Positions 1 through 64,000 of a stretch of 64,000 nucleotides of DNA are shown here, one piece after another (within the stretch, counting starts at the first letter, position 1; each line of letters begins with the position of its first letter). The position numbers and the translations under genes are program-made. The DNA lies in the NCBI RefSeq assembly GCF_029910095.1, contig NZ_CP094526.1:7006001-7070000 (forward strand), read 5' to 3'. The notes beneath the pieces are model-generated. The model searched no databases. It had not been told where the DNA came from and saw only the letters and a list, made by a program, of their open reading frames with translations. This DNA is from Bradyrhizobium sp. ISRA464. GTDB lineage: Bacteria > Pseudomonadota > Alphaproteobacteria > Rhizobiales > Xanthobacteraceae.

Positions 1-836
1 TCGCCGACATCGGCACCGTCGTAGGAATCGCACGGCTGGGGATCGGTCTGCCCCGGCGCGTTCATGATGTAGGTCGACCACGGCGTGTCGGGGTTGAGGA
101 TGCGGTTGCGCGCCGGCACGATTTCGTGGATCGCGCCGGGCAAGATCGCCGCGGCGATGATGTCGCCGGGCTGTCCCGGCGACGATGGGCCCGCGATCGC
201 ATTGGGTGGTCCGTAGACTTCGCCACGTGCCGGCGTGAAGCGGACGCGGATTTGCGACAGGTCGATGCCCATCGCCGTCGCCGGCGCCGGCTTGATCACC
301 TGGAACGCCCCGAGCGGTATCGGATGGTCCGGATAGACCAGCGGTTCCTGACCCGGCGTGTGCGGGCTGATGGCAAGCAACGGCTTGCGCTCATGGTCGG
401 TGCCGCTGACCTCGAGCCGCGCGATATAGGAGCACGCCGGAGATCCGGTTCGCCGCTGCGCCTTGCAGTTGGCCACGGTCACGTTGAACTGCAGGTTGTC
501 GATCGACGCCCCCAATTGCGCCAGCCGGGCCGGCGTCGCCCTCTCCTCCCGGACCTCGCCGTCGTGCGACGACTGGACTCTCAGCCACAGCTCGAAGAAC
601 GGCGCCGCCGGTCTTAGCTGATCGCCATCCTTGAACCTGATGACATTGGGAATATACGGCCGAAGCGATCCGTCAGCGCCGACGTCCAGCGTGACGGCGG
701 GCTTGATCACCGTTTGATGGGCTCCGTGCGTCGAGACGTCGGTGTCCCATTCGAACGCCTCCAGCGGATTGTCGCTGCCGCCAACCCGCGCGATCGCGAC
801 CGGGGGCAGGAAATACATCTCGACGACACGATCCAT
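1..836 (-). CDS. LodA/GoxA-like N-terminal region, partial (runs off left edge)
   Basis: The frame is open from an ATG at 836 to the window edge, so 278 codons of an incomplete protein are seen. GGGGAGGG lies just upstream of the start. The N-terminus carries PPVAIARVGGSD, followed later by an LQFNVTVANCKAQ stretch. This spacing resembles the first part of LodA/GoxA quinoprotein oxidases, which oxidise free amino acids with a cysteine tryptophylquinone cofactor; the cofactor region would lie beyond the window. The gene starts 25 bases after the flavoprotein gene at 861-2390 on the same strand, so the two are probably one operon. The family call rests on short motifs, so it may be only a distant relative or a hypothetical protein. 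Confidence 0.55.
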   Translation of the reverse strand, partial: MDRVVEMYFLPPVAIARVGGSDNPLEAFEWDTDVSTHGAHQTVIKPAVTLDVGADGSLRPYIPNVIRFKDGDQLRPAAPFFELWLRVQSSHDGEVREERATPARLAQLGASIDNLQFNVTVANCKAQRRTGSPACSYIARLEVSGTDHERKPLLAISPHTPGQEPLVYPDHPIPLGAFQVIKPAPATAMGIDLSQIRVRFTPARGEVYGPPNAIAGPSSPGQPGDIIAAAILPGAIHEIVPARNRILNPDTPWSTYIMNAPGQTDPQPCDSYDGADVG

Positions 837-860
837 ACATCCCTCCCCAACCTATCGAAG

Positions 861-2390
861 CTAGTCGCTGCCAGCGGAATAGGGTTCGCGCACGATGGGC
901 CCCGGCGTGGGCGGCACCAAGGGCGGCTTGCGGCCTCTGCCCTTCAGCGCAACGGCCTGTTGGTAGCGGAAGAAGCCGTTGGGATCGTACTTATCCTTGA
1001 TCGCCACCAGTGACGAGTAGTAGTCGCCCCAATACGCCTTCGCGAAGTCCTTCTGCTGACGGCGCGGATAGTTCTGATAGGAATGTCCGTTGCAATAGGG
1101 CGCGTACATCTTCATGAAATCGTCAAGGAACTGCTCGTAGGGGCCTTTTTCCTCGGGAGTCCGCCAGAACAGGCCGAAGAACGTGTTCATCAGCACATCG
1201 CGATGGATGAATGCGTTGGCGCCCTTGCGCACGCGATTGATCTGGCCGCCATAGGGCTCGATCACGAACCAGCTCCATGGGCACGGCGATTGCGCGAAGC
1301 GGTCCATGATTTTCCGCCAGTCCTTCAGGCTCAAGGGCCGCGAAACGTAGGCGCTCTGCTTGTCCTCCATCACCGAGTTCGGCACGTCGGGGATCGGAAA
1401 GGGCTTGTCGACGATGTAGCGGTTCACCGCCAGATAGGTGTCGACCATGTCGACCTGCAGCTGGACGCCCTTGATCGCCAGCAATGAAGAGAGCGCGGCC
1501 ATGCCCTCTTCGCGGCTTCCATGATACGTGCCGCGCATCAGCATGACGTTCTTGCCCTGCTGGGCGGTGACGATCACCATGTAACCCAGCTGATCCGCGA
1601 CGCCCTTGGTCATGTAGTTCTTTTGCAGCTCGACGAGCGCCGCAGGTGCGTCCTCGATCGGCCACAGCAGACCAAAGCCCCAGATCTTCCAGAGGTCGTG
1701 TAACCGGTAGGTCGCCTGCAGCAGCACGCCGAAATTGTTGCCGGTCCCGCCGCGAATGGCCCAGAACAGATCCTTGTTCACGGTTTCGCTGGCCAGCACG
1801 ATGCTGCCATCCGCGAGCATGACGGTCGCATCGATCAGATTGTCGCAATTCATGCCGTATTCGCGGGAGGTGAAGCCGTAGCCGCCGCCCTGCATGTAGC
1901 CGGCGAGCGCCACGTCCTCGCAGGCGCCGCCCGGCATGTGCAGCCGGTAGCCGTTGAGCACTGCATTGATATGGCCAAACGTTGCGCCGGCGCCGATCAC
2001 CGCCCGCTTCGCCGCAGCATCGACGACGACATAATTCATGCGGCTCAGATCGATCACCATGTCGCAGATGACCGAATAGCCGGCCGTGCTGTGGCCTCCC
2101 GAACGCATGATCGCCCAGAATTTGTGGTGCTCGGCGAATTTCAGGCAATGCCTGACGTCCTCGAACACCTCGCAATAGACGATAAGCTGCGGAAGGACCT
2201 GAAATTCCTGGCTGAAAACCTGCCGCGCGGCATGATAATTGGAGTCGGTCGGCAGGACCACGGAGCCCTCAAGCTGCGATTGGAGCTCGGCGATCGCTTC
2301 AGGTGTTGGAATTGCCGATGCCGGCGAATGGGCTGCGCGGAGGCGGGCGACTCTCGCCTCGCGGTGCCTGAGCCTCGCACTCTTCCACAT
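861..2390 (-). CDS. FAD-linked oxidase, berberine-bridge-enzyme (BBE) family
   Basis: A 509-residue flavoprotein of the FAD_binding_4 plus BBE type, which usually oxidises an alcohol, amine or sugar with O2 as acceptor. RSGGHS places a His near residue 100, and GGACEDVALAGYMQGGGYG places a Cys near residue 157. Together they match the two residues that bind FAD covalently in bicovalent members. The C-terminus has the BBE signature DPNGFFRYQQ. No signal peptide or membrane segment is seen, so it is probably cytoplasmic. Start ATG at 2390 is preceded by TAGGTGG. It lies upstream of, and 25 bases from, the LodA-like gene. Its substrate cannot be told from sequence. Confidence 0.88.
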   Translation of the reverse strand: MWKSARLRHREARVARLRAAHSPASAIPTPEAIAELQSQLEGSVVLPTDSNYHAARQVFSQEFQVLPQLIVYCEVFEDVRHCLKFAEHHKFWAIMRSGGHSTAGYSVICDMVIDLSRMNYVVVDAAAKRAVIGAGATFGHINAVLNGYRLHMPGGACEDVALAGYMQGGGYGFTSREYGMNCDNLIDATVMLADGSIVLASETVNKDLFWAIRGGTGNNFGVLLQATYRLHDLWKIWGFGLLWPIEDAPAALVELQKNYMTKGVADQLGYMVIVTAQQGKNVMLMRGTYHGSREEGMAALSSLLAIKGVQLQVDMVDTYLAVNRYIVDKPFPIPDVPNSVMEDKQSAYVSRPLSLKDWRKIMDRFAQSPCPWSWFVIEPYGGQINRVRKGANAFIHRDVLMNTFFGLFWRTPEEKGPYEQFLDDFMKMYAPYCNGHSYQNYPRRQQKDFAKAYWGDYYSSLVAIKDKYDPNGFFRYQQAVALKGRGRKPPLVPPTPGPIVREPYSAGSD

Positions 2391-2664
2391 ATCGCCACCT
2401 AGCCGATGGTCGTGGAATCGGGACGCTCAGCTCGCGATGCGGCCTGGAAGGGTGGTGTTGGAGACAGGGAAAAGCGGCCGAAAGAAACCGCCACAGTAAT
2501 TATACCTGAGGTTGCCATGGGCATAAATCACCGTCTCTGAAATATGCAGATATCCAATGCCCGATCAGGCAATAAGTCAATCCGCTCGCGGTTCTCGAAC
2601 CGCTTAAATATTCCGGACACAATCGCTCGAGGCGGCGCGATCGACGAACTCTCCGACTTCTGCA

Positions 2665-3543
2665 TCACCTGGACCGATTGCCCTTTCCTGGATCGCCATT
2701 GCCCGACAATGCCTGCGCGGCGCCACCAATGCCGCGGCGAAAGGCTTCGTCGAAGGTCACGCCGCGCATCCGCCACGTGTAGGACTTGCCGTGCCAGTCG
2801 ATCCGCCACTGCGTAGCCCAGCCGAGATCCTTGTCATCCCACACCAGCCGTCCGACCAAGGCGGCTTCGCCGCCCTGCGGCGCGACGATCGGCGTCAATT
2901 TCGCTGACGGCACCTTAGTGACGTCGGCCGCGGTGACGTTCGGTGCGGCGAGCGCCGCCGTACTCGGCAGAACAAGACGCATCCCGAGCTTGTCTGCCGC
3001 GGCCGCAAGCGCGTCGCGCTGCAGGTCCGACTGCGTGCCGTCGGCGGTGACGATGTAGTTCTTCGTTCCCTGTTGCATCTCGACGAAGACGCCGAGCACC
3101 GGCCGCTGCGCCTTCCACGGCTTCAGGCCGAGCGTCGCCAGGAGGCCGTCGATCTTCTTCTCGTCAAAGCTGACCGTCAGATCGTAAGGGCGGTCGCGGG
3201 TGCCCTGCTCGTCGTGATGCGGCTTGCCGGCATACTGGTCATGATAGCTGAAATCGCTGACGAACTCCTTGGCCCTCGATTTGTACGCACCGAGCCGCTT
3301 GTCGCCCGCGAGCGCTGGCTGACCGGAGACCTTGATCAGTACGTCCTCCAGGCAGGCGCCAAAACCGATGATGCGGTTCGGCTCGCCCTGACCGGTGACG
3401 ACGGTCTGCGCGCGGTAGAGATCATCGGCCGCTGCCGCCATCGCCCCGCTGCTACCGGTCAGGGCCGCTGCGACGATCGCCCGGGCCACGCTGCGCATGA
3501 GCATACCGGTCAGAATCCTTCCCGTCTCAAGCAAGGCAGCCAT
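2665..3543 (-). CDS. DUF2066 domain-containing exported protein
   Basis: A protein of about 292 residues. The chosen start, ATG at 3543, has a strong GGAGGTGAGC directly before it. A downstream ATG at 3504 (MLMRSVARAIV) is possible but less well placed. The N-terminus is hydrophobic and Ala-rich, ending near AMAAAADD, which looks like a signal peptide. The mature part (YRAQTVVTG, FGACLEDVLIKVSG, VGRLVWDD) resembles the DUF2066 family of unknown function, which often sits near hdaA in alphaproteobacteria; no hdaA is seen here. The frame stays open upstream to 4575, but that part is antisense to the reductase gene and is not coding. Confidence 0.75.
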   Translation of the reverse strand: MAALLETGRILTGMLMRSVARAIVAAALTGSSGAMAAAADDLYRAQTVVTGQGEPNRIIGFGACLEDVLIKVSGQPALAGDKRLGAYKSRAKEFVSDFSYHDQYAGKPHHDEQGTRDRPYDLTVSFDEKKIDGLLATLGLKPWKAQRPVLGVFVEMQQGTKNYIVTADGTQSDLQRDALAAAADKLGMRLVLPSTAALAAPNVTAADVTKVPSAKLTPIVAPQGGEAALVGRLVWDDKDLGWATQWRIDWHGKSYTWRMRGVTFDEAFRRGIGGAAQALSGNGDPGKGNRSR

Positions 3544-3741
3544 GCTCACCTCCGCGCAGCGCTGGGTCCGTACAGATTGACCGCTTTTCCCCGCGGCGCC
3601 AACAGGTTCCAACATGGGCACCATGCTGCGCGCTACGTCGCGCGCTATGGCCACGCGCGGCCGGCCTGACATATGCTGAAGTCCTGGATGGCGAGGCTGG
3701 GAGCGCCGTCCGCGACAAGAATCCTTTTCGGGAGACGCCCT

Positions 3742-4755
3742 TTGAAGTGCTACGAGTTGCAAGGCCCAGGTGGTGTCGACGCGCTCGCGCTGGTCGACAA
3801 GCCGATTCCGCAAGCCGGTCCCGGCGAGGTTCTGGTCCGACTGACAGCGGCGACCCTGAACTATCGCGACCTGCTGACGGTCAAAGGCGGCTACGGCTCG
3901 CGCCAGAAATTTCCGCTGGTGCCGGTCTCCGACGGCGCTGGAATCGTCGAGGCGGTCGGCACCGGCGTGAGGAATTTCGCGCCCGGCGACCGCGTCATCG
4001 GCAGCTTCTTCGAGGACTGGCTCGGCGGCGAACCAAGCGAGACGCGGATGCGCGCGGCGCTCGGCGGCAGCGTCGACGGCGTGCTGACGGAGTACCGGCT
4101 GTTCCCGGTTCGAGCGCTGGTGCGCACACCGGATCATCTGAGCGACATCGAGGCCGCGGCGTTGCCATGCGCCGGCCTCACGGCCTGGAGCGCCGTGGTC
4201 AAGCTCGGCGATGCGAAGCCCGGCCAGACGGTGCTCACCCAAGGGACCGGCGGCGTCTCGCTGTTCGCGCTGCAATTCGCCAAGATGTGCGGTGCCCGCG
4301 TCATCGCGACCTCCTCCAGCGAGGCCAAGATCGGGCGGCTGAAGGAGCTCGGCGCGGACGTCACGCTGAACTACAAGACCACGCCCGACTGGGGCAAGAA
4401 GGCGCGCGAACTGACGGGGCGCGGCGTCGATCTGGTCGTCGAGGTCGGCGGCGTCGGCACGCTGAACGAGTCGATCCGCGCCACGAAGATCGGCGGTACC
4501 ATCGCCTTCATCGGCGTGCTCGCGGGTCCTGCGACATCCGACACGCGGCTGCCACTGATGGTGATGCAGCAGCAACGGCTACAGGGCGTCACGGTGGGCT
4601 CGGTCGAAGACCTGCAGGCACTCTGCGACGGCATTAGCATGCACGGCGTCAAGCCCGTGATCGACAGGGTCTTCGCGTTCGACCAGGTCAGCGATGCATT
4701 CGCGCATATGGCAAGCGGCGCGCATTTCGGCAAAATCGCCATTGCGATCGGGTAG
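3742..4755 (+). CDS. zinc-independent medium-chain NAD(P)H reductase (quinone oxidoreductase-like)
   Basis: A 337-residue member of the medium-chain dehydrogenase/reductase superfamily. The GroES-like half runs to about residue 130 (LTAATLNYRDLLTVKGGYG, FAPGDRVIG). The Rossmann half follows, with TGGVSLFALQFAKMCGARVIAT as the nucleotide-binding turn. The catalytic Cys/His zinc ligands of true alcohol dehydrogenases are not evident, so a quinone or enone reductase activity is likely. I place the start at TTG 3742 because GGGAGA sits about seven bases upstream and the protein then begins KCYELQGPGG, as family members do; an upstream ATG at 3673 lacks such support. It is divergent from the DUF2066 gene. 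Confidence 0.85.
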   Translation: MKCYELQGPGGVDALALVDKPIPQAGPGEVLVRLTAATLNYRDLLTVKGGYGSRQKFPLVPVSDGAGIVEAVGTGVRNFAPGDRVIGSFFEDWLGGEPSETRMRAALGGSVDGVLTEYRLFPVRALVRTPDHLSDIEAAALPCAGLTAWSAVVKLGDAKPGQTVLTQGTGGVSLFALQFAKMCGARVIATSSSEAKIGRLKELGADVTLNYKTTPDWGKKARELTGRGVDLVVEVGGVGTLNESIRATKIGGTIAFIGVLAGPATSDTRLPLMVMQQQRLQGVTVGSVEDLQALCDGISMHGVKPVIDRVFAFDQVSDAFAHMASGAHFGKIAIAIG

Positions 4756-4782
4756 CGCGTCGAAGACACCCGGCATCAACGC

Positions 4783-5556
4783 TTACCGTCCCGTGAACTG
4801 CGCCTTGCGCTTCTCGACGAAGGCCTTGCGGCCTTCCTGTGCATCGGCGTTCTCGCGGATCACCATCTGCACCTCGAGCTCGCGGCGGAACTGATCGGCG
4901 TAGCTTGCGTGCTCGCTGTCCTCGAGCAATTGCCGCGTTGCGACCAGTGCCCGGGTCGGTCCGTCGGCGAGACGCCGCGCAAGCGCCTTCGCCTCGTCGA
5001 GCAATCTTGCGTCGTCGACCACCTCCCGCACCAATCCCCACTCCTTGGCGCGCTCGGCCGACAGCGGCTCGTTCAACAGCATCAGATCGAGCGCGCGCTG
5101 GCGGCCGATCAGGCGCGGCAGCAGCCAGGTCGAGCCGAGATCGGGCACCAGGCCGATCCGGCTGAACACCTGGATGAAGCTCGCCGATCGGCTTGCGAGG
5201 ATGATGTCGCCGGACATCGCGAGGCTGAAGCCGCCGCCGGCCGCAACGCCATTGACCGCGACCACGACCGGCACGCGGCATTCGCGCAAAGAATGCAATG
5301 CCGGCCAATAATGCCGCATGACGCCGGTGTAGATGTTGTCGCCGAGCGACTGGGACGCCTTGAGGTTCTGCCCCGAGCAGAAGCCGCGTCCCTCCCCCGT
5401 CAGCACCAGCGCGCGGAGGTCGACATCGCGAGTCATTTCGCCAACCGCCATCGCGAGATCGCCAAGCAAGTCCGGCGTCATCGCGTTCAGGCTGGCTGGA
5501 TCGTTGAGCGTCAGGATGCCGATACCCCCGTCCCGCTCGCGCTTCACTGCGGACAT
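4783..5556 (-). CDS. enoyl-CoA hydratase/isomerase family protein
   Basis: A crotonase-fold protein of 257 residues. FCSGQNL and NGVAAGGGFSLAMSGD supply the two oxyanion-hole segments. In GLVPDLGSTWLLPRLIG an Asp is at the position of the second catalytic acid, the pattern of PaaG-like isomerases rather than classical hydratases, which use Glu. The C-terminal region EGRKAFVEKRKAQFTGR is the usual helix of the trimer interface. The start at 5556 is chosen because GGGGAGAGG lies immediately before it; an ATG twelve codons upstream has no ribosome-binding site. It probably acts on an acyl-CoA in fatty or aromatic acid breakdown. No pathway partners adjoin it, and it is divergent from the next gene. 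Confidence 0.88.
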   Translation of the reverse strand: MSAVKRERDGGIGILTLNDPASLNAMTPDLLGDLAMAVGEMTRDVDLRALVLTGEGRGFCSGQNLKASQSLGDNIYTGVMRHYWPALHSLRECRVPVVVAVNGVAAGGGFSLAMSGDIILASRSASFIQVFSRIGLVPDLGSTWLLPRLIGRQRALDLMLLNEPLSAERAKEWGLVREVVDDARLLDEAKALARRLADGPTRALVATRQLLEDSEHASYADQFRRELEVQMVIRENADAQEGRKAFVEKRKAQFTGR

Positions 5557-5657
5557 TTTCCTCTCCCCGGAATTGCTTGTTGTTGCACTCACGGCGCCTT
5601 GCTTGGCATGCTACGCTAACTCGACCCACCCGCAACAAGAACAGCGAAAACAGCGCC

Positions 5658-7253
5658 ATGTCCGATCAGTTCTCCAATTCGCAAGTGATCCGCAAACCCG
5701 CCGTAACCTCCAGGGGCGGCATCGTCGCGGCGCAATCGCGCAGGGCGGCGGAGGTCGGCGCGGAGGTATTGGCTGATGGCGGCGATTGCGTCGACGCTGT
5801 CATTGCAACCACCTTTGCGCTTGGCGTGCTGGAACCCTGGATGAGCGGTGCCGGCGGCGGCGGCGCCATGGTGCTCTATCGTGCGCGCGAGAACCGCCAT
5901 GAAGTGATCGACTACGGCATGCGCGCGCCCGACAGTCTGCGCATCGAGGGCTATCCGCTGACCGGCTCCGGCGGCACTGCCTCCGACCTCTTCCCCTGGG
6001 CGCGCGTGAAGGACGACCGCAACCTGCATGGCCCCGGGTCGATCGCGGTGCCCGGCGTGGTCGCGGGCATGGAGGAGGCGCATCGCCGCCACGCCCGGCT
6101 GCCGTGGAAGGATCTGCTGGCGCCGAGCGTGAAGCTCGCCGGCGAGGGCCTGCTGGTCGATTGGTGGACTACCGCGATGATCGCAAGCTCGGCCGCCGAT
6201 CTCCGCCGCTATCCCGCCAGCGCCGCCGCCTATTTGCACGACGGCCTGCCGCCGAGCGCGCAATGGGGCATCAAGTCGGTGGTGCGCATGCCGCAGGACA
6301 GGCTGAAGGCGACGATGGCGCAGCTTGCCGCGGCCGGCCCGCGCGACTTCTACGAGGGCGATCTGGCGCGCAGCATCGCCGACGATATCCAGGCCGCCGG
6401 TGGCGCGTTGTCGGTGCGCGACCTCGCCGCCTTCCGCGCCCATCTGCGCGAGCCGCTGGCGATCCCCTATCGCGGCGGCACGGTCTACGCGACGCCGGAA
6501 TTGACCGCGGGGCCCACCATGGCGCGCACGCTCGGCCTGTTGCAGAAGGCGTTCGAGCCCGCGCGCGGCGGTCCGGATGCCACGGCGTACGCGGCCTATG
6601 CGGAAGCGCTGCAGGCGGCGTATCGCGAGCGGCTGAAGGACATGGGCGACGTCGACGGTCGCCGCTCGCTCGGTGCCGAAGCGATCGCCCCCTCCTGCAC
6701 CACGCATTTCGCCGCGGTCGACCGCAACGGCAACATGGCGGCGGTGACGCAGACGCTGTTGTCGACCTTCGGCTCGAAATTCGTGACACCGAACACCGGG
6801 CTGACCATGAACAACGGCATCATGTGGTTCGATCCGACGCCGGGCAACCCGAACTCGCTCGCCGGCGGCAAGCGCTGCCTGACCAACTACACGCCCGTGA
6901 TCGCGCAAGCGGCCGACGGACGTCGCCTCGCTGCCGGCGCATCGGGCGGCCGCCGCATCCTGCCTGCGGTGTCGCAGCTGCTGTCCTTCGTGATGGATTT
7001 CGGCATGGACCTCGACACCGCGATCCACCAGCCGCGGATCGACGCCAGCGAAGGCGCCGTCGTGATCGGCGATGTGCGGCTGCCGCAGGCGGTGCGCGAT
7101 GCGCTGCGCAGACGCTTCTCCTACGAGGAGGCGCGCATCCAGACCTTGCCGATGAAGTTCGCCTGCCCGAGCGTTGTGCTGCGCAGTGGTGCGACCAACA
7201 GCGGCGCCACCGAGTCGTTCCAGCCCTGGAGCGATGCGGTGGCGGAGGCGTGA
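5658..7253 (+). CDS. gamma-glutamyltransferase-family Ntn hydrolase
   Basis: A 531-residue protein with the two-part architecture of gamma-glutamyltranspeptidases. The large-subunit region has GGNC-like GGDCVDAVIATTFALG and GAGGGGAMVLY. SCTTHF places the self-processing nucleophile at Thr348, followed by DRNGNMAAVTQTL. Family members cleave autocatalytically before that Thr, then hydrolyse or transfer gamma-glutamyl or related amide groups. No signal peptide is present, unlike the periplasmic E. coli enzyme, so this is probably a cytoplasmic acylase-type paralogue. It is divergent from the enoyl-CoA hydratase gene across about 100 bases. The ribosome-binding site before ATG 5658 is weak. Confidence 0.87.
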   Translation: MSDQFSNSQVIRKPAVTSRGGIVAAQSRRAAEVGAEVLADGGDCVDAVIATTFALGVLEPWMSGAGGGGAMVLYRARENRHEVIDYGMRAPDSLRIEGYPLTGSGGTASDLFPWARVKDDRNLHGPGSIAVPGVVAGMEEAHRRHARLPWKDLLAPSVKLAGEGLLVDWWTTAMIASSAADLRRYPASAAAYLHDGLPPSAQWGIKSVVRMPQDRLKATMAQLAAAGPRDFYEGDLARSIADDIQAAGGALSVRDLAAFRAHLREPLAIPYRGGTVYATPELTAGPTMARTLGLLQKAFEPARGGPDATAYAAYAEALQAAYRERLKDMGDVDGRRSLGAEAIAPSCTTHFAAVDRNGNMAAVTQTLLSTFGSKFVTPNTGLTMNNGIMWFDPTPGNPNSLAGGKRCLTNYTPVIAQAADGRRLAAGASGGRRILPAVSQLLSFVMDFGMDLDTAIHQPRIDASEGAVVIGDVRLPQAVRDALRRRFSYEEARIQTLPMKFACPSVVLRSGATNSGATESFQPWSDAVAEA

Positions 7254-7315
7254 GGCGGTCTCGGCAAGCATAACAACAACATCTCGGGGAGACGTCATGG
7301 CCTACGAGGCTTTCG

Positions 7316-7830
7316 CCAGGACGACGCCGAGTATGTTGCGCATTTTGTGGCTCACACATCCGCCTTCTCGCGACGGGAATCGTCCGAGCTTTGCATTTCG
7401 TTTCACCCTCTCTTGAACTGAGGGCGCAGGGAAAGCCGGGTGCCGATCGCACCCATGGGCCCGGTGCAACAAAAAAGCACCGGGGGTAGGACCACAGGTG
7501 AGACCGAAGAACACTCCGGCTTTCCCTGCGCGATGGGTTACGGCTTACTTCGTGCTCTCCCCGGCGAGACTTGGCTTTTTTGTCACCGTCTTCGCAAAGA
7601 CGCGTTCCGCGTCTTGCGAGGAGACACCTGCCACTGGGGCGTCAGAACCACACGACTTCACCGTCCGCCTCATGCACACTCGTCAGTTGCGCATTCCGCG
7701 TCCACCGCATCCCGACCCAACACTCGTGACGATCGCGAAGCGCCCCTCAAGCGGGTGAGACGGGGACATCATACACTGAGTTGCAATTCTGGAAAACAGA
7801 AATATTTGCGCGCGAGGGCTTGCGCCGTCG
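7316..7830. repeat. large structured repeat, copy 1 (left part; tail at 9512-9526 beyond the IS)
   Basis: This intergenic stretch aligns along its whole length with 59252-59794. It begins with the half-palindrome GCCAGGACGAC. It has a 16-bp perfect outer stem, 7424-7439 with 7516-7531. Inside are a GGGTGC/GCACCC hairpin and an 8-bp hairpin, 7460-7467 with 7477-7484, around an A-rich loop. A further hairpin at 7592-7619 is perfect except for one bulged A. Several stems differ in sequence from copy 2 but still pair. No reading frame is shared by the copies. The element is cut near its end by the IS at 7831-9511. It could be a structured RNA gene or a non-autonomous mobile sequence. Confidence 0.85.
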
Positions 7831-9511
7831 AGGCTGGGCAAGAACTCGGCATTTTTTGGAGTTGATGTACGATTCGGCGCATGGCGAATCGGACGTTCAA
7901 GGCCGGCGACAGCCGGGAGCAACCCAGTCTTCTTCCTCCCCGGATTGAGGACTATGTCGGACAGCAGAATCCGGTGCGGGCGATCGACAGTTTCGTTGGC
8001 GCGCTCGACCTTTCAAAGCTCGGCTTCCGCCATGCGGATCGTGCCGCGGACGAAGTGGGGCAGCCGCCCTACGATCCGGCCGATCTGCTGAAGCTCTACC
8101 TTTACGGCTACATCAACCAGATCAGGTCGTCGCGGCGGTTGGAGCGGGAGGCCTGCCGCAATCTGGAGCTGATCTGGCTGTTGAAGAACATGAAGCCGGG
8201 CTATCGGACGATCGCCAACTTCCGCAAGGAGAACTGGGCGGCGCTCAAGGCCGCGAACCGCAGTTTCGTGCTGCTCCTGCGCGACCTCGGCCTGATCGGT
8301 GGGACCTTCGTTGCGATCGACGGGGCGCTATTCCATGGTAACGCCAGCAAGGGCAGCATCTTCACGCAAGGGAAGCTGGCCAAACAGATCGCCGCGTTGG
8401 ACAAGGAGATCGAGGCTTATGGCAAGGCCCTTGAAGCCAACGATGCCGAGGAAGCCAAGCGATGTGCCGGTCCGGGAGATGGCAGCAAGGGCAGCGGCGA
8501 TGTCGGCGAGAAGGTGAAGGAGCTGATGGCCCGGCGCGAGCGCGCGCAAGCCGACCTCAAGAACCTGGAGACAAGCGACAAGGGGCAACTCTCGAAGACC
8601 GATCCCGACGCAAGGCTTCTGAGCAAGGGCGACCAGACCATTGCGGGTTACAACGTGCAGAGCGTCGTTGACGACAAGCACACGCTCATCGTTGCCAGCG
8701 AGGTCGTCAACCGCAACGACGCGGGCCATCTTCATGAGATGGCAAAGGCGGCAAAAGAGGCCCTCGACGTCGAGACTCTGCAGGTGGCGGCCGATGCCGG
8801 CTATTCCACCAGCGAGGACCTGAAGGCCTGCGAGGATGACGGCATTGTTGCCTATGTGCCGCTGCACGAGGGCAATGGCAAGCTCAAGGAAGGCCGCCTC
8901 AGCCGCAAGGACTTCAGTTACGATGCGAACGCCGATGCCTACCGTTGCCCGGCCGGCGAGCTGCTGCGCCCGACGGAAGGGCGCTGGACGAACACGAGCG
9001 GCCGCATCGAGATCCGCTACCTGGCGCGCAAGGCGGCCTGCGCAGCATGTCCCCTGAGCGCGCGGTGTCTTGCCCCGAAGGCGCCTTACCGGAGCATCGC
9101 GCGCTGGGAACACGAGGACGTTCTCGAACGTCACCGCATGAGGATGCAAAGCGCCGAGGCTGCCACATTGATGCGCCGCCGTTCCGCCATCGTCGAGCAC
9201 CCTTTCGGAACACTCAAATGCCGCGCCGGCTATCAGCACTTTCTCGTGCGCGGCTTCGACAAGGTCCGCGGCGAATGGAGCCTGATGGCGCTTTGCTACA
9301 ACTTCACCCGCGTGCTCAGCATTCTCGGCTTCGACCGCTTCGTCGCGTACCTTGCAGAAAAGACGCGCATTGCCGGCGCAAACCTCCTTGCGGCCACTCT
9401 GCGCGCCATTCGGCTTGCTTTGCGGCCCTTCCGCGCCAAAATCTCGCTGTCGCTCGTCGTCAGTGCTTTCCGAGCCGCCCCAGCCCCTTAGTTGCCATTC
9501 TTGCCCAGTCT
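7831..9511 (+). mobile_element. IS1182-family insertion sequence (copy C)
   Basis: Terminal inverted repeats are visible: AGGCTGGGCAAGAA at 7831-7844 and the reverse complement of AGACTGGGCAAGAA at 9498-9511. CGTCG directly precedes the left end (7826-7830) and directly follows the right end (9512-9516), giving a 5-bp target duplication. It encloses one transposase gene. Removing the element and one CGTCG restores a sequence that matches the tail of the large repeat copy at 59780-59794, so it inserted into that repeat. Confidence 0.85.
7881..9491 (+). CDS. IS1182-family transposase
   Basis: A 536-residue DDE transposase. The N-terminal domain has PPYDPADLLKLYLYGY and RSSRRLEREACRN, typical of this family. 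The catalytic triad is visible as Asp in VAIDGALFHGN, Asp in AADAGYSTSED and Glu in VEHPFGTLK. A Cys-rich stretch (CAACPLSARC) lies between the last two. It appears intact and is a diverged relative of the transposases at 14356-15822 and 57756-59222, with which it shares the N-terminal motifs. It is the only gene of the element. Confidence 0.93.
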   Translation: MANRTFKAGDSREQPSLLPPRIEDYVGQQNPVRAIDSFVGALDLSKLGFRHADRAADEVGQPPYDPADLLKLYLYGYINQIRSSRRLEREACRNLELIWLLKNMKPGYRTIANFRKENWAALKAANRSFVLLLRDLGLIGGTFVAIDGALFHGNASKGSIFTQGKLAKQIAALDKEIEAYGKALEANDAEEAKRCAGPGDGSKGSGDVGEKVKELMARRERAQADLKNLETSDKGQLSKTDPDARLLSKGDQTIAGYNVQSVVDDKHTLIVASEVVNRNDAGHLHEMAKAAKEALDVETLQVAADAGYSTSEDLKACEDDGIVAYVPLHEGNGKLKEGRLSRKDFSYDANADAYRCPAGELLRPTEGRWTNTSGRIEIRYLARKAACAACPLSARCLAPKAPYRSIARWEHEDVLERHRMRMQSAEAATLMRRRSAIVEHPFGTLKCRAGYQHFLVRGFDKVRGEWSLMALCYNFTRVLSILGFDRFVAYLAEKTRIAGANLLAATLRAIRLALRPFRAKISLSLVVSAFRAAPAP

Positions 9512-9555
9512 CGTCGGGCAAATCAGTGATTGACGCCTTCGACGACAGTCCGCGA

Positions 9556-10848
9556 TCACACCCCCAGCCGGTCCCTCACCCGCCCCGCCAGCACGGCGGT
9601 GGTGACACCGACGCGCCAGAATGCGTGCATCGGTATCGGCTTAATGCCCGTGATCGGCATGTCGATCTCGGCCGTGGCGCCGCCGATCAGACGGCGGGCA
9701 AGTTGCGCCCCCATCGCGGTCGAGAGCGCGACACCGCGGCCGTTGCAGCCGAGCGAGATCAAAAGATTCTCGGCGGGCTCGTGCACATGCGGATAGTGAT
9801 CCGCGGTGATGGCGAGCCGGCTGTTCCAGCCATGGGTCCAGGCGACACCCTTGAGCTGCGGCCACAGCCGCTCGGCATAGCGCATCAGATAGGCGACGTC
9901 GGACGGGCTCTTGATCCAGCGCATCGGGCCACGGCCGCCCATCAACAGGCGATTGCGCTGGTCGATGCGGTAATAGACCGTGATGTGGCCGCTCTCGTAG
10001 AGCACGGGCCGCGTCGGCATGATCGCGCGGGCGACCTCGTCGGACAGCGGCGCGGTGCAGGCGATCGAGGAGAACACCGGCACGATGCTGCGGCGGAGCG
10101 CCGGCCAGAGATCGTCGGTGAAGCCGTTGGTCGCGAGCAGCACCTTGTCGGCATGCACCACCGCGCGAGGCGTCTCGATCCGCCAGCGGCTGCCGTCGCG
10201 CCGCAGCGACAGCGCCGGCGTCTCGCCATGCACGGCCGCGCCAGCGCCGATCGCGGCGCGCGCCAGTCCCCGCGCGTAGCTCAGCGGATGCAGGTCGCCG
10301 CCACGCGCATCCAGCATGGCGCCGAGGTAGCGGTCGCTGCCGGTCAGCTCGCGCATCTCGGCGGCGTTCAGCAGCTTCACCGGCATGCCGCGTGCGATGC
10401 ATTGCTTCGCGGTCGCCGCGATCGCAGCGGCGCTGGCCTGGTTGTAGGCGGCGCGCAGCGTGCCGTTCTGCCGCGCCTCGCAGGGAATCTGATAGCGGCG
10501 GATCAAATCATGCGTGAAGTTGGTGGTGCCGTAGGAGAATTCGATCATGCGGCGGCCGAGGTCGGGGCCAAAATCGGCCTCGATCTGATCGGGGTCGTGC
10601 TTCAGCCCGGGATTGGTCTGCCCGCCATTGTTGCCGGACGCACCCCAGCCAGGCTCCTGCGCTTCCAGCACGGTGGCGAAGACGCCCTGCTCGGCGAGAT
10701 GCAGCGCGGTGGAGAGCCCGGTGAAGCCACCGCCGATGATCGCGACCGGTACGCTCGTATCCACGGTGAGCGGCGGCGTCGGCTCCGCGGGCGCGGCGGT
10801 GTCGGCATAGAGGCTAGGCGGCAGCGGCAGGCGAGTGGGTGGGGTCAT
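9556..10848 (-). CDS. FAD-dependent amine/amino-acid oxidoreductase (DAO family, gamma-glutamylputrescine oxidase-like)
   Basis: A 430-residue flavoprotein starting at ATG 10848. The dinucleotide-binding motif is VAIIGGGFTGLSTALHLAE, followed by the acidic residue that contacts ribose (VLEAQ). GASGNNGGQTNPGL and a C-terminal NLLISLGCNGRGVALSTAMG are characteristic of DadA/PuuB/OrdL-type oxidases. It probably oxidises a primary or secondary amine or amino acid. It is followed, across a repeat, by a polar amino acid ABC transporter and an XRE-cupin regulator, as in PuuB/PuuR-type polyamine or amino-acid catabolic loci. No strong ribosome-binding site is seen; an upstream in-frame start at 10899 comes close to the repeat. 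Confidence 0.87.
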   Translation of the reverse strand: MTPPTRLPLPPSLYADTAAPAEPTPPLTVDTSVPVAIIGGGFTGLSTALHLAEQGVFATVLEAQEPGWGASGNNGGQTNPGLKHDPDQIEADFGPDLGRRMIEFSYGTTNFTHDLIRRYQIPCEARQNGTLRAAYNQASAAAIAATAKQCIARGMPVKLLNAAEMRELTGSDRYLGAMLDARGGDLHPLSYARGLARAAIGAGAAVHGETPALSLRRDGSRWRIETPRAVVHADKVLLATNGFTDDLWPALRRSIVPVFSSIACTAPLSDEVARAIMPTRPVLYESGHITVYYRIDQRNRLLMGGRGPMRWIKSPSDVAYLMRYAERLWPQLKGVAWTHGWNSRLAITADHYPHVHEPAENLLISLGCNGRGVALSTAMGAQLARRLIGGATAEIDMPITGIKPIPMHAFWRVGVTTAVLAGRVRDRLGV

Positions 10849-10901
10849 GGGAGGGTACCGAACTTGGATAAGGCGATGTGGGCGCGTCGGCATATCCACG
10901 C

Positions 10902-11043
10902 GCTCCCTTCACCTCTCCCGCCTGCGGGGGAGGTCGCATTGCATCGCAGATGCAATGCGGGTGGGGGCTTTCTCCGCAACGAGACTCCGACTCGTGGCGA
11001 GACCCCCACCCCACCCCTCCCCCGCAAGCGGGAGAGGGAGCAC
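10902..11043. repeat. palindromic intergenic repeat, family 1 copy a
   Basis: An imperfect large palindrome bounded by CTCTCCCGC on the left and GCGGGAGAGG on the right. It contains a perfect 10-bp hairpin GCATTGCATC/GATGCAATGC. Related copies with different but still pairing hairpins lie at 35199-35335 and 63204-63354. It fills the gap between the oxidoreductase and ABC transporter genes. Confidence 0.8.
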
Positions 11044-11088
11044 AGTTCCGATGCGGCAACTGTTCGGCTCAACTTCATCGCCTCCGGG

Positions 11089-11820
11089 TCACAACGGGTG
11101 CAGCACGCGGCGCAGGAAATCCTGCGTGCGCGAGTGCTGCGGTTGATTGAGCACGGACTTGGCGGCGCCCTGCTCGACGATGACGCCGCCGTCGATGAAC
11201 AGCACGCGGTCGGCGACGTCGCGGGCGAAGCCCATCTCGTGGGTGACGACGACCATGGTCATGCCGTCGTCGGCGAGCTTGCGCATCACCGAGAGCACCT
11301 CACCGACCAGTTCAGGATCGAGCGCCGAAGTCGGCTCGTCGAACAGGATCGCCTTCGGCTGCATCGCCAGCGCGCGGGCGATGGCGACGCGCTGCTGCTG
11401 GCCGCCCGAGAGCTGCGGCGGATGCACGTCGGCCTTCTCGGCGAGACCGACCTGTGTCAGCAGCGCACGGCCGCGCGCGATCGCCTGCTCACGCGGCTCC
11501 TTCTTCACATAGAGTGGCCCCTCGATGACGTTCTCCAGCGCGGTGCGATGCGGGAACAGGTTGAAGCGCTGGAACACCATCGAGACCTGGGTGCGGATCG
11601 CCACGATCGAGGGCGAGTTGCGATCGACCCGCGCACCCTCGACGCTGATCTCGCCACGGTCATAGCTCTCGAGCCCGTTAATGCAGCGCAGGATGGTCGA
11701 CTTGCCGGAGCCGGAGGGGCCGATGATGCAGACCACCTCGCTTTTCGCGACCGACGCCGAGATGCCCTTCAGCACCTCGACCTTGCCAAAGCTCTTGTGA
11801 ACGTCTTTCAGCTCGATCAT
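11089..11820 (-). CDS. polar amino acid ABC transporter ATP-binding protein (GlnQ-like)
   Basis: A 243-residue ATPase of the PAAT family. Walker A is GPSGSGKST, the signature is LSGGQQQR, Walker B is [13 protein letters not shown] and the switch His is in [10 protein letters not shown]. It energises import of a polar amino acid or related compound through the permease encoded directly upstream. Its ATG overlaps the permease stop by four bases (ATGA), indicating translational coupling. With the permease and the binding protein at 12711-13478 it makes a complete importer. Confidence 0.95.
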
Positions 11821-12470
11821 TTGCGGTTCGCCTTGGTCTCGAAGTGCCGAACCAAGAGGATGAGCGGAATGCTCATGGTCAGATACATCAGCGCAACAAG
11901 CGTGAATACGCTGGTGTTCTTGAAGGTGGAGGAGGCGATCAATTTACCCTGCAGCGCGAGCTCGGCGACCGTAATCGTCGAGGCCTGCGACGAATCCTTC
12001 AGCATCATGATCATGATGTTGCCGTAGGGCGGCAGCACGATCCTGACTGCCTGCGGCAGCACCACACGGCGCATGGTGAGCCACCAGCCCATCCCGATGG
12101 TCTGCGCCGCCTCGATCTGTCCCTTGTCGATCGCCTCGATGCCGGCGCGGAAGTTTTCGGCCTGGTAGGCCGAATAGGCAATGCCGAGCCCGAGGATCGC
12201 CGCCTGCAGCGCCGTCAGCGCGATACCGAAATCGGGCATCACAAAATAGAGGTAGAACAGCAGCACGATGATCGGGATGCCGCGGATCACGTTGATGAGC
12301 GAGGCGCTGAGGCCCACGAAGAAGCCGATGCCCGACACCCGCATCAGTGCCCACACCAGCCCGAGCACGGTCGACAGCGCCAGCGAGCCGACGGTGACGA
12401 CGACTGTCAGCCAAACACCCTGCAGCAGGATCGGCACGAACTCGGCGGCGTCACTGACAAATTTCTGCAT
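11817..12470 (-). CDS. polar amino acid ABC transporter permease (HisM/GlnP family)
   Basis: A 217-residue inner-membrane permease with about five transmembrane segments. The cytoplasmic EAA loop that contacts the ATPase is seen in [21 protein letters not shown]. Only one permease gene is present, so the channel is probably a homodimer. Its stop overlaps the ATPase start. A gap of 240 bases containing a palindromic repeat separates it from the binding-protein gene, which may reduce expression of permease and ATPase relative to the binding protein. Confidence 0.93.
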
Positions 12471-12542
12471 CGGCTCAAACGCGCGACTTCATAGGGATAG
12501 TTGACGAGCTCTTGGGTGAAAGGCTGCGAATGTATCCACGCC

Positions 12543-12665
12543 CGTCATTGCGAGGAGCGCCAGCGACGAAGCAATCCATCGCTCCGCGTGTGCGGGCCGA
12601 TGGATTGCTTCGCGGAGCCTGTCATCGGGCGGCGCTGCGCGCCGACCCGTTGGCTCGCAATGACG
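12543..12665. repeat. palindromic intergenic repeat (CGTCATTGCGAG type)
   Basis: Bounded by CGTCATTGCGAG at 12543-12554 and its exact reverse complement CTCGCAATGACG at 12654-12665. Inside are GAAGCAATCCATCG and its reverse complement CGATGGATTGCTTC. It lies between the ABC permease and binding-protein genes. The form is a widespread bacterial intergenic palindrome type; a role as transcript stabiliser or attenuator is inference. Confidence 0.8.
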
Positions 12666-12710
12666 TGGAGAATACGGTGAAGCACAATTTCAAATCCCGG
12701 GCACACGCTC

Positions 12711-13478
12711 TCAGGACGCGTTGGCCTTCTGGCCCCATTTCTCGAGGATCTTTGCAATGGTGCCGCTGGCCTTGAGCTTGGCAAGCGAGGCATTGATCTT
12801 CGCGAGCAGCGCGGTGTCGCTCTTGCGGACGCCGATCGCGACAGTGCCGACGGTGGCGGGCTTGTAGCCATCGACCAGGCGCACGTCGGCGAAATTGCCC
12901 TGCTGCAGGTTGTAGGCAAGGATCGGATAGTCGGCGAAGCCGGCCTTGAGGCGGCCTGCATTCACGTCGCGCAGGATGTCGGGAATGCTGTCGTAGACCT
13001 TCACCTCGCTGAACAGCCCGGTCTTCTTCAGCGCGTCGACAAAGGCGGTGCCGACCTGGGCGCCGACCACCGTGCCCTTCAAATCCTCCTGCGAGGTGTA
13101 GGCCTTGGTGTCGGTCTTCGGCACCACGAGGCCCTCGCCATAGGTGTAGACGGGATCGGAGAAGTCGATCACCTCCTTGCGCGCGGCGGTCGCGAACATC
13201 GCGGCGGCGATGATGTCGATCTTGTTCGAGGTCAGCGAGGGGATCAGCGCCGAGAACTGCATCGGCTCGATCTGAACGGAAAAGCCGGCGTCCTTGCCGA
13301 TCTCGGTGGCGAGATCGACCATGATGCCCTGGATCGAGCTGGTCTTGGTGTCGAGGAAGGTGAAGGGGATTCCGGTCGGTGTCGAGCCGACCTTCAGGAC
13401 TTGCTGCGCCTGCGACGGCGCGCTCAAGGCAATGGCAAGCGCCGCGATCGCGGCCTGGACGAGACGCTGAAAGGACAT
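12711..13478 (-). CDS. ABC transporter periplasmic substrate-binding protein (amino acid type)
   Basis: A 255-residue SBP_bac_3 protein. GGGAGGTG precedes ATG 13478, which decides the start. An Ala-rich signal peptide ends near APSQAQQ. The mature protein begins VLKVGSTPTGIPFTFLD, the usual first strand, and contains GIMVDLATEIGKDAGF and VVGAQVGTAFVDALKK, typical of polar amino acid receptors. It should deliver ligand to the permease and ATPase downstream. It is divergent from an XRE-cupin regulator whose candidate operators lie in the shared promoter region. Confidence 0.92.
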   Translation of the reverse strand: MSFQRLVQAAIAALAIALSAPSQAQQVLKVGSTPTGIPFTFLDTKTSSIQGIMVDLATEIGKDAGFSVQIEPMQFSALIPSLTSNKIDIIAAAMFATAARKEVIDFSDPVYTYGEGLVVPKTDTKAYTSQEDLKGTVVGAQVGTAFVDALKKTGLFSEVKVYDSIPDILRDVNAGRLKAGFADYPILAYNLQQGNFADVRLVDGYKPATVGTVAIGVRKSDTALLAKINASLAKLKASGTIAKILEKWGQKANAS

Positions 13479-13563
13479 CGCAACACCTCCCGAAGCTGAC
13501 ACTGGCGCCGCGTCGCCCGATGGTTTCGAGCTTGTTGTTGCGGGCGACGCCGTTCCGGCCTAT

Positions 13564-13628
13564 TTTCACCGATATGAAATTGTGGTCACGAAACCGCGGC
13601 CAATGCAAGCAGTTTTCATGCACATGAA
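13564..13628. promoter_or_regulatory. two operator-like dyads between transporter and XRE-cupin regulator
   Basis: TTTCA-N6-TGAAA spans 13564-13579 and TTCATG-CA-CATGAA spans 13615-13628. Both share TTCA/TGAA half-sites and lie in the 164-base divergent intergenic region. They are plausible binding sites for the XRE-cupin protein encoded at 13643; binding is inference. Confidence 0.5.
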
Positions 13629-13642
13629 GGAAGCGGCCTGAC

Positions 13643-14299
13643 GTGAGCGGCGGCAAGCGAATGCGCAAGGGAGCGGCAGGCAAGCCTGCGACGGCGCACC
13701 GCGCGGCAAGGAAGCCGGCCGAGCCGCCGGTCGACCTCGCGGTCGGACGCCGCATCCGCGATCTGCGCCGCGCCAAGCAGATGTCGCTGGAGACGATCGC
13801 CGCCCGCACCAGGCTGTCGATCGGCTTCATCAGCCAGATCGAGCGCGGCCTTTCGTCGCCCTCGCTGCGGGTGCTGGCGACGCTCGCCGATGTGCTCGGC
13901 GTCGGCATCGCCGGGCTGTTCGGTGCCGCACCGAATGACGACGCTGCCTCAAACGGCGTGGTCACCCGCGAGGCGCAGCGCGCCGAGCTGAAGCTGTGGC
14001 GCACCGGAGTCTCGAAGCAATTGCTGAGCCCGGCCGGCAGCGAAAGCCGGCTCAATCTGTTCCTGGTGCATCTCGCGCCCGGCGGCAGCACGGGCGACGA
14101 GCTCTACACCCATGACGGCGAGGAAGCCGGCCTTGTGCTCGAAGGCGAGATGACGCTGACCGTGGACGCCGAGACCTGGACGCTGAAGCAGGGCGACAGC
14201 TTCCGCTTCGCCAGCCGCCGGCCGCACCGCTTCTCCAATCCGGCCGACGATGCGAAGGCCGTGGTGCTGTGGGTGAATTGCGTGACGGCGGCGGGCTGA
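13643..14299 (+). CDS. XRE-family HTH regulator with C-terminal cupin domain
   Basis: A 218-residue regulator. After a basic tail of about 30 residues comes the helix-turn-helix (GRRIRDLRRAKQMSLETIAARTRLSIGFISQIERG, residues about 36-70). A cupin_2 domain covers the C-terminal third (GEEAGLVLEGEMTLTVD, GDSFRFASRRPHRFSNP). Such PuuR-like proteins usually sense a small amine or amino acid in the cupin barrel and repress neighbouring catabolic or transport genes. The start is GTG 13643 after GAAGGAAG. It is divergent from the ABC transporter, its probable target. Confidence 0.9.
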   Translation: MSGGKRMRKGAAGKPATAHRAARKPAEPPVDLAVGRRIRDLRRAKQMSLETIAARTRLSIGFISQIERGLSSPSLRVLATLADVLGVGIAGLFGAAPNDDAASNGVVTREAQRAELKLWRTGVSKQLLSPAGSESRLNLFLVHLAPGGSTGDELYTHDGEEAGLVLEGEMTLTVDAETWTLKQGDSFRFASRRPHRFSNPADDAKAVVLWVNCVTAAG

Positions 14300-14330
14300 G
14301 TCGCGTCTATCCATCGTCGTCCCGGCGAAG

Positions 14331-15878
14331 CAGGCCGTGCAAAAACCACGGTCTGATGTTGGATTTGGGAGGCAGAGACGGATTCGGGGGCAGGATGGCA
14401 CACATCGTTGGCCAATCGCGCTATCAGGCGACGTTGTATCCCGAGACGTTGGACGAGGTGATCGCGGCAGACAGCGCGGTGCGCGTCATTGACGGTTTTG
14501 TGGACAGCCTGGACCTTGCCGGGCTGGGTTTCTCGAACGTTGAGGCGGAGGCGACGGGGCGGCCGCCTTACGATCCGCGCGATCTGTTGAAGCTTTATGT
14601 CTACGGGTATCTGAACCAGATGCGTTCGAGCCGGCGGCTTGAGCGTGAGGCTCGGCGCAATGTCGAAGTGTTCTGGCTGATCAACCGGGTGAGGCCGGTG
14701 TTCAAGACCATTGCGGACTTCCGCAAGGACTATCCTGAGGCGATTGCCGGGGTCTGCCGGGCCTTTATAAAGTTCTGCCGCGAGCAATCGGTGTTTGGAG
14801 GCGAAGTCCTGGCGATCGACGGGAGCAAGATTGCTGCGGCGGCGAGCCGCAAGCAGGTGATCACCAAGGCGAAGCTTGCGGAGCGGGATGCGGCGATCGA
14901 GCGCAAGATCGCCGACTACCTGACGGCGATGGATGAGGCCGACGCCGAGGAGACGCCGCTTGAGCCGACCAAGACCGACGTGGCTGCAGCCCTTGCCGCG
15001 TTGAGGGCTCAGCGGGCTGAATTGCAGCAGCAGGCCGAACAGCTGGTTCAGGAAGGGCTCAAGCAGAAGGTGCTGGGTGAGCCTGAGGCCAAGCTCATGC
15101 GCACGCCGCGCGGCCATCAGGTTGCCTACAATGCACAGATCGCGGTCGATGCCCAGCATGACATGATCGTTGCGTTCGATCTGACCAACGAGGGCAACGA
15201 TCTGCAGCAACTCCACCCGATGGCCCGGCAGGGCAAGGCGGCCGTCGGCGCCGATCAGGTGAGCGTCGTTGCCGATACCGGCTATGCCAACGGCGCGCAC
15301 GGCAAGCAATGTGAGCAGGACGGGATCACCGCGATCGTACCGCATGGCGAGCGGGTCAATCCGAAGGGCAAGCAATACTTCAGCCGCGATCAGTTCAGCT
15401 ACGCCCGAGAGAGCGACAGCTGGGGTTGCCCTGCCGGTGAGGTCCTCCAACTCTTCAAGACCTCCCACACCAAACAGAAGAAGGAATATCGGACGCAAGC
15501 CTGCCCGGCCTGTCCGCTGAAATCGCAATGCACCGAGGCGGCGCAGCGGATCATCGTGCGCGGCTTCCATGACGATGACCGCGAGGCCATGCATCAGCGG
15601 GCGATCGCCGATCCAAGCTGGATGAGGCTCCGCCGCGAAGTCGCCGAGCATCCGTTCGCGACCATCAAATGGTTGATGGGAACCCCGCGCTTCCTCGTCC
15701 GCGGATTGCGCAAAGCCAAAGCCGAACTGGCGCTCAGCATCATCGCCTACAACCTCAAGAGACTGATTGCCATCAAGAGCGTACCCGCTCTGCTCAAGGC
15801 GCTCCGGCCCTGTCCAGCTTGAGGGTGCCCTCCTCGTTCTCAGCTCCAGGCACCGCGCCGACATTTTTGCACGGCCTG
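14331..15878 (+). mobile_element. IS1182-family insertion sequence, copy A
   Basis: Ends are inverted repeats CAGGCCGTGCAAAAA at the left and its reverse-complement form at 15864-15878. GAAG flanks both sides (14327-14330 and 15879-15882). Outside these are CATCGTCGTCCCGGC (14312-14326) and its exact reverse complement (15883-15897). The target was therefore a palindrome with 15-bp arms and a GAAG loop, and the insertion duplicated just the loop. A copy encoding the same transposase lies in opposite orientation at 57700-59247. Confidence 0.92.
14356..15822 (+). CDS. IS1182-family transposase (copy A)
   Basis: A 488-residue DDE transposase translated from ATG 14356; ATG 14395 (MAHIVGQSRYQ), close behind GGGGGCAGG, is an alternative. 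Longer frames begin outside the element and are rejected. Motifs: PPYDPRDLLKLYVYGYLNQ, LAIDGSKIAAAAS (Asp), VVADTGYANGAHG (Asp) and VAEHPFATIKWLMG (Glu), with a CPACPLKSQC cluster. The predicted protein is identical to that of copy B, so both are recent and probably functional. Confidence 0.94.
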   Translation: MLDLGGRDGFGGRMAHIVGQSRYQATLYPETLDEVIAADSAVRVIDGFVDSLDLAGLGFSNVEAEATGRPPYDPRDLLKLYVYGYLNQMRSSRRLEREARRNVEVFWLINRVRPVFKTIADFRKDYPEAIAGVCRAFIKFCREQSVFGGEVLAIDGSKIAAAASRKQVITKAKLAERDAAIERKIADYLTAMDEADAEETPLEPTKTDVAAALAALRAQRAELQQQAEQLVQEGLKQKVLGEPEAKLMRTPRGHQVAYNAQIAVDAQHDMIVAFDLTNEGNDLQQLHPMARQGKAAVGADQVSVVADTGYANGAHGKQCEQDGITAIVPHGERVNPKGKQYFSRDQFSYARESDSWGCPAGEVLQLFKTSHTKQKKEYRTQACPACPLKSQCTEAAQRIIVRGFHDDDREAMHQRAIADPSWMRLRREVAEHPFATIKWLMGTPRFLVRGLRKAKAELALSIIAYNLKRLIAIKSVPALLKALRPCPA

Positions 15879-15927
15879 GAAGGCCGGGACGACGATGATG
15901 ATTAACCCTTCGTCGTGTCGAACGACA

Positions 15928-18195
15928 TCAACCCAACCCCATCACCACATCCTCGATCTTGATCGGGAAGCGGCGGACGCGGATGCCGGTGGCGTGCCAG
16001 ACGGCATTGGCGACGGCACCGGCGCTGCCGGTGATGCCGATCTCGCCGACGCCCTTGATGCCGAGCGCATTCACATGCGGATCGTGCTCGTCGACGGTGA
16101 TCACATCCATCGGCGGCACGTCGGCATTCACAGGCACGTGGTACTCGGCAAGGTTCGCATTCAGGATACGGCCCGATCTGCGGTCGATCACCGCCTCCTC
16201 ATGCAGCGCGAAGGAGAGGCCCCAGATCATGCCGCCGTAAAGCTGGCTTTGGACCAGGCGCGGATTGATGATGCGGCCGGCGGCAAAGGCACCCACCAGC
16301 CGAGTCGCGCGGATCTGACCGAGCTCCGGATCGACCTTCACCTCGGCGAACACGGCGCCATGCGCGTGCATCGCGTATTGCGATTGCGCCGCCGGATTTG
16401 CCGCGCCGGTGCCGCTTGCATCGATCTCGGCGAGCCCGGCGCGGGCGAGGATGTCGGCATAGCTGTCGCTGCGCGTATCGTCGTCGCGCCGATGCAACCG
16501 CCCGGCCCGCGCAACCACGCCGGCATTGCCGGCGCCGAACAGCCGCGACCGCTCGTCCCTAGTCGCGAGGTCGGCGAGCTTTGCAATCACGGCCGCGCCG
16601 GCATTGTGGATCGCGGCACCGACGGTTGCGGTGTGCGCCGAGCCGCCGGCGATGCCGGCGTCCGGCAGATCCGACGTGCCCGAGCGGAACTCGATCTGCT
16701 CGAGATCGAGGCCGAGCGCATCAGCCGAGATCTGGGTCAGCGCGGTCCAGGCGCCCTGCCCCATGTCATGCGCGCCGCTCTCCATCACACCGCGCCCGTC
16801 GGCGCGGATCACGGCGCGGGCATTGCCCTGGAACATCAGCGCCGGGAAGGTCGCCGTGCCCATGCCCCAGCCGACCAGGAAGCCGTTCTCATCGCGCATC
16901 TCGCGCGGCTGCAGCGGACGGCGTGCCCAACCAAAGCGTTCGGCACCGCGGGCGTAGCACTGCCGCAGCGCCTTGGAGGAGAACGGCTTGCCGGTGGTCG
17001 GTTCGACCTCCGCGTAATTCTTCAGCCGGAAGTCCAGCGGATCGATGCCGCAGGCGAACGCCGCCTCGTCGATCGCGCTCTCCAGCGCGATCGAGCCGGT
17101 CGCCTCCCCCGGCGCGCGCATAAACAGCGGCGTGCCGGTATCGACGCGCACCGCCTCATGCGCGGTCCGGATCACAGGACTTGCGTAGAGCGTGTGCGAG
17201 GCATCGGCAGCGGGCTCGTAGAAATCGTCGAAGCTCGAGGTGGTAATGCGCGCGTGATGATCGATCGCGGTCAGCACGCCATCATCGTCAGCGCCGATGC
17301 GCAGCCGTTGCCGGGTCGCCGAACGATGCCCGACCGGGCCATACATCTGGCTGCGGCGCAGCGCGAGCTTGACCGGACGCCCCACCAGCTTTGCGGCCAT
17401 GATGCCGAGCACCTGCGGTCCCGACACCAGGCCCTTGGAGCCGAAGCCGCCGCCGAGGAACGGGCTGTTGATATGGATATTGGCCGGCGGAATGCCGAAC
17501 AATCCGCCGATCCGCAGCTGCGCCATCGCCATGCCCTGGCTCGGCGTGTCGATGAAGAGCTTGTCGCCGTCCCACACCGCGACGATCGCGTGCGGCTCCA
17601 TCGCGTTGTGATACTGCGCCGGCGTCTCATAGGTCGCGTCCGTCAGCTTCGACGCCGCGGCAAAACCCGCATCGATATCGCCGTGCTGGACTTCGGCGGG
17701 ATTGCCGATGCCGACCACCGGCGGCACGTAGGGCTCGCCGGCGTCGAGGCCGACGCGCGCGATCTCGACCTGGTAGCGCGGCGAGAGCAGCGCCGAGCCT
17801 TCGGTCGCGGCCTCCAGCGTCTCGGCGATCACCACCGCGATCGCCTGGTTGGCGTAGCGCACCTCGTTGGTCTGCAACAGCTCCATGCGGAAGGTGAACG
17901 GATTGCCCTTGGCGTCGGGATCTTCCGCAAGTTCGGGCTTGTGCGCCGGTGTCATCACGTCGACGACGCCGGGATGGCGCTTGGCGGCGGCGACATCGAG
18001 CGACTTGACGCGACCGCGCGCGATGCAGCTCGTCGCGATCACGGCATAGAGCATGCCGGGCGGATGATTGTCCGCGGCATAGCGCGCCTTGCCGGTCACC
18101 TTCAAAACGCCATCGGTGCGGGTCAGCGGCTGGCCGATGTTCGAGCCATGCCTGAGATGGGCGGGATCGCGGGTGAGATTGAGTTCGGGCGTCAT
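15928..18195 (-). CDS. xanthine dehydrogenase-family molybdopterin-binding subunit
   Basis: A 755-residue large subunit of a molybdenum hydroxylase. RSDGVLKVTG-like RTDGVLKVTGKARYAAD begins the Ald_Xan_dh_C domain. GGGFGSKG, the cofactor loop, and MRAPGEATG follow. GVGEIGITGSAGAVANAV contains the conserved Glu that acts as catalytic base in the family. The substrate is a heterocycle or aldehyde that cannot be named from sequence. It is the last gene of a three-gene operon with FAD and 2Fe-2S subunits, starting three bases after the FAD subunit gene. No maturation factor gene is nearby. Confidence 0.93.
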   Translation of the reverse strand: MTPELNLTRDPAHLRHGSNIGQPLTRTDGVLKVTGKARYAADNHPPGMLYAVIATSCIARGRVKSLDVAAAKRHPGVVDVMTPAHKPELAEDPDAKGNPFTFRMELLQTNEVRYANQAIAVVIAETLEAATEGSALLSPRYQVEIARVGLDAGEPYVPPVVGIGNPAEVQHGDIDAGFAAASKLTDATYETPAQYHNAMEPHAIVAVWDGDKLFIDTPSQGMAMAQLRIGGLFGIPPANIHINSPFLGGGFGSKGLVSGPQVLGIMAAKLVGRPVKLALRRSQMYGPVGHRSATRQRLRIGADDDGVLTAIDHHARITTSSFDDFYEPAADASHTLYASPVIRTAHEAVRVDTGTPLFMRAPGEATGSIALESAIDEAAFACGIDPLDFRLKNYAEVEPTTGKPFSSKALRQCYARGAERFGWARRPLQPREMRDENGFLVGWGMGTATFPALMFQGNARAVIRADGRGVMESGAHDMGQGAWTALTQISADALGLDLEQIEFRSGTSDLPDAGIAGGSAHTATVGAAIHNAGAAVIAKLADLATRDERSRLFGAGNAGVVARAGRLHRRDDDTRSDSYADILARAGLAEIDASGTGAANPAAQSQYAMHAHGAVFAEVKVDPELGQIRATRLVGAFAAGRIINPRLVQSQLYGGMIWGLSFALHEEAVIDRRSGRILNANLAEYHVPVNADVPPMDVITVDEHDPHVNALGIKGVGEIGITGSAGAVANAVWHATGIRVRRFPIKIEDVVMGLG

Positions 18196-18198
18196 GCA

Positions 18199-19245
18199 TT
18201 ACGCTCCTGCAACGGATGAGAAGGGAGAGGCGGGCAGCGCGGGAATGCGCGCCGGCGTGCCTGCGGCGGCAAGGGCAAGCGCGCGCACGACGATGCGCTG
18301 CGCAAGCTCGATCTTGAAGGCGTTGTCGCCGGATGGCCTTGCATCGGCGAGCGCGGTGCGCGCCGCCTCGCGATAGAGGGCTGCATCGGGCGCGCGACCC
18401 GCAAGCACCTGCTCGGCCTCGCGCGTCCGCCACGGCTTGGCCGCGACGCCACCAAGCGCAAGCCGCGCCTCGCGGATTGTGCCATCCGCGATCCGCAAGG
18501 CTGCCGCGGCGGACACCACGGCGAAGGCATAGGACGTGCGCTCGCGCACCTTGATGTAGCGCGCATGCGCGGCGAAATCCTTCGCCTCGGCCGGCAGGCG
18601 CAGCGCGACGATCAGATCGCCCGGCTCGAGCGCCGTCTCGCGCTCCGGCGTGTCGCCGGGCAACCGATGCAGCGCCTCGAGCGGCAGCTCGCGCCGGCCG
18701 CCCGCGCCCTCGATCTCGACGACGGCGTCGAGCGCAACCAGCGGCACGCAGAAATCGGAGGGATGGGTTGCGATGCAGCCCTCGCTCCAGCCGAGCACCG
18801 CGTGCAGCCGGTTCTCACCGCGTCGCGCATCGCAGCCGGCGCCCTGCCAGCGCCGGTTGCAGGCGCTGGCGGCGTCGTAGAAATAGGCGCAGCGCGTCCG
18901 CTGCATCAGATTGCCGCCGACGGTCGCGGCGTTGCGAAGCTGCGCCGACGCACCCGACAGCAGCGCCTCGGCGACCGCCGGATAGAAGCGCGCGAATTCC
19001 GCGTCATGCGCGAGATCGGCATTGCGCACCAGCGCGCCGATGCGCAAAGAGCCGTCGGCAAGATGCTCGATGCGGTCGAGCCCGGGCAGGCGCGTGACGT
19101 CGACCAGCCGGCTCGGCCGGCTGACGCCGCCCTTCATCAGGTCGAGCAGATTAGTACCCGACGCGAGATAGGTCGCTCCCTTCTCGGATGCCGCCGCGAT
19201 CGCTTCAGTGACGCTGGCCGGCCTGACATAATCGAAGTTCATCAT
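18199..19245 (-). CDS. xanthine dehydrogenase-family FAD-binding subunit
   Basis: A 348-residue medium subunit. FDYVRPASVTEAIAAASEKG is the typical N-terminus, YLASGTNLLDLMKGG the first FAD segment, and ATVGGNLMQRTRCAYFYD the second. Insertion of CNRRWQGAGCDARRGENR after it adds two Cys, as in YagS/PaoB-like subunits that carry an additional cluster; this points to an aldehyde oxidoreductase rather than a purine dehydrogenase. The start ATG overlaps the stop of the 2Fe-2S gene by four bases. Electrons pass from the molybdenum subunit via iron-sulphur clusters to this FAD. Confidence 0.9.
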   Translation of the reverse strand: MMNFDYVRPASVTEAIAAASEKGATYLASGTNLLDLMKGGVSRPSRLVDVTRLPGLDRIEHLADGSLRIGALVRNADLAHDAEFARFYPAVAEALLSGASAQLRNAATVGGNLMQRTRCAYFYDAASACNRRWQGAGCDARRGENRLHAVLGWSEGCIATHPSDFCVPLVALDAVVEIEGAGGRRELPLEALHRLPGDTPERETALEPGDLIVALRLPAEAKDFAAHARYIKVRERTSYAFAVVSAAAALRIADGTIREARLALGGVAAKPWRTREAEQVLAGRAPDAALYREAARTALADARPSGDNAFKIELAQRIVVRALALAAAGTPARIPALPASPFSSVAGA

Positions 19246-19739
19246 GCGGAGCGCCTCCGGTTGCCAGCATTGATCTCGGCCGTCGCCTCCAGCACGGCCT
19301 CGGTGATCCCGGCATAGGCGCCGCAGCGGCAGAGATTGCCGCTCATGCATTCGCGCACGCGCTCCGGATCGTCACCGGCCTGGCCTTCCTGGATCAGGCC
19401 GATGCCGCTCATGATCTGGCCCGGCGTGCAGAAGCCGCACTGGAAACCGTCATGCGCGATGAAGGCGGCCTGCACCGGGTGCAGCTGGTCGCCGTGCGCG
19501 ACGCCCTCGATGGTTGTGATCTCGGCGCCGTCGTGGCTGACGGCGAGCGCGAGGCAGGAGTTGATGCGGCGTCCGTCGACCAGGATGGTGCACGCGCCGC
19601 ACTGGCCGCGGTCGCATCCCTTCTTGGTTCCGGTGAGGTCGAGGCGCTCACGCAAGAGGTCGAGCAGGGTGACGCGGGGGTCGTCGAGCGTAATGTCCCG
19701 GCGGACCCCATTGATGGTGAGACTGAGAGGGAGATTCAT
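19242..19739 (-). CDS. 2Fe-2S subunit of molybdenum hydroxylase
   Basis: A 165-residue small subunit with both clusters visible. The plant-ferredoxin-like part has GCDRGQCGACTILVDG and a later Cys in INSCLALA. The helical part has QCGFCTPGQIMS and NLCRCGAY. ATG 19739 is preceded by GGAG at a suitable distance; frames starting upstream overlap the promoter. No twin-arginine signal is present, so the complex is probably cytoplasmic, unlike E. coli PaoABC. First gene of the operon and divergent from the TetR gene. Confidence 0.93.
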   Translation of the reverse strand: MNLPLSLTINGVRRDITLDDPRVTLLDLLRERLDLTGTKKGCDRGQCGACTILVDGRRINSCLALAVSHDGAEITTIEGVAHGDQLHPVQAAFIAHDGFQCGFCTPGQIMSGIGLIQEGQAGDDPERVRECMSGNLCRCGAYAGITEAVLEATAEINAGNRRRSA

Positions 19740-19846
19740 GCAGGGCTCCGATCCGTGTATGGTCGGTTTGAATCGAGGCAACGCGATCCCGCCGCCGCCG
19801 ACCGATGGTCGGCGCGCCTTGTCGGGCCGGATGCTGGTCGCCATAT

Positions 19847-19863
19847 ACGGAGGCATCCTCCGT
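19847..19863. promoter_or_regulatory. TetR-type palindromic operator
   Basis: ACGGAGG-CAT-CCTCCGT is a perfect palindrome with a 3-base centre. It lies between the molybdenum hydroxylase operon and the divergent TetR gene, 30 bases before the regulator start. TetR proteins often bind such sites to control both directions. Confidence 0.65.
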
Positions 19864-19892
19864 TTACAAGGGAGGGTGAAAAGAAAAAAGGA

Positions 19893-20543
19893 ATGGCCGG
19901 TCGTTCAACAGAAATTGTTCGCAAGCCCCGCGCGGATGCCGTGCGCAATCGCGAGCGCGTGCTGGAGGCGGCAAAAGCGGTGTTCTCGGCCGGCGGCAGC
20001 GAGGCGAGCCTGGAGGCCGTGGCGCGGCATGCCGGCGTCGGCATCGGCACGCTCTACCGCCACTTTCCGACCCGCGAGGCGCTGTATGAAGCCGTCTATC
20101 GCCGCGAGGTCGAGCAGCTCGGCGATCTCGCCGAGCAACTGGAGAATGCGCCCGATCCGGTCGAGGCGCTGCGGCGCTGGCTGCGCGCCAATGTCGAATT
20201 CGTCGCAACCAAGAAGGGCATGGTGGCGGCGCTGGCGCTGGTCGCGCACGGCTCGACCGAACTGCACGCTTATTCCTTCGACCGCCTGACCAAGGCGATC
20301 GGCACCCTGCTCGCGCGCGCGGTCGCGGCCGGCGAGATCCGCGCCGACATCAGCGCCGAGGACGTGCTGCGCGCTCTGATCGGCATGTGCTACATGCACG
20401 ACCAGCCCGGCTGGCAGACCACCGCACTGCGGCTGCTGGATGTGTTCGTCGATGGTCTGCGCCTGCGGCCGGCGGGCAGGACGGAGCCGACCGCAAGATC
20501 CAAGCCGACTGGAAGGAGCCCAAGCCGGAAGCAAACGCGTTAG
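19893..20543 (+). CDS. TetR/AcrR family transcriptional regulator
   Basis: A 216-residue repressor. The N-terminal HTH reads RVLEAAKAVFSAGGSEASLEAVARHAGVGIGTLYRHFPTREALYEAVY, about residues 22-70. The C-terminal ligand domain is all-helical and resembles TetR_C_33 types. AAAAAAGGA lies just before ATG 19893. It is divergent from the molybdenum hydroxylase operon with a palindrome between them, so it probably controls that operon in response to its substrate. The frame is open far upstream, but that part is antisense to the 2Fe-2S gene. Confidence 0.9.
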   Translation: MAGRSTEIVRKPRADAVRNRERVLEAAKAVFSAGGSEASLEAVARHAGVGIGTLYRHFPTREALYEAVYRREVEQLGDLAEQLENAPDPVEALRRWLRANVEFVATKKGMVAALALVAHGSTELHAYSFDRLTKAIGTLLARAVAAGEIRADISAEDVLRALIGMCYMHDQPGWQTTALRLLDVFVDGLRLRPAGRTEPTARSKPTGRSPSRKQTR

Positions 20544-20669
20544 AGCATATACGCGCAAGAGACGTCGCGCCGATCAGGATGCGCGTGATGTTCACGATAT
20601 CCCTGGCGACGCAAGAGCGGACATCGCGAGGTCCGAGCCGCCGGACATCGATCCGGCAAGCCGCAGATC

Positions 20670-22184
20670 TCACAGCTTGGTCCAGGCTTCGGCGATCGGA
20701 TCGAAGACGGCCGGGTTCTTCCTTACAGTCACCGACCACACCGGCATCGTGAAGGTCGGATCAAGGGCGAGGACTTTGGACGCGGTCGCCCTTGCGTCCT
20801 TCATGCGGCCGAGCCTGACAAGCGCGACCGTCAACAGAATGAGCGGAACGCTGAACGACGGATTCGCCTCCACGGCGAGGCTGGCAGCCCACTGGGCCTT
20901 CTCAAATCTGTTCAGATGCAATTCCGCGACCGCGACCGCCATGTGAGCGATCAGTGTATCGAACGGACTCAATTCGAGAGCACGTTGCGCCCGCGCGATC
21001 GCGACCTCGGTCCGCCCCATCCAGGCCTGCGCAAAGGCACTGTTGCCGAGGGCGACGACGTTCGAGTTGCTGATCGACAGGGCGCGGTCGAAGACGTCGA
21101 AGGCCGCCTGAGCATCGGAATCCAGGAACCAGATCACCAGCCCGGCGGTCCCGAGCGCGGTCGCATCGTCGCTCCGCGTGGCGGCACGGGCATGGCGGAT
21201 CGCAAACTCGCGGTCGGACTCGTGCAATCCCTGGCGGCTGAACCTGATTTGGAAGCAGCGCGACAGATGGGCATGCGCCGCCGAATAGTCGGGCTCAAGC
21301 TCCAGCGCCTGCTGCAGCAAGGGAATGGCCTCGCCCGCCCCGACCGGCATCGTGGTGCGCATCGAGGAGAGCGCTCTGAGAACCAGATCATAGGCGCCGA
21401 GGTTGTTGGGGCGCGCGCGCCTCACCCGGTTCACCTCGGCCTTGCGAAGGTTCGGCTCGATCGCGCCGATCAGGCTCATTGCAATCGAGTCCTGAACCTC
21501 GAACAGATCATCGAACCGGCGGTCGTAGCGCTCGGCCCACAGCGATCGGCCCGATTCCGCTTCCACCAGCCGGGCTGTGATCCTGATCCGATGATCCGCC
21601 TTGCGAACGCTCCCCTGCACCAGATAGCGGCATCCAAGGTCGCGGCCGACCTTGGCGAGGTCCGGAGCCTCGGCACCGTAGGTGAAGCTGGAATTGCTCG
21701 CGATCACTGAAATGCCGCCGATGCGCGAGAGCCCGGTAATGATGTCCTCGACAATCCCATCGGCAAAGTAGTCCTGGGCCGGATCTCCGCTCAGGTTTGC
21801 GAAACGAAGAACGGCGACCGATGTGCCCGGGTGGTTTCCACCCTGATCGACAGAGCCCGGCGATGTTGTGGATGTGTCCATGCCGACGAGTCGATATCCA
21901 CGACCAGGCACCGTGACCACGTGGCTCTGCCCCTCGCCCGCTGCCTCGAGCGCCTTGCGCAGCGAGGAGACATGAACCTGGATTGCATTCTCTTCCACGA
22001 TCCGGCCGGCCCAGACCCGCGCCATCAGCCGATCCTTGTCGACGACCTCGCCGTGCGCGAGGGCCAGTTCGCACAGGATGTCGAACGCGCGGCTGTTAAG
22101 CTTGACGGGGGCTCCGGAGCACGTGAGCGCACGGTTCATCACATCAAGCTGAAAGCGCCCAAATCTCACGGGAGTGTCAGTCAC
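20670..22184 (-). CDS. winged-helix (OmpR-type) regulator with TPR repeats, cytoplasmic
   Basis: A 504-residue protein. Residues about 1-100 form a Trans_reg_C winged helix (KLNSRAFDILCELALAHGEVVDKDRLM, VHVSSLRKAL, VPGRGYRLV). A middle region, SVAVLRFANLSGDPAQDYFADGIVEDIITGLSRI, is the TolB-like or adenylate-cyclase-associated alpha/beta domain. From about residue 260 several TPR-like helical repeats follow. Unlike CadC it shows no transmembrane helix, so it senses a cytoplasmic signal or partner. It is divergent from a Bug-type binding protein and methyltransferase, with a perfect dyad between. Confidence 0.88.
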   Translation of the reverse strand: MTDTPVRFGRFQLDVMNRALTCSGAPVKLNSRAFDILCELALAHGEVVDKDRLMARVWAGRIVEENAIQVHVSSLRKALEAAGEGQSHVVTVPGRGYRLVGMDTSTTSPGSVDQGGNHPGTSVAVLRFANLSGDPAQDYFADGIVEDIITGLSRIGGISVIASNSSFTYGAEAPDLAKVGRDLGCRYLVQGSVRKADHRIRITARLVEAESGRSLWAERYDRRFDDLFEVQDSIAMSLIGAIEPNLRKAEVNRVRRARPNNLGAYDLVLRALSSMRTTMPVGAGEAIPLLQQALELEPDYSAAHAHLSRCFQIRFSRQGLHESDREFAIRHARAATRSDDATALGTAGLVIWFLDSDAQAAFDVFDRALSISNSNVVALGNSAFAQAWMGRTEVAIARAQRALELSPFDTLIAHMAVAVAELHLNRFEKAQWAASLAVEANPSFSVPLILLTVALVRLGRMKDARATASKVLALDPTFTMPVWSVTVRKNPAVFDPIAEAWTKL

Positions 22185-22208
22185 CGTCTCGCCTCACGCG
22201 CATTAACG

Positions 22209-22231
22209 TTCAGAACTCTTCAGGTTCTGAA
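22209..22231. promoter_or_regulatory. operator-like perfect dyad
   Basis: TTCAGAAC-N7-GTTCTGAA spans this site, 25 bases before the wHTH-TPR regulator start and 77 before the Bug gene. The 8-bp arms are perfect. It is the obvious candidate binding site for the divergent regulator. Confidence 0.55.
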
Positions 22232-22307
22232 ACAAGGACCTTAGGCGCGCGCGGAGCTAGGTGTCCAGCATCGCAAGCCGGCTGACCGCCGCCCCTGAGG
22301 TAACGCG

Positions 22308-23294
22308 ATGCGCACAACTCCTGCACTCACAGCCCTCTCCGCCATCGCCTTGATAGCCGGACTGTCGGCAGCGGCGCGCGCCCAGACCCACGCCGGCACC
22401 TGGCCCGCGCAGGCCGTCAGGATCATCACTCCGTTTCCGCCGGGCAGCGGTGGCGACATCACGGCCCGCCCCTTTGCTGATCGCCTCGCGAAGCTGTGGG
22501 GCAAGCCTGTGATCGTCGAGAACCGCCCTGGCGCCGATGGGATCATCGCGGTGACATCGGTCCTCAACTCGACCAACGGGCACACGATCCTTTACACGAA
22601 TGGTGGACCGCTCACGAGCAACCAGATCTCACACGCCGGCAAACTGCCCTATGAGCCGATGAATGATCTATTGCCGATCTCCGGCGGCGCCGAGGTCTAT
22701 GTCGGGATCGGAGTGCCGGCCTCGCTGCCGGTTGGAACCGTCGCCGACTTTCTCGCGCTCGCGAAATTGCGGCCCGGTCAATTCAACTGGGGCGGCACGC
22801 CCGGGAGCCTGGACTATCTGATACCGGGGTTCTTCAAGAACGTGGGCGTCGATTTGACGCATGTTCCGTATCGGGACGTCACTTCGGCCATGCAGGACCT
22901 GTCGCAGGCGCGACTCCAGCTCTACGCCGCGGCAGTCGCAACCCAGTTGCCGATGGCGCAGGCCGGCAAGGTCAAGATCATCGCGGTCACGAACAGGGAT
23001 CGCGCACCCGGTCTGCCCGACGTGCCAACGGCCGACGAGGCGGGATTTCCCGACCTCCGCTATGAGGCATTCCTCGGATTTTTCGGACCACGCGGAATGT
23101 CGGCGGACGCTATCGAACGCATCAGCTCCGACCTTCGCGTGATCGCGACCGACCGGGATCTGGCGGCAAAGTTCAACGCCATCGGCATGAAGATGCGGAT
23201 CACGACGCCCGCAGAGCTGAAGCAGATGGTGGTGAACGAGCGCGCAGCGCTGGCGAAGCTCGCGCCAGCAGCAGGCGCGCCGCCCGCGGAATAA
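22308..23294 (+). CDS. tripartite tricarboxylate transporter (Bug/TctC) substrate-binding protein
   Basis: A 328-residue periplasmic receptor with a signal peptide ending near AARAQTHA. WPAQAVRIITPFPPGSGGDITARPFADRL and KPVIVENRPGADGIIAVTSV are signatures of the Bug family, and VPYRDVTSAMQDL is the second ligand segment. No tctA or tctB membrane partners are nearby, so it is an orphan receptor; such proteins can serve distant transporters or signalling. GAGG precedes the ATG. The methyltransferase gene follows after 21 bases and is probably cotranscribed. Confidence 0.92.
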   Translation: MRTTPALTALSAIALIAGLSAAARAQTHAGTWPAQAVRIITPFPPGSGGDITARPFADRLAKLWGKPVIVENRPGADGIIAVTSVLNSTNGHTILYTNGGPLTSNQISHAGKLPYEPMNDLLPISGGAEVYVGIGVPASLPVGTVADFLALAKLRPGQFNWGGTPGSLDYLIPGFFKNVGVDLTHVPYRDVTSAMQDLSQARLQLYAAAVATQLPMAQAGKVKIIAVTNRDRAPGLPDVPTADEAGFPDLRYEAFLGFFGPRGMSADAIERISSDLRVIATDRDLAAKFNAIGMKMRITTPAELKQMVVNERAALAKLAPAAGAPPAE

Positions 23295-23315
23295 GCGGTT
23301 GGCAGGAGACATCAC

Positions 23316-24332
23316 ATGAAGAAAGACAGCACGTTCGCGGAGCGGCTCTTCGAGATCGGAAGCAGCTATCGGCGCGCGAGAGTCCTGCTGAGCGCGGTGG
23401 AGCTGGATCTGTTCTCGACGCTGGCGGTCGCGCCGCTCGATGCGGCAGGCCTTGCAAGCCGGCTCGGCATCGCGCCGCGCGGCGCGCGAGACTTCTTCGA
23501 CACGCTTGTGGCGCTTCACCTTCTGACGCGCGATGCAGAGGGCCGCTACCACAACGCGCCCGACTGCGATCGATATCTGGACCGGGCGAAATCAACCTAT
23601 CTTGGCGGGAGCTTCGAACAATACAGCCGCCGGGAATATGACATGTGGGGCGCGCTCACCGAGGCGTTGAAGACCGGAAAGCCGAAGGCGGAGATCCACG
23701 GCCAGGATCATTTCAAATCGCTCTATGACGACGCCGCGGGGTCTGAGACTTTCGTCAATGCAATGACGGCTGGCAGCTTGGTGGCGGCTCAGGCCATCGC
23801 CGAGCGCTTCCCCTGGCGGGATTACACCACGCTCTGCGACATCGGCACGTCACAGGGTTGTCTGCCGGCGCAAGTGGCGCGAGCCCATCCGCATCTCAGC
23901 GCAATTGGCTTCGACCTTCCACCGCTACGACAGGCTTTCGAGAGCTACGTTCGCGACGCCGGCCTCGACAAGCGATTGCGTTTCGTGGCCGGCGACTTCT
24001 TCAGGGATCGCCTGCCGGCAGCCGATGTGATCGTGTTCGGCCGCATCCTGCACAATTGGGATTTGGCCACCAAGACAATGTTGCTCCAGAAGGCCTACGA
24101 TGCTCTGCCGCCCGGCGGCGCTGCCCTCGTCTATGACCTGCTGATCGACGATGATCGGTTCGCCGAAGTGAGCGCACTCCTCTCATCCCTGAACATGCTG
24201 CTATGGACCGCGACAGGCTTCGGCTATAGCGGCGCGGATTGTGTCGGCTGGATGCGCAAGTTGGGCTTCGTCCGCATCCGCGTCGAAAAACTACCAGGTG
24301 GACACTCAATGATTGTCGGCCATCGGGCGTGA
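23316..24332 (+). CDS. SAM-dependent O-methyltransferase (acetylserotonin/COMT-like)
   Basis: A 338-residue class I methyltransferase. The N-terminal dimerisation helices (RRARVLLSAVELDLFSTLA) are typical of plant-type O-methyltransferases and bacterial homologues. SAM is bound by LCDIGTSQGCLPAQVARAHP and the acidic loop IGFDLPP. RILHNWD supplies the catalytic His. It probably methylates a hydroxyl of a phenolic or secondary-metabolite-like compound. Coupling to a Bug receptor and a divergent wHTH-TPR regulator is unusual and suggests uptake and modification of one small molecule. Confidence 0.88.
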   Translation: MKKDSTFAERLFEIGSSYRRARVLLSAVELDLFSTLAVAPLDAAGLASRLGIAPRGARDFFDTLVALHLLTRDAEGRYHNAPDCDRYLDRAKSTYLGGSFEQYSRREYDMWGALTEALKTGKPKAEIHGQDHFKSLYDDAAGSETFVNAMTAGSLVAAQAIAERFPWRDYTTLCDIGTSQGCLPAQVARAHPHLSAIGFDLPPLRQAFESYVRDAGLDKRLRFVAGDFFRDRLPAADVIVFGRILHNWDLATKTMLLQKAYDALPPGGAALVYDLLIDDDRFAEVSALLSSLNMLLWTATGFGYSGADCVGWMRKLGFVRIRVEKLPGGHSMIVGHRA

Positions 24333-24432
24333 GCGCAGCAACGAAGCATCCCATCGCTTGCCCCACGGCCGTCCTCTGGAAGCCCCAATGGCCTGTGAAA
24401 AACAAGGCTGAACAGCGTCCTGCACGGCACGA

Positions 24433-24457
24433 GGAACCTACGGCCGGCTCTCCTGTT
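24433..24457 (+). promoter_or_regulatory. possible EcfG-type promoter
   Basis: GGAAC at 24433-24437 is followed after 16 bases by TGTT at 24454-24457. This is one base from the GGAAC-N16/17-CGTT consensus of the alphaproteobacterial general stress sigma factor. It ends 35 bases before the small gene at 24493. Confidence 0.35.
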
Positions 24458-24492
24458 CAGCCCGATAACGAAGACCGAGGAGGACCACCAGT

Positions 24493-24696
24493 ATGAAGAT
24501 ACTTCAAATGCAGCATGAACTCACCGCCGAACTCGAAAGGCGATCGGGCGTCAAGGGACTGAAGCTGATCCGCCTCAAGGGCTACGACCCGAGCTGGGAC
24601 CTTGGAGGCACGCGCGAGACCGCGCTGGACGAGGCGAAGGAAAAGCAGCTGCGCGAGGAAGTCACCCGGATGCAGCAGGAGTTCGACATCGCCTAG
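24493..24696 (+). CDS. small hypothetical protein, 67 aa
   Basis: I do not recognise the family. The protein is soluble and strongly charged, with a likely helical C-terminal half (EAKEKQLREEVTRMQQEF). AGGAGG lies about nine bases before the ATG, a very good ribosome-binding site, which supports it being real. A near-consensus stress-type promoter precedes it. It follows the methyltransferase gene by 160 bases and converges with dadA. Confidence 0.7.
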   Translation: MKILQMQHELTAELERRSGVKGLKLIRLKGYDPSWDLGGTRETALDEAKEKQLREEVTRMQQEFDIA

Positions 24697-24734
24697 CGCG
24701 CACACCGTGATTGGCGCGCGCCGAACGCACGGCC

Positions 24735-26000
24735 TCAGCCGAAGCGGTGATCGTAGCGGGTGATCGACAGCTCCTTGGTGTCGATCTCGGGCGTCTTGCC
24801 CGAGAGCATATCCGCCAGCACCCTCCCCGAGCCGCAGGCCATGGTCCAGCCGAGCGTGCCGTGACCGGTGTTGAGATGCAGATTGGCGTAGCGCGTCGCG
24901 CCGATCACCGGCGGGCCGTCCGGCGTCATCGGGCGCAGGCCGCACCAGAACGTCGCCCTGGAAAGATCGCCGCCGCGCGGAAACAGATCGGTCAGCGAAT
25001 GATCCAGCGTCGCGCGCCGCGCGGCGTAGAGCTTGGTCGAATAGCCCGAGATCTCGGCGGTGCCGCCGACGCGGATACGATCGCCGAGCCGCGTGATCGC
25101 GACCTTGTAGCTCTCGTCCATCACGGTCGATTCCGGTGCGCCGGCCGCATCCCTGATCGGCACGGTGATCGAATAGCCCTTCACCGGATGGACCGGCAGC
25201 GAGATGCCGAGCGGCCGCACCAGATGCGGCGAATAGCTGCCGAGCGCGAGGATATAAGCATCGGCCTGCATCACACCGGCACTGGTCGCTACTCCCGTGA
25301 TGCGGGTCGCATCCGCGTTCAGCCCGTCGATGCCGACATTGAAATTGAAGCGCACACCGAGCTTACCGGCCTCCAGCGCCAACGTCTGCGTGAACATGTG
25401 GCAATCGCCGGTCTCGTCGTGCGGCAATCGTAGCCCGCCTGCGAACTTCTTCTTCACCTGCGCCAGCGCCGGCTCCACGGCGATGCAGCCGTCGCGGTCG
25501 AGCACCTCGAAAGGCACGCCGTATTGCTTGAGCACGGCGATGTCCTCGCCGGTGCCATCGAGCTGCGCCTGGTAGCGGAACAGCTGCAGCGTGCCGCGCG
25601 CACGCTCGTCGTAGCGGATGCCGATCTCGTCGCGCAGGCCGCGCAGGCAATCGCGGCTGTACTCCGCGATCGGAATCATCCGGCTCTTGTTCACGGCGTA
25701 ACGCGCGCTGGTGCAGTTGCGCAGCATCTTGAGCAGCCACAGCCACATCACCGGATCGAGCTTCGGGCGGATCACCAGCGGACCATGCTTCATCAACAGC
25801 CACTTCACCGCCTTCACGGGCACGCCGGGGCCGGCCCAGGGCGAGGAATAGCCGGGCGACACCTCGCCGGCATTGGCGAACGAAGTTTCGAGCGCGGGCT
25901 TGGGCTGACGGTCGATCACCGTCACCTCGTGGCCGGCGCGGGCGAGATAATAGGCCGAGGTGACGCCGATCACGCCACTGCCGAGAACAAGGACCTTCAC
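24735..26000 (-). CDS. dadA: D-amino acid dehydrogenase small subunit
   Basis: A 421-residue membrane-associated flavoprotein that oxidises D-amino acids to 2-oxo acids and passes electrons to the quinone pool. [20 protein letters not shown] is the FAD-binding turn. [20 protein letters not shown] is the DadA hallmark, and [17 protein letters not shown] the C-terminal FAD contact. Length agrees with the family. An omega-aminotransferase gene lies upstream on the same strand, separated by a repeat, followed by a divergent XRE-cupin regulator, so amino-acid catabolism is a shared theme. Confidence 0.95.
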
Positions 26001-26100
26001 TGTTCCTCACATCCTGCAGCGGAAATGCATTCGCCGCTGCGAAACCCGTCTGCTTCGCAACGGCGACAGCATTTTGTAGGGCTAGCGACTATCGAGCCAA

Positions 26101-26193
26101 AGCTCGTTCCGATCGAGTCGGAACGAGCTCTGGATTCTTTTTGCCACGTTTTCCTTAAGCGAACCGGTGTCCACTTCGCTGGAAAACGCTTTG
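26101..26193. repeat. palindromic intergenic repeat with GTTTTC/GAAAAC arms, copy 1
   Basis: A perfect 12-bp hairpin (26101-26112 with 26118-26129) is followed by a T-rich run and then ACGTTTTCC...GCGAACCGGTGTCC...GGAAAACGCT. The second part recurs at 28252-28322 and 40079-40125. It fills the gap between dadA and the aminotransferase gene. Confidence 0.75.
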
Positions 26194-26199
26194 CAATGA

Positions 26200-27528
26200 T
26201 CAGGCCACGCGCTTGATGGCATCCCCGAGGATCGAGACCATGTCGTCGATGTGCTTCTTCTCGACGATCAAAGGCGGCGACATCGCCATGGAATCGCCGC
26301 CCAGGCGCAGATAGAGGCCGTTGTTGAAGCAATCGACCATGATGTCGTAGCCGCGCGCACCGGGGGCATCCTTGCGCGGCGCGACTTCGACCGCGCCCAT
26401 CAGGCCGACATTGCGGACGTCGATGACGTTCGGCAGACCCTTCAGCGAATGCAGGGCATCGCGCCAGTAATCGGCGAGCGATGCGCCACGGGTCAGCAGG
26501 CCCTCGTCCTTGTAGATGTCGAGCGTGGCAAGGCCGGCGGCGCAGGCCACCGGATGCGCCGAATAGGTGTAGCCGTGGAACAGCTCGATCGTGCCCTCCG
26601 GGCCGGTCATCAGCCCGTCATAGATCTTGCGGTCGGCGAACACAGCGCCGCAGGGCACGGCACCGTTGGTGATGCCCTTCGCGGTCGTCATCAGGTCGGG
26701 CGTGACACCGAAGAAGTTGGCGGCGAACGGCGTGCCGAGACGGCCGAAGCCGGTGATGACCTCGTCGAAGATCAGGAGGATGCCATGCTTGGTGCAGAGT
26801 TCGCGCAGCCGCTGCAGATAACCCTTCGGCGGTGGCAGCACTGCGGTCGAGCCGGGCACCGGCTCGACGATCACGGCGGCGATGGTGTCGGCGCCATGCA
26901 GCGCCACCATCCGCTCGACGTCGTCGGCGAGCTCGGCGCCGTGATCCGGCAGATCCTTGGCGAAGGCGTTGCGGGCGAGATCGTGGGTGTGGCGGATGTG
27001 GTCCACACCCGGGAGATGGGTCGCGAAGGCGCGGCGGTTGGCGACCATGCCGCCGACCGACATGCCGCCGAAGCCGACGCCGTGATAGCCGCGCTCGCGG
27101 CCGATCAAGCGGGTGCGGGTCGGCTGGCCGGTGGCGCGGTGATAGGCCAGCGCGATCTTCAGCGCGGTATCGACCGATTCAGAGCCCGAATTGGTGAAGA
27201 AGATGCGGTCCAGCCCCTTCGGCGCGATCTCGGCGAGCCGCTCGGCGAAATCGAACGCCAGCGGATGGCCCATGTTGAAAGAGGGCGCAAAATCCAGCGT
27301 GCTGAGCTGCCGCTCGACGGCGGACGCGATCTGGGGGCGGCCATGGCCCGCATTGACGCACCAGAGGCCAGCCGAGCCGTCGATCACCTGCCGCCCGTCG
27401 ACGGAGGTGTAATACATGCCCTTGGCGGAGGAGAACAGCCGCGGCGTTTTCTTGAACTGCCGGTTGGCCGTGAACGGCATCCAGAACGAATCGGTCTTGA
27501 TGGTGTTCGGAATCTGATGAACGGTCAC
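26200..27528 (-). CDS. class III aminotransferase, beta-alanine/omega-amino acid:pyruvate type
   Basis: A 442-residue PLP enzyme. The start is taken as GTG 27528, which has GGAG eight bases upstream and gives the usual family length; an ATG further up lacks this. SFWMPFTANRQFK and SAGLWCVNAGHG are typical of beta-alanine:pyruvate transaminases. The PLP region is visible in FFTNSGSESVDTALK, IFDEVITGFGRLG, and the Schiff-base Lys in TTAKGITNGAVP. It would move an omega- or beta-amino group to pyruvate, making alanine that could feed the neighbouring dadA after racemisation. Divergent from an XRE-cupin regulator. Confidence 0.92.
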   Translation of the reverse strand: MTVHQIPNTIKTDSFWMPFTANRQFKKTPRLFSSAKGMYYTSVDGRQVIDGSAGLWCVNAGHGRPQIASAVERQLSTLDFAPSFNMGHPLAFDFAERLAEIAPKGLDRIFFTNSGSESVDTALKIALAYHRATGQPTRTRLIGRERGYHGVGFGGMSVGGMVANRRAFATHLPGVDHIRHTHDLARNAFAKDLPDHGAELADDVERMVALHGADTIAAVIVEPVPGSTAVLPPPKGYLQRLRELCTKHGILLIFDEVITGFGRLGTPFAANFFGVTPDLMTTAKGITNGAVPCGAVFADRKIYDGLMTGPEGTIELFHGYTYSAHPVACAAGLATLDIYKDEGLLTRGASLADYWRDALHSLKGLPNVIDVRNVGLMGAVEVAPRKDAPGARGYDIMVDCFNNGLYLRLGGDSMAMSPPLIVEKKHIDDMVSILGDAIKRVA

Positions 27529-27677
27529 GGCGGCGCTCCATTGCTGACTGCCTAATAGTCGGACCACGCTTCGCACTACTCAACAAGTCCTTTTCTGTCG
27601 CACCGCAAGCCATTGATCTCATTGAGGCGGTCTGCGAAGATTTGTTCGATCCGCAACACCTGCAACAGGACCTTGCC

Positions 27678-28226
27678 ATGAGCGTCGATATCGGCGGACG
27701 GCTGCGATTCATCCGCGCGCGCCACAAGCTGTCGCAGCGGGAACTCGCCAAGCGGTCCGGCGTGACCAATTCGACGATCTCGCTGATCGAATCCAACCAG
27801 ATGAATCCCTCGGTCGGTGCGCTGAAGCGCATCCTCGACGGCATCCCGATGGGGCTTGCGGAGTTCTTCGCGATCGAGCCGGAGCGCCCGCGCAAGGCAT
27901 TCTACCGCGCCGAGGAGCTGACCGAGATCGGCAAGAACCCGATCTCCTATCGCCAGGTCGGCGACAATCTGTTCGGTCGCGCGTTGCAGATCCTGAAAGA
28001 GCGCTACGAGCCCGGCAGCGACACCGGCCGGGTGCCGCTGTCCCATGAGGGCGAGGAAGGCGGTATCGTGGTGAGCGGACGGCTCGAGGTCACTGTCGAC
28101 GACGAGCGGCGGGTGCTGAACGCCGGCGACGCCTATTATTTCGAGAGCCGTCGCCCGCATCGCTTCCGCTGCATCGGCGCCAAGCCCTGCGAGGTGATCT
28201 CGGCCTGCACGCCGCCCTCGTTTTGA
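27678..28226 (+). CDS. XRE-family HTH regulator with cupin domain (PuuR-like)
   Basis: A 182-residue regulator starting at ATG 27678 after CAGGA. The HTH is GGRLRFIRARHKLSQRELAKRSGVTNSTISLIESNQ, residues about 5-41. The cupin part includes EGGIVVSGRLEVTVDDE and GDAYYFESRRPHRFR. PuuR proteins of this layout repress putrescine or amino-acid catabolic genes until the ligand is sensed. It is divergent from the aminotransferase, its likely target. A second protein of the same design is encoded at 13643-14299. Confidence 0.92.
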   Translation: MSVDIGGRLRFIRARHKLSQRELAKRSGVTNSTISLIESNQMNPSVGALKRILDGIPMGLAEFFAIEPERPRKAFYRAEELTEIGKNPISYRQVGDNLFGRALQILKERYEPGSDTGRVPLSHEGEEGGIVVSGRLEVTVDDERRVLNAGDAYYFESRRPHRFRCIGAKPCEVISACTPPSF

Positions 28227-28251
28227 ACCCGGCGCGCGCAATTCTTGTTTC

Positions 28252-28322
28252 GACGCGTTTTCTTCACGCGAACCGGTGTCCATCACGGATCAAGTCCGGG
28301 ACAGGCTTCGCTTGAAAACGCT
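28252..28322. repeat. palindromic intergenic repeat with GTTTTC/GAAAAC arms, copy 2
   Basis: GACGCGTTTTCTTCACGCGAACCGG starts the element in broken form across the line 28252-28276, and CTTGAAAACGCT closes it. The arms GCGTTTTC and GAAAACGC are inverted. It sits between the converging XRE-cupin and MFS genes. Confidence 0.75.
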
Positions 28323-28324
28323 CT

Positions 28325-29623
28325 CTATGCCAGCGCCAGCCGCTGCCGTGCGCGCATCAGCAACAGCAGCATGATGGTGACGTTGAGCAGGTTCCAGGCC
28401 AGGCCATTGGCGAAGGCCGCGGCGTAGGAGCCGGTGGCGTCGAAGATCACGCCCGAGATCCAGCCGCCGAGGGACATGCCGAACACCGAGGCGAAGATCA
28501 CGATGCCGATGCGGGTCGCCGCCTCCGCCGCCGGCATCGCCTCGCGCACGATGATCGCATAGCTCGGCACGATGCCGCCCTGGAACAGACCGAACATCGC
28601 CGAGATAATGTAGAGCGAGGTCAGGCTGTCGAAGAACAGATAGAACAGCAGCGCCGACCCTTGCGCGATCGAGCCGATCAGGAGCGTGCGGATGCCGCCG
28701 ATCTTGTCGGCGAGGAAGCCGGAGCCGATCCGGCTGATGATGCCGAAGCCGAGCATCAGGGACAGCATCTCGGCGCCGCGCGCCACGCCGTAGCCGAGAT
28801 CGCCGCAATAGGCGACGATGTGGACTTGCGGCATCGACATCGCCACGCAGCAGGAGATCGAGGCCACCGACAGGATCGCGGTCAAGGCACTGGTGGAGAG
28901 CTTCAAGTCGACCCGCGGCGGCGGCGCGCTGACATGGCTGCGCCTGACAGCCGCCCCCATCAACAGGCGCAGCACGACGAGCGCGACCGCCATGGCGATC
29001 GCGGTGAAGACGCCGATCGCGATATGGGTGGTGCGCCAGCCGAACGTCTGGATTCCGAAATTCACGGCCGGCGGCCACAGCGTGCCGCCGATATAGTTGC
29101 CGCTCGCGGCGATCGCGACCGCGAGCCCGCGATAGCGGTCGAACCAGTGCGAGGCCTCGGCCATCAGCGGACCGAAGGTCGCCGCCGAGGACAGGCCGAT
29201 GGCGAAATGGAGCAGGATGAACGCCCAGACCGACGGCGCATAGCCCGCACCGATATAGCCGAGTCCGAGGATGCCGATCCCGACGCCGATCGCGGCGACA
29301 ATGCCATAGCGGTCGCTGATCTTGCCGGTCACCACCTGGCCGAGGCCGAAGCCCAGCATCACCATGGTGAAGGCGAGCGATGCGGTCCCGCGCGTTGCCG
29401 CGAAGTCGGACTGCACCACCGGCAGCGCCACAACGACCGACCACATGCCGACGCTGCCGAGCGAGCCGATGACCACAGCGACGGCAAGCCTCAGCCACGC
29501 CCGGCGGGAGTCGGGAATGAACTGGTCGGTTTCGAGGGAATATTGAGAATAAGTTTCCACGGCAGGCGCAACTTCGTCGGCAATCGCCTCCGGGTCAAGC
29601 CACGATGCCGAGAGGTTAGGCAT
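28325..29623 (-). CDS. major facilitator superfamily transporter (oxalate/formate-antiporter-like)
   Basis: A 432-residue membrane protein with twelve predicted hydrophobic segments. GKISDRYGI after the second helix is the conserved MFS loop motif, and FLADKIGG repeats it in the second half. The cytoplasmic N-terminus is long (about 45 residues). It is convergent with the XRE-cupin regulator and may carry a substrate or product of the nearby amino-acid enzymes, but the substrate cannot be deduced. Confidence 0.9.
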   Translation of the reverse strand: MPNLSASWLDPEAIADEVAPAVETYSQYSLETDQFIPDSRRAWLRLAVAVVIGSLGSVGMWSVVVALPVVQSDFAATRGTASLAFTMVMLGFGLGQVVTGKISDRYGIVAAIGVGIGILGLGYIGAGYAPSVWAFILLHFAIGLSSAATFGPLMAEASHWFDRYRGLAVAIAASGNYIGGTLWPPAVNFGIQTFGWRTTHIAIGVFTAIAMAVALVVLRLLMGAAVRRSHVSAPPPRVDLKLSTSALTAILSVASISCCVAMSMPQVHIVAYCGDLGYGVARGAEMLSLMLGFGIISRIGSGFLADKIGGIRTLLIGSIAQGSALLFYLFFDSLTSLYIISAMFGLFQGGIVPSYAIIVREAMPAAEAATRIGIVIFASVFGMSLGGWISGVIFDATGSYAAAFANGLAWNLLNVTIMLLLLMRARQRLALA

Positions 29624-29683
29624 GCAAGACCGAGGGAGCGTTGCCGCCTGACAGCCCCCCGATGCGACAGCTTACTTGGCGAA

Positions 29684-30142
29684 TTACTTGGCGAAATCCG
29701 GGTCCTGCGACTGGAAGGCACCGCACTTCGCCCGCTTGCCGAACCGCTGGTCGAAGTCGACGGTGCCGCCACCGACCGGAATGCGGGTCGGCGGCAGTCC
29801 GCGCGTATATTGATCGACCGTCACGGTTGTCTTGTCAGCGCTCAGGGTGACGCGCACCGGCTCGAGCGGCTTGCCCTTGTTCGCCTCCGTCAGATCGAGT
29901 GCGTAGTAGCCGATCACGGATTGTCCGCCTCTCATGTGACGATCGACCGATAGCGGCAGATAGACCTCCATCCTGACACCCTCGCCCTCGCAAGCCAGCA
30001 TGCGGATCATCGCGGCTTCGAAGCCCGGCGGTTTTGCGGCAGCGGCCGGCGCGAGGCAAAGGGTGATGGCCGCGACGAAGCTGATGCTCGCGAGGCCCGG
30101 CCTGCCGGCCACGGCAACAGTGCGGTGCATTTGACTTGGCAT
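29684..30142 (-). CDS. hypothetical exported protein
   Basis: A 152-residue protein with a signal peptide (hydrophobic FVAAITLCLAPAAAA, cleavage probably before KPPGF). Two Cys are in the mature part (LACEGEG and RAKCGAFQ) and could form a disulphide in the periplasm. No known domain is recognised. ATG 30142 follows GGCAGGG; a second ATG at 30130 is possible. It stands alone between MFS and a divergent small gene. Confidence 0.75.
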   Translation of the reverse strand: MPSQMHRTVAVAGRPGLASISFVAAITLCLAPAAAAKPPGFEAAMIRMLACEGEGVRMEVYLPLSVDRHMRGGQSVIGYYALDLTEANKGKPLEPVRVTLSADKTTVTVDQYTRGLPPTRIPVGGGTVDFDQRFGKRAKCGAFQSQDPDFAK

Positions 30143-30459
30143 TGAGCAACCCTGCCTCATGGACGATGATCTCGCACTTCGTCGGGCGCAGGGATCAGCA
30201 GGTTCAATCCCTGCCGCGGCGCGCCGGCCCGTTCGGGAATATCGCTCGCCGGATGGTGATCGTGCTGGCCAGGAAGCCTGCTACAATGTGTGCCCGTTCA
30301 TACAGGCGGTTCGCCATCCCCGTTACGATGGCGGCGCGTGCTCGGAAGACCGGTTGCACGCCCGTAGCCAACAAAGCGCGAAGGAGTTGCCTGCGTGCCG
30401 GCACCATGCCGGACGCCTCGCAAGACAAGGATCAAAGCCTGCATCGCCGGAGGGTCATC
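30143..30459. other. intergenic region without a supported gene
   Basis: The 317 bases between divergent genes hold only short frames without ribosome-binding sites. No repeat or RNA gene was recognised. Confidence 0.5.
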
Positions 30460-30669
30460 ATGCATTTGTCGTCAGCGGAATGGCTGCCCGTCTCAACCGC
30501 GCCATCAGACCGGGAGCTCGAAGTCTGCGTCCTCGACTATGATGGAATTGTCCACGCGCTTGTATTCCCATGTCACAGGGAAGGTGCCGAATGGATCGAC
30601 GATGCCAACAGGAAGCACCTCGGCATCCAGCCCACGCATTGGCGCAACTGGATGCATTCAGCGAACTAG
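30460..30669 (+). CDS. small conserved-type hypothetical protein, 69 aa
   Basis: GGAGGG stands directly before ATG 30460, which fixes the start. The protein reads as a compact soluble domain (EWLPVSTAPSDRELEVCVLD, HWRNWMHSAN), rich in aromatic residues. I believe similar short proteins are common in Bradyrhizobium genomes, but I cannot name a domain or function. A longer upstream frame has no support. Confidence 0.7.
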   Translation: MHLSSAEWLPVSTAPSDRELEVCVLDYDGIVHALVFPCHREGAEWIDDANRKHLGIQPTHWRNWMHSAN

Positions 30670-30862
30670 GCGACAGGCCCGAGCATCCTGAAACGCCGCC
30701 GCGTTCCGCGCCGCTTGTGCGGCGCACGACGCGCCCGGAGGACGCATTTCGGACCAACGCACAGCGCGAGCGGCCCGAAGCCACTTGTCCCGGTCCTCTC
30801 GCGCCGGCCTGCAAGATTGGCTAGACTTGCGGCGTGGGTTCAGGGTGAGCCGGAGGCTCGTC

Positions 30863-31159
30863 ATGAAATCGCACGTGATCCCTTTTGAAAATCGCTGGAC
30901 GAACGGCAAGCATGCCTGGGAGTGGCATTGCGAGCTCGAGCGGCTGGGCATCCCAACCGTCAGGACGATGTACCGCGAGCACGAAACGCATCACCTCGAA
31001 GAGCCGGCAGTGGTGTTCGACATCCCCGCCGGCTTTGTGCGCGACTGGCTCGCCTTCCACGACCGGCGCACCGCGCGCCAGCAGTTGCTCTGGCGCGCGA
31101 GCGTCATCCTGCTGGGCCTCATTGTCGCATCGGGCGTCGTGCTTAGCGCCCTCAGGTAG
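30863..31159 (+). CDS. hypothetical C-tail-anchored membrane protein, 98 aa
   Basis: The start ATG 30863 is preceded by CGGAGG. Residues 1-70 are soluble and His/Glu-rich (HAWEWHCELERLG, REHETHHLEEP). Residues about 75-95 form a single transmembrane helix (LLGLIVASGVVLSAL), so the soluble part faces the cytoplasm if tail-anchored. No domain is recognised. It precedes flhA, but the 300 bases between them carry their own promoter signals. Confidence 0.65.
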   Translation: MKSHVIPFENRWTNGKHAWEWHCELERLGIPTVRTMYREHETHHLEEPAVVFDIPAGFVRDWLAFHDRRTARQQLLWRASVILLGLIVASGVVLSALR

Positions 31160-31271
31160 CCGCCCGGCCGTACCGGCAGCCGAGGTGACCGCGCGGCCCC
31201 GCCGCTCACGGGTACAGCAGGCCTGCGTACCCGCCCCCTCCGACCGACAAACGACCCAGTCGAATGCCGAA

Positions 31272-31286
31272 TTAACCCTTTGCTAA
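31272..31286 (+). promoter_or_regulatory. candidate CtrA box upstream of flhA
   Basis: TTAA-N7-CTAA matches seven of eight positions of the CtrA consensus TTAA-N7-TTAA and runs on into CTAACCAT. It lies 173 bases before the flhA start. CtrA directly controls flagellar genes in several alphaproteobacteria. Confidence 0.45.
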
Positions 31287-31458
31287 CCATACACCGGGCA
31301 AAAATTGCCGAGTGAAGTCGAGTGTCGTCGATCGCGTATGACGGGCGGAGATCCCCGTGGACGCAAGTGCGGTGCCTCACTTTCGAAACGGCGGCCCTGC
31401 GGCCGTCGCGCAGACGCTTGGCGGCCGCAGCCGCCAATCGCGGGGGAGAGCGGCTACC

Positions 31459-33591
31459 ATGGTCGACGTCACGGCGGGTCAGGGCACGGCGGGCAAAGGC
31501 GGCGGCTTCCCGAGCCTCAGTGAGATCAGCGATATCCTAAAGCGCGGCGATCTCGCGCTGGCGCTCGGCGTCCTCACCATCCTGGTGGTGCTGATCCTGC
31601 CACTGCCCTCGCTCGTGCTCGACCTCTTCCTGGCGGTCTCGATCACGGTCTCGATCCTGATCCTGATGACCTCGCTGTTCATCCAGGCGGCGCTGGAATT
31701 TTCGTCGTTCCCGACCATCCTCTTGATCTCGACCATGCTGCGGCTGTCGCTGAACATGGCCTCGACCCGGCTGATCCTGAGCCACGGCCATGAGGGCACC
31801 GCGGCCGCCGGCCATGTCATCGAGGCGTTCGGCAACTTCGTCATGGGCGGCAACTTCGTGATCGGGATCATCGTGTTCGCGATCCTGGTGATCGTGAACT
31901 TCGTGGTCATCACCAAGGGTTCGGGCCGCATCGCCGAGGTCGCGGCGCGCTTCCAATTGGACTCGATGCCCGGCAAGCAGATGGCGATCGACGCCGACCT
32001 CTCCGCCGGTCTGATTGACGAGAAGGCCGCCAAGGAGCGCCGCAAGGCGCTGGAGGACGAGAGCGGCTTCTTCGGCGCGATGGACGGTGCCTCGAAATTC
32101 GTTCGCGGCGATGCCATCGCGGGCCTCCTGATCGTCGGCATCAACATCGTCGGCGGCATCATCATCGGCGTCGCGCAGCAGGGCCTCTCGTTCAGCGAAG
32201 CCGCCCGCACCTACACGGTGCTGACCGTCGGCGACGGTCTCGTCACCCAGGTGCCCGCCCTGATCGTCTCGACCGCGGCGGGCCTGCTCGTCTCCAAGGC
32301 CGGCATCACCGGCGCCGCCGACAAGGCGCTGATGGGGCAGCTCTCCGGCTATCCGCAGGCGCTCGGCATGTCCGCCGGCGTCATGCTGGTGCTGTCATTC
32401 TTGCCCGGCATTCCGATGATCCCCTTCATGGCGCTGGGCTCCGGCGCCGCGGCGCTGGCCTGGACCGCGCGCAAGCAGAAGCGAGCGGTGAAGGCCGCGG
32501 AAGCCGCCGCAGCAGCCCCGGCTGCCTCCGCGGCAGCCGCCGCTGCCGCCGCGGAGGAGCCGATCTCCGCCGCGCTGAAGATCGACGACCTCAAGATCGA
32601 GCTCGGCTACGCGCTGCTGCCCCTTGTCAACGGCCCCGACGGCACCGACCGCCTCACCGAGCAGATCAAGGCGCTGCGCCGCTCGCTCGCGATCGAGATG
32701 GGTTTCGTGATGCCGGCGGTGCGCATCCTCGACAATGTGCAGCTCGAGGCCAACAGCTACGCCATCAAGATCAAGGAAGTGGACGCCGGCACCGGCAAGA
32801 TCTGGCCGAACCAGTTCATGGTCATGGACCCCGCCGGCAACCAGGTCCAGCTGCCCGGCATCCACACCCTGGAGCCGACCTTCGGCCTGCCGGCCACCTG
32901 GGTCGATGCCGGCCTGAAGGAAGAGGCTGCGCTGAAGGGCTACACCGTGGTCGACGCCGCCACCGTGATGTCGACGCACCTGACCGAATTGCTCAAGACC
33001 AACATGGCGGACTTGCTGTCCTATGGCGAGGTGCAGAAGCTGCTCAAGGACCTGCCGAAGGAACAGGGCGAGCTGATCAAGGACATCGTGCCGAGCCAGG
33101 TCACGGTGTCGGGCATCCAGCGTGTGCTGCAGCTCCTGCTCGCCGAGCGCATCTCGATCCGCGACCTCTCGACCATCCTCGAGGGCATCGCCGATGCGCT
33201 GGCGTTCTCGCGCAATCCGGCCACCATGGTCGAGCACGTCCGCGCCCGGCTGGCGCGGCAGATCTGCGCCCAGAACACCTCGCCGAACGGCTATTTGCCG
33301 CTGATCGCGCTGTCGGCACGATGGGAGCAGGCCTTCGCCGAGTCGATCGTCGGTCAGGGCGACGACCGCAGCCTGGCGATGCAACCGTCCAAGCTCTCCG
33401 AGTTCATGACTGCCGTGCGCAACGCTTTCGAGCAGGCAGCGCGCGAAGGCGAGGCGCCGGTGCTGGTGACGTCGGCTGCGATCCGGCCGTTCGTACGCTC
33501 GCTGGTCGAGCGGTTCCGCTCGCAAACCACCGTGCTGTCGCAAGCCGAGATCCATCCGCGGGCACGCTTGAAGACGGTCGGCAGCGTCTAA
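31459..33591 (+). CDS. flhA: flagellar export apparatus protein FlhA
   Basis: A 710-residue core component of the flagellar type III secretion gate. Eight N-terminal membrane helices occupy about residues 30-325; the FHIPEP-type loop appears as LNMASTRLIL and AEVAARFQLDSMPGKQMAID. A low-complexity Ala linker (about residues 345-370) leads to the cytoplasmic C-domain that docks export chaperones and the nonamer ring. GGGGGAGAG precedes ATG 31459. It is alone on this strand; fliI and fliJ lie about 3 kb downstream on the other strand. Confidence 0.97.
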   Translation: MVDVTAGQGTAGKGGGFPSLSEISDILKRGDLALALGVLTILVVLILPLPSLVLDLFLAVSITVSILILMTSLFIQAALEFSSFPTILLISTMLRLSLNMASTRLILSHGHEGTAAAGHVIEAFGNFVMGGNFVIGIIVFAILVIVNFVVITKGSGRIAEVAARFQLDSMPGKQMAIDADLSAGLIDEKAAKERRKALEDESGFFGAMDGASKFVRGDAIAGLLIVGINIVGGIIIGVAQQGLSFSEAARTYTVLTVGDGLVTQVPALIVSTAAGLLVSKAGITGAADKALMGQLSGYPQALGMSAGVMLVLSFLPGIPMIPFMALGSGAAALAWTARKQKRAVKAAEAAAAAPAASAAAAAAAAEEPISAALKIDDLKIELGYALLPLVNGPDGTDRLTEQIKALRRSLAIEMGFVMPAVRILDNVQLEANSYAIKIKEVDAGTGKIWPNQFMVMDPAGNQVQLPGIHTLEPTFGLPATWVDAGLKEEAALKGYTVVDAATVMSTHLTELLKTNMADLLSYGEVQKLLKDLPKEQGELIKDIVPSQVTVSGIQRVLQLLLAERISIRDLSTILEGIADALAFSRNPATMVEHVRARLARQICAQNTSPNGYLPLIALSARWEQAFAESIVGQGDDRSLAMQPSKLSEFMTAVRNAFEQAAREGEAPVLVTSAAIRPFVRSLVERFRSQTTVLSQAEIHPRARLKTVGSV

Positions 33592-33599
33592 ACGCGAGG

Positions 33600-33649
33600 C
33601 AAATCAGTTGCTTTAGCGCAGTGCTTTTGCGTCACAGGCAACTGATTTG
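33600..33649. other. inverted repeat just after flhA
   Basis: CAAATCAGTTGC at 33600-33611 and its exact reverse complement at 33638-33649 make a 12-bp stem with a 26-base loop, eight bases after the flhA stop. There is no T-run, so it is not a standard intrinsic terminator; it could be an RNA-stability element. Confidence 0.5.
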
Positions 33650-33804
33650 TGCGGAACCGGCCGGAACGGCCCTATCTCGGCCGCCACAATGCGGCAGCGA
33701 TCCAAGCCACTGACGTTACTATCTTTTAATTCGTAATCGCCTTTCGACCGCCATTTTTGATCGCGCGCGATCACGTCTTATCACCGCCTTGTGATCGCCT
33801 CTAG

Positions 33805-33830
33805 GGAACGGAATCGACAAATCCTACGTT
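33805..33830 (+). promoter_or_regulatory. EcfG-type (general stress) promoter
   Basis: GGAAC at 33805-33809 and CGTT at 33827-33830 are separated by 17 bases, an exact match to the alphaproteobacterial EcfG consensus GGAAC-N16/17-CGTT. It would drive the 66-aa gene at 33909. Confidence 0.6.
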
Positions 33831-33908
33831 AGCGGGGGCGAGACATTGAACCCAGCAGAGAACGTAACCGACATATCTACAAGACCAGGAAGGCGGCAGG
33901 AGACTTCC

Positions 33909-34109
33909 ATGAACCACTCGATCTACAGCGCAGATCGCATGACGCATCTGAAGATCGTCGTGGTTGCCCTGATCGCGGGTATCCTGGTGGCCGGTTTCGG
34001 AATCTCGGCGCGCAACTGGTCGGACGAGGGCTACGCGCAGACGGCGCGTGTCATAAAGGCCGACAAGCCGGTTGCAGTCACAAGCTCGAGCAACTCGCTC
34101 GTCCGCTAA
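33909..34109 (+). CDS. small single-pass membrane protein, 66 aa
   Basis: CAGGAGACTTCC precedes ATG 33909. A membrane helix lies at about residues 14-32 (IVVVALIAGILVAGFGI), followed by a polar C-terminal tail that would be periplasmic. The gene has an exact stress-type promoter 79 bases upstream and an intrinsic terminator 95 bases downstream, so it forms its own transcription unit. Function unknown; stress induction is inferred from the promoter. Confidence 0.75.
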   Translation: MNHSIYSADRMTHLKIVVVALIAGILVAGFGISARNWSDEGYAQTARVIKADKPVAVTSSSNSLVR

Positions 34110-34204
34110 CAGGAGAGTTTCACGGAATTCACGTAGCTCTTTACAGCCCCCCAAAGTCGCTACGTGGATATTAAGACCCCCAACTACCCCCAAGTTGACT
34201 GTTG

Positions 34205-34238
34205 AAAACGCCCGCTCCCCACGGGCGTTTTCTTTTTT
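34205..34238 (+). terminator. intrinsic terminator
   Basis: AAAACGCCCG and CGGGCGTTTT pair across a 7-base loop and are followed by a T-rich run to 34238. It ends the unit of the 66-aa gene; it may also act on the opposite strand for the anti-sigma gene. Confidence 0.85.
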
Positions 34239-34283
34239 GTGCGCCCGGTGGCCGCAACGATTCTAGCTCTCGCGCAGAGCGGC

Positions 34284-35183
34284 TTACCGCGGCGCCGAAC
34301 CCGACGCAGGCGGCACCGTCTCGATCAGCTTGCCGGCGAACACCGGCGCCGAGGTCGGCTGGCCGCTCGGCGATCCGCCCTCCTGCTCCACGGTCACGGC
34401 ATAGGTGGCGTCGTTGATGACATCGGAGTCGTAGGACGACAGCATGGGACGCTCGGTGAAGTCCTCTGCGCCGATCACACCGAGGGAACGCGGCTGCGGC
34501 AGCTTGTCGGAGATCAGCCAGAGCTCGAAGCTCTTGCCTTGCTCCGCCGTGGCACTGACCTTGCGGACCGTGAAGTTCTTGGTCGCGCCGTCGATGGTCA
34601 GGATGAAGGCCGGACCGCCGCCCTGGCCCTGCAGCAGTGCGACATATTGCGCGGATGGTGTGAGCACCGGCGCCGGCGTCTTCACCTCGACGGTTCGGAT
34701 GCGCGGCTTCGGACGCAGGCCGTCCGGCAGGGTATCGGGCTGGAAGATCTGCAGCCCGACCATCACGAGCAGGGCCGCCGCGATCGCGCTCGCAATCGAC
34801 GCGATGCCGCGCCAGCGCTTCACGCGGCCCGCGAGGTCGACGACATTGCTCTCGTCGGCGACCAGCGCCGGCCGGATCTCGGCCGGCTCGGCCTGCGGCT
34901 CCGCTGTCGGCTCCGGTGGCCGCGGCTCGGGCAGCACGAGCGGCGCCTGTGCTTCGCCGGAATGACCGATCGCCGCCTTGATGTTCTCCCAGACGATCGG
35001 CCGCGGCTCGACCAGGCCGACCATCTGGTTCAGCGGTCCGAGCCTGAACTCCCATGCCTGCACGACCGCGGCGAACTCCGTGTCGACGGCCATCATGGTC
35101 TCGACCTGCGTGCGCTCCTCCGCATCGAGCGTGCCGAGCGCATATTCCGCGGCGAGCACGATATGGTCTTCGCTATAGGCCAT
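34284..35183 (-). CDS. anti-sigma factor, RskA-like
   Basis: About 299 residues. The N-terminal cytoplasmic domain (HIVLAAEYALGTLDAEER) is the zinc-less anti-sigma domain that grips the sigma factor. One transmembrane helix is at about residues 132-150 (IASAIAAALLVMVGL). The periplasmic RskA domain follows (YVALLQGQGGGPAFILTID, FELWLISDKLPQPRSLGVI). The ECF sigma gene lies upstream on the same strand, with a palindromic repeat between them. A GTG one codon upstream is an alternative start. Release of sigma probably needs proteolysis, but no protease gene adjoins. Confidence 0.9.
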   Translation of the reverse strand: MAYSEDHIVLAAEYALGTLDAEERTQVETMMAVDTEFAAVVQAWEFRLGPLNQMVGLVEPRPIVWENIKAAIGHSGEAQAPLVLPEPRPPEPTAEPQAEPAEIRPALVADESNVVDLAGRVKRWRGIASIASAIAAALLVMVGLQIFQPDTLPDGLRPKPRIRTVEVKTPAPVLTPSAQYVALLQGQGGGPAFILTIDGATKNFTVRKVSATAEQGKSFELWLISDKLPQPRSLGVIGAEDFTERPMLSSYDSDVINDATYAVTVEQEGGSPSGQPTSAPVFAGKLIETVPPASGSAPR

Positions 35184-35198
35184 CACTCTCGCTCGCCA

Positions 35199-35335
35199 TC
35201 ACCTCTCCCCATCGGGGAGAGATCGAATTGCGAAGCAATTCGGGTGAGGGGCATCGGGTCCCACGAGAGAGCACCCCCCCTCACCCGGATGGCATCTGGC
35301 GATGCCATCCGACCTCTCCCACAGGGGGAGAGGTG
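35199..35335. repeat. palindromic intergenic repeat, family 1 copy b
   Basis: Bounded by CACCTCTCCCC and GGGGGAGAGGTG. It contains hairpins GAATTGC-GAA-GCAATTC and GGATGGCATC-TGGC-GATGCCATCC. It separates the sigma factor gene from its anti-sigma gene, where overlapping genes are usual. Confidence 0.8.
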
Positions 35336-35376
35336 GACCGGCGATGCGGCAAGGGCTGAGGCTGATCTCGTCATGG

Positions 35377-35922
35377 CTAAAGTCCAAGACACTCCCTGAT
35401 TTCCAGCATGCTCCGGCGCAGCCAGGTCTTCACCGTGTTCACCGGCGTCTCGAATTTCGCGGCCAGCTGCTCGCGGCTCCAACCGTTGTAATAGGCGAGC
35501 AGCACGAGCTTCTGACGATCCGGCTCCAGACGACCGACGCACTCCAGCAGCCGCTTCAACTCCTCCGCCATCTCCCGTCGCGCCAGCGGATCGGGCGATT
35601 CCGCGGCCACTTCCATCGCCGCCGGTTCTTCCTCGAGCGAGACCTCGCCGCGCTTGCGCACGACATCGATGGCGCGGTTGCGCGCGATCGACGCCATCCA
35701 AGTGATCGGGGAAGAGAGGGCTGGATTGAACTGTCCGGCGCTGTTCCAGATCTTGACGTAGGCCTCCTGGATGACCTCCTCGGCAAGGTCTTGCCGCCGC
35801 AAGATACGGAGCACGACGCCGAAGAGTTTCGCGCGCGTAGCGGCGTAGAGTCGCTCAAAAGCGGCCTCATCCCCCTTGGCGACGGCGGCGATCAGCCAGA
35901 CCAGCTCAGCCGGCGTCAGCAT
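35377..35922 (-). CDS. ECF RNA polymerase sigma factor (SigK-like)
   Basis: A 181-residue group IV sigma factor. Region 2 is AFERLYAATRAKLFGVVLRILRRQDLAEEVIQEAYVKIWN, with SPITWMASIARNRAIDVVRKR completing 2.4. Region 4 is DRQKLVLLAYYNGWSREQLAAKFETPVNTVKTWLRRSMLEI, the HTH that reads the -35 element. It pairs with the RskA-like anti-sigma factor encoded downstream. Its own target promoter cannot be told apart; the GGAAC promoters in this window fit EcfG, a different ECF class. Confidence 0.93.
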   Translation of the reverse strand: MLTPAELVWLIAAVAKGDEAAFERLYAATRAKLFGVVLRILRRQDLAEEVIQEAYVKIWNSAGQFNPALSSPITWMASIARNRAIDVVRKRGEVSLEEEPAAMEVAAESPDPLARREMAEELKRLLECVGRLEPDRQKLVLLAYYNGWSREQLAAKFETPVNTVKTWLRRSMLEIRECLGL

Positions 35923-36091
35923 TCAGCGTCCCCCAAAGCCCGCTTTCCCCATCGCGTCGTCGCCAACCGCTCGATGCCAACTGCCGTGTTGCCAATGGTC
36001 TTGCCGCCAATTGTCTTTGCCGCCATCTCCTGAACGGTCGTAGCATATTTTCTTGCCACCCGATCCACCGATCGGCCGGCTTGTGGAAGTT

Positions 36092-36124
36092 CAAACAAAA
36101 ACCCGGGCCAAAGGCCCGGGTTTT
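36092..36124 (-). terminator. intrinsic terminator of the fliI-fliJ unit
   Basis: AAAACCCGGGCC and GGCCCGGGTTTT make a 12-bp stem with an AAA loop. Read on the minus strand it ends in TTTTTGTTT, 31 bases after the fliJ stop. Confidence 0.85.
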
Positions 36125-36154
36125 CTCATCGTATTCCGGGTTGGACGAGATGCG

Positions 36155-36574
36155 TCAGGCGATGACGCCGAGACGGGCGCGCATCAGGCCGATCGAGTCC
36201 ATATCGGCCTGCTCGCGGGCGGTCTCTTCAGCGCGCTCGCGCGCCTGGTCGCGCTCGTCGAGTAGCTCGACCTTCTTGAGCTCCTCAAATGCGTCCGACA
36301 GCAGCGCCTTGGCGTCCTCGAGCTGGCCGCGCAATTCTTCAGCCGAGCGGGTCAGGTTTTCCCGGCGCTGGATCGCCGCCTTGGCGTAGGTCGGATAGGC
36401 GAAATGGGAGGGATCGTTGATCCCGGCGCGCTCCTGCTCGACCTGGATCTCGCGCTCAAGCTCGACCGACATGCGCTGGAAGTCGGCGATCATGCCTTCG
36501 ATCTGGGTGACCCGGCGGCGCTTTTCGTCGACCTGAAACTTCTTCAGCCGGATCAGCGTTTCACGTGACTTCAT
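36155..36574 (-). CDS. fliJ: flagellar export protein FliJ
   Basis: A 139-residue protein that is almost wholly an antiparallel coiled coil (RETLIRLKKFQVDEKRRRVTQ at the N-terminus and long Glu/Arg-rich helices). FliJ is the stalk that couples the FliI ATPase ring to FlhA and escorts export chaperones. It follows fliI on the same strand after 109 bases, and a terminator closes the unit. Confidence 0.9.
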   Translation of the reverse strand: MKSRETLIRLKKFQVDEKRRRVTQIEGMIADFQRMSVELEREIQVEQERAGINDPSHFAYPTYAKAAIQRRENLTRSAEELRGQLEDAKALLSDAFEELKKVELLDERDQARERAEETAREQADMDSIGLMRARLGVIA

Positions 36575-36683
36575 CGACTCTTACTCCCCAGAAGTCCCGA
36601 TTTTGGACGCGGGACAGAGCCGGCTTCCCGCTGGGCCCCGCCGGCATCGCTAATGGTGTGCCGCGGATGATGGCCTGACAAAG

Positions 36684-38009
36684 TTAGCGTTCCGTTTCCA
36701 AACCCGACAGGATTTGGGCGAGTTGCCGGTAGCCATCGCCGAGACTGGTCGCCTCGTCCTTGGCCTGGCGCAGGAACGCCTCCAGCGGTTCGTGCAGCCG
36801 GATCGCCTCGTCGACCTCAGCACTGGAACCCGGCCGGTAGGCGCCGAGCCGGATCAGCTCTTCCATGTCGGCATAGATCGCCATCACCTGCCGCGCCTTG
36901 GTGATGAAGGGCAGGAAGGCCGGGTCGGCGGAGCGCGGCATGGTGCGCGACACCGACTTGAGGATGTTGACAGCCGGATAGCGGCCGCGCTCGGCGATCG
37001 CGCGCTGCATCACGATGTGGCCGTCGAGGATGCCGCGCACCGCGTCCGCAATCGGCTCGTTGTGATCGTCGCCGTCGACCAGCACCGTGAAGATCGCGGT
37101 GATGGTGCCGGCCCCGGTGCCCGGCCCTGCCCGCTCCAAGAGCTTCGGCAGTTCGGTGAACACGGTCGGCGTGTAGCCCTTGGCGGTCGGCGGCTCGCCC
37201 GCCGAGAGGCCGATCTCGCGCTGCGCCATGGCGAAGCGCGTGACCGAGTCCATCAGACACAGCACGTCCTTGTCCTCGTCGCGGAAATACTCCGCGATCG
37301 CGAGCGTGAGATACGCCGCCTGGCGCCGCATCAGCGCCGGTTCGTCCGATGTCGCGACCACCACGACCGAGCGCGCCAGGCCCTCCTCGCCGAGGTCCTC
37401 CTGCAGGAATTCCTGCACCTCGCGGCCGCGCTCGCCGATCAGGCCGATGACGGAGATGTCGGCATCGACATTGCGCGCCAGCATCGACAACAGCACCGAC
37501 TTGCCGACGCCGGAGCCCGCGAAGATGCCGAGCCGCTGGCCGCGGCAGCAGGTCAGGAATGTATTGAGGCCGCGCACGCCGAGATCGAGCGGGGCACCGA
37601 CCCGCTTGCGCGAATGCGCCGGCGGCGGCGGATTGCGGTAGGGCATCGGCGATGCACCCTGCGACAGCGGGCCCTTGCCGTCGATCGCCTCGCCCATCGC
37701 GTTGATGACGCGGCCGAGCCAGGCCGGCGACGGCCGCACCTGGCTTGCGGCATTGGCGATGACGGCACGGCAGCCGCGCCGTACGCCGTCGAGGCCGCCG
37801 AACGGCATCACGACCGCGTTGCTGCCGGAGAAGCCGATGACTTCGGCGGGGATGACGCGGCCGGCGCCGACGTCGATCACGATGCGGGCGCCGACCGACA
37901 TCGCGTGGATCGGGCCTGCGATCTCGACCATGAGGCCGCGCACCCCGACGACGCGGCCATAAATATTGACGCCGTCGATGTCGCCGATCTGCTCCGCGAG
38001 CGCCTTCAT
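36684..38009 (-). CDS. fliI: flagellum-specific export ATPase FliI
   Basis: A 441-residue F1-beta-like ATPase of the flagellar type III export system. Walker A is FAGSGVGKS, the catalytic Glu follows in [13 protein letters not shown], and Walker B is [20 protein letters not shown]. The N-terminal barrel carries [13 protein letters not shown]. First gene of the fliI-fliJ unit, and its 5' region is shared with the divergent ctrA promoter region. Confidence 0.96.
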
Positions 38010-38220
38010 TGCGAAAACCTTAAGTTTCCGCGCTTTTGGTTTTGCCGCTTAACTTCGTGTTTACCCGCATCGTTAATCATTGCGTCACTGTCTTTGGTGA
38101 CTGAGGTCGCTTGCCCGACAGAAGAAGGGCGAGTCGCGAGAGTCGGTTAGCGCCGTCTCTTAATCTGGAACTTGAACGAGAACGGGTAGGAAAAGCTTCT
38201 TCTACGCAATATCTTAGGGC

Positions 38221-38299
38221 GATTCGACTGAAATTGCACGGTTAGAGCTTGCGCGGAGGAATCAGTTTTTGTTAACCATAGCTCGTCAGGATCCGAATC
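38221..38299 (+). promoter_or_regulatory. ctrA upstream region: three GANTC sites and a TTAACCAT box
   Basis: GANTC occurs at 38221-38225, 38259-38263 and 38295-38299; this is the CcrM methylation site of alphaproteobacteria. TTAACCAT at 38272-38279 matches a CtrA half-site motif described in Caulobacter. Together they suggest methylation-sensitive and autoregulated expression of ctrA, which starts at 38377. The whole divergent gap to fliI is 367 bases and holds no gene. Confidence 0.5.
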
Positions 38300-38376
38300 A
38301 GTTGTTCAAAGGCGTTCTGTGAGTGCCGCAAGTGCGGCCGACCTGACGCCCGGAGCGGCGACTAAAGGGGACTGGC

Positions 38377-39078
<702 letters not shown>

Positions 39079-39130
39079 TCTTCGCAAGGGTGTCAGTAGC
39101 GAACCATCCGGTTCGCTCCTCCCGACTGGA

Positions 39131-39155
39131 CCCCGCCGCAATCGGCGGGGTTTTT
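39131..39155 (+). terminator. intrinsic terminator after ctrA
   Basis: CCCCGCCG and CGGCGGGG pair across CAAT and are followed by TTTTT, 53 bases after the ctrA stop. Confidence 0.88.
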
Positions 39156-39248
39156 GTTTGGGATTGAACCCGGCTCCCGTATGCGCCGACGAACGGAACG
39201 TGCAATTCTGCGCTGCGCGATTCCTGCCGAATTTCCGGGCGCCACGAC

Positions 39249-39653
39249 ATGATCCTGCAATCCCTCGCCGGCCTGCCGGCGTTCCTGGTCTATTTCTGCA
39301 CGGCGCTGATTGCCGTGGTCGCCTATCTGTTCGTCTACACCCGCGTCACGCCGCACGACGAATTCCAGCTGATCCGCGACAATGATCCCGCGGCCGCGAT
39401 CGCGCTCGGCTTGAGCCTGCTCGGCTTTGTACTGCCGGTGGTCAGCGCGATCGCACATTCCGCCAATGTGGTGGACTGCCTGATCTGGAGCATCATCGCA
39501 CTGATCGTGCAGATCATCGTCTATTACATCGTGAAGATCCCGGTGCCGAACCTGTCGGGGCGGATCGCCTCCGGCGAACTGGCGCCGGCGATCTGGCTCG
39601 GGCTGTCCTCGCTGGCGGCAGGCGCGCTCAATGCAGCCTGCATGATCTACTGA
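39249..39653 (+). CDS. DUF350 membrane protein (YjfL-like)
   Basis: A 134-residue protein with four hydrophobic helices (AFLVYFCTALIAVVAYLFVY, AIALGLSLLGFVLPVVSAIA and two more), which is the DUF350 plan. It is followed two bases later by a DUF1190-like gene and then by a glutathionylspermidine-synthase-like gene. The same order is found as yjfL-yjfM-yjfC in Escherichia coli, so the three probably act together at the membrane. The biochemical role is unknown. Confidence 0.85.
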   Translation: MILQSLAGLPAFLVYFCTALIAVVAYLFVYTRVTPHDEFQLIRDNDPAAAIALGLSLLGFVLPVVSAIAHSANVVDCLIWSIIALIVQIIVYYIVKIPVPNLSGRIASGELAPAIWLGLSSLAAGALNAACMIY

Positions 39654-39655
39654 CC

Positions 39656-40063
39656 ATGGCGGCCAAACCCAATCCGGAATTCGGCAAGCGCCGGCCGGCA
39701 AGGCCGCCGCGGCCGGGGCCGCCGGTGAAGCGCTCCAACCACGTGGCGCTGCTGGTGATGGGCACGCTCGCGGTCGGTGGCGGAGCCTATGCGTTGATGC
39801 CGCGCGAGAACTGCCAGCTTCCCCAGCCAGCGCCACCCGGCATGGCCGCGCCGGCGATCCCGCAGCCGGGCGCCGACTGCCCGCCGCGCAACTCGTCGTC
39901 ATCGTCCGGCGGCCATGGCGGCGGCGGAAGCTCGTCGCGCAGCAGCTTCTTCAGCAGCGATTCCTCGTCGGGCCGCTCGTCGTCATCGACCTCCAGCTCG
40001 AGCTCGGTGAGCCGCGGCGGCTTCGGCTCGTTCGCCCACGCGTTCGGCTTCGGCGGCGGCTGA
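39656..40063 (+). CDS. DUF1190-like Ser/Gly-rich membrane-anchored protein (YjfM-like)
   Basis: A 135-residue protein. A basic Pro-rich N-tail precedes one membrane helix (VALLVMGTLAVGGGAYAL, about residues 30-47). Outside it are two Cys (ENCQLP and ADCPPR) and a long Ser-rich tail ending in Gly/Phe repeats (FGSFAHAFGFGGG). Sequence similarity to DUF1190 is modest; the call leans on position between DUF350 and YjfC-like genes, with only two bases to the former. The low-complexity tail would be in the periplasm. Confidence 0.7.
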   Translation: MAAKPNPEFGKRRPARPPRPGPPVKRSNHVALLVMGTLAVGGGAYALMPRENCQLPQPAPPGMAAPAIPQPGADCPPRNSSSSSGGHGGGGSSSRSSFFSSDSSSGRSSSSTSSSSSVSRGGFGSFAHAFGFGGG

Positions 40064-40078
40064 GGCACTTTTGTCTGA

Positions 40079-40125
40079 CGCGTTTTCTTCACACGAACCG
40101 GACACCACCTCGCTCGAAAACGCTA
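40079..40125. repeat. palindromic intergenic repeat with GTTTTC/GAAAAC arms, copy 3
   Basis: A short copy of the element at 28252-28322: GACGCGTTTTC at the left, CGAACCGG in the middle and CGAAAACGCT at the right. It lies between the yjfM-like and yjfC-like genes and ends seven bases before the start codon at 40132, so it would cover the ribosome-binding region. Confidence 0.75.
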
Positions 40126-40131
40126 TGGCCC

Positions 40132-41289
40132 ATGCGACGCATTGAATGCCCCGAACGCGACGACTGGCGCGCGACCGCGGAGGCCGCCGGGTTCGATTTT
40201 CATACCATCGACGGCGAGCGTTATTGGGATGAGCGCGCCTATTACGCATTCACGTTGGACGAGATCGAGCGCGGCATCGAGGAGCCGACCGGCGAGATCG
40301 ATACGATGTGCCTCGAACTGGTCGGCCGTACGATCGACGATGAGAGCTATCTGCGCCGGCTGAAAATCCCGGAAGCGTTTTGGGGGCTGATCTCCGAGAG
40401 CTGGCACCGCGACGACGCCAGCCTCTACGGCCGTGTTGACCTCAAATATGACGGCAACGGCCCGGCCAAGCTGCTCGAATACAATGCCGACACCCCGACC
40501 TCGATCTTCGAGGCCGCGGTGTTTCAATGGACCTGGCTAGAGCAGGCGATCGAGCGCAACATCATCCCGAAGCGCGCCGACCAGTTCAATTCGATCCATG
40601 AACGGCTGATCGAGGCCTGGAAGAAGCTCGGCGGCGGGCGTCCGCTGCATCTCGCCGGCATGACCGGAAACGCCGAAGACGCGGGCACGCTCGCCTATCT
40701 CGAGGACGCCGCGGCGCAGGCCGGGCTGACCACCACACTGCTCGACATCGAGGCGATCGGGCTGCGCGACGACGGCCAATTCGTCGACCTCGACGACCGT
40801 CCGATCGAGCTCGCGTTCAAGCTCTATCCCTGGGAGTGGATGTTCCACGACACGTTCGGCAAGAATCTCGCCACCGCGCCGACACGCTGGATCGAGCCGC
40901 CATGGAAGGCGATCCTGTCGAACAAGGGCATCCTGCCGCTGCTGTGGGAGATGTTTCCAAACCACCCCAATCTGCTGCCGGCCTATTTCGAGGACGACCC
41001 GCAGGCAGCTCAGCTCGGCAGCTCCTTCGTGCGCAAGCCGATCTATTCGCGCGAGGGCGCCAATGTCGCCCTGATCAGCGCGGGCACGACGCTGGTTGCG
41101 CAGGAAGGCCCCTACGGCGCCGAGGGCTACATCCGCCAGGCGCTTGCGCCGCTGCCGGATTTCTCCGGGCAGTATCCGGTGCTCGGCAGCTGGCTGGTCG
41201 ATCACACGCCGTGCGGGCTTTCGATCCGCGAGGACGAGAACCCGATCACCGGCAACACCTCGCGCTTCCTGCCGCACGCGATTTTGTAG
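40132..41289 (+). CDS. glutathionylspermidine synthase-family ATP-grasp protein (YjfC-like)
   Basis: A 385-residue protein of the GSP_synth family, an ATP-grasp amide ligase fold. Visible segments include RVDLKYDGNGPAKLLEYNADTPTSIFEA, LFEMFPNHP-like LLWEMFPNHPNLLPAYF, FVRKPIYSREGANV and a C-terminal LGSWLVDHTPCGLSIRED. It lacks the N-terminal amidase of the bifunctional Gsp enzyme. Homologues may ligate a peptide-like or polyamine substrate, but no activity is settled for this branch. Third gene of the set, following a repeat. No typical ribosome-binding site is seen because the repeat ends at that place. Confidence 0.88.
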   Translation: MRRIECPERDDWRATAEAAGFDFHTIDGERYWDERAYYAFTLDEIERGIEEPTGEIDTMCLELVGRTIDDESYLRRLKIPEAFWGLISESWHRDDASLYGRVDLKYDGNGPAKLLEYNADTPTSIFEAAVFQWTWLEQAIERNIIPKRADQFNSIHERLIEAWKKLGGGRPLHLAGMTGNAEDAGTLAYLEDAAAQAGLTTTLLDIEAIGLRDDGQFVDLDDRPIELAFKLYPWEWMFHDTFGKNLATAPTRWIEPPWKAILSNKGILPLLWEMFPNHPNLLPAYFEDDPQAAQLGSSFVRKPIYSREGANVALISAGTTLVAQEGPYGAEGYIRQALAPLPDFSGQYPVLGSWLVDHTPCGLSIREDENPITGNTSRFLPHAIL

Positions 41290-41315
41290 ATGAGGATTCT
41301 GAAGCAAGCGCCGCT

Positions 41316-41463
41316 CTATCCCCGTCATCCCCGCGCAACGGCGTCGCCGCTGTCGCTGGAGGAGCGCGTAGCGCCTCTCGAAGGATGCTCGGCCCGGCCG
41401 GCGGCCGTCGATCCTTCGAGACGCGCGCAAGAGCGCGCTCCTCAGGATCACGCGGAGGCAGCA
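41316..41463. repeat. palindromic intergenic repeat (CTTCGAGA type)
   Basis: TCTCGAAGGAT and its reverse complement ATCCTTCGAGA flank a GC-rich centre, and GAGGAGCGCG on the left is mirrored by GCGCGCTCCTC on the right. It lies between the converging yjfC-like and cheR genes. Confidence 0.7.
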
Positions 41464-41491
41464 ATGCGATCTTCCGAATTCGGAAGACCTG

Positions 41492-42355
41492 CTAGCGCGA
41501 GGCGGATGCCACCGCTTTCAGCACATGCGCTGCGCCGGCACGCGCGACGGTGTTCGGCTGATAGAGCCCACGCCGATCCGGATAGGGCCTGAAGAGATTG
41601 GTGATGCCGACCACGGATTCGGCGGCGCCCAGCGCCAGCACGCCGTCGGGTTCGAGCATCCGCGACAGCTTGGCGAAGATCGACGCCTTGGTGTCCTGGT
41701 CGAAATAGATCAGCACGTTGCGGCAGAAGATCACGTCGAAGGTGCCGAGATGGGAGACGTCCTGCAGCAGATTGAGCTGGCGGTGCTGGACCATGCCGCG
41801 GATGTCGGCATTGAGCTGCCAGAGTTCGCCGTGCTGGGTGAAGTACTTCACCAAGAGATGGATCGGCAGGCCGCGCTGCACCTCGAACTGGCTGAACAGG
41901 CCGGCCTTGGCTTTTTCCAGCACCGCCTGCGACAAATCGGTGGCGACAATGTCGATGCGCCAACCGGCGAACAGCGCGCTTGCCTCCTTCAGGCACATTG
42001 CGATCGAATAGGGCTCCTGCCCGGTCGACGAGGCCGCGCACCAGATGCGAAGCGAGCGGCGCGCGGCGCGCGCCTGGGCGAGCGCAGGCAGCACCACTTC
42101 CTTCAGATTGTCGAACGGGATCTTGTCGCGGAAGAAGAAGGTCTCGTTGGTGGTCATCGCTTCGACCACCTCTGAGGTCAGCGCCTCGGCGCTGCCCTTC
42201 ATCCTCTGTACAAGCTCGGTGATCCCAGCGAGATTCCACCGGCGCGCCAGCGGCATCAGGCGGCTCTCGACCAGATATTGCTTGTCGGCCGAAAGGTCGA
42301 GCCCGGAGCGCTCCTTCAACAGCTTACGCAGATACTCATAGTCCAGCGGCGTCAC
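41492..42355 (-). CDS. cheR: chemotaxis protein methyltransferase CheR
   Basis: A 287-residue enzyme that methylates glutamates on chemoreceptors using SAM. The N-terminal helical domain ([18 protein letters not shown]) precedes the Rossmann part with [33 protein letters not shown] and [17 protein letters not shown] 42355 overlaps the cheB stop by four bases (GTGA) with GGGAGA upstream, which fixes the start. It is the last gene of the cheA-W-Y-B-R unit. No methyl-accepting receptor gene lies in the operon. Confidence 0.95.
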
Positions 42356-43515
42356 GAACGGTCTCCCGAAAACACACGAACAAGTTTCGGTGCGATCTGA
42401 TTGAGCGGCAGCACGGCGGCGCAGATGCCGGCATTGGCCGCCGCGCCCGGCATGCCCCACACCACGCTGGTCTCCTCGTCCTGGGCGATCACGCTGCCGC
42501 CGGCCGCGACGATCTCCTTGCCGCCGCGCATGCCGTCGGAGCCCATGCCGGTCAGGATCACCGACATGATGCTGCCCTGCCAGACCTCGATCGCGGAGGT
42601 GAACATCGGATCGACCGCGGGCTTGCAGAAATTGACCGGCGGCCCGTCGTCGAGCGCGATCACCGCATTGATGCCCTGGCGGGCGACGCGCATGTGACGC
42701 CCGCCCGGCGCGAGGTAGATCTGGCCCGCCTTGACGACCTCGCCGTCAACGGCCTCATGCGCCGGCCGCTTGCTGGTGCGTGCCAGGTGCTCGGCGAGAA
42801 TGGTGGTGAAGGTCGGCGGCATATGCTGCGTGATCAGCACCGGGAAGCGGTCGATCACCACTCCGATCTCGGCGACCAGCGTCATCAGCGCCTGCGGGCC
42901 GCCGGTCGATGAGCCGATCAGCAGCACCTTCGGCGACAGCGGGCCAAGCGGGCGGCGGGCGAATTGCACCGGCGCAGCAGCAGGCGCAGGCACGGTGCCT
43001 GCAGCCGCCGCACGCGGCCTGTCGTGCCCCGGCGCCGGCGACGGGCTCGCCGCGGTATGAGCCGCGCTGCGGCGCGCCTTGGCGCCGAGATGGCGGATTT
43101 TCTGGATCAGGTCGTGGCGGAAGGTTTCGGCTGCGGTTGCTTCGCGCGTGCTTTCCGGCTTCGGAATGTAGTCGGAGGCGCCGAGCGACAGCGCTTTCAG
43201 GCTGATCTCCGCGTTGCGGAGGGTCAGCGTGGACGCCATGATGACGACGAGGTCGCGCTTCTTTGCCAGCAGTTGCGGCAGCGCCGAGATGCCATCGAGA
43301 TCGGGCATTTCGATGTCAAGCACGGCAACGTCGGGATTGATCCGCTCGAGCTGATTGACGGCGTCGAGGCCGGTGCGCAGCGACGCCACGACTTCCATGT
43401 CGGGCTCGGCACCGATCCAGCGCGAGATCATCCCGCGGATCACGACGGAGTCGTCGACCACCATCACCCGCACCTTCTCGGTAGGGGGCGATGGCGGGGT
43501 CGCAGCACTTGTCAA
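42352..43515 (-). CDS. cheB: chemotaxis methylesterase/deamidase CheB
   Basis: A 387-residue two-domain protein. The receiver holds the acidic pair VVDDS and phospho-Asp67 in [14 protein letters not shown] Pro/Ala-rich linker of about 50 residues follows. The esterase domain has the catalytic Ser in [12 protein letters not shown], His in ITQHMPPTF and Asp in [10 protein letters not shown]. It removes methyl groups added by CheR and is activated by CheA. Translationally coupled to cheR. Confidence 0.96.
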
Positions 43516-43602
43516 CGCAACACTCCTGAACTCACCAGCGACGCAACGGCACGCATGACAACGGTTGAGGCGAGGGCTTCCGCCGCCGGATCGAAAGCAA
43601 CC

Positions 43603-43968
43603 TTAGATGAGTCCGACTTCCTGGAACTTCGCGGTGACGATGTCCTTGTCGAACGGCTTCATGATGTACTCGTTGGCGCCGGCATGCAGCGCGCGCGCAA
43701 TATGCGCGACGTCGTTCTCTGTGGTGCAGAACACGACCTTGGGCTGATCGCCGCCGGGCATGCGACGCAGATTGCCAAGGAACTCGTAGCCGTCCATCAC
43801 GGGCATGTTCCAGTCGAGCAGCACTGCGTCCGGCATTCCGCGTTTGCAAATCTCGAGCGCCTTCTCGCCGTCCTCGGCCTCGACAATCTGGAAATCGAGA
43901 CCTTCGAGGATGCGGCGGGCGACCTTGCGAATGACGCTTGAGTCATCGACAATAAGACACGTTCTCAT
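43603..43968 (-). CDS. cheY: chemotaxis response regulator CheY
   Basis: A 121-residue single receiver domain. LIVDDSSVIRK supplies the Mg-binding acids, Asp52 in VLLDWNMPVMDGYEFL is the phospho-acceptor, and Lys in YIMKPFDK completes the site. AGAGGTCGCAG precedes ATG 43968. In its usual role it binds the flagellar switch after phosphorylation by CheA. Confidence 0.95.
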   Translation of the reverse strand: MRTCLIVDDSSVIRKVARRILEGLDFQIVEAEDGEKALEICKRGMPDAVLLDWNMPVMDGYEFLGNLRRMPGGDQPKVVFCTTENDVAHIARALHAGANEYIMKPFDKDIVTAKFQEVGLI

Positions 43969-44040
43969 CTGCGACCTCTGCTTCCTCATCCCCTCAAGGA
44001 TGTTTCGTTCTTCAGTTCCGTCGCCCTGGTCACGCTGCTT

Positions 44041-44511
44041 TCAGGCAGCCTTGGCGTCTGGCATCAATTCGAGCACGCGATCGACGTCGAGGACGACCAT
44101 GAGCTGGCCGTCGAGACGGTGGACGCCGCCGGCGAGCTTGGCCATGCGGGGATCGAGGTTGACCGGGTTGTCCTCGCGGCCCGCCTCGGGCAGCCGCAGG
44201 ACCTCGCCGATCTGGTCGATCAGCAGCCCGTAGGATTCGCCGCGCAGGTCGACGCCGACCGCCATCATCGCCTTGCCGTCGCCGGCCCGGGGCAGGCCGA
44301 GCCGGGCGCGCATGTCGACCACGGTGACGATGCGGCCGCGCAGGTTGAGCACGCCGGCGATCTCCGCCGACGACAGCGGCACCCGCGTCAGCCGCTCCGG
44401 CATGAACACGTCCTGCACCCGCGAGATCGGCAGCCCGAACAGCTGCCCGCCGATCACGGCGGTGATGTATTCGGCCATGATGCCTTCGCTCGCTTCGCTC
44501 TTGCTGGTCAT
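44041..44511 (-). CDS. cheW: chemotaxis coupling protein CheW
   Basis: A 156-residue CheW domain. FGLPISRVQDVFMP, GVLNLRGRIVTVVDMRARLG and YGLLIDQIGEVLRL are the family's conserved strands. It joins chemoreceptors to CheA. AGGAG lies just before the ATG, and cheA ends 23 bases upstream. Confidence 0.95.
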   Translation of the reverse strand: MTSKSEASEGIMAEYITAVIGGQLFGLPISRVQDVFMPERLTRVPLSSAEIAGVLNLRGRIVTVVDMRARLGLPRAGDGKAMMAVGVDLRGESYGLLIDQIGEVLRLPEAGREDNPVNLDPRMAKLAGGVHRLDGQLMVVLDVDRVLELMPDAKAA

Positions 44512-44534
44512 CGCTCCTGTTTCCCTGGGTCCCG

Positions 44535-47243
44535 TCAGGCCGCTTTCCGGATCTCGGCGGTCTGCTCCTTCAGCGCCGCGATCAGCCCGGGACGGTCGAA
44601 CTTGGCGACGTAATCGTGGAAGCCGGCCTGCCGGCCGCGCTCGATCGCCGCCGGCGACACCATCGCCGACAGCGCGATGATCGGCAGCCCGGTCAGATTG
44701 TGGTCAGAGCGGATGCTCTCGGCGAACTCGAAGCCGTTCATCTCGGGCATCTCGATGTCGGTCAGCACGACGTCGAAGGCCTGCCCCGAGCGCAGCGCGG
44801 CGAGCCCCTCCTGCGCATTTGGCGCGGTCCGCACCTTGTAGCCGGCGGCCTTCAGGACCGGCGCCAGCATGTTGCGGAAGAACGCGGAGTCGTCGACCAG
44901 CAGCACCGACTGCGCGCTGGCCGACGGCCGCATCTCCTTGCGCGAGAACCAGTCGGCAAACGCCATCGGCAGGAAGTGGCCGACGTCGATCACCTCGGTG
45001 GCCTGGCCCTTGATCACCGCCGAGCCCAAAATGCCGTCCTGCGCGCCCGCGACCTCGATGTTGAGCCGCTCCTCGACGATGTCGATGATCTCGTCGACCA
45101 CGAGCCCCATCGAGCGGCCGTCGTCGGCGAACACCAGGATCGGCTGCGCGCCCTGCGTCTGCACCTGGACGCCTTTCATCTGCACCAGCGGCATCAGCTG
45201 CTCGCGGTACTGCACCATGTGGCGGCCGTTACTGAGCTCGATCTTGTCGGTGGCGATCTCCTCGAGCCGGGTGACGAGGCCGAGCGGCACCGCCTTGGGC
45301 TGGCTGGTGCCGGCGCGGAACACCAAGAGCGAGGTCAGCTGCTCGCCGCTTAAGGCATGCGAAGCGGCACTGTCGTCGGCCACGGCATGGGCCGCCGAGC
45401 CGGAGGCGCCGAGCGCTTTGGCAATGCCGTTGGGGTCGATGATCATGATCACCGCGCCATCGCCCAAAATGGTGTTGCCGGAGAACATGTCGATGTGGCG
45501 CAGCTTGGTCGACATCGGCTTGACCACGATCTCCTCGGTGTGGAACACGCCGTCGACCACGATGCCGAAGGTCTGGCTGCCGACCTGGGTCACCACGATG
45601 AAGCCGTGCTCGGCCTCGGTGGTCGCGCCGTCGTCGATGTTGAGCAGCTTCTTGAGATGGATCAGCGGCAGCAGCTTGTTGCGCAGCCGCAAGACCGCGG
45701 TGTCCTTGATGCGCTCGATGCGGTGCTCGGAGTTGGCGCGGGCCCGCACCAGCTCGACCACCGAGAGCTGCGGGATCGCGAAGCGGTCGCCGCCGGCCTC
45801 CACGATCAAAGCGGAGACGATCGCCAAAGTCAGCGGGATCTTGATGGTGACGGAGGCGCCCTCGCCGGCCACGCTCTTGATGTCGATGGTGCCGCCGATC
45901 TGGTCGATATTGGTGCGCACCACGTCCATGCCGACGCCGCGGCCGGACACCGAGGTGACCTGCGCGGCGGTGGAGAAGCCCGGCGCGAAGATGAACTTGT
46001 GGATCTGCGCTTCCGTCATCTTCTCGAGTTCGGCCTCGGTGACGAGGCCGTTCGAGAGCGCCTTGGCCTTGATCCGCTCGGTGTGGAGGCCGCGCCCATT
46101 GTCGGCGATGCAGATGATGATGTGGCCGCCCTCGTGATAGGCAGAGAGGCGAATCGTGCCCTGCTCGCCCTTGCCGGCCGCTGCCCGCTCGGCCGGGGTC
46201 TCCAGGCCGTGGTCGGCGGAGTTGCGCACCATGTGCGTCAACGGGTCCTTGATCAGGTCGAGCACCTGGCGGTCGAGCTCGGTGTCGGCGCCGTGCATCT
46301 CGAGTTCGATCTGCTTGCCGAGTTCGCCGGAGAGGTCGCGGACGATGCGCGGCAGCTTCTGCCAGGCGTTGCCGATCGGCTGCATCCGCGTCTTCATGAC
46401 GCCCTCCTGCAGCTCGGCGGTGACGTTGGAGAGCCGCTGCAGCGGCACCTTGAACTCGGTGTCCTCGTTGCGGCGCGAGATCTCCAAGAGCTGGTTGCGG
46501 GTCAACACCAGCTCGGAGACCATGGTCATCAGGTGCTCGAGGGTGTCGACATTGACCCGGATCGACTGGTGGGCGATCTTGTCGCCGCCCTCGACCTCGG
46601 CCTCGGCGGCCGCGGTCCTGCGCGCCGGCTTCTTCGCGGCCTCGGCGGCTTCAACCGCAGGCGCCGCGGCGGGCCTGGCCACGGGCGCCGGCACCGCCAC
46701 CTCGGTTGCGGTCTCGCGGAAGGCGCGCTCGAGCTCGTCGAGCGAGACCTCGCCCGGACGCAGCGGCCGCTCCAGCGTCTGCGCCACCAGCGTGCCCGCG
46801 GTCACCGCCGGCTGCATCGGCGGCGCCTCGACCACCGGCACCGCCGCCTCATCTGCCATCGCCGCCATGCCGCGCTCGACCATGGCTTCCAGCTGATCGA
46901 TCAGGTCGCGGTCGGTGCCGGCGGGCTCGGCCTCGGTGGCCTCGAGCCCGGCCAAAATCTCCTTGATGCGGTCGATCGAGGACAGGATCAGCGTCACCGC
47001 CTCGGCGGTCACCGGCATGCCGTCGCGGAACTTGCCCATCAAGGTCTCGCCGGCATGCGCCAGCGCTTCCAGCCGCGGCAGCCCGAGGAAGCCGCAGGTC
47101 CCCTTGATCGTGTGCACCAGGCGGAAGATGTTATCCAGGATCTTGGCGTTGTTCGGATCCTGCTCGAACTGCACCAGCTGGTTGTCGACCGTGTCCAGGC
47201 TCTCGCTGCTCTCCGTCAGGAACTCGCGCAACAAATCGTCCAT
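44535..47243 (-). CDS. cheA: hybrid chemotaxis histidine kinase CheA with C-terminal receiver
   Basis: A 902-residue protein. Order: Hpt with phospho-His44 in RLVHTIKGTCGFLG; a long Ala/Pro-rich linker; dimer helices (VNVDTLEHLMTMVSELVLTRN); HATPase with HMVRNSADHGLE and GRGVGMDVVRTN; a CheW-like domain; a second CheW-like domain (about 620-760); and a receiver with Asp in VVLTDIEMPEMNGFEF. Standard CheA lacks the second CheW-like domain and receiver. The receiver may act as a phosphate sink or feedback site. First gene of the chemotaxis operon, with a CtrA-like box upstream. Confidence 0.96.
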   Translation of the reverse strand: MDDLLREFLTESSESLDTVDNQLVQFEQDPNNAKILDNIFRLVHTIKGTCGFLGLPRLEALAHAGETLMGKFRDGMPVTAEAVTLILSSIDRIKEILAGLEATEAEPAGTDRDLIDQLEAMVERGMAAMADEAAVPVVEAPPMQPAVTAGTLVAQTLERPLRPGEVSLDELERAFRETATEVAVPAPVARPAAAPAVEAAEAAKKPARRTAAAEAEVEGGDKIAHQSIRVNVDTLEHLMTMVSELVLTRNQLLEISRRNEDTEFKVPLQRLSNVTAELQEGVMKTRMQPIGNAWQKLPRIVRDLSGELGKQIELEMHGADTELDRQVLDLIKDPLTHMVRNSADHGLETPAERAAAGKGEQGTIRLSAYHEGGHIIICIADNGRGLHTERIKAKALSNGLVTEAELEKMTEAQIHKFIFAPGFSTAAQVTSVSGRGVGMDVVRTNIDQIGGTIDIKSVAGEGASVTIKIPLTLAIVSALIVEAGGDRFAIPQLSVVELVRARANSEHRIERIKDTAVLRLRNKLLPLIHLKKLLNIDDGATTEAEHGFIVVTQVGSQTFGIVVDGVFHTEEIVVKPMSTKLRHIDMFSGNTILGDGAVIMIIDPNGIAKALGASGSAAHAVADDSAASHALSGEQLTSLLVFRAGTSQPKAVPLGLVTRLEEIATDKIELSNGRHMVQYREQLMPLVQMKGVQVQTQGAQPILVFADDGRSMGLVVDEIIDIVEERLNIEVAGAQDGILGSAVIKGQATEVIDVGHFLPMAFADWFSRKEMRPSASAQSVLLVDDSAFFRNMLAPVLKAAGYKVRTAPNAQEGLAALRSGQAFDVVLTDIEMPEMNGFEFAESIRSDHNLTGLPIIALSAMVSPAAIERGRQAGFHDYVAKFDRPGLIAALKEQTAEIRKAA

Positions 47244-47371
47244 GAAAACCAGCCTTTAGAAACGCAGCGGCGCACGACAACGCCGCGCCTTACGGAACCG
47301 GGCCAGCTTCCCTGCAAAGCGTTTAAGTTTGGTTGAGTAATTGCAAAAGAACGGGATCAACAAAGACATAA

Positions 47372-47396
47372 GGCCGCGCGATCAAATCGCGCGGCC
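47372..47396 (-). terminator. hairpin between chpT and cheA, possible terminator
   Basis: GGCCGCGCGAT and ATCGCGCGGCC pair perfectly across CAA. It lies 40 bases after the chpT stop. The minus-strand sequence that follows is only weakly T-rich, so termination is uncertain. Confidence 0.5.
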
Positions 47397-47400
47397 GGTG

Positions 47401-47415
47401 GTAACCGTTGATTAA
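47401..47415 (-). promoter_or_regulatory. candidate CtrA box upstream of cheA
   Basis: On the minus strand it reads TTAA-N7-TTAC, seven of eight consensus positions, 158 bases before the cheA start. It lies between chpT and cheA. Confidence 0.4.
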
Positions 47416-47435
47416 CAGTGTGGCCGTGGCCGCGT

Positions 47436-48086
47436 TCAGGACGCGGCGACAATCACCTTGTCGCCGTCGAGCGTGAGCGTCACCTTGAGCCGGCAGGCTT
47501 CCGCAAGGAGCCGCGTGTAATGCGGCTGCACGGCATGCGCATCGACCGTATTCGCCGCCGTTCCGTTGAGGAGGTCGACGATGTTCTGCGGCACGCGGGC
47601 ATTGAGGCCGGCGGACGTGACGCGGAAGCTGATGGCCTCGCCCTCGCCGACCACCGGATCGACGGTGAGCGTGCCACCGCGCGGAATCGTCTGCTGCGCG
47701 ATCACGAGCATGTTCAACAACAGCTTAACCCGGTTCTTGGGTAGCAGCAGCCGCGGCAAATTCCAGTTCAGCGTGATCTTGCCGTCCTCGATATGCCCCT
47801 TCGCCATGTTCTGGGCATCACCGAGGTCGATCTGCGCGCCGGAGGAACCGGCTGCGCCGAACGCCAGCCGGCAGAACTGCAACCGGGCCGAGGCGGTTTT
47901 GGCGCTCTTGCGGATCAGATCAAGTGCGAAGTCGCGATCCTCGGGCTTGGGATTGTCATCGAGCACCTCAAGTCCATTGACGATCGCGCCAACCGGACTG
48001 ATGAGATCGTGACAGACCCGCGAGCACAACAGCGCGGCGAGTTCGAGTGCATCGGGAGCGGGACCGGGAGACGAAGTGCCAGACAT
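47436..48086 (-). CDS. chpT: histidine phosphotransferase ChpT
   Basis: A 216-residue phosphotransferase that relays phosphate from CckA to CtrA and CpdR in alphaproteobacteria. The dimerisation and phosphorylation helix is ALLCSRVCHDLISPVGAIVNG with phospho-His26. The C-terminal half is a degenerate ATPase-like fold (NRVKLLLNMLVIAQQTIPRGG, VVGEGEAISFRV) without nucleotide-binding loops, as expected for ChpT. It lies just upstream of cheA on the same strand. cckA is not in the window. Confidence 0.92.
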   Translation of the reverse strand: MSGTSSPGPAPDALELAALLCSRVCHDLISPVGAIVNGLEVLDDNPKPEDRDFALDLIRKSAKTASARLQFCRLAFGAAGSSGAQIDLGDAQNMAKGHIEDGKITLNWNLPRLLLPKNRVKLLLNMLVIAQQTIPRGGTLTVDPVVGEGEAISFRVTSAGLNARVPQNIVDLLNGTAANTVDAHAVQPHYTRLLAEACRLKVTLTLDGDKVIVAAS

Positions 48087-48227
48087 AGATTGTTCCTGGA
48101 AAGCCGCACGCCGCGGGAGGAGTGCGAATCACGCATGCCTGTTGGCTTGATACACTGCGAAGACGCATGCTGCCAGCTGGCGGCGGGACTGATAAGGGGG
48201 GAGACGAACAGGATATGAGATCCGCTC

Positions 48228-49055
48228 ATGAATGAGGCACAGCCCCCCGCCATTGGCTGCGAGACTGCCGCCACACTGCTGGAATCGCTGACCGAGCTGG
48301 TGATCCAGGCCGGCGAGGCGATTCTCGCGGTCAATCGTTCCACGATGACGGTTGCCGGCAAGGGTGACGGTTCGCCGGTGACGGAGGCGGATCTTGCCGC
48401 CGACCAGATCATCGTCGAGGGTCTGGGGCGGCTGGCCCCGCGGGTATCGCTGCTGTCGGAAGAGCGCGTTCATCTGGCGAGCCCGCCCTACAAGGACAGC
48501 TTTTTCCTGATCGATCCGCTCGACGGCACCAAGGAGTTCGTCGCCGGCCGCAACGAGTTCACGGTCAATGTGGCGCTGGTCACGCACGGCGCCCCGCTAC
48601 TTGGCATCGTCGGCGCACCTGCACTGGGATTGATCTGGCGCGGCATCGTCGGCAAGGGCGCGGAACGGCTGACGCTCCGCGATGGCAAGGTTTCGCACGC
48701 GGTGCCGATCAAGACCCGTCACTGTCCGCCCCTCGGCGCGCCATGGACCGTCGCGGTCAGCCGGTCGCATGGCGATGCGCGCACCGAAGCCTTCATCGAC
48801 GCGCGCGGCGGCGCCGTGCGCGCCGTGCTCGGCTCTGCAGTCAAATTCGGCCGTGTCGCCGAAGGAGAGGTTGATATCTATCCTCGCCTCTCGCCGACGT
48901 CGGAATGGGATGTCGCAGCCGGGGCTGCGGTCGTCGTCGCGGCCGGCGGCAAGGTGACCGATTCGCACGGACGACCGCTGCATTTCGGACTGGGCCGCAA
49001 GGACTTCCTGGTGCCGGAATTCATCGCCTGGGGCGACCCGGCCGCGGTGGCCTGA
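48228..49055 (+). CDS. cysQ: 3'(2'),5'-bisphosphate nucleotidase CysQ
   Basis: A 275-residue Mg-dependent phosphatase of the inositol monophosphatase superfamily. It removes the 3'-phosphate of PAP or PAPS from sulphate assimilation. The metal-site motifs are SPVTEADLAAD, LLSEER, FLIDPLDGTKEF and a C-terminal SEWDVAAGAAVVVAAGG. It is divergent from chpT and converges with the YHS gene. Confidence 0.93.
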   Translation: MNEAQPPAIGCETAATLLESLTELVIQAGEAILAVNRSTMTVAGKGDGSPVTEADLAADQIIVEGLGRLAPRVSLLSEERVHLASPPYKDSFFLIDPLDGTKEFVAGRNEFTVNVALVTHGAPLLGIVGAPALGLIWRGIVGKGAERLTLRDGKVSHAVPIKTRHCPPLGAPWTVAVSRSHGDARTEAFIDARGGAVRAVLGSAVKFGRVAEGEVDIYPRLSPTSEWDVAAGAAVVVAAGGKVTDSHGRPLHFGLGRKDFLVPEFIAWGDPAAVA

Positions 49056-49056
49056 T

Positions 49057-49563
49057 CTATTGCGCGAGATTCGCTTCCAACTCCGGCCAGCGCGCTTTGG
49101 CCTCCTTGAGGAAGCGCGCCGGATCGGCGGCAAAGGCGTCGCGGCTCTTTTCCCGATTGAAGAGATACAGCCTGTTCCCGGCCACCACCCAGAACCGCGG
49201 ATTGCCCGCGCAGGTCACCCCGCGCACCAGGTCGGTCGGATCGTAGCCGCCGAACTGCGGGCCGTAGATTTCGGGATGCGCCACGAAGGAGGCGCGGTTG
49301 CCTTCGTTGCGAAAGCGCCAGACCGCACCACCTTCGGCAGCCTCGAATTCGGGCCGGCCTAGGGACGCGGCGGCGTCGGTGAAATAGGCGACGGGATCGA
49401 ATCCCTCGATCGCGAGACCGGAATAGCGGTTCGTCACCACCCGCTCGGTAGTCGAGGCTTGGGCAGGCAAGTCGGGCCAAGTGGCCGCCAAAATGCCCGC
49501 CAACAGGCCGAAAATCGCCACTCCACGGCACCAACCATATCTTTCCTGCCGTTGTGCCGTCAT
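49057..49563 (-). CDS. YHS domain-containing exported protein
   Basis: A 168-residue protein starting at ATG 49563 (an ATG six codons upstream is possible). A signal peptide or membrane anchor occupies about residues 14-36 (GVAIFGLLAGILAATWPDLPAQA). The YHS-like part reads GLAIEGFDPVAYF, GAVWRFRNEGNRASFVAHPEIY and GPQFGGYDP. YHS domains are thought to bind metal; the canonical YHS triplet and Cys are replaced here (IEG, FDP). Function in the periplasm unknown. Confidence 0.85.
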   Translation of the reverse strand: MTAQRQERYGWCRGVAIFGLLAGILAATWPDLPAQASTTERVVTNRYSGLAIEGFDPVAYFTDAAASLGRPEFEAAEGGAVWRFRNEGNRASFVAHPEIYGPQFGGYDPTDLVRGVTCAGNPRFWVVAGNRLYLFNREKSRDAFAADPARFLKEAKARWPELEANLAQ

Positions 49564-49673
49564 AGTTGATACCGATAACATCCGAGTCGAGGGGACACTG
49601 GGCGCAACCTAGAGCCGTGCCTGTTGGCATAGGGTTAAGGGCGACGCCCGGATTTCGATAGCAGGGGTTCTTA

Positions 49674-50279
49674 ATGACTTTCGCATCACGCCTTGCCGCG
49701 GTCGCGTTCGCCGCGCTGATGTGCTGGACCGGACAAGCGTCCGCACAGCAGCCCCCGCCACCGCAATATCCGCCGCCGCAGCGCGAACCGACCCCGTATA
49801 CTTACGGGCCAGAGGAACTGGTCAACGCAGGGCACAAATTCTTCGGCAATGTTTCTCGCGGACTCGCCTCGATCATCGAGCGCGCGGTCAGCCAATGGGG
49901 GCTGCCCAACGGCTATGTGCTCGGCGAGGAAGGCTCAGGCGCCTTCGTGGCGGGGCTGCGCTACGGCGAAGGCACGCTCTACACCAAGAATGCCGGCGAC
50001 CTCAGGGTCTACTGGCAGGGGCCGTCGGTCGGTTTCGACTGGGGCGGCGACGGCGCGCGCACCATGACGCTGGTCTATAATCTGCCATCCACCAGCGCGA
50101 TCTATCAGCGCTTCGTCGGCATCGACGGTTCGGCCTACATTATCGGCGGCTTCGGCATGACCGCATTGACCGCCAACAACATCGTGCTGGTGCCTATCCG
50201 CTCGGGCATCGGCTTGCGGCTCGGCGCCAATGTCGGCTATCTCAAATACACCCCGCGCGCGACCTGGAACCCGTTCTAG
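49674..50279 (+). CDS. DUF1134 protein (EipA-like envelope protein)
   Basis: A 201-residue protein with signal peptide ending ASAQQPPP and then a Pro-rich spacer. The rest is one DUF1134 domain (YGPEELVNAGHKFFGNVSRGLASIIERAV, GLRYGEGTLYTKNAG, FDWGGDGARTMTLVYNL). The Brucella member EipA is a periplasmic protein needed for envelope integrity, and its gene is under CtrA control; no clear CtrA box was found here. It stands alone on this strand. Confidence 0.88.
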   Translation: MTFASRLAAVAFAALMCWTGQASAQQPPPPQYPPPQREPTPYTYGPEELVNAGHKFFGNVSRGLASIIERAVSQWGLPNGYVLGEEGSGAFVAGLRYGEGTLYTKNAGDLRVYWQGPSVGFDWGGDGARTMTLVYNLPSTSAIYQRFVGIDGSAYIIGGFGMTALTANNIVLVPIRSGIGLRLGANVGYLKYTPRATWNPF

Positions 50280-50414
50280 TCGCTGTCTGCACGGGTGGTC
50301 CGGCCGACCCTGGCCGCGAATCAGCGATTCACGTTAACGCCGCAATGGGCTGGCCTTTGGCCGGCCCACCATGGCATTGTGATTAACGAATTCTTTGTTG
50401 TGGAGTGACCCTTC

Positions 50415-51698
50415 ATGATCGAACCGATCATGTACGGCGCGATCGGTTTCCTGATTTCGATGCTGTGCGGCCTGATGATCGTGCCGCTGGTGCATAACCG
50501 CGCGGTCCGGCTGACGACGCGCCGCATGGAAGCCGCCACCCCGCTCTCGATGGCCGAGATCCAGGCCGACAAGGACCAGCTTCGCGCCGAATTCGCGATG
50601 TCGGCGCGCCGGCTTGAGATCAGCGTCGACCAGCTCAAGAGCAAGACCACGAGCCAGCTCGCCGAACTCGGCAAGAAGACCGATGCCATCAACCGCATGA
50701 AAATCGAGCTTGGCGAGAAGAACGCCGCGATCTTCGCGCTGGAGGCGCGCGAGAAGGCGATGAAGGAGCAGCTTCACGCCACCGAGCAGGAATTCACCGC
50801 CAAGACCGAGCGGTTGCGGACGGCCGAGCAGGCGCTGACCGACAAGCAGACCGAGCTTGGCAAGATCAAAGCCGCGCTCAGCGACCGCTCCATGACGGCG
50901 GACAGCCGTCAGGTCGAGTTGGTCACGGCGCGGACCCAGGTCGAGGAGCTGAGGGACCGCATCAGCGACGCCGAGAAGGAGTTCGCAGCAACCCAGGCCC
51001 GCCTCGCCCAGGAGCGCAGCCAGTCGGAGATCGTCACGCGCGACCTGGCGGAAGCGCGCGGCCGGGTCGAGAATCTGAGCCAGCGCGTCACCGAGCTTGA
51101 CCGGCAGCTCGTCGTCCAGGTCAGGGAAGCCGAAACGCTTGGCAACCGCATCAACGACCTCGAGACGCGGCTCGCCACCCAGGGCAAGCTGCTCGCCGAG
51201 CGCGAATACGAGAACAGCCAGCTCAAGCAGGCCAACGCCGCCGCCGAGCGCACCGTGCAGGAGCTGCGCGAGGAGATTGCCGCGACGAGCGGCGGCAAGT
51301 CATCGCTCCTCGAGAGGTTGCGCCAGGAGAAGGCCGCGGCCGAGGAGCAGCTGGGCATCGCGCGCGATGAGCGCGCTAGGCTGCAGCGCGACATCAACGC
51401 GATCCAGCACCAGGCCGAAAATTCCTGGGCAACCGAGCGCATGGAGAACGCGCTGCTGCGCGAGCGCATCAACGATATCGCCGCCGAAGTGGCGAAGCTT
51501 GCCATCCAGCTCGAGGGGCCGAATTCGGCGATCGAGGCCATGCTGGCGGCCGAACCGGCCGTGCCGGCCAAGACGGCCGCCAAACCCGCCAATGGGGCTG
51601 CCCCCGGCAGCGGCCTGCCCGAGGGCGGCGGTACGCTGGCCGAGCGCATCCGGGCGCTGCAGTCGCACGCCTCCCGTGCCCGCCAACAAGGGGCCTGA
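50415..51698 (+). CDS. membrane-anchored long coiled-coil protein
   Basis: A 427-residue protein. One N-terminal membrane helix (GAIGFLISMLCGLMIVPLV, residues about 8-27) is followed by a basic segment and then about 330 residues of heptad-rich coiled coil (for example KKTDAINRMKIELGEKNAAI). The C-terminus is Ala/Pro-rich, then ERIRALQSHASRARQQGA. The coil would be in the cytoplasm. No catalytic domain is seen. A structural or polarity role is possible but unproven. Confidence 0.8.
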   Translation: MIEPIMYGAIGFLISMLCGLMIVPLVHNRAVRLTTRRMEAATPLSMAEIQADKDQLRAEFAMSARRLEISVDQLKSKTTSQLAELGKKTDAINRMKIELGEKNAAIFALEAREKAMKEQLHATEQEFTAKTERLRTAEQALTDKQTELGKIKAALSDRSMTADSRQVELVTARTQVEELRDRISDAEKEFAATQARLAQERSQSEIVTRDLAEARGRVENLSQRVTELDRQLVVQVREAETLGNRINDLETRLATQGKLLAEREYENSQLKQANAAAERTVQELREEIAATSGGKSSLLERLRQEKAAAEEQLGIARDERARLQRDINAIQHQAENSWATERMENALLRERINDIAAEVAKLAIQLEGPNSAIEAMLAAEPAVPAKTAAKPANGAAPGSGLPEGGGTLAERIRALQSHASRARQQGA

Positions 51699-51714
51699 TC
51701 TCGAAGGTCTTGGC

Positions 51715-51744
51715 TTGACACCCCTACCCGGCACTTCGTAAATC
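51715..51744 (+). promoter_or_regulatory. sigma-70-type promoter before tRNA-Val
   Basis: TTGACA at 51715-51720 and TAAATC at 51739-51744 are 18 bases apart, 65 bases before the tRNA. Confidence 0.5.
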
Positions 51745-51808
51745 GCAGCCTCTGACGAAGCGCGTTTCGACCGGCCGCCGAACAGCGGCCTTTCGCACGT
51801 CACATCCC

Positions 51809-51883
51809 GGACGCATAGCTCAGCGGGAGAGCGTTCCCTTCACACGGGAGAGGTCCAAGGTTCGATCCCTTGTGCGTCCACCA
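51809..51883 (+). tRNA. tRNA-Val (anticodon CAC)
   Basis: The acceptor GGACGCA pairs with TGCGTCC. D arm GCTC/GAGC, anticodon loop TTCACAC (anticodon CAC), and T arm CAAGG-TTCGATC-CCTTG are all present. The CCA end is encoded. It reads GUG codons. Confidence 0.97.
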
Positions 51884-51959
51884 TCCCCCTACCGATAACC
51901 GAGGTGGGCGGAGACATGCCCACATCACCGATCTGACCGCCGGGCCTCCCGGCCTTCGA

Positions 51960-52313
51960 CTACTGCCGCGCAGGCTGCGGAGACGGCGCGGGCGTACGCC
52001 GGTTGAGTTCGCCGAGCAAATCGCGCACCGCCCCGTCGAATTCATCGGGCTGGCGACGGGGGTCGACCTGCTGCGCGCTGCGTGATGCCCGGCGGCGGCC
52101 CGAGAAAGCGTTGGCCGCAACCAGAAGCCCCTCGAGATTGATGAGGTCTTCTCGTCCCGCACCGATAAGCGGCGGCGTGTGCTGCTGCGGTTGGACCGCC
52201 GGAACGTCACCGCGCGCCGCCCGGCGGCGACGGCGAGACTTCATCTCGCGCAGGCCATATCCCGAACCGAAGCCGATGCCCATGGCGATAAGAATGATCA
52301 GAAGTCCAAGCAT
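51960..52313 (-). CDS. hypothetical single-pass membrane protein, 117 aa
   Basis: ATG 52313 begins MLGLLIILIAMGIGFGSGYGL, a membrane helix, followed at once by a strongly basic segment (KSRRRRRAARG) that keeps the rest in the cytoplasm. The C-terminal 80 residues are polar. No domain is recognised. It converges with the tRNA. Confidence 0.65.
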   Translation of the reverse strand: MLGLLIILIAMGIGFGSGYGLREMKSRRRRRAARGDVPAVQPQQHTPPLIGAGREDLINLEGLLVAANAFSGRRRASRSAQQVDPRRQPDEFDGAVRDLLGELNRRTPAPSPQPARQ

Positions 52314-52506
52314 TGTGTTGTCTCGCAACCACCCTGCCGCAGCGCAGTAAACGCGACAATGAGGCAGGGGCTTGACGATTACGGTTCCCTTTCATGGAGA
52401 ACGCTCGGTGCCGGCGGCACTCTGGGATCCACGGAATCCTACGGGCTTTTATTTGATGTCCTCCTCCGCTACCTTCCGCGGAACTCGCGGGGGCGTGGGC
52501 AATTCG

Positions 52507-52878
52507 ATGCGCAAGGGCAACGACTACATCTTGAAACTGCGCCCCTGGTCGCTGTCCACGTTCGCCGCCGCCCTGCTGGCCGTGGTGTTCGCCACCGCGA
52601 TGCAGGAGGTCTTCGCGACCTTCGGCCTGCAACTCTACTTCGCGACCTTCGTCCCCGCGATCCTGATCGCGGGTCTCCTGGGCGGCGCGCCCGCCGGGGC
52701 CTTTGCCACCATCATCACCGTTCCAATCGTGTGGTGGGTGTTCATCCCCCCCTGCTTCGAGTTCGCGTGGCCCACGGCCGCCGACTACGACAGCATCTCG
52801 ACCTTCCTGCTGTCGAGCGCGCTTCTGGTCTGCTTCTCGCAGCTCTATCGTGAAGCGCTCTTTATCTTGCGGAAGTGA
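52507..52878 (+). CDS. stand-alone DUF4118-like membrane protein, 123 aa
   Basis: A protein with four hydrophobic helices (STFAAALLAVVFATAMQEVF, ATFVPAILIAGLLGGAPAG, AFATIITVPIVWWVFIPP, ISTFLLSSALLVCFSQ). GGxxAG and the helix order resemble the DUF4118 membrane sensor found at the N-terminus of histidine kinases such as KdpD relatives. Here it ends after the fourth helix, with no kinase behind it. The start at 52507 is preceded by a G-rich stretch; an ATG at 52456 is an alternative. Confidence 0.68.
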   Translation: MRKGNDYILKLRPWSLSTFAAALLAVVFATAMQEVFATFGLQLYFATFVPAILIAGLLGGAPAGAFATIITVPIVWWVFIPPCFEFAWPTAADYDSISTFLLSSALLVCFSQLYREALFILRK

Positions 52879-53007
52879 AATTTTGCGGAAGTGAAATTCG
52901 ATCGCGCCATGCGCGCTGCCCGCTTGCGCCCGCCGACGGGCAGGAAGCGGATCGGCGCAGCCTCGCTGCGGCACGCCGGCTGCGGTGAACTGCCGATGTC
53001 GCCGCCC

Positions 53008-53148
53008 TCAGATCCCGAACATCCAGACGGCGATGATGGTGGCGAGCGTCGCTACGCCGCTGATGGTCCAGCCGACCGCGTAAAAGGCGTTCTCGGGGGC
53101 GGTATCGAGCACCGCGTCGGTCGTTTCCGTCACTGATCGCCAGCGCAT
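53008..53148 (-). CDS. small membrane protein, 46 aa
   Basis: GAGGAGAGG directly precedes ATG 53148, and an exact EcfG-type promoter lies 35 bases further upstream. The peptide has an acidic N-terminal half and one membrane helix (VGWTISGVATLATIIAVWMF). Both signals together support a real stress-induced small gene. Function unknown. Confidence 0.72.
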   Translation of the reverse strand: MRWRSVTETTDAVLDTAPENAFYAVGWTISGVATLATIIAVWMFGI

Positions 53149-53182
53149 GGCGCCTCTCCTCGGAACTCCTGCCCATCCGCAT

Positions 53183-53207
53183 AACGCGGAGCCAAGTTCC
53201 CGGTTCC
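53183..53207 (-). promoter_or_regulatory. EcfG-type (general stress) promoter
   Basis: On the minus strand GGAAC (53207-53203) is followed after 16 bases by CGTT (53186-53183), an exact consensus match, 35 bases before the 46-aa gene. Confidence 0.62.
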
Positions 53208-53605
53208 CGCCGACGGACGCGGGCCGCACCGGCCACGCAAACTGATCTGTGTCGCGGAACCTGCGACAATCCGCCAAATCCGGCGGCGAAGCGACCAAGC
53301 AACAGTGAGAAACAATCGCGCCCGGCGCGCACAGGAAAGGCCGCCCGCGGGGCGGCCTTTCCCAGTCTCGGGCAGTGACGTCGCGATCGGTCCAGCCGTC
53401 ACGGCCGGTGAATTCAGGTGCGGAAGGGGGAGCGAAAGAGAAGCGAAGCCGGTGATATGCAGCGCCATATGATCGTACTGAAAATTGACCACCAGCCCCT
53501 GTAATTGCTCCACCTGCCGCGCCTCACTTGTGGCGCGATGATGCGAGCGGCGCATGATCCAAACGGGCTATCACGGCAATCGCGGCCCACGATTCAGCGC
53601 CAGGC
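53208..53605. other. intergenic region with one strong hairpin
   Basis: GGAAAGGCCGCC at 53334-53345 and its reverse complement GGCGGCCTTTCC at 53351-53362 pair across five bases. The hairpin has no long T-run; it could end a short RNA. No convincing gene is seen; a 141-codon minus-strand frame has no ribosome-binding site. Confidence 0.45.
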
Positions 53606-54142
53606 TTAACGCCGAACGTCATCGTCGCGCTTTCCCGCGAGCTCACTCACGCGCAGCCGCTCGGCAAACCAGATCGACGTCACCGGCTCGATCGCGCCGC
53701 CGACATAGACCTCCGACGACGTCACCCCATTCCGTCCGACGATCACCAGCACGCCGATCTCGTAGGCGAACCAGACATGCGGATCGGTCAGCGCCTGCAG
53801 CTTGTGCTGATCGTGCTCGATCGGCTGGTGATTGCTGTCCTTGCGCAGCTCGATGGCCAGCAGATTGTTGGGAATGTCGCGCTGATGCACGACGATGTCG
53901 GGATAGATCGATTTGCCGAGATGATCGTCGGACGAGACGGTCGAGCCGCGCGGCAGCCGCAGCGTGCGCTCGCCGAGCCGGTCGTAGTTGCAATCGGTCT
54001 GCCAGCCGGCGAACTGCCGCTCGACATAGACCGCCAGCCGGTGAGTGAGTGTCCGCTCGCCGAGATCGCGCTCCAGCAGGAAGCGTTCCTGTGCGTAGAA
54101 ATCCTGCAGCGCGGCGATCACCTTGTTCAGCTGGGTCTGCAT
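53606..54142 (-). CDS. hypothetical protein with PD-(D/E)XK nuclease-like core
   Basis: A 178-residue protein. The N-terminal helices (TQLNKVIAALQDFYAQERFLLERDL) lead to a core with SIYPDIVVHQRD and NNLLAIELRKDSN. This order is that of a PD-(D/E)XK restriction-like fold. The ExK motif reads E-L-R-K, with Arg where the catalytic Lys is normally found. A following Lys might substitute. A single gene without modification partner, so a restriction system is unlikely. Homology was judged by eye only. Confidence 0.6.
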   Translation of the reverse strand: MQTQLNKVIAALQDFYAQERFLLERDLGERTLTHRLAVYVERQFAGWQTDCNYDRLGERTLRLPRGSTVSSDDHLGKSIYPDIVVHQRDIPNNLLAIELRKDSNHQPIEHDQHKLQALTDPHVWFAYEIGVLVIVGRNGVTSSEVYVGGAIEPVTSIWFAERLRVSELAGKRDDDVRR

Positions 54143-54191
54143 GAGGCCTCCGACTGACAGGGCCGCGCTGCGGCCGGTTGGGATATGCGCC

Positions 54192-55739
54192 CTACATCTG
54201 CACTTCGATCAGTCGCGGGCCAGGCTCCGCGACGGCTTCCGCCAAGGCCTTGTTGAACTCGTCCGCATTGGTCACCGCGCGACCCGGTACGCCCATGCCC
54301 TTCGCGAGCGCGACGAAATCGAGCGTCGGCCGGTCGATCTTCAGCATATCCTGCGCGCGCTGGCCCGGCTCGCCGGCGCCGACGCCGTCGAACTCGCCGC
54401 GCAGGATCTGGTAGATCCGGTTGGCGAACACGACGGTGACGACGTTGAGCCCTTCGCGCGCCTGCGTCCAGAGCGACTGGATCGTGTACATCGCGCTGCC
54501 GTCGCCGACCATGCAGATCACCTTGCGGTCGGGGCATGCGATCGCCGCACCGGTTGCGACCGGCGTCGAGAAGCCGATCGAGCCGCCCATGTTCTGCAGC
54601 CAGTCATGCGGCGCCGCGGCGGCCGTCGGCGGAAAGAAGCCGCGGCCGGTGGTGACGGACTCGTCGACCATGATCGCGTTCTCGGGGATCGCGTAGGCGA
54701 TCGCCTGCGCGATCGTCGTGTAATTGAGCGCGCCGGTCGGCTTGACCAGCTCCTGCCGCTGCTGCGGCTTGACATCCTGGGCCGTGGCATGGAGCACGTT
54801 GGCGAGCGCCTCAAGCGCCGCTACCGAGTTCTCGCCCCAGGCGGTCATGCGATGCACATCGCAGCCTTCCGCCTTGAGCAGGCTCGGCTTGTTCGGATAG
54901 GCGAAGAACGCCACGGGATCGTTGGCCTCGACCAGCACGATGTGCCGGAAGTCTCTAAGGATCGGCAGCGCCTGCTCGATCACATAGGGAATGCGGTTGA
55001 TCGAGAACCGGCCACGGCCGCGCGCCATGCGCGGGTGGAAAGTCTGGCCCATCACGGTGCAGCCGGTCTTGCCGGCGATCCGCTCCGCCAGCACCAGCCC
55101 CTGCTCGGAGAGCGCGCTGCCGGTGATCAGCAGCAGCGTATGCGCCGCATCGCCGTGCAGGATCCTCGCCGCGGTGTCCACCGCCTGCGGCGAATAGCTC
55201 GGGCGCTGCTTCTCCGCCGGCACCTCGGCAATTCCGTCGGCCTCGTTCCAAGCGGTGTCGGCGGGCAGGATCAGCGTTGCGATCTGCGGCGGCGCACTCT
55301 TGGCTGCCGCGATCGCGGCCGCGCCGTCTGAAGCGACCGACTTCGCATCCGGCGAGGTGCGCACCCAGGCCGACATCGGCCGCGCCAATCCCTCGATGTC
55401 AGACGTCAGCGGCGCGTTGTAGCCGATGTGATAGGTCGCATGTTGGCCGACGATGTTGACGATGCCGGAATGGGCCTTCTTGGCGTTGTGCAGATTGGCG
55501 AGCCCGTTGGCGAGGCCGGGCCCGAGATGCAGCAGCGTCGAGGCCGGCGTGCCCTTCATGCGGAAATAGCCGTCGGCGGCGCCGGTCACGATGCCCTCGA
55601 ACAGGCCGAGCACGCAGCGCATGCCCGGGACCCTGTCCAGCGCGGCGACGAAATGCATCTCGGACGTGCCCGGGTTGGTGAAGCAGACATCCACGCCGCC
55701 CGCGACCAATGTCCGCACCAGGCTTTCCGCACCATTCAT
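54192..55739 (-). CDS. thiamine-diphosphate enzyme, acetolactate synthase large subunit-like
   Basis: A 515-residue ThDP enzyme. The N-terminal PYR domain has GVDVCFTNPGTSEMHF and the catalytic Glu in LFEGIVTGAADGY. The C-terminal PP domain has the ThDP/Mg motif starting GDGSAMYTIQSLW and ending VVFANR, spacing as expected. It is shorter than true IlvB, and there is no adjoining regulatory small subunit, so a decarboxylase or carboligase acting on another 2-oxo acid is likely. Confidence 0.9.
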   Translation of the reverse strand: MNGAESLVRTLVAGGVDVCFTNPGTSEMHFVAALDRVPGMRCVLGLFEGIVTGAADGYFRMKGTPASTLLHLGPGLANGLANLHNAKKAHSGIVNIVGQHATYHIGYNAPLTSDIEGLARPMSAWVRTSPDAKSVASDGAAAIAAAKSAPPQIATLILPADTAWNEADGIAEVPAEKQRPSYSPQAVDTAARILHGDAAHTLLLITGSALSEQGLVLAERIAGKTGCTVMGQTFHPRMARGRGRFSINRIPYVIEQALPILRDFRHIVLVEANDPVAFFAYPNKPSLLKAEGCDVHRMTAWGENSVAALEALANVLHATAQDVKPQQRQELVKPTGALNYTTIAQAIAYAIPENAIMVDESVTTGRGFFPPTAAAAPHDWLQNMGGSIGFSTPVATGAAIACPDRKVICMVGDGSAMYTIQSLWTQAREGLNVVTVVFANRIYQILRGEFDGVGAGEPGQRAQDMLKIDRPTLDFVALAKGMGVPGRAVTNADEFNKALAEAVAEPGPRLIEVQM

Positions 55740-55963
55740 GGTCTCGCTCCCGTCAGAGATGTTCTTGTAGTCGGGTCCAGATCAACCATTGTTCGCCCGT
55801 TTCGTCAAAGGTTTAGCCGATCAATGCAGGTATCGCGTCCGATGTGTTGCCTTTTTAAACCGTGTTGTTCGAAAGTCGTGATCTCACGGCATCGTCGGTT
55901 GCGAAACACCTCCGATTGTGGCGTGTCTCGACACATACTTGGTGCTTCCTGGGGGTCACGACG

Positions 55964-56533
55964 ATGCGCCCGATTGCCTTGATCTTTGCTGCGCTCACGA
56001 TACTCGCAGGCGCCAGCCAGGCGCAGGCGGAATTCTTCGACACCCACGACTTCATGGACAGTGGACCGAGCTTCTTCGGCCACGGCGCGAGCCCGATCCC
56101 GCGCACCGCCGTCAACTATCCGACCAATTATGCGCCCGGCACCATCGTCGTGAATACCGCCGAGCGGCGGCTCTATCTGGTGCTGCCGGGCGGCCAGGCG
56201 CTGCGCTACGGCATCGGCGTCGGCCGTGACGGCTTCCGCTGGAGCGGAACCCACCGCGTCAGCGCGAAGAAGGAATGGCCGTCGTGGACGCCGCCTTCGC
56301 AGATGCTGCGCCGCCGTCCCGATCTGCCGCGCCACATGGCCGGCGGCATCGAGAATCCGCTCGGGGCGCGTGCGATATATCTCGGCTCGACACTGTACCG
56401 CATCCACGGCTCGAACGAGCCCGAGACGATCGGCCAGGCGATCTCGTCCGGCTGCTTCCGCATGACCAATGATGACGTCGTCGACCTCTACAACCGTGTC
56501 TCGGTCGGCACCACCGTCGTGGTGAAGAACTGA
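55964..56533 (+). CDS. L,D-transpeptidase (YkuD family)
   Basis: A 189-residue exported enzyme that makes 3-3 peptidoglycan crosslinks or attaches proteins to peptidoglycan. Signal peptide ends near AQAEFF. The YkuD domain begins GTIVVNTAERRLYLVLPGG. The active site is complete: IHGSNEPETIG and SSGCFRMTNDDV with the catalytic Cys and Arg. GGGGGT precedes ATG 55964. The next gene follows after 93 bases. Confidence 0.93.
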   Translation: MRPIALIFAALTILAGASQAQAEFFDTHDFMDSGPSFFGHGASPIPRTAVNYPTNYAPGTIVVNTAERRLYLVLPGGQALRYGIGVGRDGFRWSGTHRVSAKKEWPSWTPPSQMLRRRPDLPRHMAGGIENPLGARAIYLGSTLYRIHGSNEPETIGQAISSGCFRMTNDDVVDLYNRVSVGTTVVVKN

Positions 56534-56626
56534 TCGCGCCGGCCTCGGGCGGCGCTGACACAGCGATCCGGCATGACGGCTGATCTTGCCTTGCGCTGCC
56601 GCGCCTCTTGCGGCAGCGTCCTCGGA

Positions 56627-57421
56627 ATGCGGCACCGCCTCTCGACCCTGCTCCTCCTCGCCGCGGCAATTGCTGCCGTCGACACCGCGATCACGTCCGC
56701 CGTCGCCGCCGAGATTCCGGCGGTCACGTCGCGCCAGCGTACCGAGAAGAAGGCGTTCAGCGACACCGAGATCGTCGAGGGCTTCCTGAAGACCGCGTTC
56801 GGCGCCGAATATCATCTCGCCGGCCGGGTCGATCGCATCAGGAAATACGACAGCCCGGTGCGCGTGTTCGCCGACGGCACCCGCGCCGACCGCAAGACCC
56901 AGCTCGCGAAAGTCGTCGCCGACATCCGCGCCAAGGTCCAGCATCTCGACATCGCGATGACCGAGGACACCAGCGCGGCCAATGTGCGCGTCAAGCTCGT
57001 GCGTGACCACGACCTCTACCGCACTATCGCGACCTTCTACGGCCGCGAACGCGCCAAGGAGATCCGCAGCTCGCTCGACCCGCAATGCCTGTCCGGCTTC
57101 CGCAAGAACGACAACTACGAGATCGAGCATTCCGACGTGATCCTCACCGTCGACAATGGCGACTTCGTCTTCTTCGATTGCGCCTATGAGGAGCTGCTGC
57201 AGTCGCTCGGGCCGATCAACGACACCGCAACCGTGCCGTGGACCATGTTCAACGACAATGTCTCCATGGGCTATTTTGACGTCTACGACCAATACCTGCT
57301 GAACCTGCTCTACGATCCCCGCATCAAGGCCGGCATGACAGTGCAGGAGGTCAAGGCCGTGCTGCCCGATGTGCTTGCCGACGTGCGCGCCTGGGTGAAG
57401 AAGGTGAATCACCTGGAGTGA
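56627..57421 (+). CDS. DUF2927 domain-containing exported protein
   Basis: A 264-residue protein starting MRHRLSTLLLLAAAIAAV, a signal peptide that ends near AVAAEIP. The domain (IVEGFLKTAFGAEYH, YDSPVRVFADG, SGFRKNDNYEIEHSDVIL, FFDCAYEELLQSLGPIND) matches DUF2927, whose fold resembles secreted metalloproteases but whose function is unknown. DPRIKAGMTVQEVKAVLP is conserved near the C-terminus. An upstream ATG at 56573 is possible but would hide the signal peptide. Confidence 0.85.
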   Translation: MRHRLSTLLLLAAAIAAVDTAITSAVAAEIPAVTSRQRTEKKAFSDTEIVEGFLKTAFGAEYHLAGRVDRIRKYDSPVRVFADGTRADRKTQLAKVVADIRAKVQHLDIAMTEDTSAANVRVKLVRDHDLYRTIATFYGRERAKEIRSSLDPQCLSGFRKNDNYEIEHSDVILTVDNGDFVFFDCAYEELLQSLGPINDTATVPWTMFNDNVSMGYFDVYDQYLLNLLYDPRIKAGMTVQEVKAVLPDVLADVRAWVKKVNHLE

Positions 57422-57455
57422 AGCGTCGTAGGCGCTTCGCTCGCAGCACACACCA

Positions 57456-57699
57456 GTGTCGTCCTGGCGAAAGCCGGGAGCTGATGTCGTGCCACATCCG
57501 CCACCGTCGTCCCGGCCTGGTGCGCAATTGCGCACGGGAGGCCGCGACCCATACCCCGCGGCTTGTGTTGTGAACGGGACTCGTCGTTCGTCGTCCTGGC
57601 GAAAGCCAGGACCCATAAGCACCGCATTTGGTGATGAACGCGATCTTGGCCCCAGCATCGCGCGACAACCGACATTTGGGGTAATGGGTCCTGGCTGTC
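57456..57699. repeat. short palindromic repeats around GTCGTCCTGGCGAAAGCC
   Basis: GTCGTCCTGGCGAAAGCC occurs near 57460 and again near 57590, each with an inverted arm. A divergent unit GTCGTCCCGGCCTGG lies between. A further arm GTCCTGGC at 57688-57695 is interrupted by IS copy B and completed beyond it at 59252. The same palindrome type is the IS target at 14312-14330. Confidence 0.75.
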
Positions 57700-59247
57700 C
57701 AGGCCGTGCAAAAATGTCGGCGCGGTGCCTGGAGCTGAGAACGAGGAGGGCACCCTCAAGCTGGACAAGGCCGGAGCGCCTTGAGCAGAGCGGGTACGCT
57801 CTTGATGGCAATCAGTCTCTTGAGGTTGTAGGCGATGATGCTGAGCGCCAGTTCGGCTTTGGCTTTGCGCAATCCGCGGACGAGGAAGCGCGGGGTTCCC
57901 ATCAACCATTTGATGGTCGCGAACGGATGCTCGGCGACTTCGCGGCGGAGCCTCATCCAGCTTGGATCGGCGATCGCCCGCTGATGCATGGCCTCGCGGT
58001 CATCGTCATGGAAGCCGCGCACGATGATCCGCTGCGCCGCCTCGGTGCATTGCGATTTCAGCGGACAGGCCGGGCAGGCTTGCGTCCGATATTCCTTCTT
58101 CTGTTTGGTGTGGGAGGTCTTGAAGAGTTGGAGGACCTCACCGGCAGGGCAACCCCAGCTGTCGCTCTCTCGGGCGTAGCTGAACTGATCGCGGCTGAAG
58201 TATTGCTTGCCCTTCGGATTGACCCGCTCGCCATGCGGTACGATCGCGGTGATCCCGTCCTGCTCACATTGCTTGCCGTGCGCGCCGTTGGCATAGCCGG
58301 TATCGGCAACGACGCTCACCTGATCGGCGCCGACGGCCGCCTTGCCCTGCCGGGCCATCGGGTGGAGTTGCTGCAGATCGTTGCCCTCGTTGGTCAGATC
58401 GAACGCAACGATCATGTCATGCTGGGCATCGACCGCGATCTGTGCATTGTAGGCAACCTGATGGCCGCGCGGCGTGCGCATGAGCTTGGCCTCAGGCTCA
58501 CCCAGCACCTTCTGCTTGAGCCCTTCCTGAACCAGCTGTTCGGCCTGCTGCTGCAATTCAGCCCGCTGAGCCCTCAACGCGGCAAGGGCTGCAGCCACGT
58601 CGGTCTTGGTCGGCTCAAGCGGCGTCTCCTCGGCGTCGGCCTCATCCATCGCCGTCAGGTAGTCGGCGATCTTGCGCTCGATCGCCGCATCCCGCTCCGC
58701 AAGCTTCGCCTTGGTGATCACCTGCTTGCGGCTCGCCGCCGCAGCAATCTTGCTCCCGTCGATCGCCAGGACTTCGCCTCCAAACACCGATTGCTCGCGG
58801 CAGAACTTTATAAAGGCCCGGCAGACCCCGGCAATCGCCTCAGGATAGTCCTTGCGGAAGTCCGCAATGGTCTTGAACACCGGCCTCACCCGGTTGATCA
58901 GCCAGAACACTTCGACATTGCGCCGAGCCTCACGCTCAAGCCGCCGGCTCGAACGCATCTGGTTCAGATACCCGTAGACATAAAGCTTCAACAGATCGCG
59001 CGGATCGTAAGGCGGCCGCCCCGTCGCCTCCGCCTCAACGTTCGAGAAACCCAGCCCGGCAAGGTCCAGGCTGTCCACAAAACCGTCAATGACGCGCACC
59101 GCGCTGTCTGCCGCGATCACCTCGTCCAACGTCTCGGGATACAACGTCGCCTGATAGCGCGATTGGCCAACGATGTGTGCCATCCTGCCCCCGAATCCGT
59201 CTCTGCCTCCCAAATCCAACATCAGACCGTGGTTTTTGCACGGCCTG
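57700..59247 (-). mobile_element. IS1182-family insertion sequence, copy B
   Basis: Same ends as copy A (CAGGCCGTGC...GCACGGCCTG) in the opposite orientation. It sits between arms GTCCTGGC (57688-57695) and GCCAGGAC (59252-59259). The four-base loop positions on each side are TGTC and GAAA, so no target duplication remains. The internal gene encodes a transposase identical to that of copy A. Confidence 0.9.
57756..59222 (-). CDS. IS1182-family transposase (copy B)
   Basis: A 488-residue transposase with the same predicted sequence as the gene at 14356-15822. The DDE residues are in LAIDGSKIAAAAS, VVADTGYANGAHG and VAEHPFATIKW. Alternative start at 59183 (MAHIVGQ). Intact. Confidence 0.94.
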   Translation of the reverse strand: MLDLGGRDGFGGRMAHIVGQSRYQATLYPETLDEVIAADSAVRVIDGFVDSLDLAGLGFSNVEAEATGRPPYDPRDLLKLYVYGYLNQMRSSRRLEREARRNVEVFWLINRVRPVFKTIADFRKDYPEAIAGVCRAFIKFCREQSVFGGEVLAIDGSKIAAAASRKQVITKAKLAERDAAIERKIADYLTAMDEADAEETPLEPTKTDVAAALAALRAQRAELQQQAEQLVQEGLKQKVLGEPEAKLMRTPRGHQVAYNAQIAVDAQHDMIVAFDLTNEGNDLQQLHPMARQGKAAVGADQVSVVADTGYANGAHGKQCEQDGITAIVPHGERVNPKGKQYFSRDQFSYARESDSWGCPAGEVLQLFKTSHTKQKKEYRTQACPACPLKSQCTEAAQRIIVRGFHDDDREAMHQRAIADPSWMRLRREVAEHPFATIKWLMGTPRFLVRGLRKAKAELALSIIAYNLKRLIAIKSVPALLKALRPCPA

Positions 59248-59251
59248 GAAA

Positions 59252-59794
59252 GCCAGGACGACAGTGAGTTTGTTGCGCGGCTTGTGAGTCATACGCTCGC
59301 ATTCTCGCGGCGCGATGCGTCCGAGGTTTGGTGCCATCTTCGCCGCTCTGGAAGCAGAGGGCGCAGGGAAAGCCGGGTGCCGATCGCACCCATGGGTCCG
59401 GTGCAACAAAAAGCACCGGAGGTAGGACCACAGGTGAAACCGGAAAACACTCCGGCTTTCCCTGCGCGATGGTTTACGGCTTATACGTGCTCTCCCCGGC
59501 GAGACTGGGCTTTGTTGTCACCGTCATCAGTGCGAGGTCTTGCCCCTTACTGATGAGACACCTGCCACTGGGGCGTCAGGTCTGCACGATTTCGCCGTCC
59601 GCCCCATGCGCACTCGTCAGTTGCACGTGAGGCGTCCACCGCATCTCGACCCAACACTCGTGACGATCGCGAAGCGCCCCTCAAGCGGGTGAGACGGGCT
59701 ATTCATACACTGAGTTGCGATTCTGAAAAACAGAAATATTTTGCGCGAGAGGTCTTGACAGGTCTTTGACCGAGTTGCCTCGTCGGGCAAAACA
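59252..59794. repeat. large structured repeat, copy 2 (uninterrupted)
   Basis: It aligns with 7316-7830 plus 9512-9526 from GCCAGGACGAC to CGTCGGGCAAAACAG. The 16-bp outer stem is 59361-59376 with 59452-59467. The A-loop hairpin is 59397-59404 with 59413-59420; its closing pair is T-A where copy 1 has C-G. At the place of the strong hairpin of copy 1 stands CATCAGT/ACTGATG (59525-59531, 59549-59555), a different sequence that also pairs. The A-loop is one base shorter, so no frame is kept. The 658-base gap to the next gene contains no other gene. Confidence 0.85.
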
Positions 59795-59905
59795 GTTCCG
59801 GCAGATCACACGATTTTGCGCGCCTCCGGCGCCGGAACCGGCGCGTCGTCTTCAGAGTTAGGGTCGCGGCGGGGGCAGCTGCATGTCAACGCGACGGCCT
59901 CAGTA

Positions 59906-60124
59906 ATGAAGAATTTTCCCGATGCTGCATTTTCTCCTGAAGTGATCGAGCTGATGTCCCGGGCGCTGGAATCCTCGGTCGCGACGCTACCCGATCCCGT
60001 CAGCACCTCGCAGATCACCCTGATCGCGGAATCGATCCTGCGCACCGCGCATGACGGCGAACGCGAAGTCGACGCGCTGCAACGGATTGCATTGCTGGAG
60101 CTTGCGCTGACGTCAGGCAGCTAG
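59906..60124 (+). CDS. small hypothetical protein, 72 aa
   Basis: A helical soluble protein (FSPEVIELMSRALESSVATL, LIAESILRTAHDGEREVDALQRIALLEL). It shares the pattern IA..I...A..G..D...I...A...LE with the protein at 60701-60922, so the two look like distant paralogues. I recall similar short proteins in Bradyrhizobium, but no function. The ribosome-binding site is weak. Confidence 0.65.
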   Translation: MKNFPDAAFSPEVIELMSRALESSVATLPDPVSTSQITLIAESILRTAHDGEREVDALQRIALLELALTSGS

Positions 60125-60384
60125 AGCAGTTGTCGGCGCAGATCTGCATATTCGCGCCGCACCACCGGATCGAACAAATGGATTGCGCGCAGGCACAGCG
60201 GCTGCAGGGGTGCGCGTAACGGGAACTCGAAAAATGCCGGATGGCCCAACCCGACCACCCCTTTCTGGTCCGGACGCCCGCGTTGCGACGTATCGCCAAT
60301 GCCTGCGCGACTGCGCAGGTGGATGGACCAACCCGCGGAAATAGACAGGCGTCGTCCCCGGGGCAGGACGTTCGTGCAAGCCGA
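60121..60384 (-). pseudogene. possible C-terminal gene remnant
   Basis: The minus-strand frame ending at 60121 reads like genuine protein near its end (GHPAFFEFPLRAPLQPLCLR, then AIHLFDPVVRREYADLRRQLL), but it has no ATG and is closed upstream by a stop at 60385-60387. It overlaps the stop of the 72-aa gene. It may be the remainder of a broken gene. Confidence 0.3.
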
Positions 60385-60700
60385 TTAGAACATCTCGATT
60401 CACATGGGCTAATGCGTGCTCGTTTGGGTTGGGCACGATCGGTCCGTGTCTGCACCACCTTCGATCCGGGCAAGACCGATGGTCCCAGTTTAGGGCCTCC
60501 TTGAGGAGTTAACCTGAAAGGCTGGGGCCATTCCGTGTGCGCACCCGCCCGGCCGATATCGGCGCCGAACCACGGGTGTGCTGTCTTGCGGGGCCATTTG
60601 CGCTCGGCGCGCGCACAGCGACTTACTGCTATCGTGGAGGTTCGCCTAACATGTAGTATGATGCCTTGATCACCTGCATGGGTTGGGAGGGTGAGAAAAG
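60385..60700. other. intergenic region without a supported gene
   Basis: No gene, repeat or RNA was recognised. The last bases hold GGAGGGTGAG, the ribosome-binding site of the next gene, and CTAACAT near 60649, which recurs as half of a palindrome at 61805-61818. Confidence 0.45.
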
Positions 60701-60922
60701 ATGTCTAGTTACCTGGACTTGCAGACCCGCAACATGGAGCCGAAGGAAATCACACGCATCCTCTCGGCTTACGAGCGCGCGCTGCATACGCTCTGCGTCA
60801 GGGACGGCGACGACCCGCTCACGGAGATCATCGCGAAGACGATCATCAAGGTCGCGGAAACCGGTATCGAAGACCCCGCAGAGATTTCGGCACGGGCGAT
60901 CAGCGAGCTGGAAATGCGATAG
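60701..60922 (+). CDS. small hypothetical protein, 73 aa
   Basis: GGAGGGTGAG precedes ATG 60701. A soluble helical protein (PKEITRILSAYERALHTLCV, DPLTEIIAKTIIKVAETG, DPAEISARAISELEMR). It appears to be a distant paralogue of the protein at 59906-60124. Function unknown. Confidence 0.75.
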   Translation: MSSYLDLQTRNMEPKEITRILSAYERALHTLCVRDGDDPLTEIIAKTIIKVAETGIEDPAEISARAISELEMR

Positions 60923-61196
60923 CAATCATTTCCTCGACTTCGATCTCAGTGCGGCAATCAGGCGCTCTCGGACATTCGCTGCAAGTGATCCAGCCCAGCG
61001 ACAAGGCAGTTGCGCGCGGCATCTCGTGAAACGTGCGTCCGCGATCGTGCCGCCTGCTCTTCTGACGCGCGCCGCCCCATGTTGCCCGTTTTTACCCATT
61101 GCAAACATTGTGATCTGCTGCCTTGGCGGAGAGTGATAAAATTACATGATTGGGGCGGAATGATCGGACGATGGTGACGCTTCCGAGGAGGTTTCC

Positions 61197-61583
61197 ATGT
61201 ACAGGCAGATCTTGGGATTGACGACATCTGCTCTCATACTGGCCTACGGCACTGCCGGTGTCTCGGCACAGGATCAGATGCCGCGCCAATCGGATCACCA
61301 ACAAATGCAATCGCATCCCACGGGTCAGGACGGCGGGGGCATGATGGGGCATGGAGGCATGATGGGTGAGGCCATGATGGGACATATGATGGGTCGCGGC
61401 ATGATGGGGCCGCCCTTCATGATGCGCATGATGTTTGCCTTGATGGACGCCGACGGCGACGGGACCATCTCGTTGCAGGAGTTTCAGGCAGCTCACGAAC
61501 GAATATTCAGGGCAATGGACACCAATAAAGACGGCAAGCTTACGCTGGAGGAGATGCAAGCGTTCATCCACGGGACGAGGTGA
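61197..61583 (+). CDS. exported Met/His/Gly-rich protein with two EF-hands
   Basis: A 128-residue protein. GAGGAGG precedes the ATG. A signal peptide ends at VSAQDQ. A 40-residue segment is made of MMGH/MMG-type repeats, then come two EF-hand loops, DADGDGTISLQEF and DTNKDGKLTLEEM, with the calcium ligands at positions 1, 3, 5 and 12 present. Met- and His-rich segments of this kind are common in periplasmic copper-handling proteins, so both calcium and copper binding are possible; neither is proven. Confidence 0.85.
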   Translation: MYRQILGLTTSALILAYGTAGVSAQDQMPRQSDHQQMQSHPTGQDGGGMMGHGGMMGEAMMGHMMGRGMMGPPFMMRMMFALMDADGDGTISLQEFQAAHERIFRAMDTNKDGKLTLEEMQAFIHGTR

Positions 61584-61668
61584 TCGGCTTCCCGCGGCAG
61601 CCTGAGGTGCAATCAGAACAGCTGCCTCGCCTTTCGAAGGCAAACTGCCCCGCGTTTCGGATGCAATC

Positions 61669-61682
61669 TTGAGATAGATCAA
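61669..61682. promoter_or_regulatory. FixK/FNR-type box
   Basis: TTGAGATAGATCAA is an exact TTGA-N6-TCAA site, the consensus used by FixK2 in Bradyrhizobium under low oxygen. It lies 170 bases before the gene at 61852, with no other gene between. Confidence 0.45.
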
Positions 61683-61804
61683 TCTGTCGGTCCGCGTGCC
61701 GCGACCCGGATGTCCGCAATTGACCCCCAAAGCAGACCTCACGGTCACCTTTGGCTTAAGTCCGCCTTTTGACCGTAGTCGGGTGTCGCCTTGCGGTTCT
61801 CTCA

Positions 61805-61818
61805 CTAACATATGTTAG
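61805..61818. promoter_or_regulatory. perfect 14-bp palindrome
   Basis: CTAACATATGTTAG lies 33 bases before ATG 61852. It could be an operator overlapping the promoter. The regulator is unknown. Confidence 0.4.
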
Positions 61819-61851
61819 GAACTAACCTCGGTGCGACCCGCTTGTCGCGAC

Positions 61852-62079
61852 ATGGAACGCAAACGCGCCCATGAGGTTCATCTGGTTCGCGTTACAACTG
61901 ATGACGGCGAACGGCAGATTTGGCTTGCGGCAACGTCGCGGGAAGACGCCGTAGACCGAGTGCTCGACGCCATACCGGAAGGGTGGGCGGCAAGTTTGAT
62001 CGAGCGTCAGTTTAGCGCCGAAGACGCGGCTGCCTTGAACCTGATGTCCGGAGAGGTCCGCAAGGCATCGGGAGACTAA
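61852..62079 (+). CDS. small hypothetical protein, 75 aa
   Basis: A soluble protein (VHLVRVTTDDGERQIWLAATSREDAVDRVLDAIPEGW). The beta-then-helix pattern suggests one small domain, but I recognise no family. No strong ribosome-binding site precedes ATG 61852; the frame is open seven codons further up. A FixK-type box and a palindrome lie upstream. Confidence 0.6.
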   Translation: MERKRAHEVHLVRVTTDDGERQIWLAATSREDAVDRVLDAIPEGWAASLIERQFSAEDAAALNLMSGEVRKASGD

Positions 62080-62185
62080 TCATGGTCGATGAGCGGCCTG
62101 ATGTCCGGAACTTCGCGCCTTGCCAACAAGGCCAATCTGCCCCAGTGTCCTGGGCCTCCGATCAAGAACAAGCGAAAGAAAACTC

Positions 62186-63136
62186 ATGAAGCATCGCCCG
62201 CTCGGCCGCTCCGGCCTCACCGTTCCTCCCCTGTGCTTCGGCTGCAATGTCTTCGGCTGGACGGTGGACGAGACTTCATCCTTTCGATTGCTCGACACGG
62301 TGCTCGAACACGGGCTGACGTTTCTGGATACGGCAGACGTCTATTCGCGCTGGGTGCCGGGCCATAGCGGCGGCGAGTCCGAGACGATCATCGGCAAATG
62401 GATGAAGGCGCGCGGCAACCGCGATCGCGTCATCCTCGCCACCAAGGTCGGCATGGACATGGGCAACGGCAATGTCGGGCTGAAGCCGGACTATATCGCG
62501 CGCGCCGTCGAGGACTCGCTGCGACGGCTGCAGACCGATACCATCGACCTGTACCAATCCCACAAGGATGATGAGGCGACCCCGCAGGAAGAGACGCTCG
62601 CGGCCTACGACAAGCTGATCAAGGCCGGCAAGGTCCGGGCGATCGGAGCATCGAACTTCTCCGCGGAGCGGCTGAAGAGCGCGCTTGAGATTTCCAGGGC
62701 GAACGGGCTGCCCCGCTACGAAACCATGCAGCCCGAATACAGCCTGGTGGAGCGGTCGAGCTACGAAGGCGCGCTGCAACGTGTCTGCGAGGACAACGAG
62801 GTCGGCGTGATCACGTTCTTCTCTCTCGCCGCGGGATTTCTGACCGGCAAGTATCGCTCGGAGAGCGACTTTGCCAAGAGCCCGCGTGGGGCGCGCAGCA
62901 TTCCAAAATACATGAATCCGGGCGGCAAGCGCATCTTGGCCTGCCTCGACGAGATCTCCGCTGAAACCCGCGCCGAGCCTGCCGCGATCGCGCTCGCCTG
63001 GCTGATGGCCAAGCCGTCCGTCACCGCGCCGATTGCCAGTGCGACCAAGCCCGAGCACGTCGCGACGCTTGTCGCGGCAACCAGGCTCGAGCTGACGAAA
63101 AATCAGATCGAACGCCTGGACGCAGCGAGCGCGTAG
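62186..63136 (+). CDS. aldo/keto reductase
   Basis: A 316-residue NADPH-dependent TIM-barrel reductase. MKHRPLGRSGLTVPPLCFGCNVFGW is a normal family N-terminus, here from ATG 62186. The catalytic tetrad is visible: Asp and Tyr in LDTADVYSRW, Lys in LATKVGM, His in YQSHKDD. PIASATKPEHVATLVAAT near the C-terminus binds the cofactor phosphate. It belongs to the YajO/Tas-like branch. Substrate unknown. Confidence 0.93.
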   Translation: MKHRPLGRSGLTVPPLCFGCNVFGWTVDETSSFRLLDTVLEHGLTFLDTADVYSRWVPGHSGGESETIIGKWMKARGNRDRVILATKVGMDMGNGNVGLKPDYIARAVEDSLRRLQTDTIDLYQSHKDDEATPQEETLAAYDKLIKAGKVRAIGASNFSAERLKSALEISRANGLPRYETMQPEYSLVERSSYEGALQRVCEDNEVGVITFFSLAAGFLTGKYRSESDFAKSPRGARSIPKYMNPGGKRILACLDEISAETRAEPAAIALAWLMAKPSVTAPIASATKPEHVATLVAATRLELTKNQIERLDAASA

Positions 63137-63203
63137 AACGAACCGGCGCTCGCGCGCCAAGGCTGAATGAGTTGTGATTGAAGCGGCTCGCCGCGGTTTC
63201 GGT

Positions 63204-63354
63204 TCACCTCTCCCCGCCGGGGAGAGGTCGGATTGCGCTCGGCGATGCGAAGCATCGTCCGGTGCAATCCGGGTGAGGGCCTGCGCTCTCGATAGACCGT
63301 AACCCCTCACCCGATTTGCTGCGCAAATCGACCTCTCCCAAGGGAGAGGTGAAC
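63204..63354. repeat. palindromic intergenic repeat, family 1 copy c
   Basis: TTCACCTCTCCCC at the left mirrors GGGAGAGGTGAA at the right. Inner hairpins GATGC-GAA-GCATC and GATTTGC-TGC-GCAAATC occupy the same places as in the copies at 10902-11043 and 35199-35335. It abuts the htpX stop codon. Confidence 0.8.
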
Positions 63355-64000
63355 CTAGCCCCACGGACCACGAGGAGTGGACGAGCCGCCCCACGGACCG
63401 CGCGGCGGATAGCCCGTCGGCGCGGAGCGCGGCGCGACCTGCGCGCCGAGCTCGGCGGCGAGCTGCTGCAGCGCCGCAATGCGGTTCGCGGTCGAGGGAT
63501 GGGTGGCAAACAGATTGTCGACGCCGTGGCCCGACAGCGGGTTGATGATGAACATGTGCGCGGTCGCGGGATTGCGCTCGGCCTCCATGTTCGGCACCTG
63601 ATCAGCGGCGTTCTCGATCTTGGTGAGTGCGGACGCCAGCCACATCGGCTGTCCGACGATGCGCGCGCCATAATTGTCTGCGGCGTATTCACGAGTGCGG
63701 CTGATCGCCATCTGCACCAGCATGGCGCCGAGCGGCGCCAGGATCATCATCGCGATCGAGCCGATGATGCCCGGGCCGTTGTTGCTGCTGCGGTTGCCGA
63801 AGAACATGCCGAATTGCGCCAGCATCGAGATCGCGCCGGCGATCGTCGCGGTGATCGTCATCGTCAGCGTGTCGTGATGCTTGATATGCGCGAGCTCGTG
63901 CGCGATCACGCCGGCGAGCTCCTCGCGGCTGAGCTGGCGGATCAGGCCGGTCGTGACGGCGACCGCCGCATTCTCCGGGTTGCGGCCGGTCGCGAACGCG
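63355..64000 (-). CDS. htpX: M48 family zinc metalloprotease HtpX, partial (5' end outside)
   Basis: The C-terminal 214 residues of the membrane protease that degrades misfolded inner-membrane proteins. The frame is open to the right edge, where it reads [19 protein letters not shown]. The zinc motif HELAH follows, then HHDTL, two membrane helices, and the third ligand Glu in [13 protein letters not shown]. The tail is Pro/Gly-rich (PPRGPWG repeats). Confidence 0.93.

Follow-up and report, generated by a model that had tools for sequence, protein, structure and literature searches.

The window analysed here is a stretch of 64,000 nucleotides (7,006,001-7,070,000) from the genome of Bradyrhizobium sp. 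ISRA464, a single contig of 8,462,457 bases. It carries two copies of a repeat, each with a putative RNA on the minus strand. In copy 1, the RNA body (7360-7764, delimited by alignment with other copies and by the consensus structure) would have its 5' end near 7761 and its 3' end near 7360. Within it lie, all on the minus strand, a 3'-terminal hairpin (CTCG..CGAG) at 7367-7388, a long rod at 7424-7531 that is closed by a 16-bp outer stem, a covarying hairpin capping the rod at 7461-7483 (the A-loop hairpin, its loop being U-rich on the RNA strand), and a hypervariable third hairpin with conserved anchors at 7582-7628. The rod is drawn from folding and covariation, and the 3'-terminal, cap and third hairpins from the pairing of own and swapped halves (see below). 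Upstream of the RNA on the same strand is a promoter-like site at 7768-7795 (-35 TTTCCA at 7790-7795, a 16 bp spacer and -10 TATGAT at 7768-7773).

Copy 2 has the same parts on the minus strand, assigned on the same grounds: the RNA body at 59297-59698, the 3'-terminal hairpin at 59304-59325, the rod with its 16-bp outer stem at 59361-59467, the cap hairpin at 59398-59419 and the third hairpin with its anchors at 59517-59562. Its promoter-like site at 59702-59729 is weak (-35 TTTTCA at 59724-59729, 16 bp, -10 TATGAA at 59702-59707). Along the plus strand, a copy often starts directly after a CGTC-type palindrome and runs from the CTCG..CGAG hairpin through the 16-bp stem and its interior and the third hairpin to the conserved block CGTGACGATCGCGAAGCGCCCCTC; past this block is a region of several classes that bears the promoter-like site. 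This region upstream of the RNA moves along with many copies. A further repeat (type GGAAGGGTTCCCTCTCCCC) often comes next after the upstream end, e.g. at L034, L054 and L063; it is also found without family copies.

The upstream end of copy 1 is interrupted by an IS1182-family insertion on the plus strand (7830-9512, transposase 7881-9491) flanked by a 3-bp GTC duplication (7827-7829 and 9513-9515), and alignment places the remainder of that end, on the minus strand, at 9513-9530. By exact end match, the same insertion sequence lies at a GTC of the upstream end region in 17 of 84 copies, in both orientations, and as a tandem double in four of them (L033, L060, L078 and L079). The other bearers are L037, L045, L056, L066, L071, L081, L088, L097, L107, L108, L111 and L114. 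A second IS1182-family element, on the minus strand (57688-59259, transposase 57756-59222), is bounded by inverted arms at 57688-57714 and 59233-59259 and lies within the palindromic repeat next to copy 2.

Family size and known identities

The initial annotation had described a two-copy repeat. Sequence alignment bears out both copies as genuine and alignable; the family to which they belong numbers ~88 copies with the rod in this genome, at 90 places altogether, by pattern searches and fetched sequence. Searching with a 30-base core and allowing 3 mismatches gave 84 places, 70 of them exact over all 30 bases, and the reversed control gave none. End patterns, and the sequence around six further places, added three complete copies, one copy with the rod swapped for foreign DNA and two truncated copies, one retaining the rod. 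The end-pattern search gave 87 matches, of which two were judged to be chance; more diverged copies may have been missed. An initial look by similarity gave 135 candidates, and the 40 that were scored had 83-90% identity, excluding the query itself.

That the repeat is non-coding, as first proposed, is supported in the larger set: the spacings between conserved anchors take all three values modulo 3 in each of eight intervals. At gathering scores, the sole Rfam 15 match in the whole window is a tRNA gene (51809-51880), and no family matched the repeats. Relaxed searches gave two weak matches in 59000-60000 (up to E 10) and four at four loci from other genera (up to E 0.5), all under cut-off. 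The suggested search for a known Rfam family thus ended with none matching the repeats above cut-off; the group I and group II intron models had no match in the window, in 59000-60000 or at the four other-genera loci. Annotated plasmid and phage collections gave no match either, which speaks against a plasmid or phage origin.

The unit is not itself a REP element (a palindrome of 20-40 bp ending in CGTC): it is ~400 nt long, and REPs are its neighbours. No end-to-end inverted repeat was found around the two window copies; many copies have, by eye, a short inverted pair in their upstream end. No target duplication was found at the copies, where flanking repeats that vary from species to species would mask one. 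The literature searched, including the accessible part of PMC3091675 and with most subscription papers lying outside the search, contained no description of the repeat, and searching literature text with strings of its sequence gave no match. The main text of two structured-RNA surveys of other genomes (PMC8632094 and PMC11109978), as far as it was accessible, does not contain 'Bradyrhiz-'.

Fold, covariation and strand

The 16-bp outer stem was predicted for both window copies and is present in both (7424-7439/7516-7531 and 59361-59376/59452-59467). The two stems are identical, so this pair alone demonstrates no compensation there. Unlike in the window pair, compensation in the outer stem is visible among relatives, in the comparisons with other genera and of 92 copies: the stem is GCGCGCGGAACGCCGG and its complement in other genera vs GCGCAGGGAAAGCCGG and its complement in Bradyrhizobium, which means that several base pairs have been exchanged on both sides. 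The closing pair of the A-loop hairpin is C-G in copy 1 and T-A in copy 2, and the third hairpin differs in sequence between the copies and pairs in both, as the initial annotation had read them.

To compare each hairpin with its counterparts, the halves of a hairpin were paired with their own partners or swapped among copies. The four hairpins were located in 121, 123, 120 and 109 of 124 copies; as inspection by eye showed part of the segments from the 40 relatives to be off target, the figures given are for own-genome rows only. With their own halves, the A-loop hairpin (-16.8 vs -12.6 +/- 0.36 kcal/mol when swapped, n=37 distinct segments), the third hairpin (-14.7 vs -10.1 +/- 0.58 kcal/mol, n=57) and an end hairpin absent from the initial annotation (-4.31 vs -3.27 +/- 0.18, n=46) were all more stable. 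The short hairpin just before the outer stem, which had been thought compensatory, showed no covariation (-4.61 vs -4.61, n=76).

We then considered all 26 modelled pairs in 92 distinct copies. Of the cells, 98.2% pair, vs 88.8 +/- 0.4% in shuffles, and pairing drops to 34-47% when the partners are slid. Two-sided change was seen in 13 of the 26 pairs, a result attained by 0 of 500 shuffles; this alignment was fitted to the structure of the model and is biased towards it. A tree-based strict null was applied to an independent alignment of the rod (68 of 94 copies left after a 95% identity filter). Here one pair reached E < 0.05 and the next two had E 0.29; these top three sit in the consensus, which holds seven of the top 20 and nine of the top 50 among 6,216 pairs. 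A run on the whole element likewise gave one pair at E < 0.05. In the larger set of copies that had been called for, the two-sided changes support the fold, and the strict null leaves one pair. What is found is a large non-coding RNA-like structure with a fold kept by compensatory change, more weakly so under the strict null. We read the fold as real on these comparisons, with more sequences needed for significance under the strictest test.

The departures from Watson-Crick pairing are asymmetric between the strands. On the plus strand, the outer stem (120 of 124 copies counted, some cells being shared by descent) has 35 A.C cells vs 3 G.T, the cap hairpin 11 vs 2 and the third hairpin 41 vs 32. 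Since an A.C cell reads as G.U on the opposite strand, the minus strand seems to be the selected one. The folding energies agree: the fold of copy 2 has a z of -7.04 on the minus strand vs -5.65 on the plus strand, and the consensus energy for 61 copies is -276.8 vs -219.5. (One consensus folding alignment took in 112 of the 124 copies, and one step of the analysis took 28 of 34 selected segments.) On the minus strand, the interior of the outer stem extends as one long rod topped by the A-loop hairpin. The two side hairpins that had been drawn inside the outer stem come from folding the plus strand, the wrong one. The plus-strand fold is disfavoured by both the wobble asymmetry and the energies, and pairing, energy and, in other genera, a near-consensus promoter-like site at a constant position all point to the minus strand as the strand under selection.

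Distribution, placement and mobility

With six candidates per genome scored, 113 of 117 genomes of the genus had a DNA match. A model search of the host's taxonomic family gave matches in 39 of 149 genomes, which represent 16 of 47 genera, with 1 to 10 matches per genome in the other genera; in an order-wide sample, the four matching genomes (of 150) were all from the home genus. Both the taxonomic-family and the order scans used stricter filters, by which weak matches are lost. Among the matches listed, records with the end motif were mostly from Bradyrhizobium and also from Afipia and Rhodopseudomonas, with a few under other names, mainly metagenome bins. The end motif is present on two contigs classed as viral (L397 and L398).

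With a simple gene caller and an allowed overlap of up to 60 bp, 83 of 84 copies lie outside predicted genes; 32 are flanked by convergent genes and nine by divergent ones. A low-G+C stretch of ~1.4 Mb (5.6-7.0 Mb), perhaps a symbiosis island, holds one of the 84. Outside the genus, 20 of 42 candidate neighbour frames were scanned and no consistent partner gene was found: 18 gave Pfam families, mostly unrelated, among them the same transglycosylase domain twice and one IS110 transposase. One copy lies beside a transglycosylase gene common to two genera (84% identical over 248 residues), and the copies there are 85% alike, vs a median of 62% between other-genera copies.

We examined mobility by seeking the flanks of five sites in three other species, and four sites were comparable with the nearest species found. 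Three of these four (L034, L039 and L047) are empty there. At L034, the genes are 804 bp apart here, ~347 bp in the nearest species and ~240 bp in another, neither with the unit; the third has a larger unrelated arrangement. At L039, 810 bp here corresponds to ~289 bp without the unit in the nearest species, while a second has the unit with other ends and the third only its first 36 bp, beside a REP. At L047, the three species lack the unit and have ~184, 96 and 148 bp where there are 824 bp here. A single match also runs across this last site in 24 further species, out of the 26 (from 265 genomes) listed at E 1e-136 or better, a threshold that favours spanned matches and hence empty sites. 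On the simplest reading of these alignments, the L047 copy would be a gain in this lineage. At the fourth site, L043, the nearest species also has a copy next to the left gene (L274, ~993-1100), with the right flank on another contig; the flanks of L041 lie apart in the compared species, which makes it uninformative. The occupancy of L043 in both species, together with the neighbour gene shared by two genera, indicates that some copies are stable. In the nearest species, the REP at L034 carries the same type of tail with the unit missing, so the tail is apparently the REP's and the boundary of the unit comes after it. No mobilising enzyme was found for the family.

The origin was placed near 0.18 Mb and the terminus near 4.2 Mb from the G+C skew of sampled stretches. 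In this genome, the RNA strand is co-oriented with the fork, and the plus strand against it, at 54 of 88 places (p 0.042), and at 48 of the 68 places more than 0.75 Mb from the terminus (p 0.0009). Near the terminus (3.45-4.95 Mb) the tendency is reversed (6/20 with the fork, 14/20 against it; best-split permutation p 0.0105). Two other complete genomes gave 23/34 (p 0.058) and 32/51 (p 0.092), and 49/72 together outside the terminus zone, which is only suggestive of co-orientation with the fork. The origin of one, G061, is uncertain (23 to 11, or 25 to 9 under another placing), and one genome's count covers 51 of 52 places, one being judged no element. The reversal was not significant in these two genomes (7/13 reversed, Fisher p 0.21), so we do not claim it. 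Genes near copies run 337 with the fork vs 265 against it outside the terminus zone. Insertion at forks would suit the bias of the copies, and so would selection against head-on transcription; the two are inseparable here.

The promoter-like site was scanned from an anchor located in 75 of 84 own-genome copies, 36 of 40 from the genus and 19 of 23 loci from other genera. In the other genera, a sigma-70-like site scoring at least 9 is present on the RNA strand in 17 of 19 copies and on the other strand in 13, with mean scores of 15.5 vs 9.3; it is often the near-consensus TTGACA-N16/17-TATATT. The best site is at a fixed place in 18 of the 19 (vs 12% of shuffles) and scores at least 12 there in 16 (vs 0.6%). 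In our genome, 67 of 75 copies have their best site at this place (vs 12%), a count inflated by common descent, and 35 of the 67 score at least 9; a site with that score occurs on the RNA strand in 36 of 75 copies and on the other strand in 39. Other species of the genus have it in 11/36 copies vs 26/36 on the other strand, with the best RNA-strand site at the fixed place in 16/36. Taking these sites as consensus matches only, the argument for a promoter is strong outside the genus and weak within Bradyrhizobium, where the site may have decayed or changed.

Interpretation of the family

The conserved fold, the selected strand, the intergenic placement, the sites empty in relatives and the fork-leaning orientation are shown by these comparisons. 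We put the probability that the repeats are a new family of large structured-RNA genes, spreading as a non-autonomous mobile element, at roughly 0.55. Each repeat would then be a gene for a structured RNA of ~400 nt on the minus strand, read from just downstream of the promoter-like site. From 5' to 3', the predicted transcript would have a hairpin domain, a branched middle part that includes a single hypervariable hairpin, the rod (~110 nt, closed by 16 bp) and a terminal hairpin. Other genera of this bacterial family have few copies per genome, with near-consensus promoter-like sites; in Bradyrhizobium the copies have multiplied, to ~88 here, and would do so as a non-autonomous element whose enzyme is encoded elsewhere. 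That enzyme may act on single strands exposed at the replication fork, with copies inserted next to REP palindromes that lie downstream of genes, and the fold may be what the enzyme or a bound protein recognises. The initial annotation had proposed either a family of structured RNAs or a transposable unit marked by its structure. Both ideas gain support, from paired changes throughout the family and from the empty sites; the strand and one hairpin needed correction, and the promoter-like site and the copy number are additions.

Somewhat unlikely, in our judgement, is that the repeats are host RNA genes with a cellular function (e.g. protein-binding or regulatory), spread by duplication and recombination and kept by selection. 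The presence in 16 of 47 genera sampled, the near-consensus promoter-like sites outside the home genus, the 85% likeness (vs the 62% median) beside the same neighbour gene in two genera and the identity of 70 of 84 copies over the 30 core bases would all suit such genes. They are set against a copy number that ranges from one to ~88, the absence of the unit from three of the four sites that could be compared with the nearest species found, and the mostly unrelated families of the 20 neighbour proteins in other genera.

We consider it quite unlikely that the family is a DNA-only mobile element, akin to REP/REPIN or to IS200/IS605-mobilised units, whose fold would work at the fork in the form of single-stranded DNA, any RNA being incidental. 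G.T pairs are tolerated in DNA too, and the orientation that leans with replication, the abutting REP palindromes and the region upstream of the RNA that travels with many copies are consistent with it. However, the near-consensus site of other genera, which keeps a fixed distance and is on the strand that folds better, points to transcription, and REPs are only 20-40 bp long (PMC3733652, as far as accessible).

A bacterial SINE-like element, copied through its RNA by a reverse transcriptase encoded elsewhere with priming at the fork, would account for 5' truncations and for the lean with the fork; we regard it as improbable. The RNA 3' end is retained in all four truncated copies examined, which is what copying through RNA would produce, but the number is small, and there are partial matches of another kind in other species. 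The promoter-like site lies outside the RNA and is thus ill-suited to copying through RNA alone. A decayed protein gene or coding repeat is scarcely credible: its second plus frame has a mean of 1.7 stops vs 3.6 when shuffled and is stop-free in 29% of copies, but the frame test rejects it, with anchor spacing kept modulo 3 in 0 of 8 intervals, and the changes follow base pairing.

Among known systems, OLE, GOLLD, ROOL and HEARO are RNAs of several hundred nt with an elaborate conserved fold, some of them tied to mobile elements. The family proposed here resembles them in size and elaborate fold and differs in having no Rfam match; we know of no large structured RNA class dispersed in tens of promoter-bearing copies. 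MITEs and non-autonomous elements of the IS200/IS605 type take their enzyme from elsewhere, and some are oriented by the fork. In contrast to these, no end-to-end inverted termini were found around the two window copies, and the family has a conserved RNA fold and a promoter-like site. The CGTC-type REP palindromes of alphaproteobacteria are 20-40 bp long, intergenic, present in many copies and often downstream of genes, according to the accessible part of PMC3733652. The family is likewise intergenic, palindromic, multicopy and often downstream of genes, and such palindromes abut the plus-strand 5' end of many copies here; however, REPs are single palindromes, whereas the family unit is a ~400-nt structure of several domains that comes with a promoter-like site. 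Br-REP1 and Br-REP2 of Bradyrhizobium are intergenic repeats found via RNAs overlapping 3'-UTRs (PMC5082802, in the part accessible). They share genus and intergenic position with the family, but from what that part gives they have another consensus and are much shorter.

If this reading is correct, well-studied nitrogen-fixing bacteria gain a class of large structured RNA for which our searches, within their reach, found no description. The family explains a sizeable set of repeated intergenic DNA, which insertion sequences use as a landing site, and its dozens of natural variants in one genome make the fold, the promoter and the mobility directly testable. Should movement depend on the RNA, bacteria would have in this family a rare counterpart to eukaryotic short interspersed RNA genes.
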